From Pseudodesulfovibrio sp. 5S69 (lineage in GTDB: Bacteria; Desulfobacterota; Desulfovibrionia; Desulfovibrionales; Desulfovibrionaceae): a DNA stretch of 64,000 nucleotides. Position 1 is the first letter of the stretch; each line of letters begins with the position of its first letter. The notes beneath the pieces are model-generated. The model worked only from the letters and a program-made list of their open reading frames with translations. It searched no databases and was not told the origin of the DNA. Shown in pieces: positions 1 to 64,000 of the stretch. Location of the stretch: the NCBI RefSeq assembly GCF_037094465.1, contig NZ_CP146609.1, forward strand, positions 4,025,501 through 4,089,500, written 5' to 3'. The translations under genes and the position numbers were made by a program.

Positions 1-1401
1 AGCATCACGTTCGAGGAGGATTTCCTCAGCCTTCCTCGAACGCTCCTGGCAGCGGGCGTTCCGCCGCTTGCGGCGGAACGCCCATCTCTTCCCCTGGTCG
101 TGGCCGGAGGGCCGGTGGCCTTTCTCAACCCGGCGCCCATCGCCCCGTTCGTGGACTGCTTCTGGGTGGGCGAGGCCGACGACCGATTTCTCCAATTTTT
201 CGATACCCTGCGCAGACTGGTCTTTGACGGCGCGGACCGGGAAACCATCCTCGAAACGGTCAAGGACATGGACGGCGTGTACGCGCCGGGCCGCTCCAGG
301 ACCCCGGTCAGGCGCGTCACCTCGGGCGGACAGGGTCCGCTGACCGACCCGGCGTTTTCCTGCTTCATCTCGGGCCGTGCGGCCTTCCGCGACACCCTGC
401 TGCTGGAGGTCAACCGGGGCTGCCCCTACGGCTGCCGCTTCTGCGCGGCGGGGTACATCTATCGCCCCCCGCGCCACGCGGACCTGGACGAGCTCAAGCG
501 TATCGTAGAGCTGGCCGACCCGCCCAAGGTGGGGCTGGTGGGCACGGCCCTGACCGACTGGCCCGACCTGCTCCCGTTCCTCAAGTGGCTGCACGAACGC
601 AAAAAGAAATTCTCCCTCTCCTCCATGCGCGCGGACGGCATCACCGAGGAGCTGCTCGTCTACCTGCGCGAGCGCGGCATCCGGACCGTCACCCTGGCCC
701 TGGAAGGGGCCTCGGAGCGGCTCAGGCGGATGATGAGCAAGAAGCTCGACCCCAAGGACTTTCTGAACGCGGTCCGGCTATGCGCCCGCTACGGCGTGAA
801 CCACCTCAAGATCTACATGATTGCGGGCTGGCCCGGCGAGACGGACGAGGACTACGCGGAACTGGCCGACTTCCTGGCGGAGATCGTGCGCATCCGCGGC
901 GAGGAGCCCGGCGGACGCAAGAAACAGTTCATGCGCATCACCATCGGGGTCAGTTCCCTGGTGCCCAAGCCGTTCACCCCGTTCCAGTGGGCCCCGATGC
1001 TCTCCGAGGAGGCCCTCAACGCGCGCATGAAGAGCCTGGAGAAGCTGGCCAAGCCCTACAAGGGCGTGACCCTGCAACACGACGACCCGTTCCAGGCCCG
1101 GCTCCAGGGCCTGCTGGCGCGCGGCGGCGAGGAGCTGGCCGAATTCATCCTCCTGGCGGCCGACCATGGCGGCTGGAAGAAAGCGCTCAAAATATGGGGC
1201 GGCGACCCCGCGCGGATTCTGGACCGCGAGCGCGGCCGGGACGAGGTCTTCCCCTGGGAGGTCGTGGACATCGGCGTCAGGCGCGAATATATGTGGAAGG
1301 AATGGGAGCGCGCCAAGGCCGCCAAGGTCAGCCCCGGCTGCTCGGCCCGAGGCTGCGGGCAGTGCGCGGGCTGCGGCATGGAAACGCCGCCGGGACCATA
1401 G
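1..1401 (+). CDS. B12-binding-like radical SAM protein (5' end outside the window)
   Basis: The reading frame is open from base 1, so the gene starts left of the window. The visible N-terminal part (about 50 residues, including GGPVAFLNPAP) looks like the end of a cobalamin-binding-like domain. It is followed by a radical SAM core with the [4Fe-4S] motif CPYGCRFC at bases 421-444. Family knowledge: proteins of this architecture are radical SAM enzymes of the B12-binding/Elp3-like class; the substrate cannot be read from sequence. The C-terminus carries an extra Cys-rich tail (CSARGCGQCAGC) that may hold another metal or cluster. A periplasmic binding protein follows 18 bp downstream on the same strand. 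Confidence 0.85.
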   Translation, partial: SITFEEDFLSLPRTLLAAGVPPLAAERPSLPLVVAGGPVAFLNPAPIAPFVDCFWVGEADDRFLQFFDTLRRLVFDGADRETILETVKDMDGVYAPGRSRTPVRRVTSGGQGPLTDPAFSCFISGRAAFRDTLLLEVNRGCPYGCRFCAAGYIYRPPRHADLDELKRIVELADPPKVGLVGTALTDWPDLLPFLKWLHERKKKFSLSSMRADGITEELLVYLRERGIRTVTLALEGASERLRRMMSKKLDPKDFLNAVRLCARYGVNHLKIYMIAGWPGETDEDYAELADFLAEIVRIRGEEPGGRKKQFMRITIGVSSLVPKPFTPFQWAPMLSEEALNARMKSLEKLAKPYKGVTLQHDDPFQARLQGLLARGGEELAEFILLAADHGGWKKALKIWGGDPARILDRERGRDEVFPWEVVDIGVRREYMWKEWERAKAAKVSPGCSARGCGQCAGCGMETPPGP

Positions 1402-1419
1402 GCCCACAGGACACGACGC

Positions 1420-2181
1420 ATGCGCCCCTTCACCCTGCTCCTCGCCTTCCTCTCCCTCTTCGTCGCCCAGCTCTCCGCTCCGCCCGCGCATGCCGCCGAC
1501 CCCATCGTCATCTTCGGCAACGACAGCAAGCCGCCCAAATCCTGGATGGAAAACGGCCGTGCCAAGGGCATCCTGGTGGACATCCTGCACGAGGTCGAAA
1601 CGCGCTCCGGCCTGACCGTCGACCTCCGGCTCATGCCCTGGAAACGGGCCTACCTGAACGCCATGGATGCGCGGGGCGGCATCTTCGGCCTGTCCAAGAA
1701 CAAGGAGCGCCAGGCCTTGTTCGACTTCTCCGAGCTCATGTACGTGGACGAGATGCGCCTGGTGGTCATCAAAGGGCACGAGTTCCCCTATCGCTCGATG
1801 GAGGATCTCAGGGGCAAGACCCTGGGCGTCACGCGCGGGGCCTCCTACGGCGACGGGTTCGACCGGGCCAAGGACAGGATATTCACCCCCAGCGAGGACT
1901 CCGGAGCAACCTCCCGGCTGCGCATGCTCCTGGCCGGACGCATCGACGCGGCCTTGATCGGTCCGGGCGAGGCCTCGGTCCGCGTGACCATCGCCGGGGA
2001 CGAGACGCTCATGGAAAACCGCGACCAGTTCGTCATCTTGGACACGCCTTTTGTCCGCGACGACAACTACATCGGCTTTTCCAAGTGCTTGGACCGACGG
2101 GAAGTCCTGGAGAAAATCAACCGAGCGCTGCGAGGAATGCACGAGGACGGCACCATACAGCAAATCGAGGCCCGATACTGA
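1420..2181 (+). CDS. periplasmic substrate-binding protein, SBP_bac_3-like
   Basis: 253 residues with a Sec signal peptide (hydrophobic LLLAFLSLFVAQL, likely cleavage after AHA). The mature part has the two-lobe amino-acid-binding-protein layout: a start of the type PIVIFGNDSKPPKSW, an MPWKRAY segment, and a middle part of the type GKTLGVTRGASYG. No permease or ATPase gene is adjacent, so it is an orphan binding protein, possibly a signalling receptor or a partner of a distant ABC transporter. It is a distant paralogue of the three binding proteins at 37250-39698, sharing the MPW.RAY motif. It is probably co-transcribed with the upstream radical SAM gene. The ligand is unknown. Confidence 0.8.
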   Translation: MRPFTLLLAFLSLFVAQLSAPPAHAADPIVIFGNDSKPPKSWMENGRAKGILVDILHEVETRSGLTVDLRLMPWKRAYLNAMDARGGIFGLSKNKERQALFDFSELMYVDEMRLVVIKGHEFPYRSMEDLRGKTLGVTRGASYGDGFDRAKDRIFTPSEDSGATSRLRMLLAGRIDAALIGPGEASVRVTIAGDETLMENRDQFVILDTPFVRDDNYIGFSKCLDRREVLEKINRALRGMHEDGTIQQIEARY

Positions 2182-2262
2182 CCTGCCGATTTTTCTCACA
2201 CCTGTCGCCCCACCTGTGCTAATCTCCCGGTATTGGACCCTTTCCAAGCCAAGGAGAACGCC

Positions 2263-3003
2263 ATGAAAAAATCACTTATCATATTGTCATTGTTATTGCT
2301 TCCGTACACCGCCCTGGCGGCGGACGGGCGGACGGTGGACTACGAGATCGACGGGGAGCCGTTCGAGGGGTATTACATCAGCCCGGCGGCCAAGGCGCCG
2401 CTGGTCCTCCTGGTCCACGACTGGGACGGGCTGACCGACTATGAAATGAAGCGGGCCGGGATGCTCGCGGACCTGGGCTATGCCGTGTTCGCCGTGGACC
2501 TGTACGGCAAGGGCGTGCGTCCCACCAAGCTTGAGGACAAGAAGCGGCTGACCGGCGAGCTGTACGCCGACCGGCAGACCATGCGCACGCGGCTCATGGC
2601 CGGGCTGAACAAGGCCGCCGACCTGGGTGCCAACCTGGCCGACGCCGTGGCCATGGGCTACTGCTTCGGGGGCACGGCGGTCCTGGAGCTGGCCCGGTCC
2701 GGAGTGAACCTCAAGGCGTTCGTGACCTTCCACGGCGGCCTGGCCACGCCCGAGGGCCAGGACTACAAGTCCACCAAGGGCTTCATCCTGGTCTTCCACG
2801 GCTCGGCCGACCAGTCCGTGCCCATGAGCCAGTTCGCGGCCCTGGCCAATGAACTGGAGGCCACGGGCATCCCTCACGAAATGACCACCTACGGCGGCGC
2901 GCCCCACGCCTTCACCGTTTGGGGCACGGACCGCTACCGCAAGGACGCGGACGAAAAGTCCTGGGCCCGGTTCACGCAGTTTTTGAGCCAGACGCTGAGG
3001 TAG
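2263..3003 (+). CDS. dienelactone hydrolase family protein, exported
   Basis: 246 residues. The ATG at 2263 is chosen because AAGGAG lies just upstream and the product then begins with a signal peptide (MKKSLIILSLLLLPYTALAA); a start 30 bp earlier would spoil it. Alpha/beta-hydrolase fold of the DLH family: nucleophile Cys in GYCFGG, Asp in the HGSADQ region, His in GGAPHAF. Family members cleave dienelactone or related esters; the periplasmic location suggests general esterase work. Single gene, convergent with glyA, with a shared strong terminator at 3115-3150. Confidence 0.85.
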   Translation: MKKSLIILSLLLLPYTALAADGRTVDYEIDGEPFEGYYISPAAKAPLVLLVHDWDGLTDYEMKRAGMLADLGYAVFAVDLYGKGVRPTKLEDKKRLTGELYADRQTMRTRLMAGLNKAADLGANLADAVAMGYCFGGTAVLELARSGVNLKAFVTFHGGLATPEGQDYKSTKGFILVFHGSADQSVPMSQFAALANELEATGIPHEMTTYGGAPHAFTVWGTDRYRKDADEKSWARFTQFLSQTLR

Positions 3004-3019
3004 CCCACCTCAAGGCGCC

Positions 3020-3110
3020 GCACCCCGCGGAGCGGCCACAAAAAGTTCTGGAGGGGGAGTCCAGAGGGGGAACCTCTCTCAAGAGGTTCCCCCTCTGGCC
3101 GCCGGAGGCA
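3020..3110 (+). repeat. intergenic long-hairpin repeat, member 1
   Basis: Shows the family layout found throughout the window: an AAAAAGTT block, a G-rich spacer, a long inverted repeat around GGAACCTCTCTCAAGAGGTTCC, then GGCCGCCGGAGGC. It lies directly after the dienelactone hydrolase gene and before the terminator. Confidence 0.7.
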
Positions 3111-3114
3111 AAAA

Positions 3115-3150
3115 AAGCCCCGGTCCGCACACGCGGACCGGGGCTTTTTA
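3115..3150. terminator. bidirectional rho-independent terminator
   Basis: Perfect GC-rich stem (GCCCCGGTCCGC / GCGGACCGGGGC) with an ACA-rich loop, preceded by A-run and followed by T-run, between the convergent hydrolase gene and glyA. Confidence 0.9.
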
Positions 3151-3169
3151 AAGGCGTATCAGGCTCGGC

Positions 3170-4408
3170 CTACCAGGCGAAGAGCGGGAATTCGCGGGCG
3201 AACTCCTCCACTTCTTCGGCGATGTTGGCCAGGGTCTTGTCGTCGCTCATGTTGTCGAGCGCGGCCACGATGGCTTCGGCGACCACGATCATGTCCTCTT
3301 CGATCATGCCGCGGGTGGTCAAGGCCGGAGTGCCCAAGCGCACACCCGAGGTCTGGAACGGGGACTTGGTCTCGAACGGGATGGTGTTCTTGTTGGCCGT
3401 GATGCCCGCCTTGTCCAGGGCGATCTGGGCGTCCTTGCCGGTGTAGTCCTTTTCAGACAGATCCAGCAGCATCATGTGGTTGTCGGTGCCGCCGGAGACC
3501 AGCTTGTAGCCCGCCTCGGTCAGGGAGGCGGCCAGTTGCTTGGCGTTCTTGACCACCTGCTGCTGATACTCCACGAAACCGGGCGACAGGGCCTCGCCGA
3601 AGGCCACGGCCTTGGCCGCGATGACGTGCATCAGCGGGCCGCCCTGGATGCCGGGGAAGATATTGGAGTTGAGCTCCTGGCCCAGATCCTCGGAGCTCAG
3701 GATCATGCCGCCGCGCGGGCCGCGCAGGGTCTTGTGGGTCGTGGTCGTGGTGTAGTGGGCGTATTCGATGCAGGAGGGGTGCTCGCCCGCCGCGATCAGG
3801 CCCGCGATGTGGGCCATGTCGACCATGAGCTTGGCACCGACCTCGTCGGCGATGGCACGGAAACGGGGAAAGTCGATAATGCGCGGATAGGCGGACGCGC
3901 CCGCGATGATCATGGTCGGCTTGTGCTCCTTGGCCAGGGCCTCGACCGCGTCGTAGTCGATGGTCTGGGTCTCCTTGTCCACGCCGTAGTGCACCATGTT
4001 GAAGAGCTTGCCCGAGAAGTTGACCGGGGAGCCGTGGGTCAGGTGGCCGCCGTGGGACAGGTCCATGCCGAGCACGGTGTCGCCGGGCTCGCAGGCCGCG
4101 AAGTACACGGCCATGTTGGCCTGGGAACCGGAGTGCGGCTGGACGTTGGCATACGTCGCGCCGAACAACTCCTTGGCGCGGTCGCGGGCCAGGTCCTCGA
4201 CCTCGTCCACGAACTCGCACCCGCCGTACCAGCGTTTGCCCGGATAGCCTTCGGCGTATTTATGGGTCATGACCGAGCCCTGGGCCTGGCGCACGGCGGT
4301 GGACACGAAGTTCTCGCTGGCGATGAGCTCCAGCTTGGAGACCTGGCGGTCGATCTCGTCGGCAATGGCGGCGGCTACAGCCGGGTCCTGGATAAACAGC
4401 TCTTCCAT
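3170..4408 (-). CDS. glyA: serine hydroxymethyltransferase
   Basis: 412 residues, full length for bacterial SHMT. It converts serine plus tetrahydrofolate to glycine plus 5,10-methylene-THF (PLP enzyme, cytosol). The PLP lysine is visible in [22 protein letters not shown] near the N-terminus and [10 protein letters not shown] are typical of the family. The start at 4408 gives MEELFIQD with an AGAGG ribosome site; an ATG 51 bp upstream lacks SHMT-like sequence. It stands alone, with a 230 bp leader before the repeats. The leader bears a faint resemblance to the ZTP motif, discussed as a finding. Confidence 0.97.
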
Positions 4409-4618
4409 GGTGATATCCTCTGTGGGTAAAATGTGGATGCGAATGGCTTCCCAGCCCAAGCGGGGAGTTTGGCGATCCTCGCGCCACCTCGACGGTCACG
4501 GCTTTTTCACCGCTCCCGGCAGGCGCTCCCGCCGTGCCCCGTGCACTGGAGATCCGTCCTTATATCAATACGGAACACTCGTTCAAGCTGTCCCGGTTGT
4601 GCCATGGGTGGAGGAAGA
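4409..4618 (-). other. glyA leader region, noncoding
   Basis: About 210 bp with no credible gene. On the minus strand it reads GC-rich with several short complementary segments, including CCGTGACCGTCGAGGTGG (4484-4501) and CCGCTTGGGC (4454-4463). It presumably holds the glyA promoter and 5' UTR, but no convincing -35/-10 pair was identified. Confidence 0.4.
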
Positions 4619-4672
4619 ATGCCTCTGGACACCCCTTCAAAACTTTTTACCGCCGCTTCGCGGGGTGCGGCG
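4619..4672 (-). repeat. partial intergenic repeat at left edge of the tandem duplication
   Basis: Truncated repeat member (TGCCTCTGG, AAAACTTTTT, CGCCGCTTCGCGG). The 13-mer CGCCGCTTCGCGG at 4651-4663 is shared with the junction (13046-13058) and with the right edge (21438-21450) of the duplication. Confidence 0.75.
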
Positions 4673-4759
4673 CTAACCCTCACGCCCGCCCCTTGTATCC
4701 GGCATATAGACGATAAGGCAAGACGGTTTACCCCATTAATCCGAATTTACTTTCCCTGC

Positions 4760-4872
4760 GTCCCCGCGAAGCGCCCAGAAGGTTCAGGAGGGGAGAGGGA
4801 TGGGAGTCCGGGGAAGGGAGAGGGAACCCTTTCTCAAAGGGTTCCCTCTCTCCCGGCCGCCGGAGGCGCAGA
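4760..4872 (+). repeat. intergenic long-hairpin repeat, member 2
   Basis: GCGAAGCG, then AGAAGG (AAAAGG in the second copy), a G-rich spacer, the inverted repeat GGGAACCCTTTCTCAAAGGG followed by TTCCC, and GGCCGCCGGAGGC. It lies just downstream of fabF copy 1 and may end its transcripts. Confidence 0.75.
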
Positions 4873-4914
4873 AGAGGGCCGCTCAAGCGGCCCTTTTAAT
4901 TTCGTAATCGCCGG

Positions 4915-6151
4915 TTACCCGGTGAAGCGTTTGAACAGGACGCAGGCGTTGGTGCCGCCGAATCCGAAGGAGTTGGACAGGGCGTATTCGGCCTGTATCT
5001 TCTGCGGACCGTCGGCGCAGACGTCGAGGTCGCATTCCGGGTCGGGTGTTTCGCGGTTCATGGTGCCCGGGATGACGCCCTCGGCCAGGGTCTTGACGGC
5101 GAAGACCGCTTCGACGCCGCCCGCTGCGCCGAGCAGGTGCCCTATCTGGGACTTGTTGGCGCAGATCTTGATGTTGTAGGCGTGGTCGCCGAAGACCTTC
5201 TTGATGGCCCGCGTCTCGCAGAGGTCGTTCAGGTAGGTGGAGGTGCCGTGGGCGTTGATGTGGTCGATCTTCGAGGGATCGACCTTGGCCTCGCGGATGG
5301 CGGCGGCCATGGCAAAGGCCATGCCCGCTCCGTCCTCGGGCGGGGCGGTCATGTGGTAGGCGTCGCCGGACGCGCCGTAGCCGACCACCTCGGCGAGGAT
5401 GTTCGCGCCGCGCGCCTGGGCGTGTTCCAGGCTCTCCAGAAGCAGCAGGCCGCAGCCTTCGCCCATGATGAAGCCGGAGCGGTCCTTGTCAAAGGGACGG
5501 GAGGCCTTCTCGGGCTCGTCGTTGCGCACGGACAGGGCTTTCATGGCGTTGAACCCGGCCACGGCCAGGTGGGAGATGGTCGATTCGGACCCGCCGCAGA
5601 TCATGGCGTCCACGCGGCCCATGGCAATGTCGGTGTAGGCCGTGCCGATGCCGTGGGTGCCGGAGGCGCAGGCGGTGGTGGTGCAGATATTCGGTCCCAT
5701 GGCACCGGTCTCGATGGACACCTGCCCGGCGGCCATGTTGGCGATGAAGATGGGGATGAAGAAGGGCGACACTTTTTTCGGGCCACGCTTCAGCAGCTTC
5801 GAATGGCATTCCTCGATGCTTTCGAGGCCGCCCAGACCGACGCCGATGATGGTGCCGACCCGGGAACGCTCGTCCTCGGGAATGGTCCAGCCCGCATCCT
5901 GAAGGAGCATGCGCGAGGCGGCCACCGCGTACTGGGTGAACGTCTCCATGCGGCGCACTTCCTTCTTGCCGATGTACTGTTCGGGATCGAATCCCCGGAC
6001 CTCGCCCGCGATGGTCGTGGCATAGTCCGTGGTGTCGAACTTGGTGATCTGGCCGATGCCGGATTTCCCGGCCAGGAGGTTCTGCCAGCTGGTCTCGACG
6101 TCATTGCCAGGGCGTGACGGCGGCAACACTGGTAACAACTACCCTGTTCAT
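4915..6151 (-). pseudogene. fabF: fabF copy 1, frameshifted near the N-terminus (beta-ketoacyl-ACP synthase II)
   Basis: Identical to the intact copy at 13313-14551 except that two bases are missing near 6107-6116 (one C and one G, each from a run), which breaks the frame after the first dozen codons from ATG 6151. An ATG at 6138 opens the downstream frame but gives an N-terminus unlike FabF. The rest keeps the catalytic Cys (TACASGTHG) and both His motifs (NAHGTST, SQIGHLLGAAG). Either copy 1 is decaying or the two indels are sequencing errors. Gene order acpP-fabF is usual in bacteria. Confidence 0.85.
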
Positions 6152-6193
6152 AATACCTGCCCGTTGATGTGTCTGGGTTGGGGTAACGAAAAG

Positions 6194-6228
6194 GAGCGTC
6201 TTACACCACCGGGGTGCGTAAGACGCTC
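6194..6228 (-). terminator. hairpin between acpP and fabF (copy 1), possible partial terminator
   Basis: Perfect 11-bp stem GAGCGTCTTAC / GTAAGACGCTC with further inner pairing, in the 105 bp gap between acpP and fabF. On the minus strand it is followed by CTTTTCG, only a weak T-run, so partial termination or transcript processing is more likely than a full stop. It could keep acpP mRNA more abundant than fabF mRNA. Confidence 0.6.
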
Positions 6229-6256
6229 ACAATATATGTACTTTACTCGGTCAAAC

Positions 6257-6490
6257 TTAGATGGCCTTCTCGATGTGCGAGATGGCATCGCCGACCTTGA
6301 GAATCTTCTGCGCTTGCTCGTCATCGATCTCCAGGTCGAACTCCTCTTCCATGGCCATGATCAGCTCGGTCAGGTCCAGGGAGTCGGCGCCCAGGTCCTC
6401 GACAAACGCGGCGCTCTCGATGACTTCGTCTTCGGACACGCCCAGCTGATCCACGATGATCTCTTTCACTTTCGCTGCTACGTCGGACAT
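6257..6490 (-). CDS. acpP: acyl carrier protein, copy 1
   Basis: 77 residues starting MSDVAAK after GGAGGAAACT, full length for AcpP. Acidic four-helix carrier with the phosphopantetheine serine in [11 protein letters not shown]. It carries growing acyl chains for FabH/FabF/FabG/PlsX encoded in the same operon. Identical at protein level to copy 2 (14657-14890). Confidence 0.97.
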
Positions 6491-6527
6491 AGTTTCCTCC
6501 ACTACACAAATGAGTTTTTTTGCTAGA

Positions 6528-7271
6528 TTACATGTACATGCCGCCGTTCACGCCCAGCACCTGACCGGTGATGTACCCGGCTCCGGGGCCGGCCAGGAAG
6601 GAGACGGCGGCTGCGATATCCCCGGACTGCCCGAGGGTTTTTAATGGAATTTGTTCGAGCATGGCCTCGACGACCTTTTCGGGCAGCTCGGCGGTCATGT
6701 CGGTCTCGATGAAGCCGGGGGCCACGGCGTTGACCGTGATGTTGCGCCCGGCCAATTCGCGGGCGGCGGACTTGGTCAGGCCGATGAGGCCCGCCTTGGC
6801 CGCACAGTAGTTGGCCTGGCCCGCATTGCCCATCTGGCCGACGATGGACGAAATATTGATGATCCGGCCAAAGCGCTGCTTGCCCATGATCTTGGAGGCT
6901 TCCTTGAGAAAGGCGAAGCAGCCGGTGAGGTTGATGTGGATGACCTTGTCCCAGTCCTCGTCCTTCATGCGCATCATCAGGCCATCGCGGGTGATGCCCG
7001 CGTTGTTGACCAGGACCGCGAGCTCGGCCTTGCCCTTGATCTCGTCCTTGAAGAACGCTGCGATGGCCTCGCGGTCACCGGAATCGAGCTGGAAGGCGCG
7101 GGCCTTGCCGCCCGCCTTTTCGATGGACGCCACCACCTCTTCGGCGGCCTCGGGGCGGCTCACGTACGTCAGGAAAACCTCGAAACCGTCGGCGGCCAAC
7201 GTCTCGGCCACGGTACGGCCGATGCCTCGGGAACCGCCCGTAACCAGGGCGACTTTGGGAAGATCGCTCAT
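6528..7271 (-). CDS. fabG: 3-oxoacyl-ACP reductase, copy 1
   Basis: 247 residues from [13 protein letters not shown], with AGAGGG upstream. NADPH-dependent SDR reducing beta-ketoacyl-[11 protein letters not shown] nucleotide motif, NNAG, and catalytic Ser plus Tyr-x3-Lys (NISS and ANYCAAK). It lies 37 bp upstream of acpP. The 140 bp gap to fabH contains overlapping palindromes (ACCAATTGGT at 7314-7323, inside CCAATTGGTATATTGG read on the minus strand) that could be an internal promoter or operator. Copy 1 reads VVEAMLEQ where copy 2 reads VAQAMLEQ. Confidence 0.95.
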
Positions 7272-7411
7272 CTCATACCCTCTTGTCGTTCTCTTGTGGT
7301 CAGGACCCAATATACCAATTGGTCACGGACTGCAAATTGGCCCCTGGATCGTAACCAAAAAGTTTATTCACCATCTGTCCGCAAAAAGCAAACAAACAGC
7401 CGTTTCAAATC

Positions 7412-8398
7412 CTAGAACCGAATCAGGGCCGCGCCCCAGGTGAACCCGCCGCCGAAGGCGGGGATGAGGACCAGGTCGCCGGGCTTGATGAATCCGGTGT
7501 GCACGGCCTCGGTCAGGGCCACGGGAATGGCCGCGGCCGAGGTGTTGCCGTACTTGTGGATGTTGGAAAAGACGCGTTCCTCGGGGATGTCGAAGCGGCG
7601 CCCCACGGCGTCTATGATGCGGTAGTTGGCCTGGTGCGGCAGGAGCACGTCCACGTCGGACTTGGCCAGGCCGTTGCGCTTGAGGATGGCCTCGGAAATC
7701 TCGGTCATGTTGCGCACGGCGTGCTTGAAGACCTCGCGGCCCTGGAACTCGACGAAATATTCGGGACCGACGGGTTCGCCCAGCTTGTAGGAGTAGGCCG
7801 AGCCGCCGCCGTTGACCGTGAGCAGGTCGCCCAGCGAGCCGTCGGCGGCGAGCATGACGTCCAGGACTTCGGGGCCGTCGCCGGGTTCGCCGGCGGTCAG
7901 GACCGCGGCCCCGGAGGCGTCGCCGAAGAGCACACAGGTGGCCCGGTCCTCCCAGTTCATGCGCCGGGTGATGATCTCGCTGGCGACCACCAGGACCTTG
8001 GCTTCCGGCTCCAGGCAGAGCAGACCGCGCGCGGTCTGCAGGGCGTAGAGGAAGCCGGAGCAGGCGGCCGCTACGTCCATGCACATCTGTCCGGTGATGC
8101 CGAACCGCTCCTGCAGGCGGCAGGCGGCGGACGGGATGAGGGAGTCCGGGGTGAAGGTGGCGCAGATGATGTGGGTCAGTTCGGACGGGGCGATGCCCGC
8201 CTCCTCCAGTGCCTGCTTCGAGGCCTCAAGGGCCAGATCGGAAGCGGCTTGCCCCTCGGCGGCAAGATGCCGCTCCTTGATCCCGGTGCGAGAGGTGATC
8301 CACTCGTCCGAGGTATCGACGATTTTCTCGAGATCGGCGTTGGTCAGGACCTTGTCAGGGGCGTACAGGCCAAAGCCGCGAAGAATGAAATTGGTCAT
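7412..8398 (-). CDS. fabH: 3-oxoacyl-ACP synthase III, copy 1
   Basis: 328 residues, full length. It condenses acetyl-CoA (or another primer CoA) with malonyl-ACP to start fatty-acid synthesis. The catalytic triad is visible: Cys in AAACSGF, His in LLPHQANYR, Asn in GNTSAAAIP. It follows plsX by 77 bp and precedes fabG, in the plsX-fabH-fabG-acpP-fabF order common in bacteria. Identical to copy 2 (15812-16798). Confidence 0.97.
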   Translation of the reverse strand: MTNFILRGFGLYAPDKVLTNADLEKIVDTSDEWITSRTGIKERHLAAEGQAASDLALEASKQALEEAGIAPSELTHIICATFTPDSLIPSAACRLQERFGITGQMCMDVAAACSGFLYALQTARGLLCLEPEAKVLVVASEIITRRMNWEDRATCVLFGDASGAAVLTAGEPGDGPEVLDVMLAADGSLGDLLTVNGGGSAYSYKLGEPVGPEYFVEFQGREVFKHAVRNMTEISEAILKRNGLAKSDVDVLLPHQANYRIIDAVGRRFDIPEERVFSNIHKYGNTSAAAIPVALTEAVHTGFIKPGDLVLIPAFGGGFTWGAALIRF

Positions 8399-8475
8399 GG
8401 ATTGGGTGTTTATGACAATGGTACGGCGCGGTCAAGCTGCGCAAGATCTTTCACATCCCGCCGGTGCGGGATACG

Positions 8476-9525
8476 TCAGGCCGCGTCCCTGTCGGGCTTT
8501 GCGGCCAGCCCCTTGTGGGCGGCCACGCCTTCGGCCAGGTGGCCGTAGGCATTGTTGCGGACGCTGGTGGCGGCCATGCGGATACAATTGGTAATGGCCA
8601 GCTCGTTGGACTTGCCGTGGGCCACGATGACGATGTCGCGCAGGCCGAGCAGCGGGGCTCCGCCGTATTCGGCGTAGTCCACGATCTTCTTGAACCGCTT
8701 GAACGCGCCGAACGAGAGCAGCGTGCCGAGCATGGACAGCCAGCTCGACTTGAGCTCGTCCTTGAGGATGCGGCTCAGGGAGCGGGCCAGCCCTTCGGAG
8801 AGCTTCAGGGCCACGTTGCCGACAAAGCCGTCGCAGACCACGATGTCCACCTCGCCGGTGAAGATGTCACGGCCCTCGACGTTGCCGATGAACCGCAGCT
8901 GCGAACGCTTGAGCAGGTCAAAGGCCTCGCGCACGGCGGCGTTGCCCTTGCCCTCCTCCTCGCCGATGGACAGGATGCCCACGGACGGGTCCTCGATGCC
9001 CAGGACGTGCCGGGCCAGGACGTCGGCCATGAGGCCGAACTGGAGGAGATGCTGGGGCTTGGAATCCACGTTGGCGCCCACGTCGATGAGCACCACCGGG
9101 TTCTTCTCGGTGGGCAGGATGCCGGCCAGGGCCGGGCGCTGCACGCCGGGAATGCGCCCGAGGACGAACATGCCGCAGGCCACGCTCGCACCGGAGTTGC
9201 CGGCCGAAACCACGCCGTTGGCCCTGCCTTCCTTGACCAGGCGGCAGGCCACCTGGATGGAGGAGTCCTTCTTGCGGCGCAGGGCGTCGGCGGGCTTGTC
9301 GTCCATCTCGACCACCTGGGAGCAGTGGACAACTTCGATGTCCAGCCCCTTGGTGTCGAGCTTGGCGAGCTCGGCCCGAACCTTTTCCTCGTCGCCGACG
9401 AGCACTATGGCGATGCCTTCGCGTGCGGCGCTGACCGCTCCGGGCACGACGACGCCGGGCCCGAAGTCTCCCCCCATGGCGTCCACGGCGATGCGCGGAG
9501 CCTGGATTCCGTCGGTCTTAGGCAT
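8476..9525 (-). CDS. plsX: phosphate acyltransferase PlsX, copy 1 (intact)
   Basis: 349 residues from [10 protein letters not shown], with the family hallmark [12 protein letters not shown]. PlsX makes acyl-phosphate from acyl-ACP, the donor for PlsY in phospholipid synthesis; it is a peripheral membrane enzyme. The start overlaps the rpmF stop by 8 bp, indicating translational coupling. The partner gene in copy 2 (16876-17924) has a one-base deletion, so this is the only intact plsX of the window. Confidence 0.95.
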
Positions 9526-9697
9526 CTTCGCCGTCAATGACCTGGCGTCCCTTGTAGGAGCCGCAGACAGAGCAGGCACGATGGGGCAGAGTGGGCTCAC
9601 CGCACTCGCAGTAGATGACGTTGGGAGCGGCGATCTTGTCGTGGGAACGGCGCATGCCCTTGCGGGACTTGGACGTTTTCTTCTTGGGGACAGCCAT
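9518..9697 (-). CDS. rpmF: 50S ribosomal protein L32, copy 1
   Basis: 59 residues starting [20 protein letters not shown], the universal L32 N-terminus. Four cysteines (CEC...CSVC) form a zinc ribbon, so this is the zinc-binding type of L32. Between yceD and plsX, the usual yceD-rpmF-plsX arrangement. Its stop overlaps the plsX start. Confidence 0.96.
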
Positions 9698-9757
9698 GAT
9701 ATATACCTCGTATTGATTTGTTCTCAGCCGGTTGCCGGAGCGCTCCGGGCAAGGGCG

Positions 9758-10280
9758 TTACTTTATCTTCAAGTCGCGGAAAACCGCAAGCCTTTCGTCG
9801 CCCTCATCCGGCTTGCAGGTGCACTTGCCGGTATTGAGGTTGGCGCCGCAGCCGGGGCAGACGCCCTTGCAGTCCTCGCCGCACAGGGGCTTGAACGGCA
9901 GGGCCAGGGCGAATTCCTCCCAGAGGATGGCGCCCATGTCGAGTTCCAACCGGCCGTTCTCCACGCGGATGCGCGGCTCGCCGTCGGTCTCCTCGCCGTC
10001 GGGCAACTGCTCGAAGGCGTCGAAGGCCGTGTCGATCTCGAACGGAAACGGCTCGGCGCAACGGTCGCAGACCAGCAGGACGGAACCCTTGAGGGTGCCG
10101 CGCACCAGCGCCCCATCGTCGGACTGGGGGCAGGACCGTGTATTCGGCCACCAGGTCGCGGTCCGGACGGATCTCCAGCTTGAATTCGCGCCACGCCTCG
10201 CGCCAGAAGTTCTGGTCGTCGAAGGTGAAGCCCCGGCCCTCTGCGGCAATGTCGCTGATCGTCAGCCAGAATTCAACCAT
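9758..10280 (-). pseudogene. yceD: yceD/DUF177 protein, copy 1, frameshifted
   Basis: The start MVEFWLTISDIAAEGR (ATG 10280) and the end ERLAVFRDLKIK are both normal but lie in different frames: an extra G in the run at 10126-10130 shifts the frame after about 50 codons. The family (YceD/DUF177) is linked to 23S rRNA maturation and is almost always next to rpmF. Cysteine pairs (LVCDRC and CGEDCKGVCPGC) suggest a metal site. Copy 2 (18168-18677) is open except for its last few residues. Confidence 0.85.
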
Positions 10281-10352
10281 GGTATTCTCCGTTTTTCTCC
10301 GGTCCGTTTCGTCCCGGCGCGGCCCGGCCCCACGGCCGGACAACCGGTGCTT

Positions 10353-10380
10353 CCTATATGGTAATAAAATCTCCTGTCAA
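10353..10380 (-). promoter_or_regulatory. sigma-70 promoter of the yceD-rpmF-plsX-fab operon, copy 1
   Basis: On the minus strand TTGACA, 16 bp, TATAGG, about 75 bp upstream of the yceD start. The best -35 match in the neighbourhood, in the divergent yceD/rpmB gap. Confidence 0.65.
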
Positions 10381-10391
10381 GAAAAAAACCC

Positions 10392-10420
10392 TTGCCATTT
10401 GTTGCCGGGCTCGGTAAGGA
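10392..10420 (+). promoter_or_regulatory. sigma-70 promoter of rpmB, copy 1
   Basis: TTGCCA, 17 bp, TAAGGA, about 90 bp upstream of the rpmB start, back to back with the yceD promoter. Confidence 0.5.
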
Positions 10421-10512
10421 TTCTCTCCCGCTGCCTGGAGAAGCTACCATGATCCGGCGGCCTTTTACGAGCGAAAACGAATCATTTCCTTAGAATACAT
10501 CAGGAGGTCGCA

Positions 10513-10728
10513 ATGTCCCAGGTTTGCGATATTTGTGGAAAGGGTCCCCAGAGCGGCAACAACGTCAGCCACTCCCACATCAAGACCAAGCGCCGCTTCA
10601 TGCCCAACCTGCAGAAGGTCCGGCACCAGTTGGAGTCCGGCCAGGTCGTCAGCATCAAGGCCTGCACCCGCTGCATCCGCAACGGTGCGGTGGTCAAGCC
10701 GGTGGCTTCCCAGAAGCCCGAAGCCTAA
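10513..10728 (+). CDS. rpmB: 50S ribosomal protein L28, copy 1
   Basis: 71 residues, full length for L28 ([19 protein letters not shown] is characteristic). Two CxxC pairs (CDIC, CTRC) make it the zinc-ribbon type. A near-perfect ribosome site AGGAGGT precedes the ATG. Divergent from yceD and followed by a strong terminator, so it is a single-gene unit. Identical to copy 2. Confidence 0.97.
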
Positions 10729-10754
10729 GCCCCGCAACACATTTCGAGTGCGAG

Positions 10755-10788
10755 AAGTTGCCGCCGAATACTCGGCGGCAACTTTTTT
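10755..10788 (+). terminator. rho-independent terminator of rpmB, copy 1
   Basis: Stem AAGTTGCCGCCGA / TCGGCGGCAACTT with loop ATAC and a terminal T-run. Confidence 0.92.
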
Positions 10789-10874
10789 GCGCCTTGCGGC
10801 CAGCGGTTGAACCTGCCCTGTCCCGCGCCCGTCCGGGCGCGCGGCGCTCTCCTCTCCCAGCCTCTCCACGCCTT

Positions 10875-10922
10875 CTTGTGCAAGATAATGCCCGCTCTGG
10901 GCGCAAGCCTTTGCACCCTTGC
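10875..10922 (+). promoter_or_regulatory. candidate ZraR-type enhancer sites, SHOCT gene copy 1
   Basis: Contains the 10-bp palindrome CTTGTGCAAG (10875-10884) and further TTGCAC half-sites (TTTGCACCCTTGCACG) 58-105 bp upstream of a sigma-54 promoter. The same half-site vocabulary (TGTGCA/TTGCAC) occurs upstream of zraP at 35108-35155. Confidence 0.5.
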
Positions 10923-10979
10923 ACGTCCCCAGCTCTGGACTGATTCTGACAACACACTGAAATATCATCGTAAATATTT

Positions 10980-10994
10980 TGGCACGGTCCATGC
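10980..10994 (+). promoter_or_regulatory. sigma-54 promoter of the SHOCT gene, copy 1
   Basis: TGGCACGGTCCATGC: GG and GC dinucleotides 10 bp apart, a full -24/-12 match. Differs at 2 of 15 positions from the zraP promoter at 35030-35044. The ATG follows 31 bp later with GGAGG. Confidence 0.75.
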
Positions 10995-11025
10995 TTATTC
11001 CAGACAAACACGCTCTGGAGGCTCC

Positions 11026-11320
11026 ATGAACTATCTGACCACATTCGGAAACTGGTGTTCCGGCCCGGGATTCGGGCACGGCGCAGGCTTCGGCGGCTGG
11101 TCCGGCAGCATGAGCATGGGCCTGGGCTTTCCTTTCGGGGGGGATCGTCCAGCTTCTTATCCTGGGCCTGATCATATATTTCACGGTGCGCCTGATCCGG
11201 AAACCCGCCACACATTCGGGACCGGGCACGCCGGTGGATGTCCTCAAACGCCGATACGCGGCCGGTGAAATCGACCGGGAAACGTATCGCGCCATGAAGG
11301 ATGAGCTCAGCAACAGCTAA
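11026..11320 (+). pseudogene. SHOCT-domain small membrane protein, copy 1, frameshifted
   Basis: Same gene as 19423-19716 but with seven instead of six G at 11137-11143, which shifts the frame after residue 38, just before the membrane segment. The start (after CTGGAGGCTCC) and sigma-54 promoter are unaltered. Possibly a sequencing error in a G-run. See copy 2 for the protein description. Confidence 0.8.
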
Positions 11321-11343
11321 TGGACATACACACCTCCCCAAGC

Positions 11344-11382
11344 AAAGGCCCCCGCCGGACTCTCCTTCCGGCGGGGGCTTTT
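11344..11382. terminator. bidirectional terminator between SHOCT gene and gltX, copy 1
   Basis: Stem AAAGGCCCCCGCCGGA / TCCGGCGGGGGCTTTT; serves the two convergent genes. Confidence 0.9.
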
Positions 11383-11434
11383 CGCGTCCCTTTTCAAGGG
11401 GAAAGCGGGGCGAACCGGCTGACGCCGGAAACCG

Positions 11435-12833
11435 CTACAACTCCACCGCCCTCCGGATGCGGGCCAAGGTCTGCTCCCTGCCGAGCACGACCATGGTCTC
11501 GAACAGGCCGGGCGACTGGGTCTTGCCGGTGATGGCCACGCGGATGGGCTGGGCGATGACCTTGAACTTGATGCCCTTCTCCTCGATGAACTGCCGGTGC
11601 ACGTCCTCCAGGGCGGCCTCGGTGAACTCGGAAAGCGCTTCCAGGCGGTCCGCGATCTCCGCGAGCAGCGGCTTGGTCTCCCCCGGTCAGGAACTTCTGC
11701 ACCGCGGCCTCGTCGTAGGACAGGAAGGACGCGTCCACGATGAACGGCCGCGCCTGCTCCAGCATGTCGAGCACGGACTTGGCACGCGGCTGCAACAGCG
11801 GCGCGATCCTGGCGAACTGCTCTCGGGTCACGGACCCGGCCTCCTCCTCGCCCACTTCGCGGGCCAGGAAGTCGCAGAGCATCCCGGCCAGCCGGTCCGG
11901 GTCGGCCTTCTGCATGTACTGGCCGTTGACCCACTCGAACTTGGTCAGGTCGAAGACCGACGGCGAGTTGCCCAGGCCGTCCGTGGTGAACAGCTCGACC
12001 ATTTCGTCCATGGTGAACAGCTCCTGGTCGCCGTGGGACCAGCCCAGCCGCGCCAGATAGTTGGTCACGGCCTCGGGCAGATAGCCCATCTTCTCGTACT
12101 CCATGACCGACAGCGCGCCGTGGCGCTTGGAAAGCTTCTTCTTGTCCGGGCCGAGGATCATGGGCACGTGGCCGAACTCCGGCACGTCCCAGCCCATGGC
12201 CCGGTAGATCAGAATCTGGCGCGGGGTGTTGTTCACGTGGTCGTCGCCGCGCAGCACGCGGTTCACGTCCATGTCGTGGTCGTCCACCACCACGGCCAGG
12301 TTGTAGGTCGGCGTGCCGTCCGAGCGGCGCAGGATCATGTCGTCCATCTCGGCGTTCTCCACCGAGATGTACCCCTTGACCATGTCCTTGTACCCGGTGG
12401 CGCCCTCCTGCGGGGCCTTCAGCCGGACCACGCCCGAGGTCAGCCCCTTGTCGCGGCAGGTGCCGTCGTACTTGGGCTTGCGGCCTTCCTTCATGGCCCG
12501 CTCGCGCATGGCGTCCACGTCTTCCTTGCTGCAATCGCAATAATAGGCGTGGCCCGAGGCGATGAGCTGGTCGATGACTTCATTGTGCCGGTCCGCGCGG
12601 GTGGACTGGAAGACGATCTCGCCGTCGTGTTCGAGCCCCAGCCAGCGCATGGAATCGATGATGGCGTCGGTCGCCTCCTGCGTGGACCGCTCGCGGTCCG
12701 TGTCCTCGATGCGCAGGCGGAACTCACCGCCCTGGGACCGGGCCAGCAGCCAGGAAAACAACGCGGTGCGCGCACCGCCGATATGCAGAAACCCGGTCGG
12801 GCTCGGCGCAAAACGGGAAACGATCTTGGTCAT
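11435..12833 (-). pseudogene. gltX: gltX copy 1, frameshifted (glutamyl-tRNA synthetase)
   Basis: One extra C in the run at 11686-11691 shifts the frame about 80 codons before the normal end, within the anticodon-binding region; everything upstream (HIGG, KLSKRHG, the CDC...C zinc site) is intact and matches copy 2. If real, the product would lack its normal anticodon-binding C-terminus and probably fail. Copy 2 (19831-21228) is intact, so charging of tRNA-Glu would rest on it. Confidence 0.85.
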
Positions 12834-12837
12834 ATGA

Positions 12838-13062
12838 ATGCCTCCGGCGGCCAGGGAACCTTTTGAAAAAGGTTCCCTGGACCCTCCAAAACTTTTTATC
12901 GCCGCTTCGCGGATGGTGCGAACGCGGTGTACATTAAATTATATGTACCGCCGACGCGGGGGTGCCTCCGGCGGCCAGGGCGCTGCCCTGGACCCGCTTA
13001 AGAACCTTTTGGAAAAGGTTCTTAAGGATCTCCAAAACTTTTTAGCGCCGCTTCGCGGGGTG
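12838..13062 (-). repeat. two intergenic long-hairpin repeats in a row, containing the duplication joint
   Basis: Two minus-oriented members, 12838-12918 (GGAACCTTTTGAAAAAGGTTCC stem) and 12958-13062 (perfect stem CTTAAGAACCTTTTGG / AAAAGGTTCTTAAG). The second ends in CGCCGCTTCGCGG, where the sequence switches to the left-edge flank: the novel joint of the duplication. Confidence 0.8.
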
Positions 13063-13155
13063 CGGCGCTAACCCTCACGCCCGCCCCTTGTATCCGGCAT
13101 ATAGACGATAAGGCAAGACGGTTTACCCCATTAATCCGAATTTACTTTCCCTGCG

Positions 13156-13268
13156 TCCCCGCGAAGCGCCCAAAAGGTTCAGGAGGGAGAGGGATGGAGG
13201 TCCGGGGAAGAGGAGAGGGAACCCTTCTCTAAAGGGTTCCCTCTCCCTCCCGGCCGCCGGAGGCGCAA
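13156..13268 (+). repeat. intergenic long-hairpin repeat, member downstream of fabF copy 2
   Basis: Counterpart of 4760-4872, differing by several small indels and substitutions, mainly in the A- and G-runs and one arm of the hairpin (ACCCTTCTCTAAAGGGT). Confidence 0.75.
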
Positions 13269-13312
13269 AAAAAGGGCCGCTCAAGCGGCCCTTTTAATTT
13301 TGTAATCGCCGG

Positions 13313-14551
13313 TTACCCGGTGAAGCGTTTGAACAGGACGCAGGCGTTGGTGCCGCCGAATCCGAAGGAGTTGGACAGGGCGTATTCGGCCTGTATCTTC
13401 TGCGGACCGTCGGCGCAGACGTCGAGGTCGCATTCCGGGTCGGGTGTTTCGCGGTTCATGGTGCCCGGGATGACGCCCTCGGCCAGGGTCTTGACGGCGA
13501 AGACCGCTTCGACGCCGCCCGCTGCGCCGAGCAGGTGCCCTATCTGGGACTTGTTGGCGCAGATCTTGATGTTGTAGGCGTGGTCGCCGAAGACCTTCTT
13601 GATGGCCCGCGTCTCGCAGAGGTCGTTCAGGTAGGTGGAGGTGCCGTGGGCGTTGATGTGGTCGATCTTCGAGGGATCGACCTTGGCCTCGCGGATGGCG
13701 GCGGCCATGGCAAAGGCCATGCCCGCTCCGTCCTCGGGCGGGGCGGTCATGTGGTAGGCGTCGCCGGACGCGCCGTAGCCGACCACCTCGGCGAGGATGT
13801 TCGCGCCGCGCGCCTGGGCGTGTTCCAGGCTCTCCAGAAGCAGCAGGCCGCAGCCTTCGCCCATGATGAAGCCGGAGCGGTCCTTGTCAAAGGGACGGGA
13901 GGCCTTCTCGGGCTCGTCGTTGCGCACGGACAGGGCTTTCATGGCGTTGAACCCGGCCACGGCCAGGTGGGAGATGGTCGATTCGGACCCGCCGCAGATC
14001 ATGGCGTCCACGCGGCCCATGGCAATGTCGGTGTAGGCCGTGCCGATGCCGTGGGTGCCGGAGGCGCAGGCGGTGGTGGTGCAGATATTCGGTCCCATGG
14101 CACCGGTCTCGATGGACACCTGCCCGGCGGCCATGTTGGCGATGAAGATGGGGATGAAGAAGGGCGACACTTTTTTCGGGCCACGCTTCAGCAGCTTCGA
14201 ATGGCATTCCTCGATGCTTTCGAGGCCGCCCAGACCGACGCCGATGATGGTGCCGACCCGGGAACGCTCGTCCTCGGGAATGGTCCAGCCCGCATCCTGA
14301 AGGAGCATGCGCGAGGCGGCCACCGCGTACTGGGTGAACGTCTCCATGCGGCGCACTTCCTTCTTGCCGATGTACTGTTCGGGATCGAATCCCCGGACCT
14401 CGCCCGCGATGGTCGTGGCATAGTCCGTGGTGTCGAACTTGGTGATCTGGCCGATGCCGGATTTCCCGGCCAGGAGGTTCTGCCAGCTGGTCTCGACGTC
14501 ATTGCCCAGGGGCGTGACGGCGGCAACACTGGTAACAACTACCCTGTTCAT
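13313..14551 (-). CDS. fabF: 3-oxoacyl-ACP synthase II, copy 2 (intact)
   Basis: 412 residues, full length, starting MNRVVVTSVAAVTPLGND. Elongates acyl-ACP by condensation with malonyl-ACP. Thiolase fold with catalytic Cys in TACASGTHG and His residues in NAHGTST and SQIGHLLGAAG; ends FGGTNACVLF as usual. Separated from acpP by a hairpin. The only frame-intact fabF of the window. Confidence 0.97.
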   Translation of the reverse strand: MNRVVVTSVAAVTPLGNDVETSWQNLLAGKSGIGQITKFDTTDYATTIAGEVRGFDPEQYIGKKEVRRMETFTQYAVAASRMLLQDAGWTIPEDERSRVGTIIGVGLGGLESIEECHSKLLKRGPKKVSPFFIPIFIANMAAGQVSIETGAMGPNICTTTACASGTHGIGTAYTDIAMGRVDAMICGGSESTISHLAVAGFNAMKALSVRNDEPEKASRPFDKDRSGFIMGEGCGLLLLESLEHAQARGANILAEVVGYGASGDAYHMTAPPEDGAGMAFAMAAAIREAKVDPSKIDHINAHGTSTYLNDLCETRAIKKVFGDHAYNIKICANKSQIGHLLGAAGGVEAVFAVKTLAEGVIPGTMNRETPDPECDLDVCADGPQKIQAEYALSNSFGFGGTNACVLFKRFTG

Positions 14552-14593
14552 AATACCTGCCCGTTGATGTGTCTGGGTTGGGGTAACGAAAAG

Positions 14594-14628
14594 GAGCGTC
14601 TTACACCACCGGGGTGCGTAAGACGCTC
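14594..14628 (-). terminator. hairpin between acpP and fabF (copy 2), possible partial terminator
   Basis: Same 11-bp perfect stem as at 6194-6228 with no strong T-run. Confidence 0.6.
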
Positions 14629-14656
14629 ACAATATATGTACTTTACTCGGTCAAAC

Positions 14657-14890
14657 TTAGATGGCCTTCTCGATGTGCGAGATGGCATCGCCGACCTTGA
14701 GAATCTTCTGCGCTTGCTCGTCATCGATCTCCAGGTCGAACTCCTCTTCCATGGCCATGATCAGCTCGGTCAGGTCCAGGGAGTCGGCGCCCAGGTCCTC
14801 GACAAACGCGGCGCTCTCGATGACTTCGTCTTCGGACACGCCCAGCTGATCCACGATGATCTCTTTCACTTTCGCTGCTACGTCGGACAT
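14657..14890 (-). CDS. acpP: acyl carrier protein, copy 2
   Basis: Identical to copy 1: 77 residues, phosphopantetheine site GADSLDL, GGAGG ribosome site. Two functional acpP copies would raise ACP dosage together with FabG and FabH. Confidence 0.97.
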
Positions 14891-14927
14891 AGTTTCCTCC
14901 ACTACACAAATGAGTTTTTTTGCTAGA

Positions 14928-15671
14928 TTACATGTACATGCCGCCGTTCACGCCCAGCACCTGACCGGTGATGTACCCGGCTCCGGGGCCGGCCAGGAAG
15001 GAGACGGCGGCTGCGATATCCCCGGACTGCCCGAGGGTTTTTAATGGAATTTGTTCGAGCATGGCCTGAGCGACCTTTTCGGGCAGCTCGGCGGTCATGT
15101 CGGTCTCGATGAAGCCGGGGGCCACGGCGTTGACCGTGATGTTGCGCCCGGCCAATTCGCGGGCGGCGGACTTGGTCAGGCCGATGAGGCCCGCCTTGGC
15201 CGCACAGTAGTTGGCCTGGCCCGCATTGCCCATCTGGCCGACGATGGACGAAATATTGATGATCCGGCCAAAGCGCTGCTTGCCCATGATCTTGGAGGCT
15301 TCCTTGAGAAAGGCGAAGCAGCCGGTGAGGTTGATGTGGATGACCTTGTCCCAGTCCTCGTCCTTCATGCGCATCATCAGGCCATCGCGGGTGATGCCCG
15401 CGTTGTTGACCAGGACCGCGAGCTCGGCCTTGCCCTTGATCTCGTCCTTGAAGAACGCTGCGATGGCCTCGCGGTCACCGGAATCGAGCTGGAAGGCGCG
15501 GGCCTTGCCGCCCGCCTTTTCGATGGACGCCACCACCTCTTCGGCGGCCTCGGGGCGGCTCACGTACGTCAGGAAAACCTCGAAACCGTCGGCGGCCAAC
15601 GTCTCGGCCACGGTACGGCCGATGCCTCGGGAACCGCCCGTAACCAGGGCGACTTTGGGAAGATCGCTCAT
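14928..15671 (-). CDS. fabG: 3-oxoacyl-ACP reductase, copy 2
   Basis: 247 residues, as copy 1 with all SDR motifs, but residues in the [18 protein letters not shown] region read VAQAML instead of VVEAML because three bases near 15068-15071 differ. This is not a mononucleotide-run slip and so is the clearest true sequence difference between the copies. The same upstream palindromes are present at 15707-15723. Confidence 0.95.
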
Positions 15672-15811
15672 CTCATACCCTCTTGTCGTTCTCTTGTGGT
15701 CAGGACCCAATATACCAATTGGTCACGGACTGCAAATTGGCCCCTGGATCGTAACCAAAAAGTTTATTCACCATCTGTCCGCAAAAAGCAAACAAACAGC
15801 CGTTTCAAATC

Positions 15812-16798
15812 CTAGAACCGAATCAGGGCCGCGCCCCAGGTGAACCCGCCGCCGAAGGCGGGGATGAGGACCAGGTCGCCGGGCTTGATGAATCCGGTGT
15901 GCACGGCCTCGGTCAGGGCCACGGGAATGGCCGCGGCCGAGGTGTTGCCGTACTTGTGGATGTTGGAAAAGACGCGTTCCTCGGGGATGTCGAAGCGGCG
16001 CCCCACGGCGTCTATGATGCGGTAGTTGGCCTGGTGCGGCAGGAGCACGTCCACGTCGGACTTGGCCAGGCCGTTGCGCTTGAGGATGGCCTCGGAAATC
16101 TCGGTCATGTTGCGCACGGCGTGCTTGAAGACCTCGCGGCCCTGGAACTCGACGAAATATTCGGGACCGACGGGTTCGCCCAGCTTGTAGGAGTAGGCCG
16201 AGCCGCCGCCGTTGACCGTGAGCAGGTCGCCCAGCGAGCCGTCGGCGGCGAGCATGACGTCCAGGACTTCGGGGCCGTCGCCGGGTTCGCCGGCGGTCAG
16301 GACCGCGGCCCCGGAGGCGTCGCCGAAGAGCACACAGGTGGCCCGGTCCTCCCAGTTCATGCGCCGGGTGATGATCTCGCTGGCGACCACCAGGACCTTG
16401 GCTTCCGGCTCCAGGCAGAGCAGACCGCGCGCGGTCTGCAGGGCGTAGAGGAAGCCGGAGCAGGCGGCCGCTACGTCCATGCACATCTGTCCGGTGATGC
16501 CGAACCGCTCCTGCAGGCGGCAGGCGGCGGACGGGATGAGGGAGTCCGGGGTGAAGGTGGCGCAGATGATGTGGGTCAGTTCGGACGGGGCGATGCCCGC
16601 CTCCTCCAGTGCCTGCTTCGAGGCCTCAAGGGCCAGATCGGAAGCGGCTTGCCCCTCGGCGGCAAGATGCCGCTCCTTGATCCCGGTGCGAGAGGTGATC
16701 CACTCGTCCGAGGTATCGACGATTTTCTCGAGATCGGCGTTGGTCAGGACCTTGTCAGGGGCGTACAGGCCAAAGCCGCGAAGAATGAAATTGGTCAT
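15812..16798 (-). CDS. fabH: 3-oxoacyl-ACP synthase III, copy 2
   Basis: 328 residues, identical in protein sequence to copy 1, with catalytic Cys (AAACSGF), His (HQANYR) and Asn (GNTSA). Lies downstream of the frameshifted plsX copy 2, so coupling to plsX translation may be disturbed here. Confidence 0.97.
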   Translation of the reverse strand: MTNFILRGFGLYAPDKVLTNADLEKIVDTSDEWITSRTGIKERHLAAEGQAASDLALEASKQALEEAGIAPSELTHIICATFTPDSLIPSAACRLQERFGITGQMCMDVAAACSGFLYALQTARGLLCLEPEAKVLVVASEIITRRMNWEDRATCVLFGDASGAAVLTAGEPGDGPEVLDVMLAADGSLGDLLTVNGGGSAYSYKLGEPVGPEYFVEFQGREVFKHAVRNMTEISEAILKRNGLAKSDVDVLLPHQANYRIIDAVGRRFDIPEERVFSNIHKYGNTSAAAIPVALTEAVHTGFIKPGDLVLIPAFGGGFTWGAALIRF

Positions 16799-16875
16799 GG
16801 ATTGGGTGTTTATGACAATGGTACGGCGCGGTCAAGCTGCGCAAGATCTTTCACATCCCGCCGGTGCGGGATACG

Positions 16876-17924
16876 TCAGGCCGCGTCCCTGTCGGGCTTT
16901 GCGGCCAGCCCCTTGTGGGCGGCCACGCCTTCGGCCAGGTGGCCGTAGGCATTGTTGCGGACGCTGGTGGCGGCCATGCGGATACAATTGGTAATGGCCA
17001 GCTCGTTGGACTTGCCGTGGGCCACGATGACGATGTCGCGCAGGCCGAGCAGCGGGGCTCCGCCGTATTCGGCGTAGTCCACGATCTTCTTGAACCGCTT
17101 GAACGCGCCGAACGAGAGCAGCGTGCCGAGCATGGACAGCCAGCTCGACTTGAGCTCGTCCTTGAGGATGCGGCTCAGGGAGCGGGCCAGCCCTTCGGAG
17201 AGCTTCAGGGCCACGTTGCCGACAAAGCCGTCGCAGACCACGATGTCCACCTCGCCGGTGAAGATGTCACGGCCCTCGACGTTGCCGATGAACCGCAGCT
17301 GCGAACGCTTGAGCAGGTCAAAGGCCTCGCGCACGGCGGCGTTGCCTTGCCCTCCTCCTCGCCGATGGACAGGATGCCCACGGACGGGTCCTCGATGCCC
17401 AGGACGTGCCGGGCCAGGACGTCGGCCATGAGGCCGAACTGGAGGAGATGCTGGGGCTTGGAATCCACGTTGGCGCCCACGTCGATGAGCACCACCGGGT
17501 TCTTCTCGGTGGGCAGGATGCCGGCCAGGGCCGGGCGCTGCACGCCGGGAATGCGCCCGAGGACGAACATGCCGCAGGCCACGCTCGCACCGGAGTTGCC
17601 GGCCGAAACCACGCCGTTGGCCCTGCCTTCCTTGACCAGGCGGCAGGCCACCTGGATGGAGGAGTCCTTCTTGCGGCGCAGGGCGTCGGCGGGCTTGTCG
17701 TCCATCTCGACCACCTGGGAGCAGTGGACAACTTCGATGTCCAGCCCCTTGGTGTCGAGCTTGGCGAGCTCGGCCCGAACCTTTTCCTCGTCGCCGACGA
17801 GCACTATGGCGATGCCTTCGCGTGCGGCGCTGACCGCTCCGGGCACGACGACGCCGGGCCCGAAGTCTCCCCCCATGGCGTCCACGGCGATGCGCGGAGC
17901 CTGGATTCCGTCGGTCTTAGGCAT
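16876..17924 (-). pseudogene. plsX: plsX copy 2, frameshifted
   Basis: One C is missing in GTTGCCTTGC near 17344 relative to copy 1 (GTTGCCCTTGC). The N-terminal half (MPKTDG... to [10 protein letters not shown]) reads normally and then leaves the frame; the C-terminal 150 residues stay open in the neighbouring frame. Copy 1 at 8476-9525 is intact. Confidence 0.85.
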
Positions 17925-18096
17925 CTTCGCCGTCAATGACCTGGCGTCCCTTGTAGGAGCCGCAGACAGAGCAGGCACGATGGGGCAGAGTGGGCTCACC
18001 GCACTCGCAGTAGATGACGTTGGGAGCGGCGATCTTGTCGTGGGAACGGCGCATGCCCTTGCGGGACTTGGACGTTTTCTTCTTGGGGACAGCCAT
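17917..18096 (-). CDS. rpmF: 50S ribosomal protein L32, copy 2
   Basis: 59 residues, identical to copy 1, with the four-Cys zinc ribbon; the stop overlaps the plsX start by 8 bp. Confidence 0.96.
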
Positions 18097-18167
18097 GATA
18101 TATACCTCGTATTGATTTGTTCTCAGCCGGTTGCCGGAGCGCTCCGGGCAAGGGCGTTACTTTATCT

Positions 18168-18677
18168 TCAAGTCGCGGAAACCGCAAGCCTTTCGTCGCC
18201 CTCATCCGGCTTGCAGGTGCACTTGCCGGTATTGAGGTTGGCGCCGCAGCCGGGGCAGACGCCCTTGCAGTCCTCGCCGCACAGGGGCTTGAACGGCAGG
18301 GCCAGGGCGAATTCCTCCCAGAGGATGGCGCCCATGTCGAGTTCCAACCGGCCGTTCTCCACGCGGATGCGCGGCTCGCCGTCGGTCTCCTCGCCGTCGG
18401 GCAACTGCTCGAAGGCGTCGAAGGCCGTGTCGATCTCGAACGGAAACGGCTCGGCGCAACGGTCGCAGACCAGCAGGACGGAACCCTTGAGGGTGCCGCG
18501 CACCAGCGCCCCATCGTCGGACTGGGGCAGGACCGTGTATTCGGCCACCAGGTCGCGGTCCGGACGGATCTCCAGCTTGAATTCGCGCCACGCCTCGCGC
18601 CAGAAGTTCTGGTCGTCGAAGGTGAAGCCCCGGCCCTCTGCGGCAATGTCGCTGATCGTCAGCCAGAATTCAACCAT
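18168..18677 (-). CDS. yceD: yceD/DUF177 protein, copy 2 (altered C-terminus)
   Basis: 169 residues from MVEFWLTISDIAAEGR. Open through the Cys-rich C-terminal part, but a missing A at 18178-18181 replaces the final FRDLKIK of copy 1 with SAT. Only the last few residues are affected, so function may be kept. Known context: YceD family next to rpmF, with a role in 23S rRNA handling. It is the better of the two copies. Confidence 0.85.
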   Translation of the reverse strand: MVEFWLTISDIAAEGRGFTFDDQNFWREAWREFKLEIRPDRDLVAEYTVLPQSDDGALVRGTLKGSVLLVCDRCAEPFPFEIDTAFDAFEQLPDGEETDGEPRIRVENGRLELDMGAILWEEFALALPFKPLCGEDCKGVCPGCGANLNTGKCTCKPDEGDERLAVSAT

Positions 18678-18749
18678 GGTATTCTCCGTTTTTCTCCGGT
18701 CCGTTTCGTCCCGGCGCGGCCCGGCCCCACGGCCGGACAACCGGTGCTT

Positions 18750-18777
18750 CCTATATGGTAATAAAATCTCCTGTCAA
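18750..18777 (-). promoter_or_regulatory. sigma-70 promoter of the yceD-fab operon, copy 2
   Basis: TTGACA, 16 bp, TATAGG on the minus strand, identical to the copy-1 promoter at 10353-10380. Confidence 0.65.
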
Positions 18778-18788
18778 GAAAAAAACCC

Positions 18789-18817
18789 TTGCCATTTGTT
18801 GCCGGGCTCGGTAAGGA
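18789..18817 (+). promoter_or_regulatory. sigma-70 promoter of rpmB, copy 2
   Basis: TTGCCA, 17 bp, TAAGGA, same as copy 1. Confidence 0.5.
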
Positions 18818-18909
18818 TTCTCTCCCGCTGCCTGGAGAAGCTACCATGATCCGGCGGCCTTTTACGAGCGAAAACGAATCATTTCCTTAGAATACATCAG
18901 GAGGTCGCA

Positions 18910-19125
18910 ATGTCCCAGGTTTGCGATATTTGTGGAAAGGGTCCCCAGAGCGGCAACAACGTCAGCCACTCCCACATCAAGACCAAGCGCCGCTTCATGC
19001 CCAACCTGCAGAAGGTCCGGCACCAGTTGGAGTCCGGCCAGGTCGTCAGCATCAAGGCCTGCACCCGCTGCATCCGCAACGGTGCGGTGGTCAAGCCGGT
19101 GGCTTCCCAGAAGCCCGAAGCCTAA
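18910..19125 (+). CDS. rpmB: 50S ribosomal protein L28, copy 2
   Basis: 71 residues, identical to copy 1; CDIC/CTRC zinc ribbon and AGGAGGT ribosome site. Confidence 0.97.
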
Positions 19126-19151
19126 GCCCCGCAACACATTTCGAGTGCGAG

Positions 19152-19185
19152 AAGTTGCCGCCGAATACTCGGCGGCAACTTTTTT
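19152..19185 (+). terminator. rho-independent terminator of rpmB, copy 2
   Basis: Same stem and T-run as at 10755-10788. Confidence 0.92.
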
Positions 19186-19271
19186 GCGCCTTGCGGCCAG
19201 CGGTTGAACCTGCCCTGTCCCGCGCCCGTCCGGGCGCGCGGCGCTCTCCTCTCCCAGCCTCTCCACGCCTT

Positions 19272-19319
19272 CTTGTGCAAGATAATGCCCGCTCTGGGCG
19301 CAAGCCTTTGCACCCTTGC
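19272..19319 (+). promoter_or_regulatory. candidate ZraR-type enhancer sites, SHOCT gene copy 2
   Basis: CTTGTGCAAG palindrome at 19272-19281 and TTGCAC half-sites downstream, as in copy 1. Confidence 0.5.
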
Positions 19320-19376
19320 ACGTCCCCAGCTCTGGACTGATTCTGACAACACACTGAAATATCATCGTAAATATTT

Positions 19377-19391
19377 TGGCACGGTCCATGC
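19377..19391 (+). promoter_or_regulatory. sigma-54 promoter of the SHOCT gene, copy 2
   Basis: TGGCACGGTCCATGC, identical to copy 1. Confidence 0.75.
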
Positions 19392-19422
19392 TTATTCCAG
19401 ACAAACACGCTCTGGAGGCTCC

Positions 19423-19716
19423 ATGAACTATCTGACCACATTCGGAAACTGGTGTTCCGGCCCGGGATTCGGGCACGGCGCAGGCTTCGGCGGCTGGTCC
19501 GGCAGCATGAGCATGGGCCTGGGCTTTCCTTTCGGGGGGATCGTCCAGCTTCTTATCCTGGGCCTGATCATATATTTCACGGTGCGCCTGATCCGGAAAC
19601 CCGCCACACATTCGGGACCGGGCACGCCGGTGGATGTCCTCAAACGCCGATACGCGGCCGGTGAAATCGACCGGGAAACGTATCGCGCCATGAAGGATGA
19701 GCTCAGCAACAGCTAA
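19423..19716 (+). CDS. SHOCT-domain small membrane protein, copy 2 (intact)
   Basis: 97 residues after a TGGAGG ribosome site. Order: a Gly/Met/His/Trp-rich N-terminal stretch (GPGFGHGAGFGGWSG), one membrane segment (IVQLLILGLIIYFTV), a short basic linker, and a C-terminal SHOCT motif (LKRRYAAGEIDRETYRAMK). SHOCT domains are short oligomerisation or interaction motifs often tied to envelope proteins. Transcription from a sigma-54 promoter with TTGTGCA palindromes like zraP suggests a role in the same envelope metal-stress response; this is inference. Its Gly/Met/His-rich stretch recalls the tail of ZraP. Confidence 0.8.
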   Translation: MNYLTTFGNWCSGPGFGHGAGFGGWSGSMSMGLGFPFGGIVQLLILGLIIYFTVRLIRKPATHSGPGTPVDVLKRRYAAGEIDRETYRAMKDELSNS

Positions 19717-19739
19717 TGGACATACACACCTCCCCAAGC

Positions 19740-19778
19740 AAAGGCCCCCGCCGGACTCTCCTTCCGGCGGGGGCTTTT
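19740..19778. terminator. bidirectional terminator between SHOCT gene and gltX, copy 2
   Basis: Same GC-rich stem as at 11344-11382 with A- and T-runs on either side. Confidence 0.9.
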
Positions 19779-19830
19779 CGCGTCCCTTTTCAAGGGGAAA
19801 GCGGGGCGAACCGGCTGACGCCGGAAACCG

Positions 19831-21228
19831 CTACAACTCCACCGCCCTCCGGATGCGGGCCAAGGTCTGCTCCCTGCCGAGCACGACCATGGTCTCGAAC
19901 AGGCCGGGCGACTGGGTCTTGCCGGTGATGGCCACGCGGATGGGCTGGGCGATGACCTTGAACTTGATGCCCTTCTCCTCGATGAACTGCCGGTGCACGT
20001 CCTCCAGGGCGGCCTCGGTGAACTCGGAAAGCGCTTCCAGGCGGTCCGCGATCTCCGCGAGCAGCGGCTTGGTCTCCCCGGTCAGGAACTTCTGCACCGC
20101 GGCCTCGTCGTAGGACAGGAAGGACGCGTCCACGATGAACGGCCGCGCCTGCTCCAGCATGTCGAGCACGGACTTGGCACGCGGCTGCAACAGCGGCGCG
20201 ATCCTGGCGAACTGCTCTCGGGTCACGGACCCGGCCTCCTCCTCGCCCACTTCGCGGGCCAGGAAGTCGCAGAGCATCCCGGCCAGCCGGTCCGGGTCGG
20301 CCTTCTGCATGTACTGGCCGTTGACCCACTCGAACTTGGTCAGGTCGAAGACCGACGGCGAGTTGCCCAGGCCGTCCGTGGTGAACAGCTCGACCATTTC
20401 GTCCATGGTGAACAGCTCCTGGTCGCCGTGGGACCAGCCCAGCCGCGCCAGATAGTTGGTCACGGCCTCGGGCAGATAGCCCATCTTCTCGTACTCCATG
20501 ACCGACAGCGCGCCGTGGCGCTTGGAAAGCTTCTTCTTGTCCGGGCCGAGGATCATGGGCACGTGGCCGAACTCCGGCACGTCCCAGCCCATGGCCCGGT
20601 AGATCAGAATCTGGCGCGGGGTGTTGTTCACGTGGTCGTCGCCGCGCAGCACGCGGTTCACGTCCATGTCGTGGTCGTCCACCACCACGGCCAGGTTGTA
20701 GGTCGGCGTGCCGTCCGAGCGGCGCAGGATCATGTCGTCCATCTCGGCGTTCTCCACCGAGATGTACCCCTTGACCATGTCCTTGTACCCGGTGGCGCCC
20801 TCCTGCGGGGCCTTCAGCCGGACCACGCCCGAGGTCAGCCCCTTGTCGCGGCAGGTGCCGTCGTACTTGGGCTTGCGGCCTTCCTTCATGGCCCGCTCGC
20901 GCATGGCGTCCACGTCTTCCTTGCTGCAATCGCAATAATAGGCGTGGCCCGAGGCGATGAGCTGGTCGATGACTTCATTGTGCCGGTCCGCGCGGGTGGA
21001 CTGGAAGACGATCTCGCCGTCGTGTTCGAGCCCCAGCCAGCGCATGGAATCGATGATGGCGTCGGTCGCCTCCTGCGTGGACCGCTCGCGGTCCGTGTCC
21101 TCGATGCGCAGGCGGAACTCACCGCCCTGGGACCGGGCCAGCAGCCAGGAAAACAACGCGGTGCGCGCACCGCCGATATGCAGAAACCCGGTCGGGCTCG
21201 GCGCAAAACGGGAAACGATCTTGGTCAT
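19831..21228 (-). CDS. gltX: glutamyl-tRNA synthetase, copy 2 (intact)
   Basis: 465 residues, usual length for bacterial GluRS. Class I signature FAPSPTGFLHIGGARTA near the N-terminus, KLSKRHG as the KMSKS equivalent, and a zinc-knuckle-like YYCDC ... YDGTC. Attaches Glu to tRNA-Glu. Convergent with the SHOCT gene; the hairpin repeats begin directly upstream of its start. The start ATG 21228 gives MTKIVSRFAPSPTG. Confidence 0.97.
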   Translation of the reverse strand: MTKIVSRFAPSPTGFLHIGGARTALFSWLLARSQGGEFRLRIEDTDRERSTQEATDAIIDSMRWLGLEHDGEIVFQSTRADRHNEVIDQLIASGHAYYCDCSKEDVDAMRERAMKEGRKPKYDGTCRDKGLTSGVVRLKAPQEGATGYKDMVKGYISVENAEMDDMILRRSDGTPTYNLAVVVDDHDMDVNRVLRGDDHVNNTPRQILIYRAMGWDVPEFGHVPMILGPDKKKLSKRHGALSVMEYEKMGYLPEAVTNYLARLGWSHGDQELFTMDEMVELFTTDGLGNSPSVFDLTKFEWVNGQYMQKADPDRLAGMLCDFLAREVGEEEAGSVTREQFARIAPLLQPRAKSVLDMLEQARPFIVDASFLSYDEAAVQKFLTGETKPLLAEIADRLEALSEFTEAALEDVHRQFIEEKGIKFKVIAQPIRVAITGKTQSPGLFETMVVLGREQTLARIRRAVEL

Positions 21229-21234
21229 ATGAAT

Positions 21235-21452
21235 GCCTCCGGCGGCCAGGGAACCTTTTGAAAAAGGTTCCCTGGACCCTCCAAAACTTTTTATCGCCGC
21301 TTCGCGGATGGTGCGAACGCGGTGTACATTAAATTATATGTACCGCCGACGCGGGGGTGCCTCCGGCGGCCAGGGCGCTGCCTGGACCCGCTTAAGAACC
21401 TTCTGGAGAAGGTCTTAGGATCTCCAGAGCTCTTTAGCGCCGCTTCGCGGAT
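21235..21452 (-). repeat. two intergenic long-hairpin repeats at the right edge of the duplication
   Basis: Counterparts of 12838-13062. The second has a degraded stem (CCTTCTGGAGAAGGTCTTAGG versus the perfect palindrome in copy 1) and A-runs interrupted by G. It ends in CGCCGCTTCGCGG at 21438-21450, after which the sequence is unique. Confidence 0.75.
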
Positions 21453-21511
21453 GGTGCGAACGCGGCAGGGTTTATAATTTTAGATAATATGTCTGCCCGA
21501 TACTCCCCCTC

Positions 21512-21620
21512 GCGAAGCGACCCAAAAAGTTTGGGAGGGTGAGAAGGGATGGAGTCCGGAAGAGGGAGAGGAACCCTTTTCTCAAAGGGTTCCCTCTCTT
21601 CCCCGGCTGCCGGAGGCACC
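21512..21620 (+). repeat. intergenic long-hairpin repeat downstream of the NifU-like gene
   Basis: GCGAAGCG, AAAAAGTTTGGGAGGG, hairpin GGAACCCTTTTCTCAAAGGG..., then GGCTGCCGGAGGC ending 8 bp from the nfuA-like stop codon. Confidence 0.75.
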
Positions 21621-21627
21621 GTCGCCG

Positions 21628-21849
21628 CTACACGGCTTCGACGCCTTTTACTTCGGGGAGTTCCTTGAGGATGATCCGTTCGATGCCGTTCTTGAGGGTC
21701 ATCTGGGACATGGGGCAGCCCTTGCAGGCGCCCGTCAGGCGAACCTTGACGATGCCGGAGTCGGTGACTTCGACCAGTTCCACGTCGCCGCCGTCGCCCT
21801 GGAGCATGGGACGGACCTTGTCCAGTACGGCTTCCACTTTTTCTCGCAT
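21628..21849 (-). CDS. NifU C-terminal-domain protein (Fe-S scaffold)
   Basis: 73 residues from [20 protein letters not shown] after ACGGAGG. Consists only of the NifU C-terminal domain: [11 protein letters not shown] and the Fe-S-binding CxxC in [10 protein letters not shown]. Such stand-alone Nfu proteins carry [4Fe-4S] clusters to target enzymes, fitting an anaerobe rich in Fe-S proteins. It sits 119 bp downstream of the HDOD gene on the same strand. Longer frames upstream of the chosen start have no Nfu similarity. Confidence 0.92.
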
Positions 21850-21968
21850 GACAAAACCTCCGTGAATTCGGGTTCGGTCGGAACATCTACGGCCTGGCGC
21901 GCCGGTTGTCAAACCCGGCGCGCGGACCGGAAACGTTGCTGGGGTTCGGAGCCGGACAAACGGCCCGG

Positions 21969-23036
21969 CTATTGGTCGATGAGGATGGCGAAGGCCTCGT
22001 CGAGCTCCTCGTCCAGGTCCTCGACCATCTCGTCCATCAGCTCCGGGGTGAAGTGCATGGAGGCCCAGACCTCGGGGCATGGGGGCTGGACAAAGAACTC
22101 GCCGCTGGAGCCGACGCCCAGGCCGGTGGCGATGGTCTCGGCGCAATGGACCAGGAGCGGCTCGCTCTCCTTGTGGCCCGCCTTGGGCTGGTGGTGTTCG
22201 AGCACGGCCGAGACCAGGACATAGGGGAAATTCCATTTGCGCAGGAGCATGCCGCCCAAGGTGGCGTGGTCGAACCCGAGCAACGCCTTTTCCTCGGCAA
22301 ACAGGACCACGTCCTTGGCCCGCGCGTGGGCGTGCACGGCCGTGGCCCGTTCCGGCTCCACCTGGAGCAGGATGAGCTGGCCGATGTCGTGCAGCAGGCC
22401 GGACACGAAGGCCCGTTCCGGGTCTCCCTGGCCCGTGATGCGGCACAGCCGCCGGGCGATGAGACCGCAGCAGATGGAATGCTTCCAGAACTGCTCCATG
22501 TTGATGACGTCGGCGGGCACGTCCTTGAACAGGGACATGACCGAGGTGCCCACGGCCAGGGTGGACAGCTGGTTCACGCCGACCACGGTGACGGCTCGCG
22601 AGATGGTGTCGATCTGCATGGGCAGGGAGTAGAAGGCGGAGTTGACCATGCGCAGGAGAAAGGCGGTCAGGCCGGGGTCCTGGCTGATGATCTCGGCCAG
22701 GTCGTCGGCCGAATTGGACCGGGAACTGATGGCCTGTTGCAGTTCGAGGAAGACCTGCGGCAGGGCCGGGAGCTGGTGGTCATGGCGCAGGATGTCCAAG
22801 GGGTCCAGGGGCAGGACCTCGGGCAGTGGAGACTCGGCTTCGAGCCGCTCGAAGCGGTGCGGATTCGCGGTCATGTCCGCGGCCACGCGCCTGACCCCGA
22901 GGCGGGCCAGCCGCTTCAGGGAATCGTCCGGTTTCTTTATGAACTTGAACCGCTTGGTCAGCAGTTTCTTTGCCGCTTCGAGGGTCTCGGGCGCGAACGC
23001 ATCCCCGGCCTTCACCCTGGCGCTTTCTTCAGCCAT
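21969..23036 (-). CDS. HDOD-domain protein (signalling)
   Basis: 355 residues. An N-terminal region of about 85 residues without recognised fold is followed by an HDOD domain ([60 protein letters not shown]). HDOD domains are HD-like folds, usually without hydrolase activity, used in two-component and c-di-GMP signalling. The HD pair is partly kept here (GLLHDIGQL). No signalling partner lies next to it. Ends with an acidic helix. Confidence 0.85.
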
Positions 23037-23138
23037 CTGTCGTTCCTCGGTGGTTATGGAAGCCAGCCGCCTGCAACATAATAGAAAGCACGTAGGATAT
23101 AAAGCCCTTTTTGCCGAAAACCGGGGACCTCGCCCCTC

Positions 23139-24383
23139 CTAGAGCAGTTGGAAGTTGTACTGGAGCCGCAGCCGGACCTGATAGCCGTCCTTGCCGCCCA
23201 TGCTCGCGTCCTCGTCCTGATAGGAGAAGCGGCTGAGGAGGCTCATCCCCTTCAGATCGCCGTCGAAGTCGTAATAAATATTGAGGTCGTATTCACTGCG
23301 GTCGAAGGAGGCGTGGGGGCCCGTGTCCGGGGTGTCGCCCAGACCGGCCTTGATGTCCGCCCGGTAGCCGTCCCAGCCGATGCGCGAGAAGTCGTAGCCC
23401 ACGCCGAGCAGGATCGCCTTTTCCCCGGCCCGCGAGAAATTGTAGGCCATCATGTTGTTGAAGAACGGATAGACGCCCCAGGAGTTGCGGATGGTCGTGT
23501 CGTCGTTGACGATGGACCCGCCCAGGTCGAAGGTGAACCCGCTGTACTTGAGGGTGCCCATGAGCCCGGCCTCCTGCCCGCTGTAGACGCCGTTCAACTG
23601 GTCCCCCACGCTGCGCTGGTCCACGCCCTGAAAGAGCACGGAGTACTGGACGTCCTTGGGATCGCCGAAGGTGTACTTGAACTGGGTGAAAAAGGTGTTG
23701 TCCAGGTCCGGGGCGTAGTAGTTCCAGAACCGCGTCGGCAGGGAGGCGACGGGTTTCCAGTCGGCGCCGGCCATGACCACGCCCCGATCGACGCCTCTGA
23801 GCCCGGCCATGTAACTCATGGACTTGAACAGCTCGGTGTCGCGGCCCTTTTCCTTGTCCACCCAGAACAGGGACAGCTCCAGGTCGTCGATGGCGTTGGT
23901 CTTCAGGCCGTAGGCCTCAAAGGTCTGCGGGAGCATGCGGCTGTCGTTGCCGTTGATGAACGGGGTCTCGATGCGCTGCCGCCAGACGCGCGCCTCGGTA
24001 TCGGCATAGCGGGCCTTCAGGTATGCCTCGGCCAGGACCGCGAAGCCCTCGTTTTTCGAAGTGAGCAGCCCGGTGCCGCCCTGGTCCGGCTGGTTGAGCT
24101 CGCCGCTGATGGGTGCCGTGCCGTACAGGGCCGCGCCCACGCCGAAGATGTCCTCTATCCACGGGGTCTCGTACTTGAGCCAGCCGCCCAGTGCCAGGGA
24201 CTCCTTGATGTTGTCGAACTCCTGGCCCGTGTCCTTGTTGCGCTGGGTGAAATAATAGAGCCGGGCCTGGCCGGTCACGGTGCCCCACTTGGAGGCCTCC
24301 TTTTCATCGGCGGCATAGCCCGGCAGGGCGAGGATCAGGGAAAGGAGACAGGCCAGGACGAGGTGCGAAAATTTGGCGGACAC
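23139..24383 (-). CDS. OprD-like outer-membrane porin
   Basis: 414 residues from a GTG start at 24383, chosen because AAGGA precedes it and because it yields a signal peptide (VSAKFSHLVLACLLSLILAL, cleavage after GYAA). The mature part is made of alternating amphipathic strands, with FNNMMAYNFSRAGEKAILLG and the closing LRLQYNFQLL typical of the OprD/OprB-like porin group; the last residue before Leu-Leu is aromatic-rich as expected for a beta-barrel end. Probably a channel for small acids or amino acids. Single gene. Confidence 0.8.
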   Translation of the reverse strand: MSAKFSHLVLACLLSLILALPGYAADEKEASKWGTVTGQARLYYFTQRNKDTGQEFDNIKESLALGGWLKYETPWIEDIFGVGAALYGTAPISGELNQPDQGGTGLLTSKNEGFAVLAEAYLKARYADTEARVWRQRIETPFINGNDSRMLPQTFEAYGLKTNAIDDLELSLFWVDKEKGRDTELFKSMSYMAGLRGVDRGVVMAGADWKPVASLPTRFWNYYAPDLDNTFFTQFKYTFGDPKDVQYSVLFQGVDQRSVGDQLNGVYSGQEAGLMGTLKYSGFTFDLGGSIVNDDTTIRNSWGVYPFFNNMMAYNFSRAGEKAILLGVGYDFSRIGWDGYRADIKAGLGDTPDTGPHASFDRSEYDLNIYYDFDGDLKGMSLLSRFSYQDEDASMGGKDGYQVRLRLQYNFQLL

Positions 24384-24555
24384 GGCGTAATTCCTTGGGT
24401 TGAAGCCTTGAGAGCCGGGGCTGTCCGTTGCCCGGGCGCGAAGCCCGGACCCGGCAATACCCCCGATCGGCCAGGAGGACGAGCCCATGCCGATGCGGTC
24501 ACGCTACACTATCCTCGCGTAAAAGGTAACCATTATCTTGAAAGGTTGGGTCGCC

Positions 24556-25182
24556 TCAAAAAATGAAGTGCGGATTGTTCTCCTTCTCGTGGCGCACCGT
24601 GGTCATGGGCCCGTGTCCGGAGTAGACGCGGGTGTCGTCCGGCAGGGTGAAGATGCGTGAGCGGATGGAGGAAAGCAGCTCCGAGGAGCTGCCGCGCGGC
24701 AGGTCGGTGCGGCCCACGGCGATCATGAACAGCAGGTCGCCCACGAACACGCACCCAGCGGCCGGGAAGAAATAGGACAGCCCGCCCGGCGTGTGGCCGG
24801 GGGTGTCCAGGACGAAGAACGGCTGGTCCAGCGCCGTGCGCCGTCCCGGCCCCAAGGCGGTGTACGGAAAGTCGATGAACCGCGCGAACTCCCGACTGCC
24901 GCCCGCCTCGAAGGAGAGTTCCTTGAGGAATTCGTCCTCCCCGCTGCCGAAGACCGGTGCGGGATGGACCTCAAGGAGTTCCTTGACCCCGCCGATATGG
25001 TCCAGGTGGAAGTGGGTCAGGTACACGCCCTCCAGGGCCAGATCGAGGGCCGTGATGCGCTCGATCAGCCGGTCCGGCTCCAGGCCGACGTCCACGACCA
25101 CGGCGCGGCCGCCCATGCTCACCAGATAGCAGTTGGTCTCGTCCGGACCGAGGATGAAGGTCTCTATGGTCAGTCTGGCCAT
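24556..25182 (-). CDS. metallo-beta-lactamase-fold hydrolase, glyoxalase II-like
   Basis: 208 residues, full length for the small MBL hydrolases. Metal motif THFHLDHIGG, further ligands in TPGHTPGG and FVGDLLF, and the closing SGHGPMTT. Such enzymes hydrolyse thioesters (hydroxyacylglutathione-like) or related substrates; the true substrate is not readable. Divergent from the GNCQ gene, with a 20-bp inverted repeat in the shared 65 bp gap. Confidence 0.9.
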   Translation of the reverse strand: MARLTIETFILGPDETNCYLVSMGGRAVVVDVGLEPDRLIERITALDLALEGVYLTHFHLDHIGGVKELLEVHPAPVFGSGEDEFLKELSFEAGGSREFARFIDFPYTALGPGRRTALDQPFFVLDTPGHTPGGLSYFFPAAGCVFVGDLLFMIAVGRTDLPRGSSSELLSSIRSRIFTLPDDTRVYSGHGPMTTVRHEKENNPHFIF

Positions 25183-25198
25183 GGCTTGCCCTGCTCCG

Positions 25199-25218
25199 CT
25201 TCCACGCGTATGTGGAAG
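25199..25218. promoter_or_regulatory. inverted repeat in the divergent MBL/GNCQ gap, possible operator
   Basis: CTTCCAC-GCGTAT-GTGGAAG, 7-bp perfect arms. Located between two divergent starts, where a regulator could control both. Confidence 0.4.
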
Positions 25219-25247
25219 ATGACGTTAACGATTTCGCAAGGATAAAC

Positions 25248-26417
25248 ATGCTGTACTTCCTGGGCAACTGTCAAATGGATTTCCTGTCCCGGTCCGTGGC
25301 CGGGCTCGGCCTGCCCGTTGCTCATAATGAGCTGGCCTCGCCCATGACCCACGCGAGCCACCCGGACGGGGTCCCGCCCGCCCTGGCCCGCCTGGTCCGC
25401 GAGTTCGATCTCGGCGACGCCTTCAACGGACGGCGGCCGGAGGACCAGTTCGGCCTGCCCCGACAAGGGGACGAGCCCGCCCTGATGGTCCTGAACCTGT
25501 TCCACGAGACCGTTCCGCTCTTTCTGCACAATGATGATGGCTTCATCTTCCACATGAACCCGGCAGCCTGGCGCGCCGACCCGGCCCTGGCCGCCTGGAT
25601 GGAGGCGCACTGCCGCCCCATCGCGCCCAACCCGGCCACCTATCTGGCCCGGTACGGCCAGTTCCTCGCCCACGTCCGCGAGCGGCTCCCGGACACGCCG
25701 GTCCTCCTGGTCACCCGCCTGAACCACTACCCGGCCTTTGGTCCGGCCCCGTACTCCTACCTGGAAAACTGGTCGGGCTTAAGCCGCGAGGCCCCGGCCC
25801 ACTATGCGGTATGGGAACGAGAGCTGGGCGTGCGCACGCTCGACGCGAACCGCGTGTTCGGCGGCATCTGGCGTGAATCCGGCAGGACCATCGAGGCGCA
25901 CTGCCCGTTCCTGAAAATCGAACTGGAAGAACGCGACGGCACGGTCACCGGGCTGCGCGCCTCGCGGGACGTGGAGCATATCGGCCCGCTGTGGGCGCGG
26001 CTGGCCGACAAGGTCGCGGCCTTCATGGAGACAGGGCGGATTGGATACGATGCGCCGGAAACCGTGCCGCCCGAATGGGACCGGCCGTGGCAGCCCTCGA
26101 CCATGGACGACGAGGCGGTCATCGACCGCTTCGCCAGCGAGCGCAACTATCCCTGGGCCGAGGCGGTGGGCAGCTTCTTCATGGACCTCTCCCGCGACCG
26201 CACTCCCCTGCTGGCCGCATCCGGCGAGTTCATGCCCGTGTGCCACAATACCCTGCACATGGTCCGCGCCTACGGCCGCATCTTCAAGAACCCGCTGCTG
26301 GCCGCCTTCTGCGACGCCCACCGCCCGATTGCCGAGGCCTTCACCGACAACGGCTCCCTGTACCAGGCAGATTACCTGGCCCGCCTGGACGAAATCCGGG
26401 CGCACGCGCTGAGCTGA
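25248..26417 (+). CDS. GNCQ-motif protein, SGNH/WcbI-like, function unknown
   Basis: 389 residues from MLYFLGNCQMDFLSRSVAG after AAGGAT. The N-terminal GNCQ is like that of WcbI-type capsule acyltransferases and related SGNH-like folds, and RDVEHIGPL could supply the Asp/His pair. The C-terminal third (MDDEAVIDRFASERNYPWAEAVGS...) is not recognised. No glycosyltransferase cluster is adjacent. A second NCQ protein lies at 61145-61972. Function not assigned; a role in modifying a surface glycan is only a guess. Confidence 0.6.
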   Translation: MLYFLGNCQMDFLSRSVAGLGLPVAHNELASPMTHASHPDGVPPALARLVREFDLGDAFNGRRPEDQFGLPRQGDEPALMVLNLFHETVPLFLHNDDGFIFHMNPAAWRADPALAAWMEAHCRPIAPNPATYLARYGQFLAHVRERLPDTPVLLVTRLNHYPAFGPAPYSYLENWSGLSREAPAHYAVWERELGVRTLDANRVFGGIWRESGRTIEAHCPFLKIELEERDGTVTGLRASRDVEHIGPLWARLADKVAAFMETGRIGYDAPETVPPEWDRPWQPSTMDDEAVIDRFASERNYPWAEAVGSFFMDLSRDRTPLLAASGEFMPVCHNTLHMVRAYGRIFKNPLLAAFCDAHRPIAEAFTDNGSLYQADYLARLDEIRAHALS

Positions 26418-26506
26418 CGGGATCGGCGGCGGGAACGGCAAAAAAGACGAAGGCCGATTCGGCGACACCGAACCGGCCCTCTTGGCGTGATTCAGCGCCT
26501 GTCTGG

Positions 26507-27340
26507 TCAGTTGCCCTGAATGAATTCGAGAATGTCCTTGTTGATGACGTCCGCATGGATCGTGGCCATGCCGTGGGGATATCCCGGATAGGTCTTGAGC
26601 GTCCCGTTCTTGAGCATTTTGATCGAGCGCATGGCCGAGTCCTTGATGGGCACGACCTGGTCGTCCTCACCGTGCAGGACCAGGGTGGGAACGTCCATCT
26701 TCTTGAGGTCCTCGGTGAAGTCGGTCTCGGAAAAGACCTGGACGCAATCGTACTGGGCCTTGGCGCCGCCCATCATGCCCTGGCGCCACCAGTTCAGGAC
26801 GATGCCCGGCTGGGATTCCACGTCGTCGCGGTTGAAGCCGTAGAACGGCCCGGAAGCGACGTCGTGGTAGAATTGCGCCCGGTTCTTGAGCAGTTGCTCG
26901 CGGAAACCGTCGAACACCTCCATGGGCGTACCCTCGGGGTTGCTGTCGGACTTGACCATGATCGGGGGCACCGCGCCGATGAGGACGGCCTTGGCGACCC
27001 GGCCCTTGTCGGCCCCGGCCACGTACCGGGCGACCACGCCGCCGCCGGTGGAATGGCCGACCTGGACGGTGTCGCGCAGCCCCAACCGGTCCACCAGCTC
27101 GGCGGTATCCGCCGCATAGTGGTCCATGTCGATGCCGTCCCCGACCTGCGAGGACCGGCCGTCGCCCCGGCGATCGAAGGCGACGACGCGGAACCCCTTG
27201 TCGAGGAAGTAAAGCATCTGCGAATCCCACTCGTCGGCGGTCAGAGGCCAGCCGTGATGGAACACGATCGACTGTGCGGACTCGGGACCCCAATCCTTGT
27301 AATAAATATCAACGGCGTCTTTGGTCTGTAATATAGCCAT
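26507..27340 (-). CDS. alpha/beta hydrolase, cofactor-free haloperoxidase/arylesterase type
   Basis: 277 residues from MAILQTKDAVDIYYKDWG after AAGGAG. Nucleophile Ser in VGHSTGGG, oxyanion HHGWPL, Asp in HGEDDQVVP, His in YPGYPHGM. Matches the non-haem chloroperoxidase/arylesterase family, which hydrolyses aryl esters and can form peracids. No signal peptide. Single gene next to the Rhs island. Confidence 0.9.
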   Translation of the reverse strand: MAILQTKDAVDIYYKDWGPESAQSIVFHHGWPLTADEWDSQMLYFLDKGFRVVAFDRRGDGRSSQVGDGIDMDHYAADTAELVDRLGLRDTVQVGHSTGGGVVARYVAGADKGRVAKAVLIGAVPPIMVKSDSNPEGTPMEVFDGFREQLLKNRAQFYHDVASGPFYGFNRDDVESQPGIVLNWWRQGMMGGAKAQYDCVQVFSETDFTEDLKKMDVPTLVLHGEDDQVVPIKDSAMRSIKMLKNGTLKTYPGYPHGMATIHADVINKDILEFIQGN

Positions 27341-27535
27341 GGTCGAATCTCCTTTGTTTTGCGGAAGCGCTTCACCCCGGGGCGACGACGCCGAGGAAAG
27401 CGACGGAACCGACAACATAGCATGGCTGCGGGAAAATAGCACGTCGTTCCCGCGACAAAAACGAACGCTTGGCGGAACGTCGGGCAGGCCGACGGGTATT
27501 CGGGGTCGCGGAAAGCGATGCACACTCCCCCACGA

Positions 27536-27832
27536 CTACCTACTGACGGTAGCAAGCGCCTCCAGCCCATCGGCCGCAAGTCCGGCCAACGTCGTTCCAA
27601 TCCCGGCAATGCCGGTTGCCCCCGCAAGGCCCAAAATCAACGGTGCGAACAACCCCAGCGGATCCACCCCGTTTACCGGGTCATCAAAACAATACCCGTA
27701 CCAGTCCGGGTCGCCGCCCCTCTCCCCGATGGGGTCGAGTGCGGTCCACCTGCCGGTCCTGACGTCGTAGTCGCGCCAGCCGAAACGGACGAAACCGAGG
27801 TCCCGGTCGTGCAGGCCGCCCGAGAGCCTCAA
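27536..27832 (-). CDS. displaced Rhs C-terminal tip (orphan)
   Basis: 98 residues: the end of an Rhs core (FVRFGWRDYDVRTGRWTALD, PIGERGGDPDWYGYCFDDPVN, DPLGLF) fused to a short Gly/Ala-rich hydrophobic tail (GLAGATGIAGIGTTLAGLAA). It repeats about 155 bp of the main Rhs gene (28787-28945) nearly base for base, then differs. Fits a tip left behind when a new toxin/immunity pair recombined into the Rhs gene. The tail may be a truncated toxin. Probably not expressed alone. Confidence 0.75.
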   Translation of the reverse strand: MRLSGGLHDRDLGFVRFGWRDYDVRTGRWTALDPIGERGGDPDWYGYCFDDPVNGVDPLGLFAPLILGLAGATGIAGIGTTLAGLAADGLEALATVSR

Positions 27833-27858
27833 TCGATCATTGCCGACTTATCCGGTGA

Positions 27859-28383
27859 TTACATCTGATAGGCGCTTTTTATGATTACTCGGACGGGCTG
27901 TCGTGTTTTGAAATAGGTAAATGGCTCAGTGACCCGAATATCCATGGTTACAGTGTGGACATTTTTCCTGACATGAAAGGCAAAGAGCTCGTATGCCGTC
28001 ATACCATCTTTGTGTCCGACCGTACCGGTCCATGATTCACTATGCTCAATAACAGTGGGCTCACCATCCTGCGTTATGGTAACCGTCAGTTTTCCCGGCA
28101 TTGATCTCACGGGATAAGCCAAATCGGACATGGAACCGGTCACCACGACAAACAATCCATATTCCCCGTAATATTCAGGGGAAAACTCAATTTTTCTGTG
28201 TACGTTTTCCCATATCGGAATGTTGCCCTCGAATACGGGAGCATAAAAATCGTCGTAGAGATTGGACAAAACCGCATTTTGCGTTCGCAAAGGCAGGACT
28301 ATCCATCCACATATTACCATAAGACTGAAAACAAGAAGCACGGCAATGAATTTTCCGAGGTTTCTATTCAATATTCTCATCAC
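27859..28383 (-). CDS. candidate Rhs immunity protein, membrane anchored
   Basis: 174 residues with a single N-terminal membrane segment (FIAVLLVFSLMVICGWIVL) and a soluble domain of unknown family. Starts 15 bp after the stop of the Rhs toxin tip, the place of immunity genes in Rhs systems. Codon use and base composition are markedly AT-richer than in flanking genes, as in recently acquired toxin/immunity modules. The anchor would put the domain on the outer face of the inner membrane, suggesting the toxin acts in the periplasm or envelope. Function inferred from position only. Confidence 0.6.
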   Translation of the reverse strand: MMRILNRNLGKFIAVLLVFSLMVICGWIVLPLRTQNAVLSNLYDDFYAPVFEGNIPIWENVHRKIEFSPEYYGEYGLFVVVTGSMSDLAYPVRSMPGKLTVTITQDGEPTVIEHSESWTGTVGHKDGMTAYELFAFHVRKNVHTVTMDIRVTEPFTYFKTRQPVRVIIKSAYQM

Positions 28384-28398
28384 CGTGTTCCTTTATCC

Positions 28399-29669
28399 CT
28401 ATTTGCCAAATGACTCATTTCCCTTGATCAAAGACCAATTCTTGGCGTTTTTCTTATATTTTTCCCGGAGCTTGTCGGCATAATCCTGACAATTGTTGCC
28501 CAACAATCCGTATTCCCCCGGATCAACGGACTTGACCGTTTCACGCATCAGATCATCGTCATAATGCTTGCTTTCCATTTGATATGGCTTCTTTCCCACC
28601 TGATTGTCTTTTCTCGGTCCATCCTTGAAAAACCCTATATTATCACCTGAGCCATCCTCATAGAATCCCTGCTCATGAGCGATCTCGGTATTCATACTAT
28701 CATCAAGAGGGTTGTCTGAAAAAAAACCGAGCAAAGGCAATGAACCTAATCCTCTTTTACCAAACCGGAACAACCCCAACGTATCAACTGCGTTTACCGG
28801 GTCGTCCAAACAATACCCGTACCAGTCCGGGTCGCCGCCCCTCTCCCCGATGGGGTCGAGTGCGGTCCACCTGCCGGTCCTGACGGCGTAGTCGCGCCAG
28901 CCGAAACGGACGAAACCGAGGTCCCGGTCGTGCAGGCCGCCCGCGAAGCCGAGGGGCAGGCGGCCGGATTGGTGTCCTCGACGATCCCGCCGAACGGATC
29001 GTACAGGACCTCCTTTATCATGTTGTCGTCCACATCGGCAACCACGCGCAGGGAGCCTACCTGGTCGTAGAACAGCCCGGCGACCCCCCCGCTGTCGAGG
29101 CGCATGGCGTAGGGCGTGCGTTCGCCGTCGCGTTAGGCGAATTCGTATTGATGACGCCCGTCATAAAACGCGGCAAGGCGCACGAAGTCGAGCCATTGGT
29201 AGGCCTCCACGAGTTCTCCGTTCAGGTACTTCGCGGCCCGCTGTCCATCCTCATCATGGGCAAAGGTGAAGGCCTTGTCCCGGTCCTCCTCTTCAACCTT
29301 GAGCAGCCGATAGTCCGGACTGTACTCGTACAAGGTGTACACGCCCTTGTCCGACCAGATGGACCGGAAGCCGCGCTCGTCGTGCGAGTACTGCCCGCCT
29401 CCGGCGCGCATCAGCCGGTTGTCCGGAGTGTACTGGTAGTCCCGGTAGTTCGCCCCGGCCGTAGCGGGCAGATAATCCCGCACCCGGCGGCCCTCGCGAT
29501 CGTACCAGCACTGGCAGATCAACCTTCCGTCCAGCTTGGCCTCGGTCAGTCGTCCGCCGCCGTCATAAGCATAGGTCCAGGTGGACTTGCGCCCTCGGAC
29601 CGTCTCGGTTTTCTCCACAATGCGCCCGTCCGGGCCGCGCCTCACGTCACAGGTATATGGTGCTGCCAT
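28399..29669 (-). pseudogene. small Rhs/YD-repeat protein with C-terminal toxin-like tip, interrupted
   Basis: Starts at ATG 29669 (MAAPYTCDVRRGPDG, after AGGAGG), YD repeats (TYAYDGGGRL, YTPDNRLMRAGGGQYSHD), Rhs core (RDYAVRTGRW ... DPDWYGYCLDDPVN). Two lesions: an in-frame TAA at 29133-29135 (HQYEFA stop RDGERTPY) and a one-base loss near 28960-28968. The tip after LGLF is about 105 residues, AT-rich, with ESKHYDDDLM and GLLGNNCQDYADKLR, a His...Asn-Cys layout that recalls papain-like/LRAT-like folds, though not firmly. No signal peptide, PAAR or VgrG domain. The lesions may be real or sequencing errors. Confidence 0.75.
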
Positions 29670-29813
29670 GGCAACCTCCTGGTTTCGCCCCCGAGGTCCT
29701 TCCTCGGGAATCCAAACCAGCATACCCCCGATTTTCGCCAACACCCTGTTTTGTCGGAGAATGACGCCTAAAAGCGCCCGATAAGCATAAAAAAGCAACT
29801 TGACAGGGGAGAG

Positions 29814-29945
29814 GAATGCCTCCGGGCCTCCAGCCCTTGGCGAGTCTTCGAGCCCTACGGATGAGGACAGCAGCGATCGGCCAGAGGGGAAACTTTCGAG
29901 AAAGTTTCCCCTCTGGACTCCCTTTCAAAGCTTTTTGTGTGCCTT
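29814..29945 (-). repeat. intergenic long-hairpin repeat, minus orientation
   Basis: Hairpin AGAGGGGAAACTTTC / GAAAGTTTCCCCTCT with AAGCTTTTTGTGTGCC at one side and a degenerate GCCTCCGGGCC at the other. Confidence 0.7.
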
Positions 29946-30009
29946 CGGCAAGGCCGTGTGGACGCGACAAGACGGCCTCCGGCTTCGAAAGCCCGAATAC
30001 CGCGCCCTG

Positions 30010-30122
30010 CCCCGCCGAAGGCGGCGACAAAAAGTTTAGGAAGGAAGAGGGATGGAGGTCCGAGGAGAAGGAAACCCTTTTCTCAAAGGGTTTCCTTCTC
30101 CTCTTCCCCGGCTGCGAGGCGG
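30010..30122 (+). repeat. intergenic long-hairpin repeat, plus orientation
   Basis: GCCGAAGGCGG, ACAAAAAGTTTAGGAAGG, hairpin GGAAACCCTTTTCTCAAAGG..., CCCCGGCTGCGAGG; ends just beyond the zraR-like stop codon. Confidence 0.75.
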
Positions 30123-30134
30123 GTCGACGCGCCG

Positions 30135-31523
30135 CTAGCGGCGCGTCAGCCCGTACTTCTTGAGCTTGTACTGCAGGGTGCGGCGGCTGATGCCGAGGGC
30201 TTCGGCGGTGCGTTCGCGGTGGTTGCCGTTTTCTTCGAGGGCCTGGATGATGGCCTGTTTTTCGGCCTCTTCGAGGTTGGCGGGCGTGGGGGCGGGGCGG
30301 CCGCCGTGGGTGAACTCCATGTCGACGACGTTTTCGCGCGCGCCGGTGATCTGGGGCGGCAGGAGATCCGGGCCGAGCGCGTCGGACCGGGACAGGATCA
30401 GGGCGCGTTCGAGCACGTTTTCAAGCTCGCGGACGTTGCCGGGCCAGTCGTAGCCGGACAGGGCGTCGAGGAAGGCCGGGGTGACGGTGCGGATGATCTT
30501 GTTGTTCTTGTTGCCCAGCCGCCGGAGCAGGAAACTGACCAGCAGCGGCAGGTCCTCCTTGCGCTCGCACAGCGGCGGGATGCGGATTTCGAGCACGGCC
30601 AGCCGGTAGTAGAGGTCTTCACGGAAGCGGCCCGCCTCGACCTCTCTTTTCAGGTTGCGGTTGGTGGCCGCGATGATCCGGGCATCCACCTGGATGGTAC
30701 GCACCGAGCCGAGCGGCTCGATGGTCTTTTCCTGGAGGGCGCGCAGGAGCTTGGCCTGGAGCGCGCCGGGCATCTCCCCGATCTCGTCCAGGAACAGGGT
30801 GCCGCCGTCGGCCAGTTGGAACCGGCCGGGCTTGTCCTTGACCGCGCCGGTGAAGGCGCCCTTTTCGTAGCCGAAGAGCTCGGATTCGAGGAGGTCGTCG
30901 GGCAGGGCCGCGCAGTTGACCTTGATGAGCGGCTTGTCGGCCCGCAGGCTGGCCCGGTGCAACCCCTCGGCCACCAGCTCCTTGCCGGTGCCGCTCTGGC
31001 CCAGGATGAGCACCGTGGCCTCGGTGGGCCCGGCCTGGCCGATGAGGTCGCGCACCCGCTCGATGCCGGGGCTGCCCCCGATGAAGTCGGGCTCGCTGCC
31101 CACTTCGGCGCGCAGCCGGGCGTTCTCGTCGAGCAGCTTGTGGTATTCAAAGGCCTTGCCGAGCACGGCGGTCAGTTCGTCGTTGTCCGCGGGCTTGGTC
31201 AGGTAGTCGAAGGCCCCGCGCTTCATGGCGTCCACGGCGCTGCCCACGGAGCCGAAGGCGGTCAGCAGGACCACGGGCATGGAAGGCCGTCGGATCTGGA
31301 GTTCCTTGAGCAACTGCATGCCGTCCATGCCGGGCATCTTCATGTCCACCATGGCCACGTCCGGGTAGGTGTCGGACTCGGCCTCCTCTGCCAGCACGGT
31401 CAGGGCGCGTTCGCCGGACTCGGCTTCGAGCACAATCCAGCCGTCGTCCTCCAGCACGGCGCGGACCATCATGCGGTGGCCCGGCTCGTCGTCGACGATC
31501 AGCGCGATACGTTCTTCGTTCAT
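30135..31523 (-). CDS. zraR: sigma-54-dependent response regulator, ZraR-like
   Basis: 462 residues, NtrC-family architecture: receiver domain (about 1-120, phospho-Asp in MVDMKMPGMDG, Lys in LTKPA), AAA+ domain with Walker A GQSGTGKE and the sigma-54 contact loop GAFTGA, then a Fis-type helix-turn-helix (NHRERTAEALGISRRTLQYK). Its start overlaps the stop of the sensor kinase gene by ATGA, so the two are translationally coupled. A sigma-54 promoter with palindromic upstream sites lies in front of the zraP gene 3.5 kb upstream, its expected target. Gene symbol given by analogy of the whole locus. Confidence 0.85.
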   Translation of the reverse strand: MNEERIALIVDDEPGHRMMVRAVLEDDGWIVLEAESGERALTVLAEEAESDTYPDVAMVDMKMPGMDGMQLLKELQIRRPSMPVVLLTAFGSVGSAVDAMKRGAFDYLTKPADNDELTAVLGKAFEYHKLLDENARLRAEVGSEPDFIGGSPGIERVRDLIGQAGPTEATVLILGQSGTGKELVAEGLHRASLRADKPLIKVNCAALPDDLLESELFGYEKGAFTGAVKDKPGRFQLADGGTLFLDEIGEMPGALQAKLLRALQEKTIEPLGSVRTIQVDARIIAATNRNLKREVEAGRFREDLYYRLAVLEIRIPPLCERKEDLPLLVSFLLRRLGNKNNKIIRTVTPAFLDALSGYDWPGNVRELENVLERALILSRSDALGPDLLPPQITGARENVVDMEFTHGGRPAPTPANLEEAEKQAIIQALEENGNHRERTAEALGISRRTLQYKLKKYGLTRR

Positions 31524-33439
31524 GACTCTGATTCCTTGTCTGCCGAGGGCTGCGGATCGGGGAAGAACAGCTTCATCTCGGTCCCCCGGCCCTGTTCGGA
31601 TTCGATGATCACCCGGCCCTTGTGGGCACGCATGATGTTCTGGACGATGGCCAGCCCCAGCCCGGTGCCGGTCTTCTTGCCGGTAACGAAGGGCTTGAAG
31701 GCCTCGTCCTGGATGTCCGGGTCCATGCCCGGCCCGTCGTCGGCCACGATGATCCAGACACCCTTGTGGCCGCGCATGGAGACCAGCCGGATGTGGCCGG
31801 GCTTGTCGCAGTCGGCACACCCCTGGATGGCGTCCAGGCTGTTGGAAATGAGATTGAGCAGGACCTGCCTGAGCGCGTCCGGGTCGGCCCAGACCGGCTC
31901 CGGGCCGAAGTCGAACTCCGGCTCGATGAGCTTGTCCTCGAAGTCGAAGCGCATGAGCTGCCTGAGCGAGTCGCCGACCTTGAACAGGTCGATGAACGAC
32001 GGGTCCAACTGGCGCGGCCGGGCCAGGTAGAGCAGGTCCGTGACCACACGGTTAAGGCGGTCCGCCTCCTGGACCATGGCCGCGGCGTACTGGTCGAGCG
32101 GCGCCTGGCCCTTGAGCTTGGTGGCGAAGAGCTGGGCGAAGCCGCGTAGCGAGGAGAGCGGGTTGCGCACCTCGTGGGCCACGCCCGCGGCCAGCGAACC
32201 GATGGCGGCCAGCCGCTTGGCCTCGTTCAGGTCCTCTTCCAGGCAGCGGATCTGGGTGCGGTCGCGGATGAGCACCAGCCGCTGGCCCAGCTCGGGGGCC
32301 GCGTCCTCGTCGTGCTCCTGGAAGGGCAGGAACAGGATTTCCAGTTGTCGGCCCTGGTAGTCGAACTGCTCCCACTCCACCGGGCCGGAAGGCGGGTTCT
32401 CGCTGGTCTGGCGGCCGAAGTCGAAATCGCGCCAGTTGGCGCCCACGATCTCGGGCGGCGGCACGAGCCCGTCCTCGCCCCTTTTTCCGGCACCGTCCCC
32501 ACCCTGAGGCCTGGCCCCGGGGTCTTCGGCCTCGGGCTCGGGCTCCTCGGCGGGTCCGGGGGCGAGCAGTTCGCGGGCTGAACGGTTGGCGGCCAGGATC
32601 TCGCCGTCCTCGGCCAGGGTGACCAGGCCGTCGGGCATGTTGTCCAACAGCTTGTTCTGAAACCGCTCCAGGCGGATGAGCTTGCGGCTGGCGCCCCGGC
32701 GGCGCAGGTAGGCGAAGGCCAGGGACCACAGGACCACGGCGGCCAGGAAGACGTAGCCGGTCTGGTAGGTGGCGGCCTGCCGGTACTGGCGGAACTGGCG
32801 CATGTGCTTTTCGGCGTTGAGGCCGACCACCAGATAGACCTGGGACTGGGTGTTGTCGAACATCATGTCCGGGCCCATGTCGTCCATGTCGCCCATGTCG
32901 CCCATGCCGCCGCGCCCGAGCCCGCGCTCGCCGTCCGGGCCGCCCACGCCGAGCAGGGCCGCGATGCCGGACCGGACCTGGAGGCCGGACAGGAGCACGC
33001 TGGTCTTGTTCACCTCGGCCATGACGTGCCAGGCGCGGCCGGGCTCGATGTCCTCGGCCACGGCGTCGGGCAGCCTGAAGATGGGATGCATGCCCTTCTT
33101 GACCGAGGTGACGATGGGCCGCCCGGCGCGGTTGAACAGGGTCACGAATTCGATGTCGTCGGACTTGGCCAGTTCGGTGAAGAGTTCCTCGGTCATGGTC
33201 CGGAACAGGGTCGAGGACTGGTTGCCCATGCGCAGGGTGCGGGCGATGCGGAAGATGTTGTTGTCCACACCGCGCAGGATGGAGTTGCCGGTCATGACCA
33301 TGTGGTCCTCGACGATCCGCCGCTGCTGCGCGATGGACTGCCAGGTCAGGTAGAGGCTGCCCAGTCCCAGCACGATGAGCGCCAGAACCAGGGCGACCAG
33401 GGGCCCCTTCTCCCTGCCTTCCGGGTGAACTACATCCAT
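31520..33439 (-). CDS. zraS: membrane sensor histidine kinase, ZraS-like
   Basis: 639 residues. Two membrane segments (about 15-35 and 235-255) frame a periplasmic sensor domain; then a PAS-like region with a Pro/Glu/Gly-rich insert, the dimerisation/H-box AHEVRNPLSSL, and a HATPase domain (N box LLNLISNSLDAI, GTGLGLAIV). The periplasmic part carries a Met/Asp/Gly-rich stretch (MGDMGDMDDMGPDMM) that may sense metal. Ends in ATGA overlap with the regulator; begins 10 bp after the DUF4405 gene stop. Family: ZraS-type kinases respond to zinc or envelope stress. Confidence 0.85.
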   Translation of the reverse strand: MDVVHPEGREKGPLVALVLALIVLGLGSLYLTWQSIAQQRRIVEDHMVMTGNSILRGVDNNIFRIARTLRMGNQSSTLFRTMTEELFTELAKSDDIEFVTLFNRAGRPIVTSVKKGMHPIFRLPDAVAEDIEPGRAWHVMAEVNKTSVLLSGLQVRSGIAALLGVGGPDGERGLGRGGMGDMGDMDDMGPDMMFDNTQSQVYLVVGLNAEKHMRQFRQYRQAATYQTGYVFLAAVVLWSLAFAYLRRRGASRKLIRLERFQNKLLDNMPDGLVTLAEDGEILAANRSARELLAPGPAEEPEPEAEDPGARPQGGDGAGKRGEDGLVPPPEIVGANWRDFDFGRQTSENPPSGPVEWEQFDYQGRQLEILFLPFQEHDEDAAPELGQRLVLIRDRTQIRCLEEDLNEAKRLAAIGSLAAGVAHEVRNPLSSLRGFAQLFATKLKGQAPLDQYAAAMVQEADRLNRVVTDLLYLARPRQLDPSFIDLFKVGDSLRQLMRFDFEDKLIEPEFDFGPEPVWADPDALRQVLLNLISNSLDAIQGCADCDKPGHIRLVSMRGHKGVWIIVADDGPGMDPDIQDEAFKPFVTGKKTGTGLGLAIVQNIMRAHKGRVIIESEQGRGTEMKLFFPDPQPSADKESES

Positions 33440-33449
33440 ACGGCCTCGG

Positions 33450-34268
33450 TTACTTGCCCTTGACGATCAGGTAGATGTCCCGGGGCGACATGTCGTGCTC
33501 GCCCGCAAGGCTCTTGAAGGTGGATTCCAAGGTGGCGTCGATGCCCGCGGCCTTGAGCCGGGCCAGGACCTCTTCCGGCTCCAGGCCGTAGGTCTTGCAC
33601 ACAATGGCGACCGTCAGCTTGCCGGTGCCCTCGGGCGGCTGGGCGGGCATCATGGCGAAGGGGTCGCCCCCCTGTCCGCCGCGGATGATGTCGTAGACGT
33701 GCTGCGGGCTCACCCCGCGCGACCGGGCGATGTCCTTGATCAGGGAATTTTCGTTGATGGACGAATCGAACCCGGCCTGATGCAGAGTGGCCAGGGCCAT
33801 GTTCACGTCCAGGCCGAGGAAGCCGCAGAATTTCTTGAGCGGGCTGGTCTCGGCGTGGCCGTAAGGCGGGTTGCCGTAGGTCTCGGTGGCCTGCTCCTTG
33901 ATCTGCGCGCCGTAGTCGAGCAGCGTGCTCATGGGCGGCAGGCCGATGAGGGTGCCCGCAAAAACCAGGAAGACCAGGATGAAGCTGACGATCATGGGGC
34001 CGGTCATGACCACCATCTCGCGCGCCCGGTTCTTCATGTAGTTCATCAGCGGCTTCCAGTTGAGCCAGATGTGCAGGAGCAGGGCGAGGAGGAACAGGGT
34101 GCCCACGGTGGTATGGACGTCTCCCCACTGGGTCTTGGTCATGCCCAGCAGATGCCAGTCGGCCCAGTAGGCCACGCGGCCTTCGGGCACGATGTACAGG
34201 ATCACGCTGGTGATGAGCGTGACGAGAAAGGAAAGAAGCGCGGTAAGGGACGTGATTTTTCGGAACAT
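33450..34268 (-). CDS. DUF4405-type membrane protein
   Basis: 272 residues after GAGGAGG. Three membrane segments in the N-terminal half (LTALLSFLVTLITSVILYIV, VGTLFLLALLLHIWLNW, PMIVSFILVFLVFAGTLI) with His residues placed as in cytochrome b561-like DUF4405 proteins (DWHLLGM, GDVHTTVG, LLHIW). The C-terminal half contains two related soluble stretches (DIARSRGVSPQHVYDIIRGG and GEHDMSPRDIYLIVKGK), perhaps small repeated domains. Between zraP and zraS and co-oriented, so likely part of the same response; haem binding is possible but unproven. Confidence 0.75.
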   Translation of the reverse strand: MFRKITSLTALLSFLVTLITSVILYIVPEGRVAYWADWHLLGMTKTQWGDVHTTVGTLFLLALLLHIWLNWKPLMNYMKNRAREMVVMTGPMIVSFILVFLVFAGTLIGLPPMSTLLDYGAQIKEQATETYGNPPYGHAETSPLKKFCGFLGLDVNMALATLHQAGFDSSINENSLIKDIARSRGVSPQHVYDIIRGGQGGDPFAMMPAQPPEGTGKLTVAIVCKTYGLEPEEVLARLKAAGIDATLESTFKSLAGEHDMSPRDIYLIVKGK

Positions 34269-34428
34269 CCAGGGACCTCCTCAAAAAAATGGGGCGTTGC
34301 CGCGAATCCCCTGCACGCCCGCCACTGCCTGCAGATGATCGTCATTTGCGGGACAGGCGGCCCCACGCCGCCTGTCCCGCAATATCCTGTTTTCCGGGTT
34401 ATCGGAAATATCGGTTCAATTCAACGAG

Positions 34429-34956
34429 CTAGTACATGCCCTGGCCGTACATGCCCTGGCTGTGCATGCCTTGGCCGTACATGCCGTGGCCGCGCATGCC
34501 GCGCCCCTGCATGGGACCGTCGTCGCGGTCGAAACCGCGGCCGTAGCCGGGACCGGGGCAGGTGCCGAAGGCGGCGATGCCGGTGGCCTTGACCAGTTCC
34601 TCGGACATGGACGCGCGCAGGTCACGCATCTTGTTGCGCAGGCCGGATATCTCGGTGACCAGCTTGGTGATGGCCTGCTCGTCGTCCTTGCCGCCGTTGA
34701 TCTTGGCCTGGAGCGTGGAACGCTTGGCCCATATCTGGTTGCGCACGGCCTCGAACTGGGGCTGATACTTGTCCACCACGGCATTGACTTCGGCCTGTTT
34801 CTCGGGGGTCAGTTGGCTGTACGCAGCGCCGTAGCCGGGGCCGCCGCACGTGCCCACGAACCCTTTGCCGGAATTGGGACCGGCCATGGCGAACGCGGCC
34901 ATTCCCAGGACCAGGACTGCCGACAGGGCCGATATGGAGATGTATTTTTTGGACAT
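34429..34956 (-). CDS. zraP: ZraP-like periplasmic metal-binding protein
   Basis: 175 residues from MSKKYISISALSAVLVLGMA after AGGAGG. Signal peptide (cleavage after AMAG), then the ZraP/Spy-like helical region (QLTPEKQAEVNAVVDKYQPQ, MRDLRASMSEELVKATG), and a Gly/Met/His/Tyr-rich tail with GMYGQGM-type repeats likely to bind metal. Cysteines in VGTCGGPGYG and FGTCPGPGYG may add to the site. ZraP proteins are periplasmic zinc-responsive chaperones. First gene of the zraP-DUF4405-zraS-zraR group. Confidence 0.85.
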   Translation of the reverse strand: MSKKYISISALSAVLVLGMAAFAMAGPNSGKGFVGTCGGPGYGAAYSQLTPEKQAEVNAVVDKYQPQFEAVRNQIWAKRSTLQAKINGGKDDEQAITKLVTEISGLRNKMRDLRASMSEELVKATGIAAFGTCPGPGYGRGFDRDDGPMQGRGMRGHGMYGQGMHSQGMYGQGMY

Positions 34957-35029
34957 TTCGGAGCCTCCTAGGATTGTGCTTTCATGCAAACAGGGTGAAG
35001 AGTGTGTGATCTTCGTGCAACACGGAGAA

Positions 35030-35044
35030 GCACGGCCCGTGCCA
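35030..35044 (-). promoter_or_regulatory. sigma-54 promoter of zraP
   Basis: On the minus strand TGGCACGGGCCGTGC, with -24 GG and -12 GC at the correct 10-bp distance, about 75 bp upstream of the zraP start. Confidence 0.8.
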
Positions 35045-35107
35045 ATCACGCAACATATTAGAATTATATATTTTATATTTGCACACCCCATACTTCCCGC
35101 ACATTTT

Positions 35108-35155
35108 TGTGCAGTTGAATGCACACACTTTGCACATAATCGGTGCAATGTGCAA
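35108..35155 (-). promoter_or_regulatory. palindromic enhancer sites for the zraP promoter (likely ZraR boxes)
   Basis: Two perfect inverted repeats: TGTGCA-N6-TGCACA (35108-35125) and TTGCACAT-N10-ATGTGCAA (35130-35155), 64-111 bp upstream of the sigma-54 promoter, the usual range for NtrC-family activators. Confidence 0.65.
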
Positions 35156-35166
35156 GGGGTTGTCCC

Positions 35167-35195
35167 TTGACAAAGCGCCGGCCCGGCACAATGTA
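35167..35195 (+). promoter_or_regulatory. sigma-70 promoter of the fmdB-like gene
   Basis: TTGACA, 17 bp, AATGTA, about 40 bp upstream of the ATG at 35236; divergent from zraP. Confidence 0.5.
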
Positions 35196-35235
35196 CAGTG
35201 CATCGACAACCCATATGGGAACCGGAGAGATGATC

Positions 35236-35439
35236 ATGCCCATCTATGAATACGTCTGTAAGCAATGCGGCCACGAGTTTGAGGAACTCGTCTTCAACGG
35301 CGAGGAGCCCGCGCCCTGCCCCCGGTGCGGCGCGAAGGACACCGAAAAACTCATGAGCGCCTGTTCCGCCAAGGTGGACGGCGGCGGCCCGAACCTTGAG
35401 GCCCTGCAAGGTTCGAGCTGCGGCACCGGCGGCGGCTGA
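35236..35439 (+). CDS. FmdB-type zinc-ribbon protein 1
   Basis: 67 residues: MPIYEYVCKQCGHEFEELVF with CxxC, then CPRCG, giving a small zinc ribbon; a Gly-rich tail follows. FmdB-family proteins are putative regulatory or assembly proteins of unsettled function. GGAGAG precedes the start at 35236. A paralogue of the same plan is at 57910-58158. Confidence 0.85.
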   Translation: MPIYEYVCKQCGHEFEELVFNGEEPAPCPRCGAKDTEKLMSACSAKVDGGGPNLEALQGSSCGTGGG

Positions 35440-35625
35440 GGCGTCTAGCCCGCGTCCCGGTCCGGGACGCACGACACGTCACATTCCACCCGGCCGCCCT
35501 GCGCGGCCGGGTCCTTTTCAGGGGAACGCCGTCCGCGTCGGCGACGGGGACGCCCGTTCCCTTTCGGGGCGAGAAGTGGTAGGTGAACCGAACCGACCTC
35601 CACTTCGAAACGAACGAGGAACCCC

Positions 35626-36084
35626 ATGCCCAACAGACTGCCCTGGCCGGAATATTTCATGCGCATCGCCCACCTCGTGGCCCAGCGCTCCACCTGCACC
35701 CGCCGCGCGGTGGGGGCCATCGCCGTGCGCGACAAGCGCATCCTGGCCACCGGCTACAACGGCGTGCCCACCAACATCGCCCACTGCGAGGAGGTCGGCT
35801 GCCTGCGCGACCAGCTCGGCATCCCTTCGGGCGAGCGCCACGAGCTGTGCAGGGGACTGCACGCGGAGCAGAACGTCATCATCCAGGCCGCCACCAACAA
35901 CCTGGACCTCAAGGGGTGCGACATATATTGCACCACCAAGCCCTGCATCCTGTGCACCAAGATGCTCATCAACTGCAGCGTGCAGAACATCTATTACGCC
36001 GAAAACTACCCCGACGAGCTGTCCGAAGCCATGCTCGAAGAGGCCGGAGTGAACCATGTTTTCATGGAAGGCGATTTCCGCTAG
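35626..36084 (+). CDS. dCMP deaminase (ComEB-like)
   Basis: 152 residues, full length. Zinc deaminase motifs GLHAEQNVI and KPCILCTKM, plus the family N-terminus [20 protein letters not shown]. Converts dCMP to dUMP for thymidylate synthesis. It overlaps the ribD start by 29 bp, so the two deaminase-fold genes are co-expressed. Confidence 0.92.
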
Positions 36085-37189
36085 CGAAGCGTTCATGGCC
36101 CGGGCCGTGCGCCTGGCCCGGCGCGGCCGGGGTGCCACGGCCCCGAACCCGTGCGTGGGGGCCGTGCTGGTCCGCGACGGGGCCATCGTGGCCGAGGGCT
36201 GGCACACCCGGTTCGGCAAGCTCCACGCCGAGCGCGAATGCCTGGCCGACGCCCGCAGCAAGGGCGTGGACCCGCGCGGGGCGACCATGTACGTCACCCT
36301 GGAGCCGTGCAACCACCACGGCAAGACCCCGCCGTGCACCGAGGCCCTCATCGCCTCGGGCGTGGCCGAGGTGGTGGTCGGCGTCCGCGACCCCAATCCG
36401 GTGGCCGCGGGCGGCGTGGAAAAACTCCGCAGCCACGGCATCGAGGTCACCGTGGGCGTGCTCGAACAGGAGTGCCGGGACCTCATCGACGACTTCCTGC
36501 TCTGGCAGAACACCCATTCGCCCTACAACATCCTGAAGATGGCGGCCACCCTGGACGGCAAGATCGCGGCCCCTTCGCGCAGGCCCGAGCCGGTCTCCTG
36601 CCCCGAATCCTTCGCCCGGGTCCACGACCTGCGTTCCATGGTGGGCGCGGTCATCGTCGGCGGCAACACCTTCTACGCGGACAATCCGAGCCTGACCTGC
36701 CGCAAGGCGGGCCTGCCCGCCGACTTCGTCCAGCCGCTGGGCGTGGTGGTCACCTCCCGGCTGCCCGACGACCCGAGCCGCTTCACCCTGCTGCGCGAAC
36801 GGCCCGAGCGGGTCATCTTCATGACCTCCAAGACCGCGGCCCACAGCCCCCAGGCCGACGTCCTGCGACGGCGGGGCACCTCGGTCTGGCCCCTGCCCGG
36901 CCGGGCCGGGGCATTGGCCCTGTCCTGCGGCTTCGAGCGGCTGCGCTACGACTGCGCCTGCCACTACACCCTGTGCGAGGGCGGCGGCCGGTTCGCCATG
37001 GCCCTCATCGAGCAGGGGCTGGCCGACGAGCTCGTCCACTTCGTGACCCCGCGCATCCTCGGCGACGAATCCGCCCCGGCGGCCTATTCCGGCCGCGAGG
37101 CCGCGTCCATGGCTCAGGCCCTGGACTTCCGCATCGCCGACCTGGAGCCCGTGGGCACGGACCTGATGCTCACCCTGCGCAGCCGCTGA
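36056..37189 (+). CDS. ribD: bifunctional diaminohydroxyphosphoribosylaminopyrimidine deaminase / reductase
   Basis: 377 residues. N-terminal deaminase domain (zinc motifs KLHAERECL and [12 protein letters not shown]) and C-terminal reductase domain ([54 protein letters not shown]). Catalyses steps two and three of riboflavin synthesis. ATG 36056 has GGAGTG upstream; ATG 36095 ([11 protein letters not shown]) is a possible alternative. Other pathway genes, ribE, ribBA and ribH, lie within 10 kb. Confidence 0.95.
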
Positions 37190-37214
37190 CGCCCGCCCGG
37201 ACCGGCGGCAACCC

Positions 37215-37243
37215 TTGCCTTGCTCTCGGCTATTGGCTATTAT
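37215..37243 (+). promoter_or_regulatory. promoter of binding-protein paralogue 1, possibly leaderless
   Basis: TTGCCT, 17 bp, TATTAT. The ATG at 37250 is only 6 bp past the -10 box, so transcription would begin at or next to the start codon. Confidence 0.5.
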
Positions 37244-37249
37244 TGTTAC

Positions 37250-38002
37250 ATGATTGTTATCAGCCGCATGGCCATGCCGCTGCTCGCCTGCCTGCTCCTA
37301 GGTTTACCGGCCTTCGCGCAGGGATCGGGCGACCCCGCCGAAAGGCTCACCTACCTGACCGAGGAATTCAGGCCGCTCAACTATACGGAAAACGGCAAAC
37401 CCGCCGGACTGGCCGTGGCCCTGCTCAAGGCCCTCTGGCAAGAGATGGGCGTCCCGGAACAACCCATCCACGTCATGCCCTGGCCGCGCATCTACCGAAG
37501 CGGCCAGTTGGACCCGAACATCGTCATCTTTTCCATGTACCGGACCGAGGAGCGGGAGAAGTTCTTCAAATGGGTCGGCCCCATCGTCGGTGGGCGGCTG
37601 GCCCTGTTCGCCCTGCGCTCCCGGCACCTCGCGGTCCGGTCCCTGCAAGACATGAGCGGCCGCCGTGTCGCCTCCCTGCGCGACATTGCGGCGGCCACCA
37701 AGGTGCTCGGCGCCGGGTTCCCCCTGACGTACGCCTCCCGCGCCGAACACGCCCTCCAGCTCCTCGAATCGGGCCGCGTGGACGCGCTGGCCCTGGACGA
37801 ATTCCGGTTCCGGCAGACCGTCGCCGCCGTGGGCTTCCCCCCGGACGCCTTCGAGGCTGTCCTGATCATGAGCGAGGACTCCCTGTACTACGCCTTCAGC
37901 CCGGACACCGACGATGCCCTGGTCGCCCGGTTCCAGCGGGCCCTGGACGCGATCGTCCAGCGCCCCATTTACCGTAATCTGATTAATTTCTATATAAATT
38001 AA
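37250..38002 (+). CDS. periplasmic binding-protein-like, paralogue 1 of 3
   Basis: 250 residues with signal peptide (MAMPLLACLLLGLPAFAQG). Mature protein begins LTYLTEEFRPLNYTENGKPA, with MPWPRIYR, SMYRTEEREKFFKWVGPI and a C-terminal SEDSLYYAFSPDTDDALVAR. SBP_bac_3-like fold; the opening TEE..P.NY and the WVGPI segment are shared with the next two genes. No transporter genes nearby. Start uncertain between ATG 37250, 37268 and 37274; there is no clear ribosome site. Ligand unknown; the position inside a riboflavin gene set does not prove a flavin ligand. Confidence 0.75.
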   Translation: MIVISRMAMPLLACLLLGLPAFAQGSGDPAERLTYLTEEFRPLNYTENGKPAGLAVALLKALWQEMGVPEQPIHVMPWPRIYRSGQLDPNIVIFSMYRTEEREKFFKWVGPIVGGRLALFALRSRHLAVRSLQDMSGRRVASLRDIAAATKVLGAGFPLTYASRAEHALQLLESGRVDALALDEFRFRQTVAAVGFPPDAFEAVLIMSEDSLYYAFSPDTDDALVARFQRALDAIVQRPIYRNLINFYIN

Positions 38003-38049
38003 GAGTAATTAATTCCATCCGTCCGCAGGGTTCCGGCCGCGCTTCCCGC

Positions 38050-38078
38050 TTGTCTTTCCTCCTGTTGTCGATTACTCC
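38050..38078 (+). promoter_or_regulatory. promoter of binding-protein paralogue 2, possibly leaderless
   Basis: TTGTCT, 17 bp, TACTCC; the ATG (38085) lies 6 bp beyond the -10 box. Confidence 0.4.
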
Positions 38079-38084
38079 GGTCCA

Positions 38085-38837
38085 ATGCGCCATCTCCCCC
38101 TGCCGGCCCTCCTGATCACCTTCGCCCTGTTCGCGGCCGTCTGCGCGCCGGGCACCGGGCACGCCGATCCCGCCGAACACCTGACCTACATGACCGAGGA
38201 ATACTGGCCCATGAACTACACCCGCAACGGGCGGCTCGCCGGGCTGTCCGTGGAGCTGCTCAAGCGCATGTGGCGGGAGATGGGCGTTCCAGAGCAACCC
38301 ATCCACCTGTTTCCCTGGCCCAGGGCGTACGACATGGGTCACGTCGATCCCCGGACCATGCTCTTCTCCATGTACCGGACCAAGGGGCGGGAATCCGACT
38401 TCAAGTGGGTCGGCCCCATCGTCCAGGGCAAGACCGAGGTGTTCACCCTGCGCTCACGCGGCCTGAACGCGCGCTCCCTCAAGGACCTCGGCGGCTGGCG
38501 GCTGGCCGCGGTGCGCGACGTGGCTTCGGCCAACATCCTGCGGGACGCGGGCCTGCCCTACAGCGGCTCCCGCACACCGGACACGGCCATCGGAATGCTG
38601 GCCCGCGACCGGGTCGACGCCGTGGCCATGGACGCCCTGCAATTCCACCACTTCGCCGCCCGGCTGGGCTGCCCCTTCGGTGAATTCAAGCCGATCATGA
38701 CCCTGTGCACCGACCCCCTGTACTACGCCTTCAGCCTGGACACGCCGGACGCCCTGATCGAACGCTTCCAGAAGGCCCTCAAGGCCGTGACCCGCGAACC
38801 GGGCTACCGGGCCCTCCTTGATAGATATCTGAACTGA
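38085..38837 (+). CDS. periplasmic binding-protein-like, paralogue 2 of 3
   Basis: 250 residues with signal peptide (LPALLITFALFAAVCAPGTG, cleavage near GHA). Mature start LTYMTEEYWPMNYTRNGRLA, then FPWPRAYDMG, SMYRTKGRESDFKWVGPI, and TDPLYYAFSLDTPDALIERF. Closely similar to paralogue 1 along its whole length, pointing to tandem gene duplication. Has its own promoter, with no ribosome site before ATG 38085. Confidence 0.78.
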   Translation: MRHLPLPALLITFALFAAVCAPGTGHADPAEHLTYMTEEYWPMNYTRNGRLAGLSVELLKRMWREMGVPEQPIHLFPWPRAYDMGHVDPRTMLFSMYRTKGRESDFKWVGPIVQGKTEVFTLRSRGLNARSLKDLGGWRLAAVRDVASANILRDAGLPYSGSRTPDTAIGMLARDRVDAVAMDALQFHHFAARLGCPFGEFKPIMTLCTDPLYYAFSLDTPDALIERFQKALKAVTREPGYRALLDRYLN

Positions 38838-38846
38838 CATCGCGAA

Positions 38847-38875
38847 TTTACAGCCACCCGTTCTCCTGCTACAGG
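38847..38875 (+). promoter_or_regulatory. promoter of binding-protein paralogue 3, possibly leaderless
   Basis: TTTACA, 17 bp, TACAGG; the ATG (38883) lies 7 bp beyond the -10 box. Confidence 0.5.
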
Positions 38876-38882
38876 TCGGAAT

Positions 38883-39698
38883 ATGCCCGCCCGTAACCCT
38901 TCCCGCACATCCCTCCCGGCCACAGGGACCGCCTCCGGAATCGGGCCGCTTCCGTGCCTGGTTCTCTGCGTCCTGCTGCTGCTCCCGTCAGCGGCTGCGG
39001 GAGGGCCGCCGCCGGCGACCGACGGGCTGGCGGGCTACACCTGGCTGACCGAGGAGTACTACCCGTTCAACTACAGGGAGAACGGCGTCATGAAGGGCGT
39101 CTCCGTGGACCTGCTGCGCATGGTCTGGGCCGAACTCGGAACGCCCGAGCAGCCCGTGGAATCCATGCCCTGGGCCCGGGCCTACGAGCGGCTGCAGCAC
39201 GAGCCCGCCACCGTGCTCTTCTGCATGGCCCGGACCGCGGAGCGCGAGCACGCCTTCCGCTGGGCCGGGCCCATCGCCTCGGTCCGGTTCGTGCTCATCG
39301 CCCGCAAGAAGCGGCACATCCGCCTCGACACCCTGGAAGACCTCAAGGGGCTGGCCGTGGGCACCGTGCGCGAGGACATCTCGGACACCCTGCTGGCCGG
39401 ATACCAACGCGTGGCCAGCATCCAGCCCGTGGCCCGCATGCGCCAGAACATCAGCAAACTGATGACCGACCGGCTGGACCTGGTGGCCTACGAGGAGGGG
39501 TGCTGGCGAAAGATCGCGGCCAGGGAGGGCCTCGACCCCGACGATTTCGAGACCGTGTACGTTCTGCGGGAAACGCCGGTCTACTTTGCCTTCCACCCGG
39601 ACACGCCCGCCGAACTGGTGGACGCGTTCCAGGCGGCCCTGGACCGGGTCAAGAACCGGCCCGGCTACCGGGAACTGCTCGACGCCTACCTGCGCTAA
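38883..39698 (+). CDS. periplasmic binding-protein-like, paralogue 3 of 3
   Basis: 271 residues, longer N-terminus with signal peptide (LPCLVLCVLLLLPSAAAGG). Mature start YTWLTEEYYPFNYRENGVMK, MPWARAYERL, CMARTAEREHAFRWAGPI, and RETPVYFAFHPDTPAELVDA. More diverged than paralogues 1 and 2; ends NRPGYRELLDAYLR in parallel with REPGYRALLDRYLN of paralogue 2. Followed by ribE with its own promoter. Confidence 0.78.
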   Translation: MPARNPSRTSLPATGTASGIGPLPCLVLCVLLLLPSAAAGGPPPATDGLAGYTWLTEEYYPFNYRENGVMKGVSVDLLRMVWAELGTPEQPVESMPWARAYERLQHEPATVLFCMARTAEREHAFRWAGPIASVRFVLIARKKRHIRLDTLEDLKGLAVGTVREDISDTLLAGYQRVASIQPVARMRQNISKLMTDRLDLVAYEEGCWRKIAAREGLDPDDFETVYVLRETPVYFAFHPDTPAELVDAFQAALDRVKNRPGYRELLDAYLR

Positions 39699-39705
39699 CC
39701 CCCGA

Positions 39706-39734
39706 TTTACACCCGCTCCCCGGCCTGCTACAAC
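39706..39734 (+). promoter_or_regulatory. sigma-70 promoter of ribE
   Basis: TTTACA, 17 bp, TACAAC, about 35 bp upstream of the ATG, which has a normal leader and GAGG. Confidence 0.6.
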
Positions 39735-39769
39735 GGGCCACAGCCAACGCCTGAAACGAGGTATTTCAT

Positions 39770-40435
39770 ATGTTCACCGGATTGATCATGGGCATGGGCC
39801 GCATCGAGGCCGCCGAGGCCAGGGGTTCCGAGACGCGCTTCCGCATCCGGCCCCTGTTCGAGCTGACCGACGTGGAGCTCGGCGAATCCATCGCCGTGAA
39901 CGGCACCTGCCTGACCGTGGAGACCTTTGCCGACGACCGGTTCACCTGCTACGCCAGCCGCGAGACCCTGTCCGTGACCAGCCTGGGCGCGCTGAGGCCC
40001 GGCAGCCGGGTCAACCTGGAGCGGGCCATGGCCATGGGCGACCGCTTCGGCGGGCACATCGTGGCCGGGCACGTGGACTGCCTGGCCGAGGTGGCCGAGG
40101 TGCGTCCGGCGGGCGAATCCAGGATCTACCGCCTGTCGTTCGACGCGGCCCACGGCCGCTACGTCATCCCCAAGGGGTCGGTGGCCCTGGACGGCATCAG
40201 CCTGACGGTCAACGACTGCGCGCCCACCTGGCTCGAGGTGAACATCATCCCCGAGACGCAGAAGGTCACGACCATTTCCGGCTGGACCCCCGGCACCAAG
40301 GTCAACATGGAGACCGACGTCATCGGCAAGTACGTGGAGCGGATGGTCCAACCGTGGACCGGCGGAGGGGATGCCGGAGACGGCGGCGCGTCCGGCGGCA
40401 TCACCATGGAGTTTTTGCGGAAGAACGGCTATTAG
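39770..40435 (+). CDS. ribE: riboflavin synthase
   Basis: 221 residues made of two similar lumazine-binding repeats: MFTGLIMGMGRIEAAEARG ... GESIAVNGTCLTV in the first and GHIVAGHVDCLAEV ... VALDGISLTVN in the second. Dismutates two 6,7-dimethyl-8-ribityllumazine to riboflavin plus the diamine. The lumazine synthase ribH is 4 kb away on the opposite strand. No FMN-riboswitch signature is seen upstream. Confidence 0.95.
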   Translation: MFTGLIMGMGRIEAAEARGSETRFRIRPLFELTDVELGESIAVNGTCLTVETFADDRFTCYASRETLSVTSLGALRPGSRVNLERAMAMGDRFGGHIVAGHVDCLAEVAEVRPAGESRIYRLSFDAAHGRYVIPKGSVALDGISLTVNDCAPTWLEVNIIPETQKVTTISGWTPGTKVNMETDVIGKYVERMVQPWTGGGDAGDGGASGGITMEFLRKNGY

Positions 40436-41212
40436 CCGGGTTTTTTTGTGCCCGCCCCCTGCGGCGGGGCAGGAGAAGGCGCGCCTCGGGGCGTGCCTTT
40501 TTTGTTTGGGGAGAAGGAGCCGCTTTGCGGGCAGAGCCCGCTCGTTCCAGGAGCGCGCCTGCGGCGCGGAGAGCCGGGATGGAGCTGCGCTCCACCCTCC
40601 GAGAGCCAGTGAGGCGGTTGCACCGCCTCAGCTTCCATGCCCTCCCGGCGGGGTCCATTTTTTTGCCGGCCCAAAAAAATAGACGAAAAAAAGGGCCTTG
40701 GGGGGGGACGCGGCCGCCCGAGGGAGGGGGCGCAAGAATCCGATCCGCTCGGGGCGGCTCCATCTGAAAAAAAGTATAGTGCGGCCCCCGGAACGGGACG
40801 CTTCCTTTTAGGGCGGACCGACCTTCGGCGAAACAGAAGCCGCCACCCCTTCGCGGTCGGCTTCTACACGCCCCCTCCAGGGCTGGTTCGGTGAGGGGAA
40901 GAGGTGCGGCGGGATTCGGAAGGACGGGCGGTTGGACGAAACCAAAAGCCGCTGTCGCCCATAGAGGGGACCCAAAGTATGGTCGCGCAAGCGCGGCCAC
41001 CCTCTCCGCATCCAGCCTCTTCGTACCCGGCCATCCGCCGGGCGCCCGCACCGAAACGCAGTTTTTGCTTCCTTTTTTCTGCGCCGGCAAAAAAGGAAGT
41101 CGCCGTAAAGGCGAAACGCAATGTAAGGAGAACAACCCAAAGCCCCGACGCGAATGCGCGGCCCACCACAACCGCGCTACTCCCTCTTACCCCGCGCCGC
41201 CGGGTGCGAATA
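40436..41212. other. hairpin-rich noncoding stretch between ribE and leuS
   Basis: About 780 bp with no believable gene; open frames here read as low-complexity Arg/Pro-rich sequence with no start signals. The first 250 bp hold a chain of short hairpins (GAGCGCGCCTGCGGCGCG, GGAGCTGCGCTCC, GAGGCGG-TTGCA-CCGCCTC) and A/T-runs (TTTTTTTG, CCAAAAAAATAG, GAAAAAAAGG). The rest contains further arms such as GGTCGCGCAAGCGCGGCC and TTCCTTTTTTC ... AAAAAAGGAA. Confidence 0.6.
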
Positions 41213-41247
41213 ATAAAAGGCCGGGAGGTTCACCCTCCCGGCCTCTT
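41213..41247 (-). terminator. rho-independent terminator of leuS
   Basis: Minus strand AGGCCGGGAGGG-TGAA-CCTCCCGGCC followed by TTTTATTATT. Confidence 0.88.
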
Positions 41248-41269
41248 TCATTCGATGGGGCGGCGGTTA

Positions 41270-43783
41270 TCAACCAACCACGATGTTGACCAGCTTGTTG
41301 GGGATGACGATGACCTTGCGGATCGTCTTGCCCTCCATGAACTTCTGGACGTTTTCCAGGTCCATGGCCAGCTTTTCGACCTCGTCCTTGGGCGCGTTGT
41401 TCGGGGCCTCGAACTTGCCGCGCACCTTGCCGTTGACCTGGACGACCATGGTCACCTCGTCGAGGACCAGGGCCTTTTCGTCAAAGGCGGGCCAGGGCTG
41501 GCCGGTCAGGTGGACGGTATGGCCCAGCGCCTGCCAGAGCTCCTCGCAGATGTGCGGGGCCACCGGAGAGAGCAGGGTCACGGCCGTAGCGATGGCCGAG
41601 GACAGGGCCGCGGGATCGGTCTCCCTGAGCTCGTCCTTGACCTGGTAGAGCTCGTTGACCAGCTCCATGATGGCCGCGATGACCGTGTTGAACTGGAATT
41701 CGTTCTCGATGTCGCGGGTGGCCCTCCGGATGGTGTCGTGCTCCTTGAAGCGCAGCCCCTTGGCCGCGTCGTTCGCGGACTTGCCGTGGGAGGCCGGGGT
41801 CATGGGCGTGAGCACGTCCTCCAGCTCCTCCACCAGCCGCCACAGGCGGGACAGGAAGCGGTACGCGCCGTCGATGCCCTGGTCCGACCACTCCAGCTCC
41901 TTGACCGGCGGGGAGGCGAAGAGGATGAACAGCCTGGTGGCGTCCGCACCGTACTGGTTGATCATGGCGTTGGGATCGACCACGTTGCCCTTGGACTTGG
42001 ACATCTTGCCGCCGTCCTTGAGGACCATGCCCTGGGTCAGCAGGTTGGCGAACGGCTCGCTGTTGGTCACGTAGCCGCAGTCGCGCAGGGCCTTGGTGAA
42101 GAACCGGGAATAGAGCAGGTGCAGGATGGCGTGCTCGATGCCGCCGATGTACTGGTCCACGTTCATCCAGTAGTTCAGGTGCTCTGCGCCCAGCGGCTCG
42201 TTCTCGTTGCGCGGGTCGCAGTAGCGCATGTAGTACCAGGAGGACTCGAAAAAGGTGTCGAAGGTGTCGGTCTCGCGCCGGGCGGGCTTGCCGCATCTGG
42301 GGCAGGCGCAGTTGACGAACTCCTCCATGGTCGGCAGGGGCGACTTGCCGTCCTTGCGCACCTGGGCGTTCTCGGGCAGCAGGACCGGCAGGTCCTTCTC
42401 GGGCACCGGGACCGCGCCGCAGTCGTCGCAGTAGATGACCGGGATGGGGGCGCCCCAGAACCGCTGGCGGGAGACGTTCCAGTCGCGCAGGCGGTAATTG
42501 ACGGCCATCTTGCCCTTGCCGGACTCGTCCAGGTGCTCGACGATGGCCTTCTTGGCATCCTCGTTGGGCATGCCGTCGAAGCCGCCGGAGTGAATCAGGA
42601 GGCCGGGGGCGGTGTAGGCCTCGGTCAGGCTCGCCGCGTCGAGCTTCTCGCCCTTTTCGTGCATCTCGGGCGGGTTGATGACCGCCTGCTTGGGAAGATT
42701 GTACTTGGTGGCGAATTCGAAATCACGCTGGTCGTGGGCGGGCACGGCCATGACCGCGCCGGTGCCGTAGCCCATGAGCACGAAGTTGGCCACGTAAATG
42801 GGGATGTCCTTGCCGGTCACCGGGTTGACGCAGTACTTGCCGGTGAAGATGCCCTCTTTCTCCAGGTCGTCGGCCCCGCGCTTGATGCGGTCCATGTTCC
42901 GGATGTTGGTCACGAAGGCCTCGATCTCGGCCTTGTTCGGGGCGTCGGCAATGAGCTTCTCGACCAGGGGGTGTTCGGCGGCCACGGACATGAAGGTCGC
43001 GCCGAACAGGGTGTCGGGGCGGGTGGTGAAGACGTCGATGGTCGCGTTCTCTCCATCGATGGGGCCCTTGACCTGGAAGGTCAGCTCCGCGCCGTAGGAC
43101 TTGCCGATCCAGTTGCGTTGCATGGTCAGCACGCGTTCGGGCCAGCCGCCCTCCAGGGAGTCGAGGTCGGCGAGCAGCTCGTCGGCGTAGTCGGTGATGC
43201 GCAGGAACCACTGCTCCATGTCCTTCTGCTCCACCTCGGTGTCGCAGCGCCAGCACAGGCCGTCCTCCACCTGCTCGTTGGCCAGCACGGTGTTGCAGGT
43301 CGGGCACCAGTTCTGCGGGGAGTCCTTGCGGTAGGCCAGTCCCTTTTCCAGGAACTTGAGGAAGAAGAGCTGCTCCCACTTGTAGTACTCGGGGCGGCAG
43401 GTGGCCAGTTCGCGCCGCCAGTCGTAGGAGTATCCCAGGCGCTGGAGCTGTTCGCGCATCTCGGAGATGTTCTGATAGGTCCAGGTGGCCGGATGGGTCT
43501 CGTTCTTGATGGCCGCGTTCTCGGCGGGCAGGCCGAAGGCGTCCCAACCCATGGGGTGCAGGACGTTGAAGCCCTGCATGGTCTTGAAGCGCGCCACCAC
43601 GTCGCCTATAGAGTAGTTGCGCACGTGGCCCATGTGGATCTTGCCGGACGGATAGGGGAACATCTCCAGCACGTAGTATTTGGGCCTGGACGGATCGGTC
43701 TCGACCTGGAAACAGCCGGACTCCTTCCAGATCCCCTGCCACTTCTTCTCGATGTCCTCGGGGGAGTATTTGCCTAATGCCAT
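41270..43783 (-). CDS. leuS: leucyl-tRNA synthetase
   Basis: 837 residues, usual length for bacterial LeuRS. HIGH-type motif [10 protein letters not shown], editing domain in the middle ([20 protein letters not shown]), zinc-type Cys pairs (CPTC...CWRC), [10 protein letters not shown] near residue 590, C-terminal anticodon domain. Charges tRNA-Leu. Last gene of ribBA-ribH-nusB-leuS; 49 bp separate it from nusB. Confidence 0.97.
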
Positions 43784-43832
43784 GATGGTGTATCCTAAAT
43801 GTGGTCGTTTCGCTTTGCCGGGCGGCCGGGGG

Positions 43833-44282
43833 TCAGGCCCGTTTCGAGGTCTTGGCCACGCCGTCCAGGATGCCGTTCACGAAGGAGCGGGACTTGTCGT
43901 CGCCGAAGGTCTTGGACAGCTCGATGGCTTCGTTGATGGCCGCCTTGACCGGGATGTCGGTGAACAGCATCTCATACAGGGACAGGCGCAGGATGGACAG
44001 CTCGACCATGGCGATGCGCTCGATCTTCCAGTGCTGGGAGTGGGCCTCGATGGTCTTGTCGATGTCGTGCAGGTTCACGTTCACGCCCATGACCAGGTCG
44101 CGGGCGAAGGCCCGCGCTGTCTCGGACTCCTGCTCCAGAACCATGGGGTTGAGGTCGAACAGGGTGTCCATGTCCTGGGGATTGTCCTTGTCCAGGAAAT
44201 GCGTGGAGTAGAGCACCTGAAAGGCCAGGGTGCGCCCCACCCTGCGGATGCCGGGCCTGTTGCCCTTGGATTTCGAGCCCAT
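43833..44282 (-). CDS. nusB: transcription antitermination protein NusB
   Basis: 149 residues. All-helical NusB fold: [15 protein letters not shown] at the N-terminus, [18 protein letters not shown] and [20 protein letters not shown] toward the C-terminus. Binds BoxA RNA with NusE for rRNA antitermination. It starts 3 bp after the ribH stop, the frequent ribH-nusB pair. Confidence 0.96.
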
Positions 44283-44285
44283 GAG

Positions 44286-44753
44286 TTAGAGCTGCTCCAG
44301 GACCCGGACGGTCTCGAGCAGGGCGGACGCGGCTTCCACGCCCTTGTTGCCCGCCTTGGCCCCGGCCCGTTCGATGGCCTGGTCCAGGGAGTCGCAGGTC
44401 AGCAGGCCGAAGCCCATGGGTACGCCGGACTCCATGGAGGCGTGGGCGATGCCTTTGGCGCACTCGCTGCACACGTAGTCGAAGTGCGGGGTACCGCCGC
44501 GGATGACCGCGCCGAGCACGACGATGCCCGCATACTCGCCGGACCGCGCCAGTTTCTGGGCGGCGATGGGCAGCTCGAAGGCGCCGGGTAGGCGGATCAG
44601 GGTCAGGTCGTCCTCGGACGCGCCATGGCGGACGAGGTAGTCCACGGCGCCTGAGATCAGGCGGTCGACGATGAAATCGTTGAACCGGGCGGCCACGATG
44701 GCGATCTTGAGTCCCTTTGCGTCCAGCATCCCTTCGATGGTCTTCACGGACAT
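44286..44753 (-). CDS. ribH: 6,7-dimethyl-8-ribityllumazine synthase
   Basis: 155 residues. [30 protein letters not shown] and the catalytic-His motif [10 protein letters not shown] are diagnostic; GVLTC-equivalent is GLLTCDS. Condenses the pyrimidine with 3,4-dihydroxy-2-butanone 4-phosphate from RibBA. Lies 75 bp after ribBA. Confidence 0.97.
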
Positions 44754-44828
44754 GTGTCTTCTCCTACTGTATGAAATATATAGCAGTGTAATATGTTATC
44801 GGTTCCCCAAAAGTCAACGTTGGGGGCT

Positions 44829-46040
44829 TTAGTCTTTGTCCACCTTGAGGAGATGGTGCATCTTGTCGCGCTTGGTCTTGAGGTAGCGCTCGTTGAGCTG
44901 GCAGGCGCCGACCTCGATGGGCACGCGCTCGACCATTTCCAGGCCGTAGCCCTCCAGGCCGACCATCTTCTTGGGGTTGTTGGTCATCAGCCGCATCTTG
45001 GAGACGCCGAGCGCCACCAGGATCTGCGCCCCGGTGCCGTATTCACGCATGTCCGGCGGGAAGCCGAGCTTGACGTTGGCCTCGACCGTATCGAGCCCCT
45101 GGTCCTGCAGGTGGTAGGCCCGGATCTTGTTGCCCAGGCCGATGCCGCGCCCTTCCTGGCGCATGTAGACCAGCACGCCCTTGCCCTCGTTGCGGATCAT
45201 GCACATGGCGTCCTGGAGCTGGGGGCCGCAGTCGCAGCGCAGGGAACCGAACACGTCGCCGGTCAGGCACTCGGAGTGGACCCGCACCAGGGTCGGCTCG
45301 TCGGGATGGATGTCGCCCATGTACAGGGCGATGTGGGTCTTGCCGTCGGCCTCGGAGTGGAAGGCGGCGGATTCGAAGTTGCCCCAACGGGTGGGCAGAT
45401 GGGCCTCGCCCACCTTGGTCACGGACTTGCCGTCGAACTTCATGCGGTAGGCGATCAGGTCGGCCACGGAGCAGATCTTCAGCCCGTGCTTTTTGGCGTA
45501 GATTTCCAGGTCGGGCATGCGGGCCATGGTCCCGTCGTCGTTCATGACCTCGCAGATGACCGCGGCGGGCTTGAACCCGGCCAGGCGGGCGAGATCGCTG
45601 CCGCCCTCGGTCTGGCCCGTGCGCACCAGCACGCCGCCGTCCTTGGCCCGCAGGGGAAAGATGTGGCCCGGCGTGACGATGGAGTCGGGACCGGCCCCGT
45701 CGGCCACGGCGGCCAGCACGGTGACGGCCCGGTCCTTGGCCGAGATGCCGGTGGTCACGCCCTCGCGCGCCTCGATGGAAACCGTGAAGTTGGTGCCGAA
45801 GCCGGATTCGTTCTTCTTGGTCATCAGGTCCAGGCCGAGATTGTCGGCCATCTCGTTGGACATGGGCAGGCAGATCAGCCCGCGGGCGTGGGTGGCCATG
45901 AAATTGATGATCTCGGGCGTGACCGCCTCGGCGGCGCAGATCAGATCGCCTTCGTTCTCGCGGTCCTCGTCATCCACCATGATGACCATTTTGCCCTGGC
46001 GGATATCCTCAATGGCTTCTTCGATTTTGCAGAGGGGCAT
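44829..46040 (-). CDS. ribBA: bifunctional DHBP synthase / GTP cyclohydrolase II
   Basis: 403 residues. N-terminal 3,4-dihydroxy-2-butanone-4-phosphate synthase (acidic metal loop DDEDRENEGDL, THARGLICLP), C-terminal GTP cyclohydrolase II with zinc Cys residues (GSLRCDCGPQL) and MRQEGRGIGL. Both entry enzymes of riboflavin synthesis in one chain. First gene of its operon; the 250 bp upstream shows no FMN riboswitch pattern. Confidence 0.96.
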   Translation of the reverse strand: MPLCKIEEAIEDIRQGKMVIMVDDEDRENEGDLICAAEAVTPEIINFMATHARGLICLPMSNEMADNLGLDLMTKKNESGFGTNFTVSIEAREGVTTGISAKDRAVTVLAAVADGAGPDSIVTPGHIFPLRAKDGGVLVRTGQTEGGSDLARLAGFKPAAVICEVMNDDGTMARMPDLEIYAKKHGLKICSVADLIAYRMKFDGKSVTKVGEAHLPTRWGNFESAAFHSEADGKTHIALYMGDIHPDEPTLVRVHSECLTGDVFGSLRCDCGPQLQDAMCMIRNEGKGVLVYMRQEGRGIGLGNKIRAYHLQDQGLDTVEANVKLGFPPDMREYGTGAQILVALGVSKMRLMTNNPKKMVGLEGYGLEMVERVPIEVGACQLNERYLKTKRDKMHHLLKVDKD

Positions 46041-46288
46041 GCTTCTACCTCGATGATGGTTTACCCTGGAAAGGGTGCGGAAAATCCTCGCCCGACGCCG
46101 TCCGGCGGGGAACCAATGTACTTAGCGTAAATGGCCCCGCTGGGGAAGGGGAAAATTCCTCGGCGAAAGGCTATGTATATCAGATGGTTGTAAAAATACG
46201 GAGCAGAAGGCGGCCCTGTCCGCTCCCACCGCTCCCCGCCAGTATAGTCACTCGGGGCCGATTGGCAACGGAAACGGGCGAAAGTCGG

Positions 46289-47062
46289 TCAGACCAAGGT
46301 GAGCTGGCGTTCGTGCTCGGCCACGTGCATGAGCACCTGGTTGCGGCCGTTCTGCTTGGCCCGGTGCATGGCCCGGTCCGCGGCCACGACCAGGGCGTCG
46401 CGCAGGGAACCCCGCTCCGGGTGGACCGAGGCCAGGTCGGCCACGCCGCAGGAGATGGTCACCTTGATCTCGGGCCCCTCCAGGCTGATGTCGTTGACCT
46501 CCACGACCATGCGCAGCTTCTCGGCGGCCTGGACGGCTCGGCCCGCGTCGGTCTCGGGCAGGATGATCATGAACTCCTCGCCGCCGTAGCGGGCGACCAC
46601 GTCCGAGGTGCGGATGTTGGCGGCCAGCAGCCGGGCCACCTCGGCCAGGGCCAGGTCGCCGAGCGGATGACCGAAGGAGTCGTTGACCCGCCGGAAGTGG
46701 TCCAGGTCGACCATGACCAGGGAGAGCTTGTTGCCGTAGCGCCGGGCGCGGTCGACCTCCTCGTCCAGGCGGTCGAAGAACCAGTTCCGGTTGGGCAGGC
46801 CGGTCAGGTCGTCGTGGGTGGTCAGGGTGGCGATCTTGTCGTGGGCCCCGTCGAGCAGGCGCATGAGCCTGGTGGCGCAGGCCAAGGCGATGCCCAGGAC
46901 CAGGGCCGCGGTCAGGAACACGGCGGCCAAGGTATAGGTCCGGTCGTGCAGCAGGGCGACCGGAAGCAGGGCGAAAACGACGACGGTCACGGACAGGCCG
47001 CACTGGAGCAGGAAAATCCGCCAGGCCTGTTGTCGCAGGCGGCCTTTGAGGGACTGGGTCAT
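46289..47062 (-). CDS. membrane diguanylate cyclase (GGDEF)
   Basis: 257 residues. Two membrane segments (about 15-35 and 45-65) with almost no periplasmic loop, then a GGDEF domain with active-site RYGGEEF and product-inhibition I-site RTSD five residues before it. Predicted to make c-di-GMP and to be feedback-inhibited. With no sensor domain, the input signal is unclear. It lies alone between ribBA and a glycosyltransferase. Confidence 0.92.
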   Translation of the reverse strand: MTQSLKGRLRQQAWRIFLLQCGLSVTVVVFALLPVALLHDRTYTLAAVFLTAALVLGIALACATRLMRLLDGAHDKIATLTTHDDLTGLPNRNWFFDRLDEEVDRARRYGNKLSLVMVDLDHFRRVNDSFGHPLGDLALAEVARLLAANIRTSDVVARYGGEEFMIILPETDAGRAVQAAEKLRMVVEVNDISLEGPEIKVTISCGVADLASVHPERGSLRDALVVAADRAMHRAKQNGRNQVLMHVAEHERQLTLV

Positions 47063-47192
47063 GTGACTTCCTTTCTTCGCTGATAGGCTTTCCGGTATCG
47101 TACCCGGATCGCGAAAAAAAGGAAAGAGGGCGCACCCCTACGCCGCACGGCATCGGGCCGGGCGGCGCGGGGCGGCGCTTGCGCGAAAGGGC

Positions 47193-47924
47193 CTAGGCCA
47201 GAGCCAGGCTCGGGGCGCGCCGCGCCTCGGGCCTGGCGAGCGGCGCGCCACGTCGCCCGACGAGCCCGTCGAGCAGGTCCCGCTGCCGCGAGGACAGGGC
47301 CGCGCGGTCCAGGCTGCGCCCGGCGTCGAAGATGCCGACCACCTCCTCGATGACGGTCACGCTGCGCGCCCGCTGGTGCCAGCCCGCCATGTTCCGCTGG
47401 CAGGAGTCGAACTCGCCCCGGAAGCGCCAGCCGCCGCAGCGGTCCACCACCAGCCTGCGCGACAGGCACAGGCAGAGCAGGTCCAGGTTGCCCGGGCGAA
47501 CCAGGGGACCGTCGTCGAAGACCGGCAGCCAGGGCTGGCCCAGAGCCAGTTGGGCGTCGATGCGCCCGATGACCATCTCGGCCTCCCGGTGGAGCAGGTA
47601 GCGGCTCAGGGAACACGGCTTGAGCACGTTGTCGTCGTCCAGGAAGACGACCTTCTCCCCGCCCGAGAGCTTGAGCAGGGTATCGCGGACCCCATGGCCC
47701 CGATCGCGGTCCGAGGGCAGGCTGAAGGTCCGGACCGGATAAGCGCAGTCCGGAGCCGTGCCCCGGACGCCGTCGAACCCGATGAGAATTTCCAGTTGGT
47801 TGCGCTCCAACCCGGCGAACCGGGCCGCCCGCTCCGCGGACGAGACCGCGTTTTTCAGGGCGTTCGGCCGATTCCCGGCCGAGGGCGTGATGATCGAAAA
47901 CAGAATATCGCCGTCCATGGCCAT
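47193..47924 (-). CDS. GT-A-type glycosyltransferase family 2-like protein
   Basis: 243 residues from ATG 47924 (GGAGGGAG upstream). N-terminal ILFSIITPSAGNRPNALKNA and a DXD-like metal motif in VVFLDDDNVLKP mark the GT-A fold; a later GEFDSCQRNM segment fits the acceptor half. Shorter than most family-2 enzymes, with an Arg/Ala-rich tail. The product could act on a glycan or on a small acceptor; no partner gene is nearby. Confidence 0.7.
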   Translation of the reverse strand: MAMDGDILFSIITPSAGNRPNALKNAVSSAERAARFAGLERNQLEILIGFDGVRGTAPDCAYPVRTFSLPSDRDRGHGVRDTLLKLSGGEKVVFLDDDNVLKPCSLSRYLLHREAEMVIGRIDAQLALGQPWLPVFDDGPLVRPGNLDLLCLCLSRRLVVDRCGGWRFRGEFDSCQRNMAGWHQRARSVTVIEEVVGIFDAGRSLDRAALSSRQRDLLDGLVGRRGAPLARPEARRAPSLALA

Positions 47925-48304
47925 ACCGTTGTCTCCCTCCCGCGTCCATGCGGGGTTGGCGGGGCGGATGTGCCCCGCGTGATGCTCAGTCAATCGGCCG
48001 GGAAGGTCCCGGCGTTTCCTTTTACGTATCGGCGGACGAGGCGTTATGTTTAGGGGGCGACAAGGAATTTCTTTGCCCGCCGGGGGCTTTGACGAATCGG
48101 AGATTTTTCGGAATTCCATGTTGATATGCTGTGGAAAAATGACGGCTCGGCGTGCCTCCATCCCCGCGCACGGGCGCTTCCCGCCCGCTGTCGGCTCCAC
48201 GGACGGACCGCCCCTCGGGACGGTTTGCCTGCGGCCCCGCCCCGCTGGACCTTTGCCGCGAATCCCTTTATCGTCCCCCAATCACCGAACACCTGGAGAA
48301 CTCG
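47925..48304. other. divergent intergenic region, glycosyltransferase / lptE
   Basis: 380 bp between divergent starts; promoters of both genes must lie here, but no convincing -35/-10 pair, repeat or RNA was identified. Confidence 0.4.
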
Positions 48305-48802
48305 ATGTCCCTGCTTCGATATACGGCGCTTTTCCTGCTCCTCGCCCTGCTTGCCGGGTGCGGCTACTCCTTCGGCGAGGGCGGCACGTCCGTGCTCCAG
48401 CCGCAGTACCGCACCGTGGCCATGGAAGAGATCAACAACCCGACCACCCTGGCCTGGCTCGAACCGCGCCTGCGCAAACTGCTGCGCGACGAGTTGCACA
48501 ACCGGGGAACCATCACCTGGGTGGACGACAAGGCAAAGGCCGATGCCCTGATCACCATCGACATCGACCGGTATTACCGACCCACAGCGGTCGAGGACGC
48601 CGACCAGCGGACCCTGCTCTCCGAGGCCATCTTCCAGTTCGAGGCGACCATCCGCTCGGCCACGGACAACTCCCTGCTCTGGAGCTCGGGCCAGATCTCC
48701 GAGAACTGGCCCTACGACTACGGCAGCGGCCAGGAGGCGGACATGGAGGTCACCCGTCGCGGCATCCAGGTCCTGGCCGACCGCATGACCCAGGACTACT
48801 AG
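48305..48802 (+). CDS. lptE: LPS-assembly lipoprotein LptE
   Basis: 165 residues. Lipoprotein signal peptide with lipobox LLAGC (Cys-19), followed by GYSFGEGG, the typical start of LptE. Family role: plugs the LptD outer-membrane barrel for LPS insertion. CTGGAG precedes the ATG. It is directly followed by holA, the lptE-holA order known from enterobacteria, which supports the call despite low sequence conservation. Confidence 0.85.
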   Translation: MSLLRYTALFLLLALLAGCGYSFGEGGTSVLQPQYRTVAMEEINNPTTLAWLEPRLRKLLRDELHNRGTITWVDDKAKADALITIDIDRYYRPTAVEDADQRTLLSEAIFQFEATIRSATDNSLLWSSGQISENWPYDYGSGQEADMEVTRRGIQVLADRMTQDY

Positions 48803-48817
48803 CCCCACGGAAGGACC

Positions 48818-49813
48818 ATGGCCGACCGCCCCAAATATCTCTTTCTCATCTGCCCCGATCCCCAGCTGATCAAGGCCCAGGTGGACGAACGCCTCAAGGG
48901 TTCCGGCCAGGAGGGCTGGGAGGTCAAGCCGTTCTGGGGCGATGACGATGACCCACTGCCCCCGGCCTTCTGGACCGACCTGACCATCAAGTCGCTCTTT
49001 CCCCAGCCCAAGGCCCTGGTCCTGCGCCGCGCCCACGCGCTCAAGGCGGACCAGTGGGACAAGCTCGACGCCGCGGTCAAAGGGCTCGGTCGCGAAATCT
49101 ACCCGATCTTCTGCCTCGAAGGCGAATGGAAAGGCAAGAAACCCCCGGTGCCCCCGGCCTTGTCCCGGCGCGGACTGTACAAGAAGGCCCGCGACGCGGG
49201 CTGGATCTGGGAGTCCCCCGGCCTGGACCAGCGCTCCCTGACCGACTTCGTCAAGCGCTGGGCCGCCAAGGCCGGGCTGACCTTCGAGCCGGGCGCGGGT
49301 CAGGCCCTGACCATGGCCCTGCCCACGGACGCCGTGGCCGTCCGCCTGGAGCTGGACAAGATCGAGCTGGCCGCGGGCGACGACAAGGTCGTGCGCAAGG
49401 AGCACGTCGACCTGGTGGCCCGGACCGGCGAGATGCCCTTCTTCGACCTCATGGACGCCCTGGCCAGGCCCGGGGCCGAGGCCTCGGTCTGGAAGCGGGT
49501 CATCGACGACCACTCCAAGTCCGCCAAGGACCAGATGCTCTTCAACCTGATCGGGTTCCTGGCCAGCCAGGCGCGCATGTACTGGCTCCTGGCCCACGGC
49601 GGCAAGGCCGCGGGAAGCCCGTTCATGCTCAAGAAAAAGGCCCCCCTGGCCCAGCGCCTCGGGGCGCGCGGCATCGCCCGGATGATCGACCTGGCCATGG
49701 AGGCCGAGCTCTCTCTCAAGACCGGCGAGCGCAAGTACGACGAGGCCCTGGACATGCTCATGGCCGGGCTCATCGACCTGTTCCGGCCCAAGGCCCAACC
49801 CCGGCGGTACTGA
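48818..49813 (+). CDS. holA: DNA polymerase III subunit delta
   Basis: 331 residues, length as expected. Begins ADRPKYLFLICPDPQLIKAQ, a diverged delta N-terminus; KARDAGWIWESP and WRVIDDHSKS-like segments follow the family pattern. Clamp-loader subunit that opens the beta clamp. GGAAGG upstream of ATG 48818, 15 bp after the lptE stop. Call rests partly on the gene order. Confidence 0.75.
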   Translation: MADRPKYLFLICPDPQLIKAQVDERLKGSGQEGWEVKPFWGDDDDPLPPAFWTDLTIKSLFPQPKALVLRRAHALKADQWDKLDAAVKGLGREIYPIFCLEGEWKGKKPPVPPALSRRGLYKKARDAGWIWESPGLDQRSLTDFVKRWAAKAGLTFEPGAGQALTMALPTDAVAVRLELDKIELAAGDDKVVRKEHVDLVARTGEMPFFDLMDALARPGAEASVWKRVIDDHSKSAKDQMLFNLIGFLASQARMYWLLAHGGKAAGSPFMLKKKAPLAQRLGARGIARMIDLAMEAELSLKTGERKYDEALDMLMAGLIDLFRPKAQPRRY

Positions 49814-49815
49814 CC

Positions 49816-50505
49816 ATGGCCCCCAAGCCCGAGAACGTCCCCCACTACGTCGGCCACCGCCAGCGCCTCAAGGCCCGGCTCGCGGACAACCCGCGCGGAC
49901 TGGCCGACTACGAGATCCTCGAACTGCTCCTGGCCCTGACCGTGCCCCGGCGCGACACCAAGCCGCTCGCCAAGGCGCTCATCGACCGCTTCGGCTCGCT
50001 CAAGGAGGCCGTCCTGGCCCGGCCCGACCAGCTCGACGGGATCAAGGGACTGGGCCCGGCCACGCAGAGCCAGTGGACACTCCTTCAGGAACTCCACGCC
50101 CGCCTGGGCGAGGCCGGCGCCCGGCGCGGCCAGATCGTCAGCGACCCCGACGCCCTGGCCCGGGCGGCCATGGCCCGGCTCGGGCACAAGGACACCGAGG
50201 AGTTCTGGGCGGTCTTCATGGACACCAAGAACCGGATCATCAACTGGGAACAGATGAGCCGGGGCACGACCAACGCCACCGCCATCTTCCCGCGCGAGAT
50301 CGCGGCCGCCGCCCTGCGCCTGGAAGCCACCAACGTCATCCTCGTCCACAACCACCCCGGCGGCGGCAGCGACCCGTCCTCCGAAGACATCCTGCTCACC
50401 GCCAAGGTCGCCGAGGCGTGCGCCAGCCTCGACATCCATGTGCGCGACCACATCATCGTCACCGACCACGACTACTACAGCTTCAACGAGTTCGGGAGGC
50501 TCTAG
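49816..50505 (+). CDS. radC: RadC/JAB-domain protein
   Basis: 229 residues. N-terminal helix-hairpin-helix region (LDGIKGLGPATQ) and C-terminal JAB-type metal motif HNHPGGGSDPSSED. Long annotated as DNA repair protein RadC, though the biochemical role is unsettled. Begins 2 bp after the holA stop; its TAG stop directly abuts the ATG of the acylphosphatase gene. Confidence 0.93.
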   Translation: MAPKPENVPHYVGHRQRLKARLADNPRGLADYEILELLLALTVPRRDTKPLAKALIDRFGSLKEAVLARPDQLDGIKGLGPATQSQWTLLQELHARLGEAGARRGQIVSDPDALARAAMARLGHKDTEEFWAVFMDTKNRIINWEQMSRGTTNATAIFPREIAAAALRLEATNVILVHNHPGGGSDPSSEDILLTAKVAEACASLDIHVRDHIIVTDHDYYSFNEFGRL

Positions 50506-50778
50506 ATGCGGGAGATGGCCGCCATCGTCCGGGGCAGGGTCCAAGGAGTCTGGTTCCGGGGCTGGACCCGCGAAACCGCCCGAGCCCTCGGCGTCACCGG
50601 ATGGGTACGCAACCTGCCCGACGGGTCCGTGGAAGTCCTGGCCCACGGCAGCGACGAACAACTCGACCAACTCGAATCGCACCTCTGGCAAGGCCCGCCG
50701 CTCGCCCGCGTGACCACCATCGAATCCCGCCGAGCCGACACCGACACCCCCCTGTCCGACTTCTCGGTCCGCCGCTGA
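50506..50778 (+). CDS. acyP: acylphosphatase
   Basis: 90 residues, full length. GRVQGVWFRGWTRETA holds the catalytic Arg, and GWVRNLPDGSVEV the catalytic Asn. Hydrolyses acyl phosphates. Last gene of lptE-holA-radC-acyP; a hairpin repeat follows. Confidence 0.95.
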   Translation: MREMAAIVRGRVQGVWFRGWTRETARALGVTGWVRNLPDGSVEVLAHGSDEQLDQLESHLWQGPPLARVTTIESRRADTDTPLSDFSVRR

Positions 50779-50783
50779 CGCGG

Positions 50784-50900
50784 CGGGGCCTCCGGCGCCG
50801 GAGAGGAGAGAGGGAACCCTTTGGAAGGGCTTCCCTCTCCCTTCCCCCGGACCCCCATCCCCTCTCACCCTCCTGAGCCTCTCAGGCCGCTTCGCGGATG
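50784..50900 (-). repeat. intergenic long-hairpin repeat after acyP
   Basis: GCCTCCGGCGCCGGAG, hairpin GAGAGGGAACCCTTTGG / AAGGGCTTCCCTCTC, C-rich spacer, GCCGCTTCGCGG. Imperfect stem. Confidence 0.7.
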
Positions 50901-50991
50901 GAGGGCGCGCTGGAATTCTCCTTCGCCGCAGTTAAAGGCGACGCCTTCTCAATATCCTTATCCCTCGCCCTACCTGGCGGCGTTGGCAACC

Positions 50992-51058
50992 GTCCCGAAG
51001 GGTTCGCGCCGGGCGGCCTTCCGAGGCCCGTGGACGTCCGGCGCGAACCCTTCGGGAC
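50992..51058. repeat. 21-bp perfect inverted repeat
   Basis: Arms GTCCCGAAGGGTTCGCGCCGG (50992-51012, the first 20 quoted plus G) and its exact complement (51038-51058) separated by 25 nt that themselves contain GGCC...GGCC. No T-run follows. Lies in the 540 bp gap between acyP and lon. Confidence 0.75.
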
Positions 51059-51126
51059 ACCGCACGGCCAAGCTACACCAACCCCTTCGAGCAAACAGCC
51101 ACACTTCCGCCCACGCACCCCCCTGT

Positions 51127-51224
51127 CGAAGGCACACAAAAAGTTTGGGAGGGTCCAGGGAACCCTTTTCAAAGGGTTCCCTGGCGGGGTCTGGGGCAGC
51201 GCCCCGGCCGCCGGAGGCTCTATT
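51127..51224 (+). repeat. intergenic long-hairpin repeat upstream of lon
   Basis: ACAAAAAGTTTGGGAGGG, hairpin CAGGGAACCCTTTTC / AAAGGGTTCCCTG, then GGGGCAGCGCCCC and GGCCGCCGGAGGC. Confidence 0.75.
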
Positions 51225-51317
51225 AGCAATTTACCATAATAATGGACTTGCCAACTTGGTTTGACGATATATGTAGGGTAACACCATCTGTTTGCACACA
51301 AATCAGAGGATACCCAC

Positions 51318-53834
<2,517 letters not shown>

Positions 53835-53855
53835 CCCGGCTCCCCATATCCATAG

Positions 53856-53896
53856 AAAAAGGCCCGGACCAATTTGGTCCGGGCCTTGTTTTTTTG
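53856..53896. terminator. terminator after lon
   Basis: AAAAAGGCCCGGACCAA / TTGGTCCGGGCC with trailing T-run; also serves the convergent gene at 53911. Confidence 0.9.
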
Positions 53897-53910
53897 CCTA
53901 CTGCCGCCGC

Positions 53911-54987
53911 CTAGCGCGGGGTCACGTCCTTGACCGCGTTGCCCGAGGGCGCGGACACCGGGATGGGCGTGTAGTCGGAGCGGGTGAAATCGAGCTTCTT
54001 GAGGTCGATGGCCCGCAGGGTCTGGTCGCCGTAGTCCGCGAAGTAGAGTACGCGGTTGGTCAGGTCCTCGATGGCCGTCCACTGGGTGTAGTCGGCGGCT
54101 TCGCCCTGGGGCTTCTTGTCCCGGCTGACGCCCGGCATGACGTCGACCTGGTTGAGCAGGTGCCGGGCGAAGACCACGGCCTGCGCGGCGTTCTCCGGCT
54201 GGTAGGCGAACTTGCCGAGCACGGCGGTGCGCACGAACCGGGACGGGGGCGTGCAGTCGCCCGGCAGGCCGAACAGGCCCGAGCCGTTGCCCGTGCCCTT
54301 GACGGTCATGCCGTTCAGCTCCAGGCCGGTCCGCATGTCGGGCGAGAGGTTGACGTAGTTGCGCAGGTTGGCCCACTGGCCGGGCAGGGGCGGCTCGTTG
54401 GTCATGACGCCCAGCGGATTGTCGTAGATGTGCAGTTGGCCGTCGATCCATTCGGCGACCAGGCTGTCGCCCCGGTCGTCGTGCACGGCCAGATGCAGCA
54501 CCGGGACGCCGCCCAGTCCAGCCAGTTCCTTGCCCCAGACGAGCACGTCGGGCAGGGCCTTCCTGACCTCGGCCACGGTCTCGAACCGGCCGAGAATCCA
54601 GTCGGGCACCATGGTCACGTCCAGGGCCTTGGCCTCGCTGCCCTTGGGCACGGCCTGGTAGCCGACCGACGGGAGCCAGAGGACCTTGGCCGAGAGCCCC
54701 TTCTCGTTCATGCCGTCGGTGGACGCCTCCAGCCCCAGGACGGAAAAGGCCACGAACCCGTGGCGCTGCTGCCACTGCATCCCCTGCTTCTTGCCGGGTG
54801 CCTCGGAGGTCCAGAGCTTGCCACGGGGATAGACGGTCACCCTGGCCTGGTCATCCACGGCAAAATCCATGGACCGCCCGCCGACGATCGTCCCGTCCTT
54901 GGCCTTGACGATGAAATCCGTGCACGCCATGGCCGGAGCGGCCAACAGCAGCAGACATATTGCAAACGCAACTATTCGGTATAACAT
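53911..54987 (-). CDS. choloylglycine hydrolase-like linear-amide C-N hydrolase, exported
   Basis: 358 residues from ATG 54987 (AAGGAG upstream). A signal peptide ends AMA, so cleavage exposes Cys-22 as the N-terminal nucleophile of an Ntn-hydrolase (CTDFIVKAKDG; then GRSMDFAVD). Other family features: GLEASTDGMNEKGL and NPLGVMTNEP. Related enzymes cut bile-salt amides, penicillin V or N-acyl-homoserine lactones; here the natural substrate is unknown and the enzyme would be periplasmic. Confidence 0.88.
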   Translation of the reverse strand: MLYRIVAFAICLLLLAAPAMACTDFIVKAKDGTIVGGRSMDFAVDDQARVTVYPRGKLWTSEAPGKKQGMQWQQRHGFVAFSVLGLEASTDGMNEKGLSAKVLWLPSVGYQAVPKGSEAKALDVTMVPDWILGRFETVAEVRKALPDVLVWGKELAGLGGVPVLHLAVHDDRGDSLVAEWIDGQLHIYDNPLGVMTNEPPLPGQWANLRNYVNLSPDMRTGLELNGMTVKGTGNGSGLFGLPGDCTPPSRFVRTAVLGKFAYQPENAAQAVVFARHLLNQVDVMPGVSRDKKPQGEAADYTQWTAIEDLTNRVLYFADYGDQTLRAIDLKKLDFTRSDYTPIPVSAPSGNAVKDVTPR

Positions 54988-55184
54988 GAGAACTCCTTGA
55001 GTATGGGTATAGCCCGCGCAATGAGCGGAACCGACTTTACCCAAAAGGGATACGCCGCCCCCGCCCGCAGTGTCGAGCCGTAAAAAACATAATACCCGAC
55101 TTGACTCCCCCTCACCGCCCCCGCCTTCTCCAAGCATGAACGCAAAAAGGCCTCCCCCCTCCCAGGCGGACGCCTCATTTCCCC

Positions 55185-55383
55185 CTCCCCAATTGGAGCG
55201 ATTCGGGTGCGCCAGCACCCGACAGCGGCTCTCTCTCCCGGCGCATTTCCGCCCTCGAAATAGGCTTGGGAGAGTGGGTCAGCTATGCATTTTCCGAGGG
55301 TTCGCCTGACCGCAGCGTACCCCAGTACGTGAGGATCAGGCGGACCCTCGGGAAATGTGCAGATGGCCCGCTATCGCAAGCCG
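55185..55383 (+). ncRNA. conserved structured intergenic element, copy A
   Basis: 199 nt. In order: short hairpin CTCC...GGAG, stem CGGGTGC / GCACCCG followed by ACAGCGGCTC, a loop AATAGGCTT, GAGAGTGG, a long stem (55291-55309 with 55336-55354) capped by CCGCAGCGTA-N6-TACGTGAGGAT, and a 3' block CCGCTATCGCAAGCCG. The same blocks in the same order occur at 59583-59764, while the long stem has a different sequence there. Whether it is transcribed, and from which strand, is unknown. It ends 14 bp from the stop of the convergent TPR gene. Confidence 0.6.
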
Positions 55384-55396
55384 GCCCCCGCCCCTC

Positions 55397-56386
55397 CTAC
55401 ATCCCAACCGCATCGCGGCCGGGCAGCCAGAGGCCGTTGTCGCGGCGCCTGCCGGTGGAGGAGGACGCCGAGCCGGCGTTGCGGGCCTCGTTTCGCAGGG
55501 CTCGGACCCGGGCCTGTTCCCGGGCCGGGGCGTTAGCGCCGAAGGCGCTCTCGCCGAACAGCGCGGCGCGCCGGGCCACGCCCTCGGGGACCGGGGGCTT
55601 GCCGTAGCGGCGGCGCAGGCCCGGATTCTCGGCCAGGGCGCCGATCAGGGCCACCAGGTCGCGGGCCGGGGGAAGCTCGGGATTGAGTTCGAAGCAGCGG
55701 GTCAGCATGGTCATGCAGTCCCACCACTGGCCCTGTTCGTAGTAGGCGCGGGCCAGGTTGTAGTACAGGTGGTCGTCCCGGTCGGTGTATTTGAGGGCGC
55801 GCCGGTAGCAGATCACCGCGCCTTCGAGATGGCCGATCTTGCGCAGGCCGATGCCGAACTCGTTGAACAGGTACTGGTCCTTGCCGGGGAACGGGGTCTT
55901 GACCCGCATCAGCTCGCCGAACAGGGTTCGGCCCTTGGCCATGCGCCGGGCCAGGATGTACTCCTGGCCGAGCTCGAACAGGCCGCGCACGTTGGGTTCG
56001 TCGATGGCCAGCAGGGAACGCCGGTAGCCGAGTTCGCGGTTGGTGCCGACCAGCCGGTAGTTGCGGCGGCGGACCGAGGGGAGCATGCGCTCCTCGAACA
56101 CGGCCACCTCGGGCGTGTAGTGGGTGATCAGTTCGTCGATGGAGATCAGGGACTCTTCGCCGAAGGGCAGGAAGTCGCCGTCCACGCCGCGCACGGCATA
56201 GCCGTCCTCGCCCACCTGGCGCACGAGCCAGTAGTGGACGCGGCCCTGCCCGCGCAGGGTGGTTCCCTTGCCGGGGTTCCGGGATTTCGCGATGGAGAAG
56301 ATGCAGCAGACAGGACCGACGCACCCCTTGGAGGCCCGGCCCGCCCGGCTTTTATTGTCTATGGAAACGAGCGTGTTCTTGTTCAT
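55397..56386 (-). CDS. TPR protein of unknown function, paralogue 1
   Basis: 329 residues. The N-terminal 150 residues belong to no family I recognise (LRGQGRVHYWLVRQVGEDGY, EESLISIDELITHYTPEVAV); the middle holds tetratricopeptide-like helices (DHLYYNLARAYYEQGQWWDC, FGIGLRKIGHLEGAVICYRR), then RRYGKPPVPEGVARRA. The C-terminal 45 residues are Arg/Ala-rich. A paralogue with the same plan follows upstream (56726-57673). No signal peptide, so cytosolic. Perhaps a scaffold or stress-linked protein; function unassigned. Confidence 0.75.
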   Translation of the reverse strand: MNKNTLVSIDNKSRAGRASKGCVGPVCCIFSIAKSRNPGKGTTLRGQGRVHYWLVRQVGEDGYAVRGVDGDFLPFGEESLISIDELITHYTPEVAVFEERMLPSVRRRNYRLVGTNRELGYRRSLLAIDEPNVRGLFELGQEYILARRMAKGRTLFGELMRVKTPFPGKDQYLFNEFGIGLRKIGHLEGAVICYRRALKYTDRDDHLYYNLARAYYEQGQWWDCMTMLTRCFELNPELPPARDLVALIGALAENPGLRRRYGKPPVPEGVARRAALFGESAFGANAPAREQARVRALRNEARNAGSASSSTGRRRDNGLWLPGRDAVGM

Positions 56387-56725
56387 GGGTCACCCTTTGC
56401 AGGGGGCGACCATGCCCGGTCCGGCCATCCGGCCCGCGTTTTCCCCGAACGCGAACCGACGGTGCCGCCGTTGCCGGGCACGGCATTTCCCCTGCGCCGT
56501 CCAGTGGGCTCCCGCAATCTGCCTGGCGCGTTACGTGGAAACTCGACCGGCCATGGCCGGACAACCTATTCCACCCCGTATTCCCGATTCATATCGGCCC
56601 GCGGCGGGAAAGGCTTTAGTGGAAAAATCAATGGGCGGGGGAATCCTGCCATGGGCATTCCGGCACGGAATCTTCGGAGGCCCCGCCCTGCGGCGCGGCT
56701 TGCGGATCACGATTGCCCTTTCGGG
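56387..56725. other. gap between the two TPR paralogues
   Basis: 339 bp, no gene seen. Contains the palindrome GACCGGCCATGGCCGG and several CCGG/GGCC-rich arms, and probably the promoter of the 55397-56386 gene, but no clear promoter boxes. Confidence 0.4.
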
Positions 56726-57673
56726 CTAGTCCTCGCTCCCGTGGCGCTTGAACTCCACGTACCCGATGCCGCCGGACCGGGCGCGGCCGGGTTCCACGGG
56801 GCGGGCCACCAGGGTGTCGTCGAGCTTGAGCCTGCCGGACCCGGCGGCCAGGAGCTGGCGGGCGCGAGCGGCCACGGCGGGCGGCACCGGCGGCTTGCCG
56901 TAGCGGGCCAGGAGCCGATCGTCCGCCTCCAGGGCGACCATGACCCGCAGCAGGTCGTTGGTCGCTTCCAAGGCGGGGGCGAACTTGTGGGACTGGATCA
57001 GGTAGTCCAGGGAGCGCGTCCAGTCGTCGTTCTCATAGTGGGCGCGGGCCAGGTTGTAGAAGAGGTTTTCGTCGTCCTGGACGTAGTCCAGGGCGCGCAG
57101 GAAGAAGGCGATGGCCAGGTCGTAGAGGCCGAGCTTGCGCAAGATGATGCCGAAGTCGTTGAACAGGAACTGGTCCCTGCCCTCGAAGTCGGCCCCGATG
57201 CGGGCGAGGTCGGAGAACAGGGCGGTGGCCCGGTCCGGATCGCCCCGCTCCAGGTAGATCAGGCCCAGGCCGAACAGGCCGTTGAACACGCGCCCGTCGA
57301 TGGTCGAGGTCAGGGCGTCCTCCGGGGTGCCGCGGCCGAGCATGGCCGGGACCACGTGCTCCTCGAAATAGCCCAACTCGGGCGCATAGCCCTCGGCCAG
57401 TTCGTCCAGGGTGATCAGCTCGGCCTCGCCCATGGGCAGGTGGCGGTCGCTGAGCAACCGGCTGGCGAAGTCCTCCTCGCCGGTCTGCTCCACGAAGCGG
57501 AAGGTCAGGCTCTCGTGGGTGCGGCTGTTTACGCCCATGCCCATCTTCACCGGGGTCAGCGCGGAGAACACGCAGCGGACCATGCCGCCCGCCATGTAGG
57601 CCCGGCCGGACGGGCCGGAGGTGGGTTCGTCCTCTTCGGTGTCGAGATGCAGGGCAAAAAATTCGTCTTTCAT
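56726..57673 (-). CDS. TPR protein of unknown function, paralogue 2
   Basis: 315 residues. Same order as paralogue 1: N-terminal unknown domain (MVRCVFSALTPVKMGMGV, EAELITLDELAEGYAPELGY, FEEHVVPAML), TPR helices (ENLFYNLARAHYENDDWTRS, FGIILRKLGLYDLAIAFFLR), then ARYGKPPVPPAVAARA. The matching segments FEE/EERMLPS and YGKPPVP show common descent. Divergent end, with its own promoter region; no signal peptide. Confidence 0.75.
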   Translation of the reverse strand: MKDEFFALHLDTEEDEPTSGPSGRAYMAGGMVRCVFSALTPVKMGMGVNSRTHESLTFRFVEQTGEEDFASRLLSDRHLPMGEAELITLDELAEGYAPELGYFEEHVVPAMLGRGTPEDALTSTIDGRVFNGLFGLGLIYLERGDPDRATALFSDLARIGADFEGRDQFLFNDFGIILRKLGLYDLAIAFFLRALDYVQDDENLFYNLARAHYENDDWTRSLDYLIQSHKFAPALEATNDLLRVMVALEADDRLLARYGKPPVPPAVAARARQLLAAGSGRLKLDDTLVARPVEPGRARSGGIGYVEFKRHGSED

Positions 57674-57828
57674 GGACCCTCGGCAGCGGCTTGGGCGGGC
57701 CTAAGCGCCCGGCTTTTACGCATACTTTTCCTTAGCCGGGGGCGGGGGGCGCTGTAAAGCACGGATTTCCAGGGCCGGGGTGGACACGGCGGACATCGGA
57801 CTTACCTTATGCCCGGCCGGGGGCGACG

Positions 57829-57857
57829 TTGCCAGTCCGGTCCTTTTCAGCTATGGA
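57829..57857 (+). promoter_or_regulatory. sigma-70 promoter of the fmdB2-hemC unit
   Basis: TTGCCA, 17 bp, TATGGA, about 50 bp upstream of ATG 57910. Confidence 0.5.
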
Positions 57858-57909
57858 AACCCTCTGCCGGGAGCGCCCGGCCCATTACAACACCGTTTCG
57901 GAGCACGAC

Positions 57910-58158
57910 ATGCCCATTTTTGAATACAAGTGCAATGCATGCGGCAACGAATTCGAGGAACTCGTCTTCGACCGCGACGAATGCCCCCCCTGCCCCAAAT
58001 GCCAATCCGCGGACACCGGCAAGCTCATGAGCGCCGTCCGGTCCAAGGTCGGCGGCTTCTCGCCCGACGCGGGCGGCGACTCCGGCCCGGCCGCGCCCAG
58101 CGCGCCCTCGTCCGGCTGCGCGGGCTGTTCCGGCGGCAACTGCTCCAGCTGCGGCTAA
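57910..58158 (+). CDS. FmdB-type zinc-ribbon protein 2
   Basis: 82 residues: [25 protein letters not shown], then a Gly/Pro/Ser-rich tail ending in a Cys cluster ([14 protein letters not shown]). Same plan as 35236-35439 but with the extra C-terminal Cys motif, which could bind a second metal. Immediately upstream of hemC (49 bp). Confidence 0.87.
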
Positions 58159-58207
58159 TCTCCGAGTGCCATCCTCACACGATGGAAGTCATACCATAGG
58201 AATCTGC

Positions 58208-59140
58208 ATGAACAAGCTCACCATCGCCACCCGGGGTTCCGCCCTGGCCCTGTGGCAGGCCAATCATATCAAGGCCCTCCTTATGGCCGAACACCCCGGC
58301 CTGTCCGTGGACCTGCTCAAGATCAAAACCAAGGGCGACAAGATTCTGGACGTGCCGCTGGCCAAGGTCGGCGGCAAGGGACTCTTCGTCAAGGAGATCG
58401 AGGAGGCGCTGCTGGACGGCCGCGCCCAGTTGGCGGTCCATTCCATGAAGGACGTGCCCACCGAACTGCCCGAAGGCCTGGAGGTCGGCATCATCCCCGA
58501 GCGCGAGGCGTCCACCGACACCCTGTGCTCGGTCAAGTACGCAGGGCTCAAGGACCTGCCCGAAGGCGCGGTGGTCGGGACCTCTTCCCTGCGCCGCCAG
58601 TCCCAGCTCAAGGCGCTGCGGCCGGACCTGCGCATCGAATCCCTGCGCGGCAACGTCGGCACCCGGGTGCAGAAGCTGCTCGACGGCGAGTTCGATGCCA
58701 TCGTCCTGGCCACGGCCGGACTGAAGCGGCTGGACATGCAGGCCCCGCACATGGAGGTCCTCGGTCCCCCGGACTTCCTGCCCGCCGTGGCCCAGGGAGC
58801 CCTGGGCATCGAGTTCCACTCGGACAACCGCGAAGTCCGCGACCTGCTCGCCTTCCTCGACCACCAGCACACCAAGTACCAGGTCCAGGCCGAACGCGGC
58901 TTCCTGACCGGACTGGACGGCGGCTGCCAGGTGCCCATCGCGGCCTGGTCCGAGATCGACGGCGAGACCATCCGCCTGACCGGCTTCGTGGCCGACGTGG
59001 ACGGCTCCAGTCCCATCCGGCGCATGGTCGAAGGCAACGTGCGCCACGCCTGGGATTTGGGCATGATCCTGGCCGGACAGGTCCTCGAAGCGGGCGGCAA
59101 GGCCATTCTCGACGCGGTCTACGCCCGGGAAACCAGGTAG
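58208..59140 (+). CDS. hemC: hydroxymethylbilane synthase (porphobilinogen deaminase)
   Basis: 310 residues, full length. [24 protein letters not shown], and the dipyrromethane-cofactor Cys in [12 protein letters not shown]. Polymerises four porphobilinogen units for tetrapyrroles (haem, sirohaem, cobalamin), which sulfate reducers need in quantity. Start ATG 58208. Confidence 0.97.
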
Positions 59141-59306
59141 CCCGACCGGCGGGGCTATACTTTTTTATATGAAAAAAATAAGCAAAATAAAATTGTTGGG
59201 TGAGCGGCAGCCGCGCGGCCCGATCCGTCCCCTAAAGGTTTCTCAATATTCTCCGATAAAAACGGCAAGTAATATGTTCAACACTCCATGGAAGGAGGTA
59301 CGAATC

Positions 59307-59504
59307 ATGGAAGTTGCCGGTTTCGAAGTACAGGGTTCCAACATGGCCGAACAGGTCAAGTCGATCCGCAAGGTTCGCCTCCAGCGCGAAGTGCTGGAGA
59401 ATCCCGAAATGGCGCGTGAGCTCGTCAAGGTCGAGTCCACGGGCACCTACAACGCCCGGGGCGATCTCGTCCAGGCAGTCTCGACGGACCTGGGAGACGC
59501 ATAG
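59307..59504 (+). CDS. small protein of unknown function (65 aa)
   Basis: 65 residues, MEVAGFEVQGSNMAEQVKSI..., charged and probably helical, no membrane segment or cysteines. Preceded by a nearly perfect ribosome site (GGAAGGAGGTACGAATC) and an AT-rich leader with AAAAAATAAGCAAAATAAAA, which suggests strong expression. The hairpins after it (59521-59591) lack a T-run. I do not recognise the family; similar short proteins sit in motility or stress operons in some bacteria, but nothing here supports that. Confidence 0.65.
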   Translation: MEVAGFEVQGSNMAEQVKSIRKVRLQREVLENPEMARELVKVESTGTYNARGDLVQAVSTDLGDA

Positions 59505-59520
59505 TGCTCTCTGAGCCGAG

Positions 59521-59591
59521 CGCAAGCCGCTCAACCGAAAGAAGGCCGATCAGCGATCTGATCGGCCTCACTTTCGGTTGAGCGGCTTGCG
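59521..59591. repeat. two-stage giant stem-loop after the 65-aa gene
   Basis: Outer arms of 21 bp (CGCAAGCCGCTCAACCGAAA plus G, and their exact complement) and inner arms AGGCCGATCAG / CTGATCGGCCT around a CGAT loop. The right outer arm includes the conserved 3' block of the structured element at 59583-59764. Confidence 0.85.
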
Positions 59592-59764
59592 ATAGCGGCG
59601 CGTCTGCGTTCTGCGGGGGCTTTCATCCTCACGTAGACGGCTACGCTGCGGTGAAAGCCCCCGGAAAAAATGCACAGCCATGCCACTCTCGAAAGCCTAT
59701 TCCGAGCGCGGAGGACTGAGCCGCTGTCGGGTGCGGCGCACCCGATTCGCTCCTTTTTCGGAGA
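59583..59764 (-). ncRNA. conserved structured intergenic element, copy B
   Basis: 182 nt on the minus strand, block for block equivalent to 55185-55383: CTCC...GGAG hairpin, CGGGTGC/GCACCCG stem then ACAGCGGCTC, AATAGGCTT, GAGAGTGG, a stem GGGGGCTTTCA / TGAAAGCCCCC (59615-59662) capped by the same CCGCAGCGTA-N6-TACGTGAGGAT, and CCGCTATCGCAAGCCG. The stem sequence is unrelated to copy A yet fully paired, i.e. compensatory change. Confidence 0.6.
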
Positions 59765-59811
59765 AGAGATGCAAATGCCTCGGAGGCAAATATGGTGCTT
59801 TTCGGCCGCCC

Positions 59812-59932
59812 TACCCCGCGAAGCGAGTACAAAAAGCTCAGGAAGGGAGAGGGATGAGGATCGAGGAAGAGAGGAAAGCCCTTCTCAAAGGGTTTCCCTC
59901 TCCCCTTCCCCCGGCCGCCGGAGGCAGCCTAT
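59812..59932 (+). repeat. intergenic long-hairpin repeat downstream of cobT
   Basis: CCGCGAAGCGAG, ACAAAAAGCTCAGGAAGG, hairpin GGAAAGCCCTTCTC / AAAGGGTTTCC, GGCCGCCGGAGGC; reaches the cobT stop codon. Confidence 0.75.
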
Positions 59933-60996
59933 GCGCTTTCGGACACCCCGGCCGAGGCGAAGGTGGCCATTTGGTTGTAGATGTTGGCGGCCGCGCGGAC
60001 GAGGAACATGGCGCAGGCCGCGCCGGTGCCTTCGCCGAGGCGGAAGCCGAGGTGGAGGTAGGGAGTGACGCCCATGGCCTCGACCACTGCGGAATAACCG
60101 GGTTCGGCCGAGGCGTGGCTGAGCAGGCAGTAGTCCTTGACCGCGGGGTGAATCTTCCAGGCGGCCAGGTAGGCGGCGGTGGAGATGAAGCCGTCTACAC
60201 AGACGAGCTGGCGGTTCTTGGCCCCGCCCAGGACGAGCCCGGCCAGGGCGGCTATCTCGAATCCCCCCAGGGCGGCGAGGATATCGACGGGATCGCCGGA
60301 ATCCACGGCTTGCTTGTTGGCTTCCAGGCCGCGCCGGATGACGGCGGTCTTGGCCGCCAGGCTGCCTTCGGGCAGTCCCGCGCCCGGACCGGTCAGCCCG
60401 GCGGGATCGAGGCCGAGGTGCGCGGCGTACAGGGCCGTGGACGGTGTGGTGTTGGAGATGCCCATCTCGCCGGTGCCGAGCACCTTGACGCCGTCAGCAT
60501 GGGCTCGGTCGGCCAGGGACACACCGAGCATGAGGGCCTCGACGCACTGTTCCCGGGTCATGGCCGGGCCTTCGGCCAGGTTGGCGGTGCCGGGCGCGAC
60601 CTTGGCCTGGATCAGGGCCGGGTGCTCGTCGAAGGGGCCGCCGCAGCACCCCGCGTCCACCACGAAGAGTTCGGCCCCCACGGTTTTGGCCAGGACGTTG
60701 ATGCCCGCGCCGTCGGCCAGGAAATTGAGGACCATCTGGCGGGTGACCTCCTGGGGATAGGGCGACACGCCCTCGGCGTTGACGCCGTGGTCCCCGGCCA
60801 CGGTGTAGATCCGCATGGGATCGGCCTGGGGCGGCTGCCCGCCCTGGATGAGATAGAGCTGCAGGGCCAGCTCCTCAAGGCGGCCGAGGCTGCCCACGGG
60901 CTTGGTCAGGTTGTCGAGACGGGCCTGGCCCTCGGCCTCGGGGGTTCGATCCACCGGGAAAATTGCGTCGAGAGTGCGCTTGAATGCTGTTTCCAT
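59929..60996 (-). CDS. cobT: nicotinate-nucleotide--dimethylbenzimidazole phosphoribosyltransferase
   Basis: 355 residues from METAFKRTLDAIF (AAGGAA upstream). LDNLTKPVGSLGRLEELA, TVAGDHGVNAEGVSPYPQEV, GEMGISNTTPSTAL and the catalytic-Glu motif FRLGEGTGAA are diagnostic. Makes alpha-ribazole phosphate for the lower ligand of cobalamin. No cobalamin-riboswitch box is seen upstream. Confidence 0.96.
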   Translation of the reverse strand: METAFKRTLDAIFPVDRTPEAEGQARLDNLTKPVGSLGRLEELALQLYLIQGGQPPQADPMRIYTVAGDHGVNAEGVSPYPQEVTRQMVLNFLADGAGINVLAKTVGAELFVVDAGCCGGPFDEHPALIQAKVAPGTANLAEGPAMTREQCVEALMLGVSLADRAHADGVKVLGTGEMGISNTTPSTALYAAHLGLDPAGLTGPGAGLPEGSLAAKTAVIRRGLEANKQAVDSGDPVDILAALGGFEIAALAGLVLGGAKNRQLVCVDGFISTAAYLAAWKIHPAVKDYCLLSHASAEPGYSAVVEAMGVTPYLHLGFRLGEGTGAACAMFLVRAAANIYNQMATFASAGVSESA

Positions 60997-61144
60997 GGGG
61001 CGTTCCTTGCTGGTGATTTTCGGTTCGGGAGCCATACACCGCGGGGCAGGGGAATGTAAACCCGGACAGGCCGTTGCGGCGGCAGGTCTTGTGTGCTATG
61101 CATATGGAAATATTTGTCAATTCTTTTCGTTATCAGGGAAGGCC

Positions 61145-61972
61145 ATGAACCGGGAACTTTGTCTTATCCACGCCAACTGCCAGGGCGAGCCGCTGCTCGA
61201 CCGGTTGAACTGCTGCCCGGCCTTCCGCGACCGGTACGCCTGCCGCCTGTACACCAACTATGTGCGCGAGCCCATCCCGGAGGCGGATCTGGCCCGCTGC
61301 GGACTGTTCCTGTACCAGCACCTCGGGCCCAACTGGGGCGAACTGGCCTCGGAATCGCTCATGGGCAGGCTGCCGGCCCACGCCCGGTCCCTGTGCATCC
61401 CGAACATGTTCTTCAAGGGGTACTGGCCCACCTGGTCGGGCCGCGAAGGGTTCGACTACCGCTGCGAGCTGCTCGACGGCTACATCGACGCCGGGCTGAC
61501 CGCGGACGAGGCCATCCTGCTCTACCTGCGCGCCGACCTGGCCGCCAAGCTCGACCTGGATGGCCTCCTGCAAGGCACCCTGCGGCGCGAACGCGAGCGC
61601 GAGGCGCATACCCCGGTCAAATACATGGCCCTCATCGAGGAGCGCTTCGGCCGCGAACCGCTGTTCAACACGGTCAACCACCCCGGCCCCCTGCTCCTGG
61701 ACCACGCCGCGCGCGGTGTGCTGCGCGAACTCGGCCTGCCCGAGCCCGACGCCGACGCCCTGGCCGCCCTGGGCGACCCGTTCCCGGATTTCGAACAGCC
61801 CGTCCACCCGTCCGTGGCCGCCTACTTCGGCTGGGACTTCGCCGGGCCGGACCGCGAATACATGGTCTACGGCCGCAAGCTGTCCTTCGCCGTCTGGACC
61901 GCCCACTACGTCTACGCCCGCCAGCATGGCGTGACCGACTTCATCGGGTTCCTGCAAGGGACGGAGGACTGA
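61145..61972 (+). CDS. WcbI-like protein (NCQ motif)
   Basis: 275 residues. Opens LCLIHANCQGEPLLDRL, the signature of the WcbI family, proposed acyltransferases of polysaccharide synthesis; FYQHLG-type sequence is LFLYQHLGPNWGELAS, and later FNTVNHPGPLLLDHAARGVL. GGGAAGG precedes the ATG. No capsule genes are adjacent. Weakly similar at its N-terminus to the GNCQ protein at 25248-26417. Confidence 0.7.
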   Translation: MNRELCLIHANCQGEPLLDRLNCCPAFRDRYACRLYTNYVREPIPEADLARCGLFLYQHLGPNWGELASESLMGRLPAHARSLCIPNMFFKGYWPTWSGREGFDYRCELLDGYIDAGLTADEAILLYLRADLAAKLDLDGLLQGTLRREREREAHTPVKYMALIEERFGREPLFNTVNHPGPLLLDHAARGVLRELGLPEPDADALAALGDPFPDFEQPVHPSVAAYFGWDFAGPDREYMVYGRKLSFAVWTAHYVYARQHGVTDFIGFLQGTED

Positions 61973-62050
61973 CGGCGCGGGGGATAGATTATTAAGTTTT
62001 CTTAAGGAGCGTCCGATAGGAGGTGTACGCGACCATCACGGAGGAAGGTC

Positions 62051-62407
62051 ATGTACATACGAATGGACACCACACAGGTCGAGGGCGGCTCGGTCTTCGG
62101 GCCGTGGCCCGAGGAGGACGCGCGTGAGCAGGCCATGCACTGGCCCGGCGACGTCGTGGACATCTCCGAGGAGGCGGTCAAGGCCTTCCGCGAGGCGGCC
62201 ATCGAACCGATCAAGAACGGGACCTTCACCCTGGACAGGCTGGAGCAGCGCATCAACACGGTCCGCGCCGAAATCGCCCAGATCTGGGGCTCGGCCCTGC
62301 CCAAGCACGAAAAGCACATGCAGATTTCGGCCCGCGAGAACGAAATAGCCCTGCTCCAGGCGGGCCAGTTCACCTTTGCCAAGGCGGGGTTCCCGCTCAG
62401 CGTCTGA
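62051..62407 (+). CDS. hypothetical protein (118 aa)
   Basis: 118 residues starting MYIRMDTTQVEGGSVFGPWP after a strong GGAGGAAGG ribosome site. Soluble, helical in its second half (LDRLEQRINTVRAEIAQIWG); no known domain recognised. Ends 3 bp before the convergent small Cys protein gene. Confidence 0.65.
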   Translation: MYIRMDTTQVEGGSVFGPWPEEDAREQAMHWPGDVVDISEEAVKAFREAAIEPIKNGTFTLDRLEQRINTVRAEIAQIWGSALPKHEKHMQISARENEIALLQAGQFTFAKAGFPLSV

Positions 62408-62410
62408 CGA

Positions 62411-62623
62411 TTACGGCTTGCAGACCTTGCACGGCCTGTACCCGGCGTCCAGCGCCGCCTGGCGCGAGGCGAAGGCCACCACGCAATGCTTGCAGTTGTA
62501 ATAGCGGCAGCCGGGCCGGTGGAAGACGTGCGAGTCGCGGTTGCCGTGGTAGGTTGGGGACGCGGCCGAAGCCGCAACCGACAGCGCGAGGAGAATCAGG
62601 ACGCAGGCAAGCAGTTTTCGCAT
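62411..62623 (-). CDS. small exported Cys-rich protein (Ada-type metal-binding-like)
   Basis: 70 residues: signal peptide (MRKLLACVLILLALSVAASA) and a short mature part NRDSHVFHRPGCRYYNCKHC ... YRPCKVCKP. The pattern HxxxC...CKHC...C..C resembles the small Ada-like zinc-binding fold found in secreted nuclease-linked proteins. Likely periplasmic zinc knuckle. GGGGAA precedes the start. Confidence 0.7.
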   Translation of the reverse strand: MRKLLACVLILLALSVAASAASPTYHGNRDSHVFHRPGCRYYNCKHCVVAFASRQAALDAGYRPCKVCKP

Positions 62624-62665
62624 GCTTTCCCCACTACGCCCGCGGGAGCATGCTGTCCAGCCGAC

Positions 62666-62702
62666 GAAAAGGCCGCCGGGAATATCCCGACGGCCTTTTT
62701 CG
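62666..62702 (-). terminator. rho-independent terminator of the aroK-ykgJ unit
   Basis: GGCCGTCGGGATATTCCCGG-type stem flanked by A- and T-runs. Confidence 0.88.
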
Positions 62703-62712
62703 GTCTCGAAAA

Positions 62713-63315
62713 TCACTTCAATCGCGGCGGCCCGAGCACGATCATCTCGGCGATGGTGTGGTCCACCTTGGGGAGCATGCGCAGGTTCTTGCCCACGAAC
62801 TGCATCTCGAGCAGGACCAGGTCCTTGTACATGGGGGTGCGGTCCACGGTGGGCACGTCCTCCAGGCCCTCGGTCAGCTCCTGGCAGCGATAGCAGCCCG
62901 GGAAGCGGACCTCCTGGCCCGTGTGGCGGGTCAGCAGGTTGGGCACGCCGTGCATGCGGCAGATCATCAGCCGGTGCTGGTACAGGCCGCAGACGCCCTG
63001 CTTCTCGTCGACGTTCAGCGGGCACATGACGTGCGGGCGCTCGCCGCGCGACAGGGCGGCCTGGGCCTGCTCCACGTAGTCCCGCGCCCTGGTCTTGATC
63101 TGTTCCAGGCGTTCCGCCGGGAGCTTGTTCAGCCCCTCCCACATGTAGGCCCACTCCACGTAGGTGTGGTGCTGGAAAAAGGACAGGCAGCAGTTGTCGG
63201 TGCAGCCCTCGCAGGTCATGCCGATGGGCCTGGCCGCCTCGTCGTAGCGGGCGACCATCTTGTCGTATATGGCGGCCAGCTTGCGGAAGGCGGCCTTGGG
63301 AGTCAGCTTGTTCAT
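62713..63315 (-). CDS. YkgJ-type cysteine-cluster protein
   Basis: 200 residues. Cys motifs MTCEGCTDNCC, a middle CPLNVDEKQGVCGLYQHRLMIC (first 20 residues: CPLNVDEKQGVCGLYQHRLM) and FPGCYRCQE fit a zinc- or Fe-S-chelating CxxC cluster family (UPF0153-like). Exact function unknown. Start ATG 63315 overlaps the upstream stop by ATGA, so it is translated with the kinase gene. Confidence 0.78.
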   Translation of the reverse strand: MNKLTPKAAFRKLAAIYDKMVARYDEAARPIGMTCEGCTDNCCLSFFQHHTYVEWAYMWEGLNKLPAERLEQIKTRARDYVEQAQAALSRGERPHVMCPLNVDEKQGVCGLYQHRLMICRMHGVPNLLTRHTGQEVRFPGCYRCQELTEGLEDVPTVDRTPMYKDLVLLEMQFVGKNLRMLPKVDHTIAEMIVLGPPRLK

Positions 63316-63848
63316 GCGATGTCGAGGTGTTGAAGGATGATGTCCACGCACTCGTCGGGCGCGCACTGGTCCGTGCGAACCGTCAGGTCGGCGGCTTTGC
63401 GGTACAACGGCAGCCGCTCGTTGTAAAGGTCGCGCATGCTCTTGCCGGGGCCGATGGCCAACCCCCGGTTATCGCCACTGCCCACGCGCTCCAGAAAGGT
63501 AGCCTCGTCGATATCCAGCAGGACCACCGGTCCGAGCTCCTTGAGCCGTTTCACGGCCTGGGGGCCGTAGATGACCGAGCCGCCCGTGGAGATGACTGTG
63601 CGCGTCAGATTCAGGTCCGAGACCAGCCTCTCTTCGATGCGCAGGAATTCCTCCAGCCCATAGGTGTCCATGATCGCCTGGAGGTTCAGCCCGTAGTAGG
63701 ACTCCATGTACCGGTCCGTGTCCAACTGGCCCCAGTCGAGCCGCTTGGCCAGCAGCCCGCCCAGAGTGGACTTGCCCGCCCCGGCCATGCCCACCAGCGT
63801 GATGCACGGCTGGCTGACCTCGTCTCGCTGAATGGGTGTGAAGGCCAT
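63312..63848 (-). CDS. aroK: shikimate kinase family protein
   Basis: 178 residues. Walker A VGMAGAGKST, DTDRYMESYYG, and ISTGGSVIYGPQAV (shikimate-binding GG region), with a lid Arg in GSGDNRGLAIGPGKSM. Phosphorylates shikimate in aromatic amino-acid synthesis; some relatives in this lineage act on other alcohols, so the substrate is not certain. Begins 2 bp after pyrR. Confidence 0.8.
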   Translation of the reverse strand: MAFTPIQRDEVSQPCITLVGMAGAGKSTLGGLLAKRLDWGQLDTDRYMESYYGLNLQAIMDTYGLEEFLRIEERLVSDLNLTRTVISTGGSVIYGPQAVKRLKELGPVVLLDIDEATFLERVGSGDNRGLAIGPGKSMRDLYNERLPLYRKAADLTVRTDQCAPDECVDIILQHLDIA

Positions 63849-63850
63849 GC

Positions 63851-64000
63851 CTACTCGCCCCGGACCAGACAGACCCGGTCCTCGCCGTCGCGTTCAACGA
63901 CCAGCACGTTGACGTGTTCGTCACCCAGGGTGTCCAGCTTCTTGCCCACGTAGTCCGCCTGGATGGGCAGTTCGCGGTGGCCCCGGTCCACCAGGACCAG
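63851..64000 (-). CDS. pyrR: PyrR, C-terminal end only (gene continues beyond the right edge)
   Basis: The last 49 codons: [20 protein letters not shown] ... [18 protein letters not shown], the C-terminus of the bifunctional pyrimidine attenuation regulator / uracil phosphoribosyltransferase. First gene seen of a pyrR-aroK-ykgJ unit. Confidence 0.8.

Follow-up and report, generated by a model that had tools for sequence, protein, structure and literature searches.

The question raised by this locus is whether Pseudodesulfovibrio methanolicus 5S69T, an oil-field sulfate-reducing type strain with a genome of 4,161,161 bp, carries a real tandem duplication of an 8.4-kb gene block, or whether the block was doubled during assembly. 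The window, i.e., the whole stretch of 64,000 nucleotides that was analysed, was aligned with itself. Positions 4635-13064 matched positions 13030-21458 over 8440 columns with 99.6% identity, 13 mismatches and 19 gap openings, which confirmed the tandem repeat of nearly identical units claimed in the preliminary description. One segment is thus present in two direct, adjacent copies:

4651..13045, no strand assigned: copy A of the 8.4-kb unit, from the self-alignment
13046..21450, no strand assigned: copy B of the unit, including the right-hand 13-mer, from the self-alignment
13046..13058, + strand: the joint, an exact 13-mer CGCCGCTTCGCGG common to the left edge (4651-4663), the joint and the right edge (21438-21450)

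The offset between the copies had been described as constant; it ranges from 8392 to 8400 along the unit, being 8395 at position 4650, 8400 at 6668 and 8394 at 12986, while the 13-mers at 13046 and 21438 are spaced by 8392. The 13-mer is found exactly at 4651, 13046 and 21438, with further copies at 12900 and 21295, i.e., five matches, whereas 100 shuffles gave 0.02 on average. As judged by eye, exactly 13 bases are held in common at the joint: the preceding base is that of the right edge and not of the left edge, and the following base is that of the left edge and not of the right edge. Right-edge sequence therefore lies to the left of the joint and left-edge sequence to the right, with the common bases between them. 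The previously proposed structure of the joint holds for these 13 bases; its left side, however, resembles the right edge at only 91.8% identity (97 columns, 5 substitutions and 3 gap columns), and the left edge of copy A lacks about 50 hairpin bases present at the joint. The simplest reading of the joint is that of a tandem duplication joined within a short common repeat, and to this extent the earlier interpretation was supported. The following features lie at the joint and at the outer edges:

12962..13058, + strand: hairpin element at the joint, 94.8% identical to the left edge of the related genome G012 and 91.8% to the right edge of the window's repeat
13042..13071, + strand: perfect inverted repeat at the joint, 10 bp with a 10-base loop
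21357..21450, + strand: outer right edge, the joint's element, from which it differs by 5 substitutions and the loss of 3 single bases
4601..4663, + strand: outer left edge of copy A, without two hairpin modules found at the joint and in G012
4778..4903, + strand: left part of copy A, unlike copy B, lying within a hairpin element and the region of the fabF terminator

The right breakpoint sits within a dispersed hairpin element; at the left breakpoint, a stretch of 26 bases resembles the end of that element. The 114 bases around the joint (12962-13075) gave a folding z of -5.65, and the joint's element aligned with the left edge of G012 with 5 substitutions and no gaps. As the joint folds well and matches G012 without a gap, it reads like well-determined DNA. 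Since the match to G012 is slightly better than that to the right edge, any point between about 12962 and 13058 could be the place of the switch. However, the five differences between the joint and G012 all show the right-edge base at the joint (by eye), which favours the 13-mer as the crossover, as first suggested.

The outer edges are more divergent than a clean recent duplication would lead one to expect. Compared with the joint, the left edge of copy A shows 53 gap columns; of the element it retains the final 26 bases, which differ from the joint by one mismatch, and in the counterpart of the inverted repeat (4647-4676) one of the two arms carries a mismatch (by eye). This edge was absent from the matches of the dispersed element in the genome, so its membership in the family rests on these 26 bases. 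The scan of the window against Rfam gave no family reaching the gathering score. The nine substitutions whose direction could be read by eye all fell in the outer edges. Gene conversion from other hairpin elements was considered as their source and is not favoured, because three of the differences (4871, 4874 and 4903) were seen by eye to fall within or next to the fabF terminator and not in the dispersed element. Other elements of the genome carry A/G and T/C variants at these motif positions (a motif count over 66 loci, some of them overlapping), and the outer edges may show real variation there.

The unit contains gltX, rpmB, yceD, rpmF, plsX, fabH, fabG, acpP and fabF; rpmB is on the + strand and the other named genes of the block are on the - strand. 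The genes of both copies and the flanking genes are as follows:

3173..4459, - strand: left neighbour, serine hydroxymethyltransferase (glyA)
4915..6151 (upper limit approximate), - strand: fabF of copy A, with a frame break near 6108 that puts the first 15 residues out of frame
13313..14551, - strand: fabF of copy B, open, 412 residues
6260..6502, - strand: acpP of copy A, given without the stop codon; copy B at 14660-14902
6528..7310, - strand: fabG of copy A; copy B at 14928-15710, with a change of a three-base block at 15068
7412..8398, - strand: fabH of copy A; copy B at 15812-16798
8476..9600, - strand: plsX of copy A, open
16879..17999, - strand: plsX of copy B, frameshift at 17344
9521..9706, - strand: rpmF (L32) of copy A; copy B counterpart within 17920-18135
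9761..10343, - strand: yceD (DUF177) of copy A, frameshift at 10126
18180..18740, - strand: yceD of copy B, a loss at 18178 altering the last ~7 residues
10513..10728, + strand: rpmB (L28) of copy A; copy B at 18910-19125, of equal length
10957..11341, - strand: open frame with no Pfam match, in copy A broken at 11137; its copy B counterpart (19354-19737) is unbroken
11438..12833, - strand: gltX of copy A, frameshift at 11680
19831..21228, - strand: gltX of copy B, open, 465 residues
21631..21912, - strand: right neighbour, NifU-like domain protein

Because the plsX frame of copy A runs into rpmF, its true start probably lies further downstream than given. The open frame at 10957..11341 is conserved in G012 and may not be a gene. 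The frameshift at 11680 puts the anticodon-binding domain of gltX out of frame. The expectation that all the genes would be doubled was therefore not borne out, as the assembly encodes frameshifted fabF, yceD and gltX in copy A, and a frameshifted plsX and an altered yceD tail in copy B.

These frameshifts hit both copies. In their interiors, the copies differ at seven sites, namely six run-length changes and one three-base block (6668/15068), with no isolated substitution over ~8 kb. Eight positions of copy A at which the copies differ are 6108, 6668, 8945, 9780, 10126, 11137, 11680 and 12986. Run-length indels thus dominate in the interior, and the outer edges are unlike this pattern. Split gene copies made up 3 of 12 inside the unit versus 1 of 130 scorable genes outside (Fisher p 0.0018; one criterion for 196 queries, with 15 partial queries and 51 without a hit outside the unit left unscored), so that the splits are concentrated in the repeated stretch. 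A search of the source genome (G000) with RF00177, intended to find rRNA operons as a control for errors in true repeats, gave no match. The published assembly was made from Nanopore reads using Flye 2.8 and two rounds of Pilon. In its passages on polished long-read assemblies, the Polypolish paper (PMC8812927) describes run-length changes as a common long-read error and reports that errors located in repeats often survive polishing. As the interior differences are nearly all of this kind, and given their place and the published pipeline, we infer that the frameshifts are sequencing errors rather than decay or divergence.

The copy number in relatives was then compared. Among 36 genomes of the genus, two long plsX matches were found only in G000, and one in 34 of the 35 others, each of these covering at least 1003 of the 1125 query bases (12 first-look candidates were scored per genome). 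The remaining genome, G042, which is 87% complete, had no long plsX match. G012, G009 and G006 are colinear with the block and have one copy of it; G012 differs from the same stretch by 628 mismatches in 7946 columns.

The ends of the record were inspected for an untrimmed overlap of a circular contig, with the joint as its seam. The first and last 20 kb showed no match to each other at E 1e-8, and reading frames are open across the ends. Three DnaA-domain matches were found, all at least 557 kb from base 1, so the record does not begin at dnaA. Within the limits of what the record shows, these results uphold the doubt already cast on a contig-end overlap. This candidate was set aside, as the ends close cleanly elsewhere, although the record may conceivably have been rotated from an earlier seam at the joint.

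The most serious alternative, which we nevertheless consider the less probable one, is an assembly artefact, in which the assembler wrongly linked the two repeat edges and so wrote a single chromosomal copy twice. The error-rich copies and noisy outer edges indicate a badly resolved stretch, the mean Nanopore read was ~2.4 kb, far below the size of the unit, and the relatives have one copy; the possible rotation and the absence of the left edge of copy A from the element matches point the same way. However, the joint appears clean, with its 13 bases common to both edges; a ligation chimera would have no reason to fall at matching positions of two repeats, and the ends of the record close elsewhere with a start away from dnaA. 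Long-read assemblers normally demand overlaps longer than ~100 bases, and the ~100-base element falls below this. Reads longer than 8.4 kb would amount to 35x coverage if the lengths were exponential, which is an assumption, and longer reads are likely.

It is very unlikely that the assembler collapsed to two copies a locus of higher copy number, or a population of cells that differ in copy number. The joint looks better determined than the outer edges, as if it were covered by more reads, but polishing that mended only one of the copies could give the same appearance. We give equally little credence to the related view of a copy-number-variable array, in which the dispersed hairpin repeats bracketing the block would amplify it to more than two copies in some of the cells, the assembly showing it collapsed. 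Least probable of all is an older duplication whose copies decay complementarily, each keeping genes lost by the other: the open frames of fabF and gltX are confined to copy B and that of plsX to copy A, but yceD is wholly intact in neither, run-length changes typify long-read error (PMC8812927, in the same passages), the ~8 kb hold no isolated substitution beside seven sites of other kinds, despite the 628 mismatches to G012, and seven indels in a row would have a probability of ~2e-6 if indels were 15% of mutations (assumed), so this reading was set aside on the kind of differences.

With moderate confidence, we favour a real, recent tandem duplication of the 8.4-kb block between short repeats in the sequenced DNA. 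The repeat, the joint, the kind of interior differences and the single copy in relatives are observed; we infer the existence of the joint in cells and the route of its formation. The right breakpoint lies in a hairpin element and the left one in what looks like the end of that element, which is hardly expected of a random chimeric read. Meanwhile, the short mean read length and the divergent outer edges count against the duplication. It may have arisen by exchange or slipped replication between hairpin repeats of the same orientation in the intergenic gaps flanking the block. Thirteen exact bases are short for an efficient RecA exchange, and a slippage or annealing route would therefore be likelier. 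Recombination between the copies usually removes such tandem duplications again. The interior differences would be Nanopore consensus errors left after polishing, which may have been unable to mend them because two copies compete for reads.

The duplications described in the relevant passages of PMC7661048 for Pseudomonas fluorescens SBW25 are likewise direct tandem copies with one new junction. In one of them, the junction lies within intergenic repeats on both sides; the others are described there as having no obvious endpoint homology. They differ from the 5S69 unit of 8.4 kb in their size (45-290 kb) and in their origin in a laboratory evolution experiment, and they were verified by coverage, PCR and Sanger sequencing, whereas the 5S69 duplication is a candidate read from the assembly. 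The interior of the 5S69 copies also resembles the polished assemblies treated in PMC8812927, where the errors are mostly in homopolymer length and where reads are drawn to whichever instance of a repeat is free of error, which leaves the error in the other instance uncorrected; the divergent hairpin edges of 5S69 exceed such simple run-length errors.

The copy number of the block in the assembly is unsafe to use before a check of read depth. Under either explanation, caution is needed with the frameshifts in fabF, plsX, gltX and yceD, which should not be taken as pseudogenes. If real, the repeat would add a core gene block from the culture of a type strain to the known spontaneous tandem duplications, and would be an ordinary kind of event.

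Self-alignment of the window paired 4635-13064 with 13030-21458 over 8440 columns at 99.6% identity, bearing out the near-identical tandem units (copy A, 4651-13045; copy B, 13046-21450) of the preliminary description. The 13-mer reported at the left edge, joint and right edge (4651-4663, 13046-13058 and 21438-21450) was found in all three places, and an exact-match search added two occurrences, at 12900 and 21295. Judged from the bases flanking the 13-mer, the homology at the joint is exactly 13 bases. The offset between copies, thought to be constant, varies from 8392 to 8400, because small indels distinguish them. When the unit was searched against its own genome, where the window is bases 4,025,501-4,089,500 of one 4,161,161-base contig, the best 40 of 545 candidates scored included two full matches, both in the window, and otherwise only pieces of up to 132 bases.

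Features of the unit and its surroundings
Unit, minus strand: gltX, yceD, rpmF, plsX, fabH, fabG, acpP and fabF
Unit, plus strand: rpmB
10957-11341: open frame without a Pfam match
Left neighbour of the unit: glyA
Right neighbour of the unit: NifU-like gene
4765-4890, 12838-13058 and 21233-21620: members of a hairpin family

Both breakpoints are intergenic. The genus relatives G012, G009 and G006 carry a single copy of the block, colinear with both flanks; in G003, another relative, gltX is located farther off. With 12 first-look candidates scored per genome, plsX was matched in 35 of 36 genus genomes (no match in G042): two full-length matches in 5S69 itself and one long match, spanning 1003 or more of the 1125 query bases, in 34, the extra matches being 28 to 54 bases each. 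Upstream of glyA, the non-coding leader at 4461-4603 is recognisable in six of 11 relatives examined, some loci possibly being incomplete. An Rfam scan of the window, leader included, gave no match at the gathering score; the leader is a possible cis-acting RNA.

The 5S69T assembly was built with Flye 2.8 from 432,002 Nanopore reads (1.05 Gb) and polished in two rounds with Pilon 1.22 (PMC11505543), using what we take to be the MiSeq set, on which the passage is not explicit. The published read count and total give a mean Nanopore read of ~2.4 kb. The same paper gives 19 pseudogenes, and its main text contains "duplicat" in a single place, concerning other genes. On balance, the sequence leads us to favour a real tandem duplication. 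The homology at both breakpoints and the clean joint count for it, as do the record's ends, which close elsewhere: reading frames run open across them, and the first and last 20 kb of the record do not match each other. Against it count the short mean reads, the noisy edges and the chance that the record may have been rotated from an earlier seam. A real duplication would have arisen via exchange or slippage between the repeats flanking the unit. Thirteen bases is a short homology for RecA.

Seven difference sites lie in 4904-12985 (6108, 6668, 8945, 9780, 10126, 11137 and 11680), and 12986 is an eighth. Five of the seven are one-base run-length changes; by eye, 6108 comprises two adjacent ones, and at 6668 three adjacent bases are changed with length unaltered. 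The affected runs span 2-7 bases, and the alignment of the two copies showed no isolated substitution in the interior. Compared with relatives, copy A is the odd one at 6108, 10126, 11137 (in effect informed by G012 only) and 11680, and copy B at 15068, 17344, 18178 (where G003 disagrees with the other three relatives) and 21380 (G012 only). Against G012, the unit stretch shows 628 mismatches over 7946 aligned columns; sequence here therefore usually changes by substitution. The interior differences look like sequencing errors.

The hairpin family, dispersed across the genome and recurring in relatives, is modular: GCCTCCGGCGGC, then one or two hairpins, CTCCAAAACTTTTT and CGCCGCTTCGCGG. Two edge queries gave at least 44 and at least 69 own-genome matches (best 40 candidates scored each; palindromic matches entered once per strand). 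The unit's right edge, with at least 44, is a member; the left edge of copy A was absent among the matches listed. That edge holds only the final 26 bases of the element and lacks about 50 hairpin bases; G012 has the complete element there. The joint element (12962-13058) is 94.8% identical, gap-free, to the G012 left edge and 91.8% to the window's right edge. Folding z was -5.65 for the joint stretch, -2.72 for the outer right edge and -0.10 for the outer left edge. Elsewhere, 59521-59591 is a near-palindrome: in the self-alignment, its 72-column match to the reverse complement of the same stretch is 88.9% identical.

Across the 253 leftmost columns of the unit that follow the 13-mer, six substitutions and seven gap columns separate the copies. 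Nine edge substitutions, the subset polarisable by eye against G012 (the remaining differences gave no direction), are all A/T to G/C, four at the left edge of copy A and five at the right edge of copy B; in the loop around 4832, it may be copy B that departs. Age does not account for the edge differences: by our rough estimate, ordinary divergence at nine changes per about 350 bases, scaled to the interior, would give well over a hundred, and no isolated substitution was seen there. Our guess is that purine-rich, hairpin-rich sequence stayed uncorrected in one copy.

Split genes were sought by applying one fixed criterion to 196 query open frames from G012, picked on length and GC pattern and possibly including false frames. 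Outside the unit, 129 frames were whole and one was split, while 15 matched in part and 51 had no match; copy A had four whole and two split, copy B five and one. Split frames thus make up 3/12 inside and 1/130 outside (p 0.0018), by a criterion that overlooks the copy A fabF start and the copy B yceD tail. A 183-base direct repeat (27647-27828 and 28768-28950, 94.5% identity in the self-alignment) lies near the sole split frame outside, at about 28929-29436. The genes had been expected to be all doubled: the block does occur twice, but in the assembly two frames of copy A and one of copy B are split by this criterion. Long-read errors left in repeats would explain why both copies carry faults, none of which need be real. 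A real duplication would be an ordinary kind of event, and the breaks in part of the doubled genes are most likely uncorrected sequencing errors.
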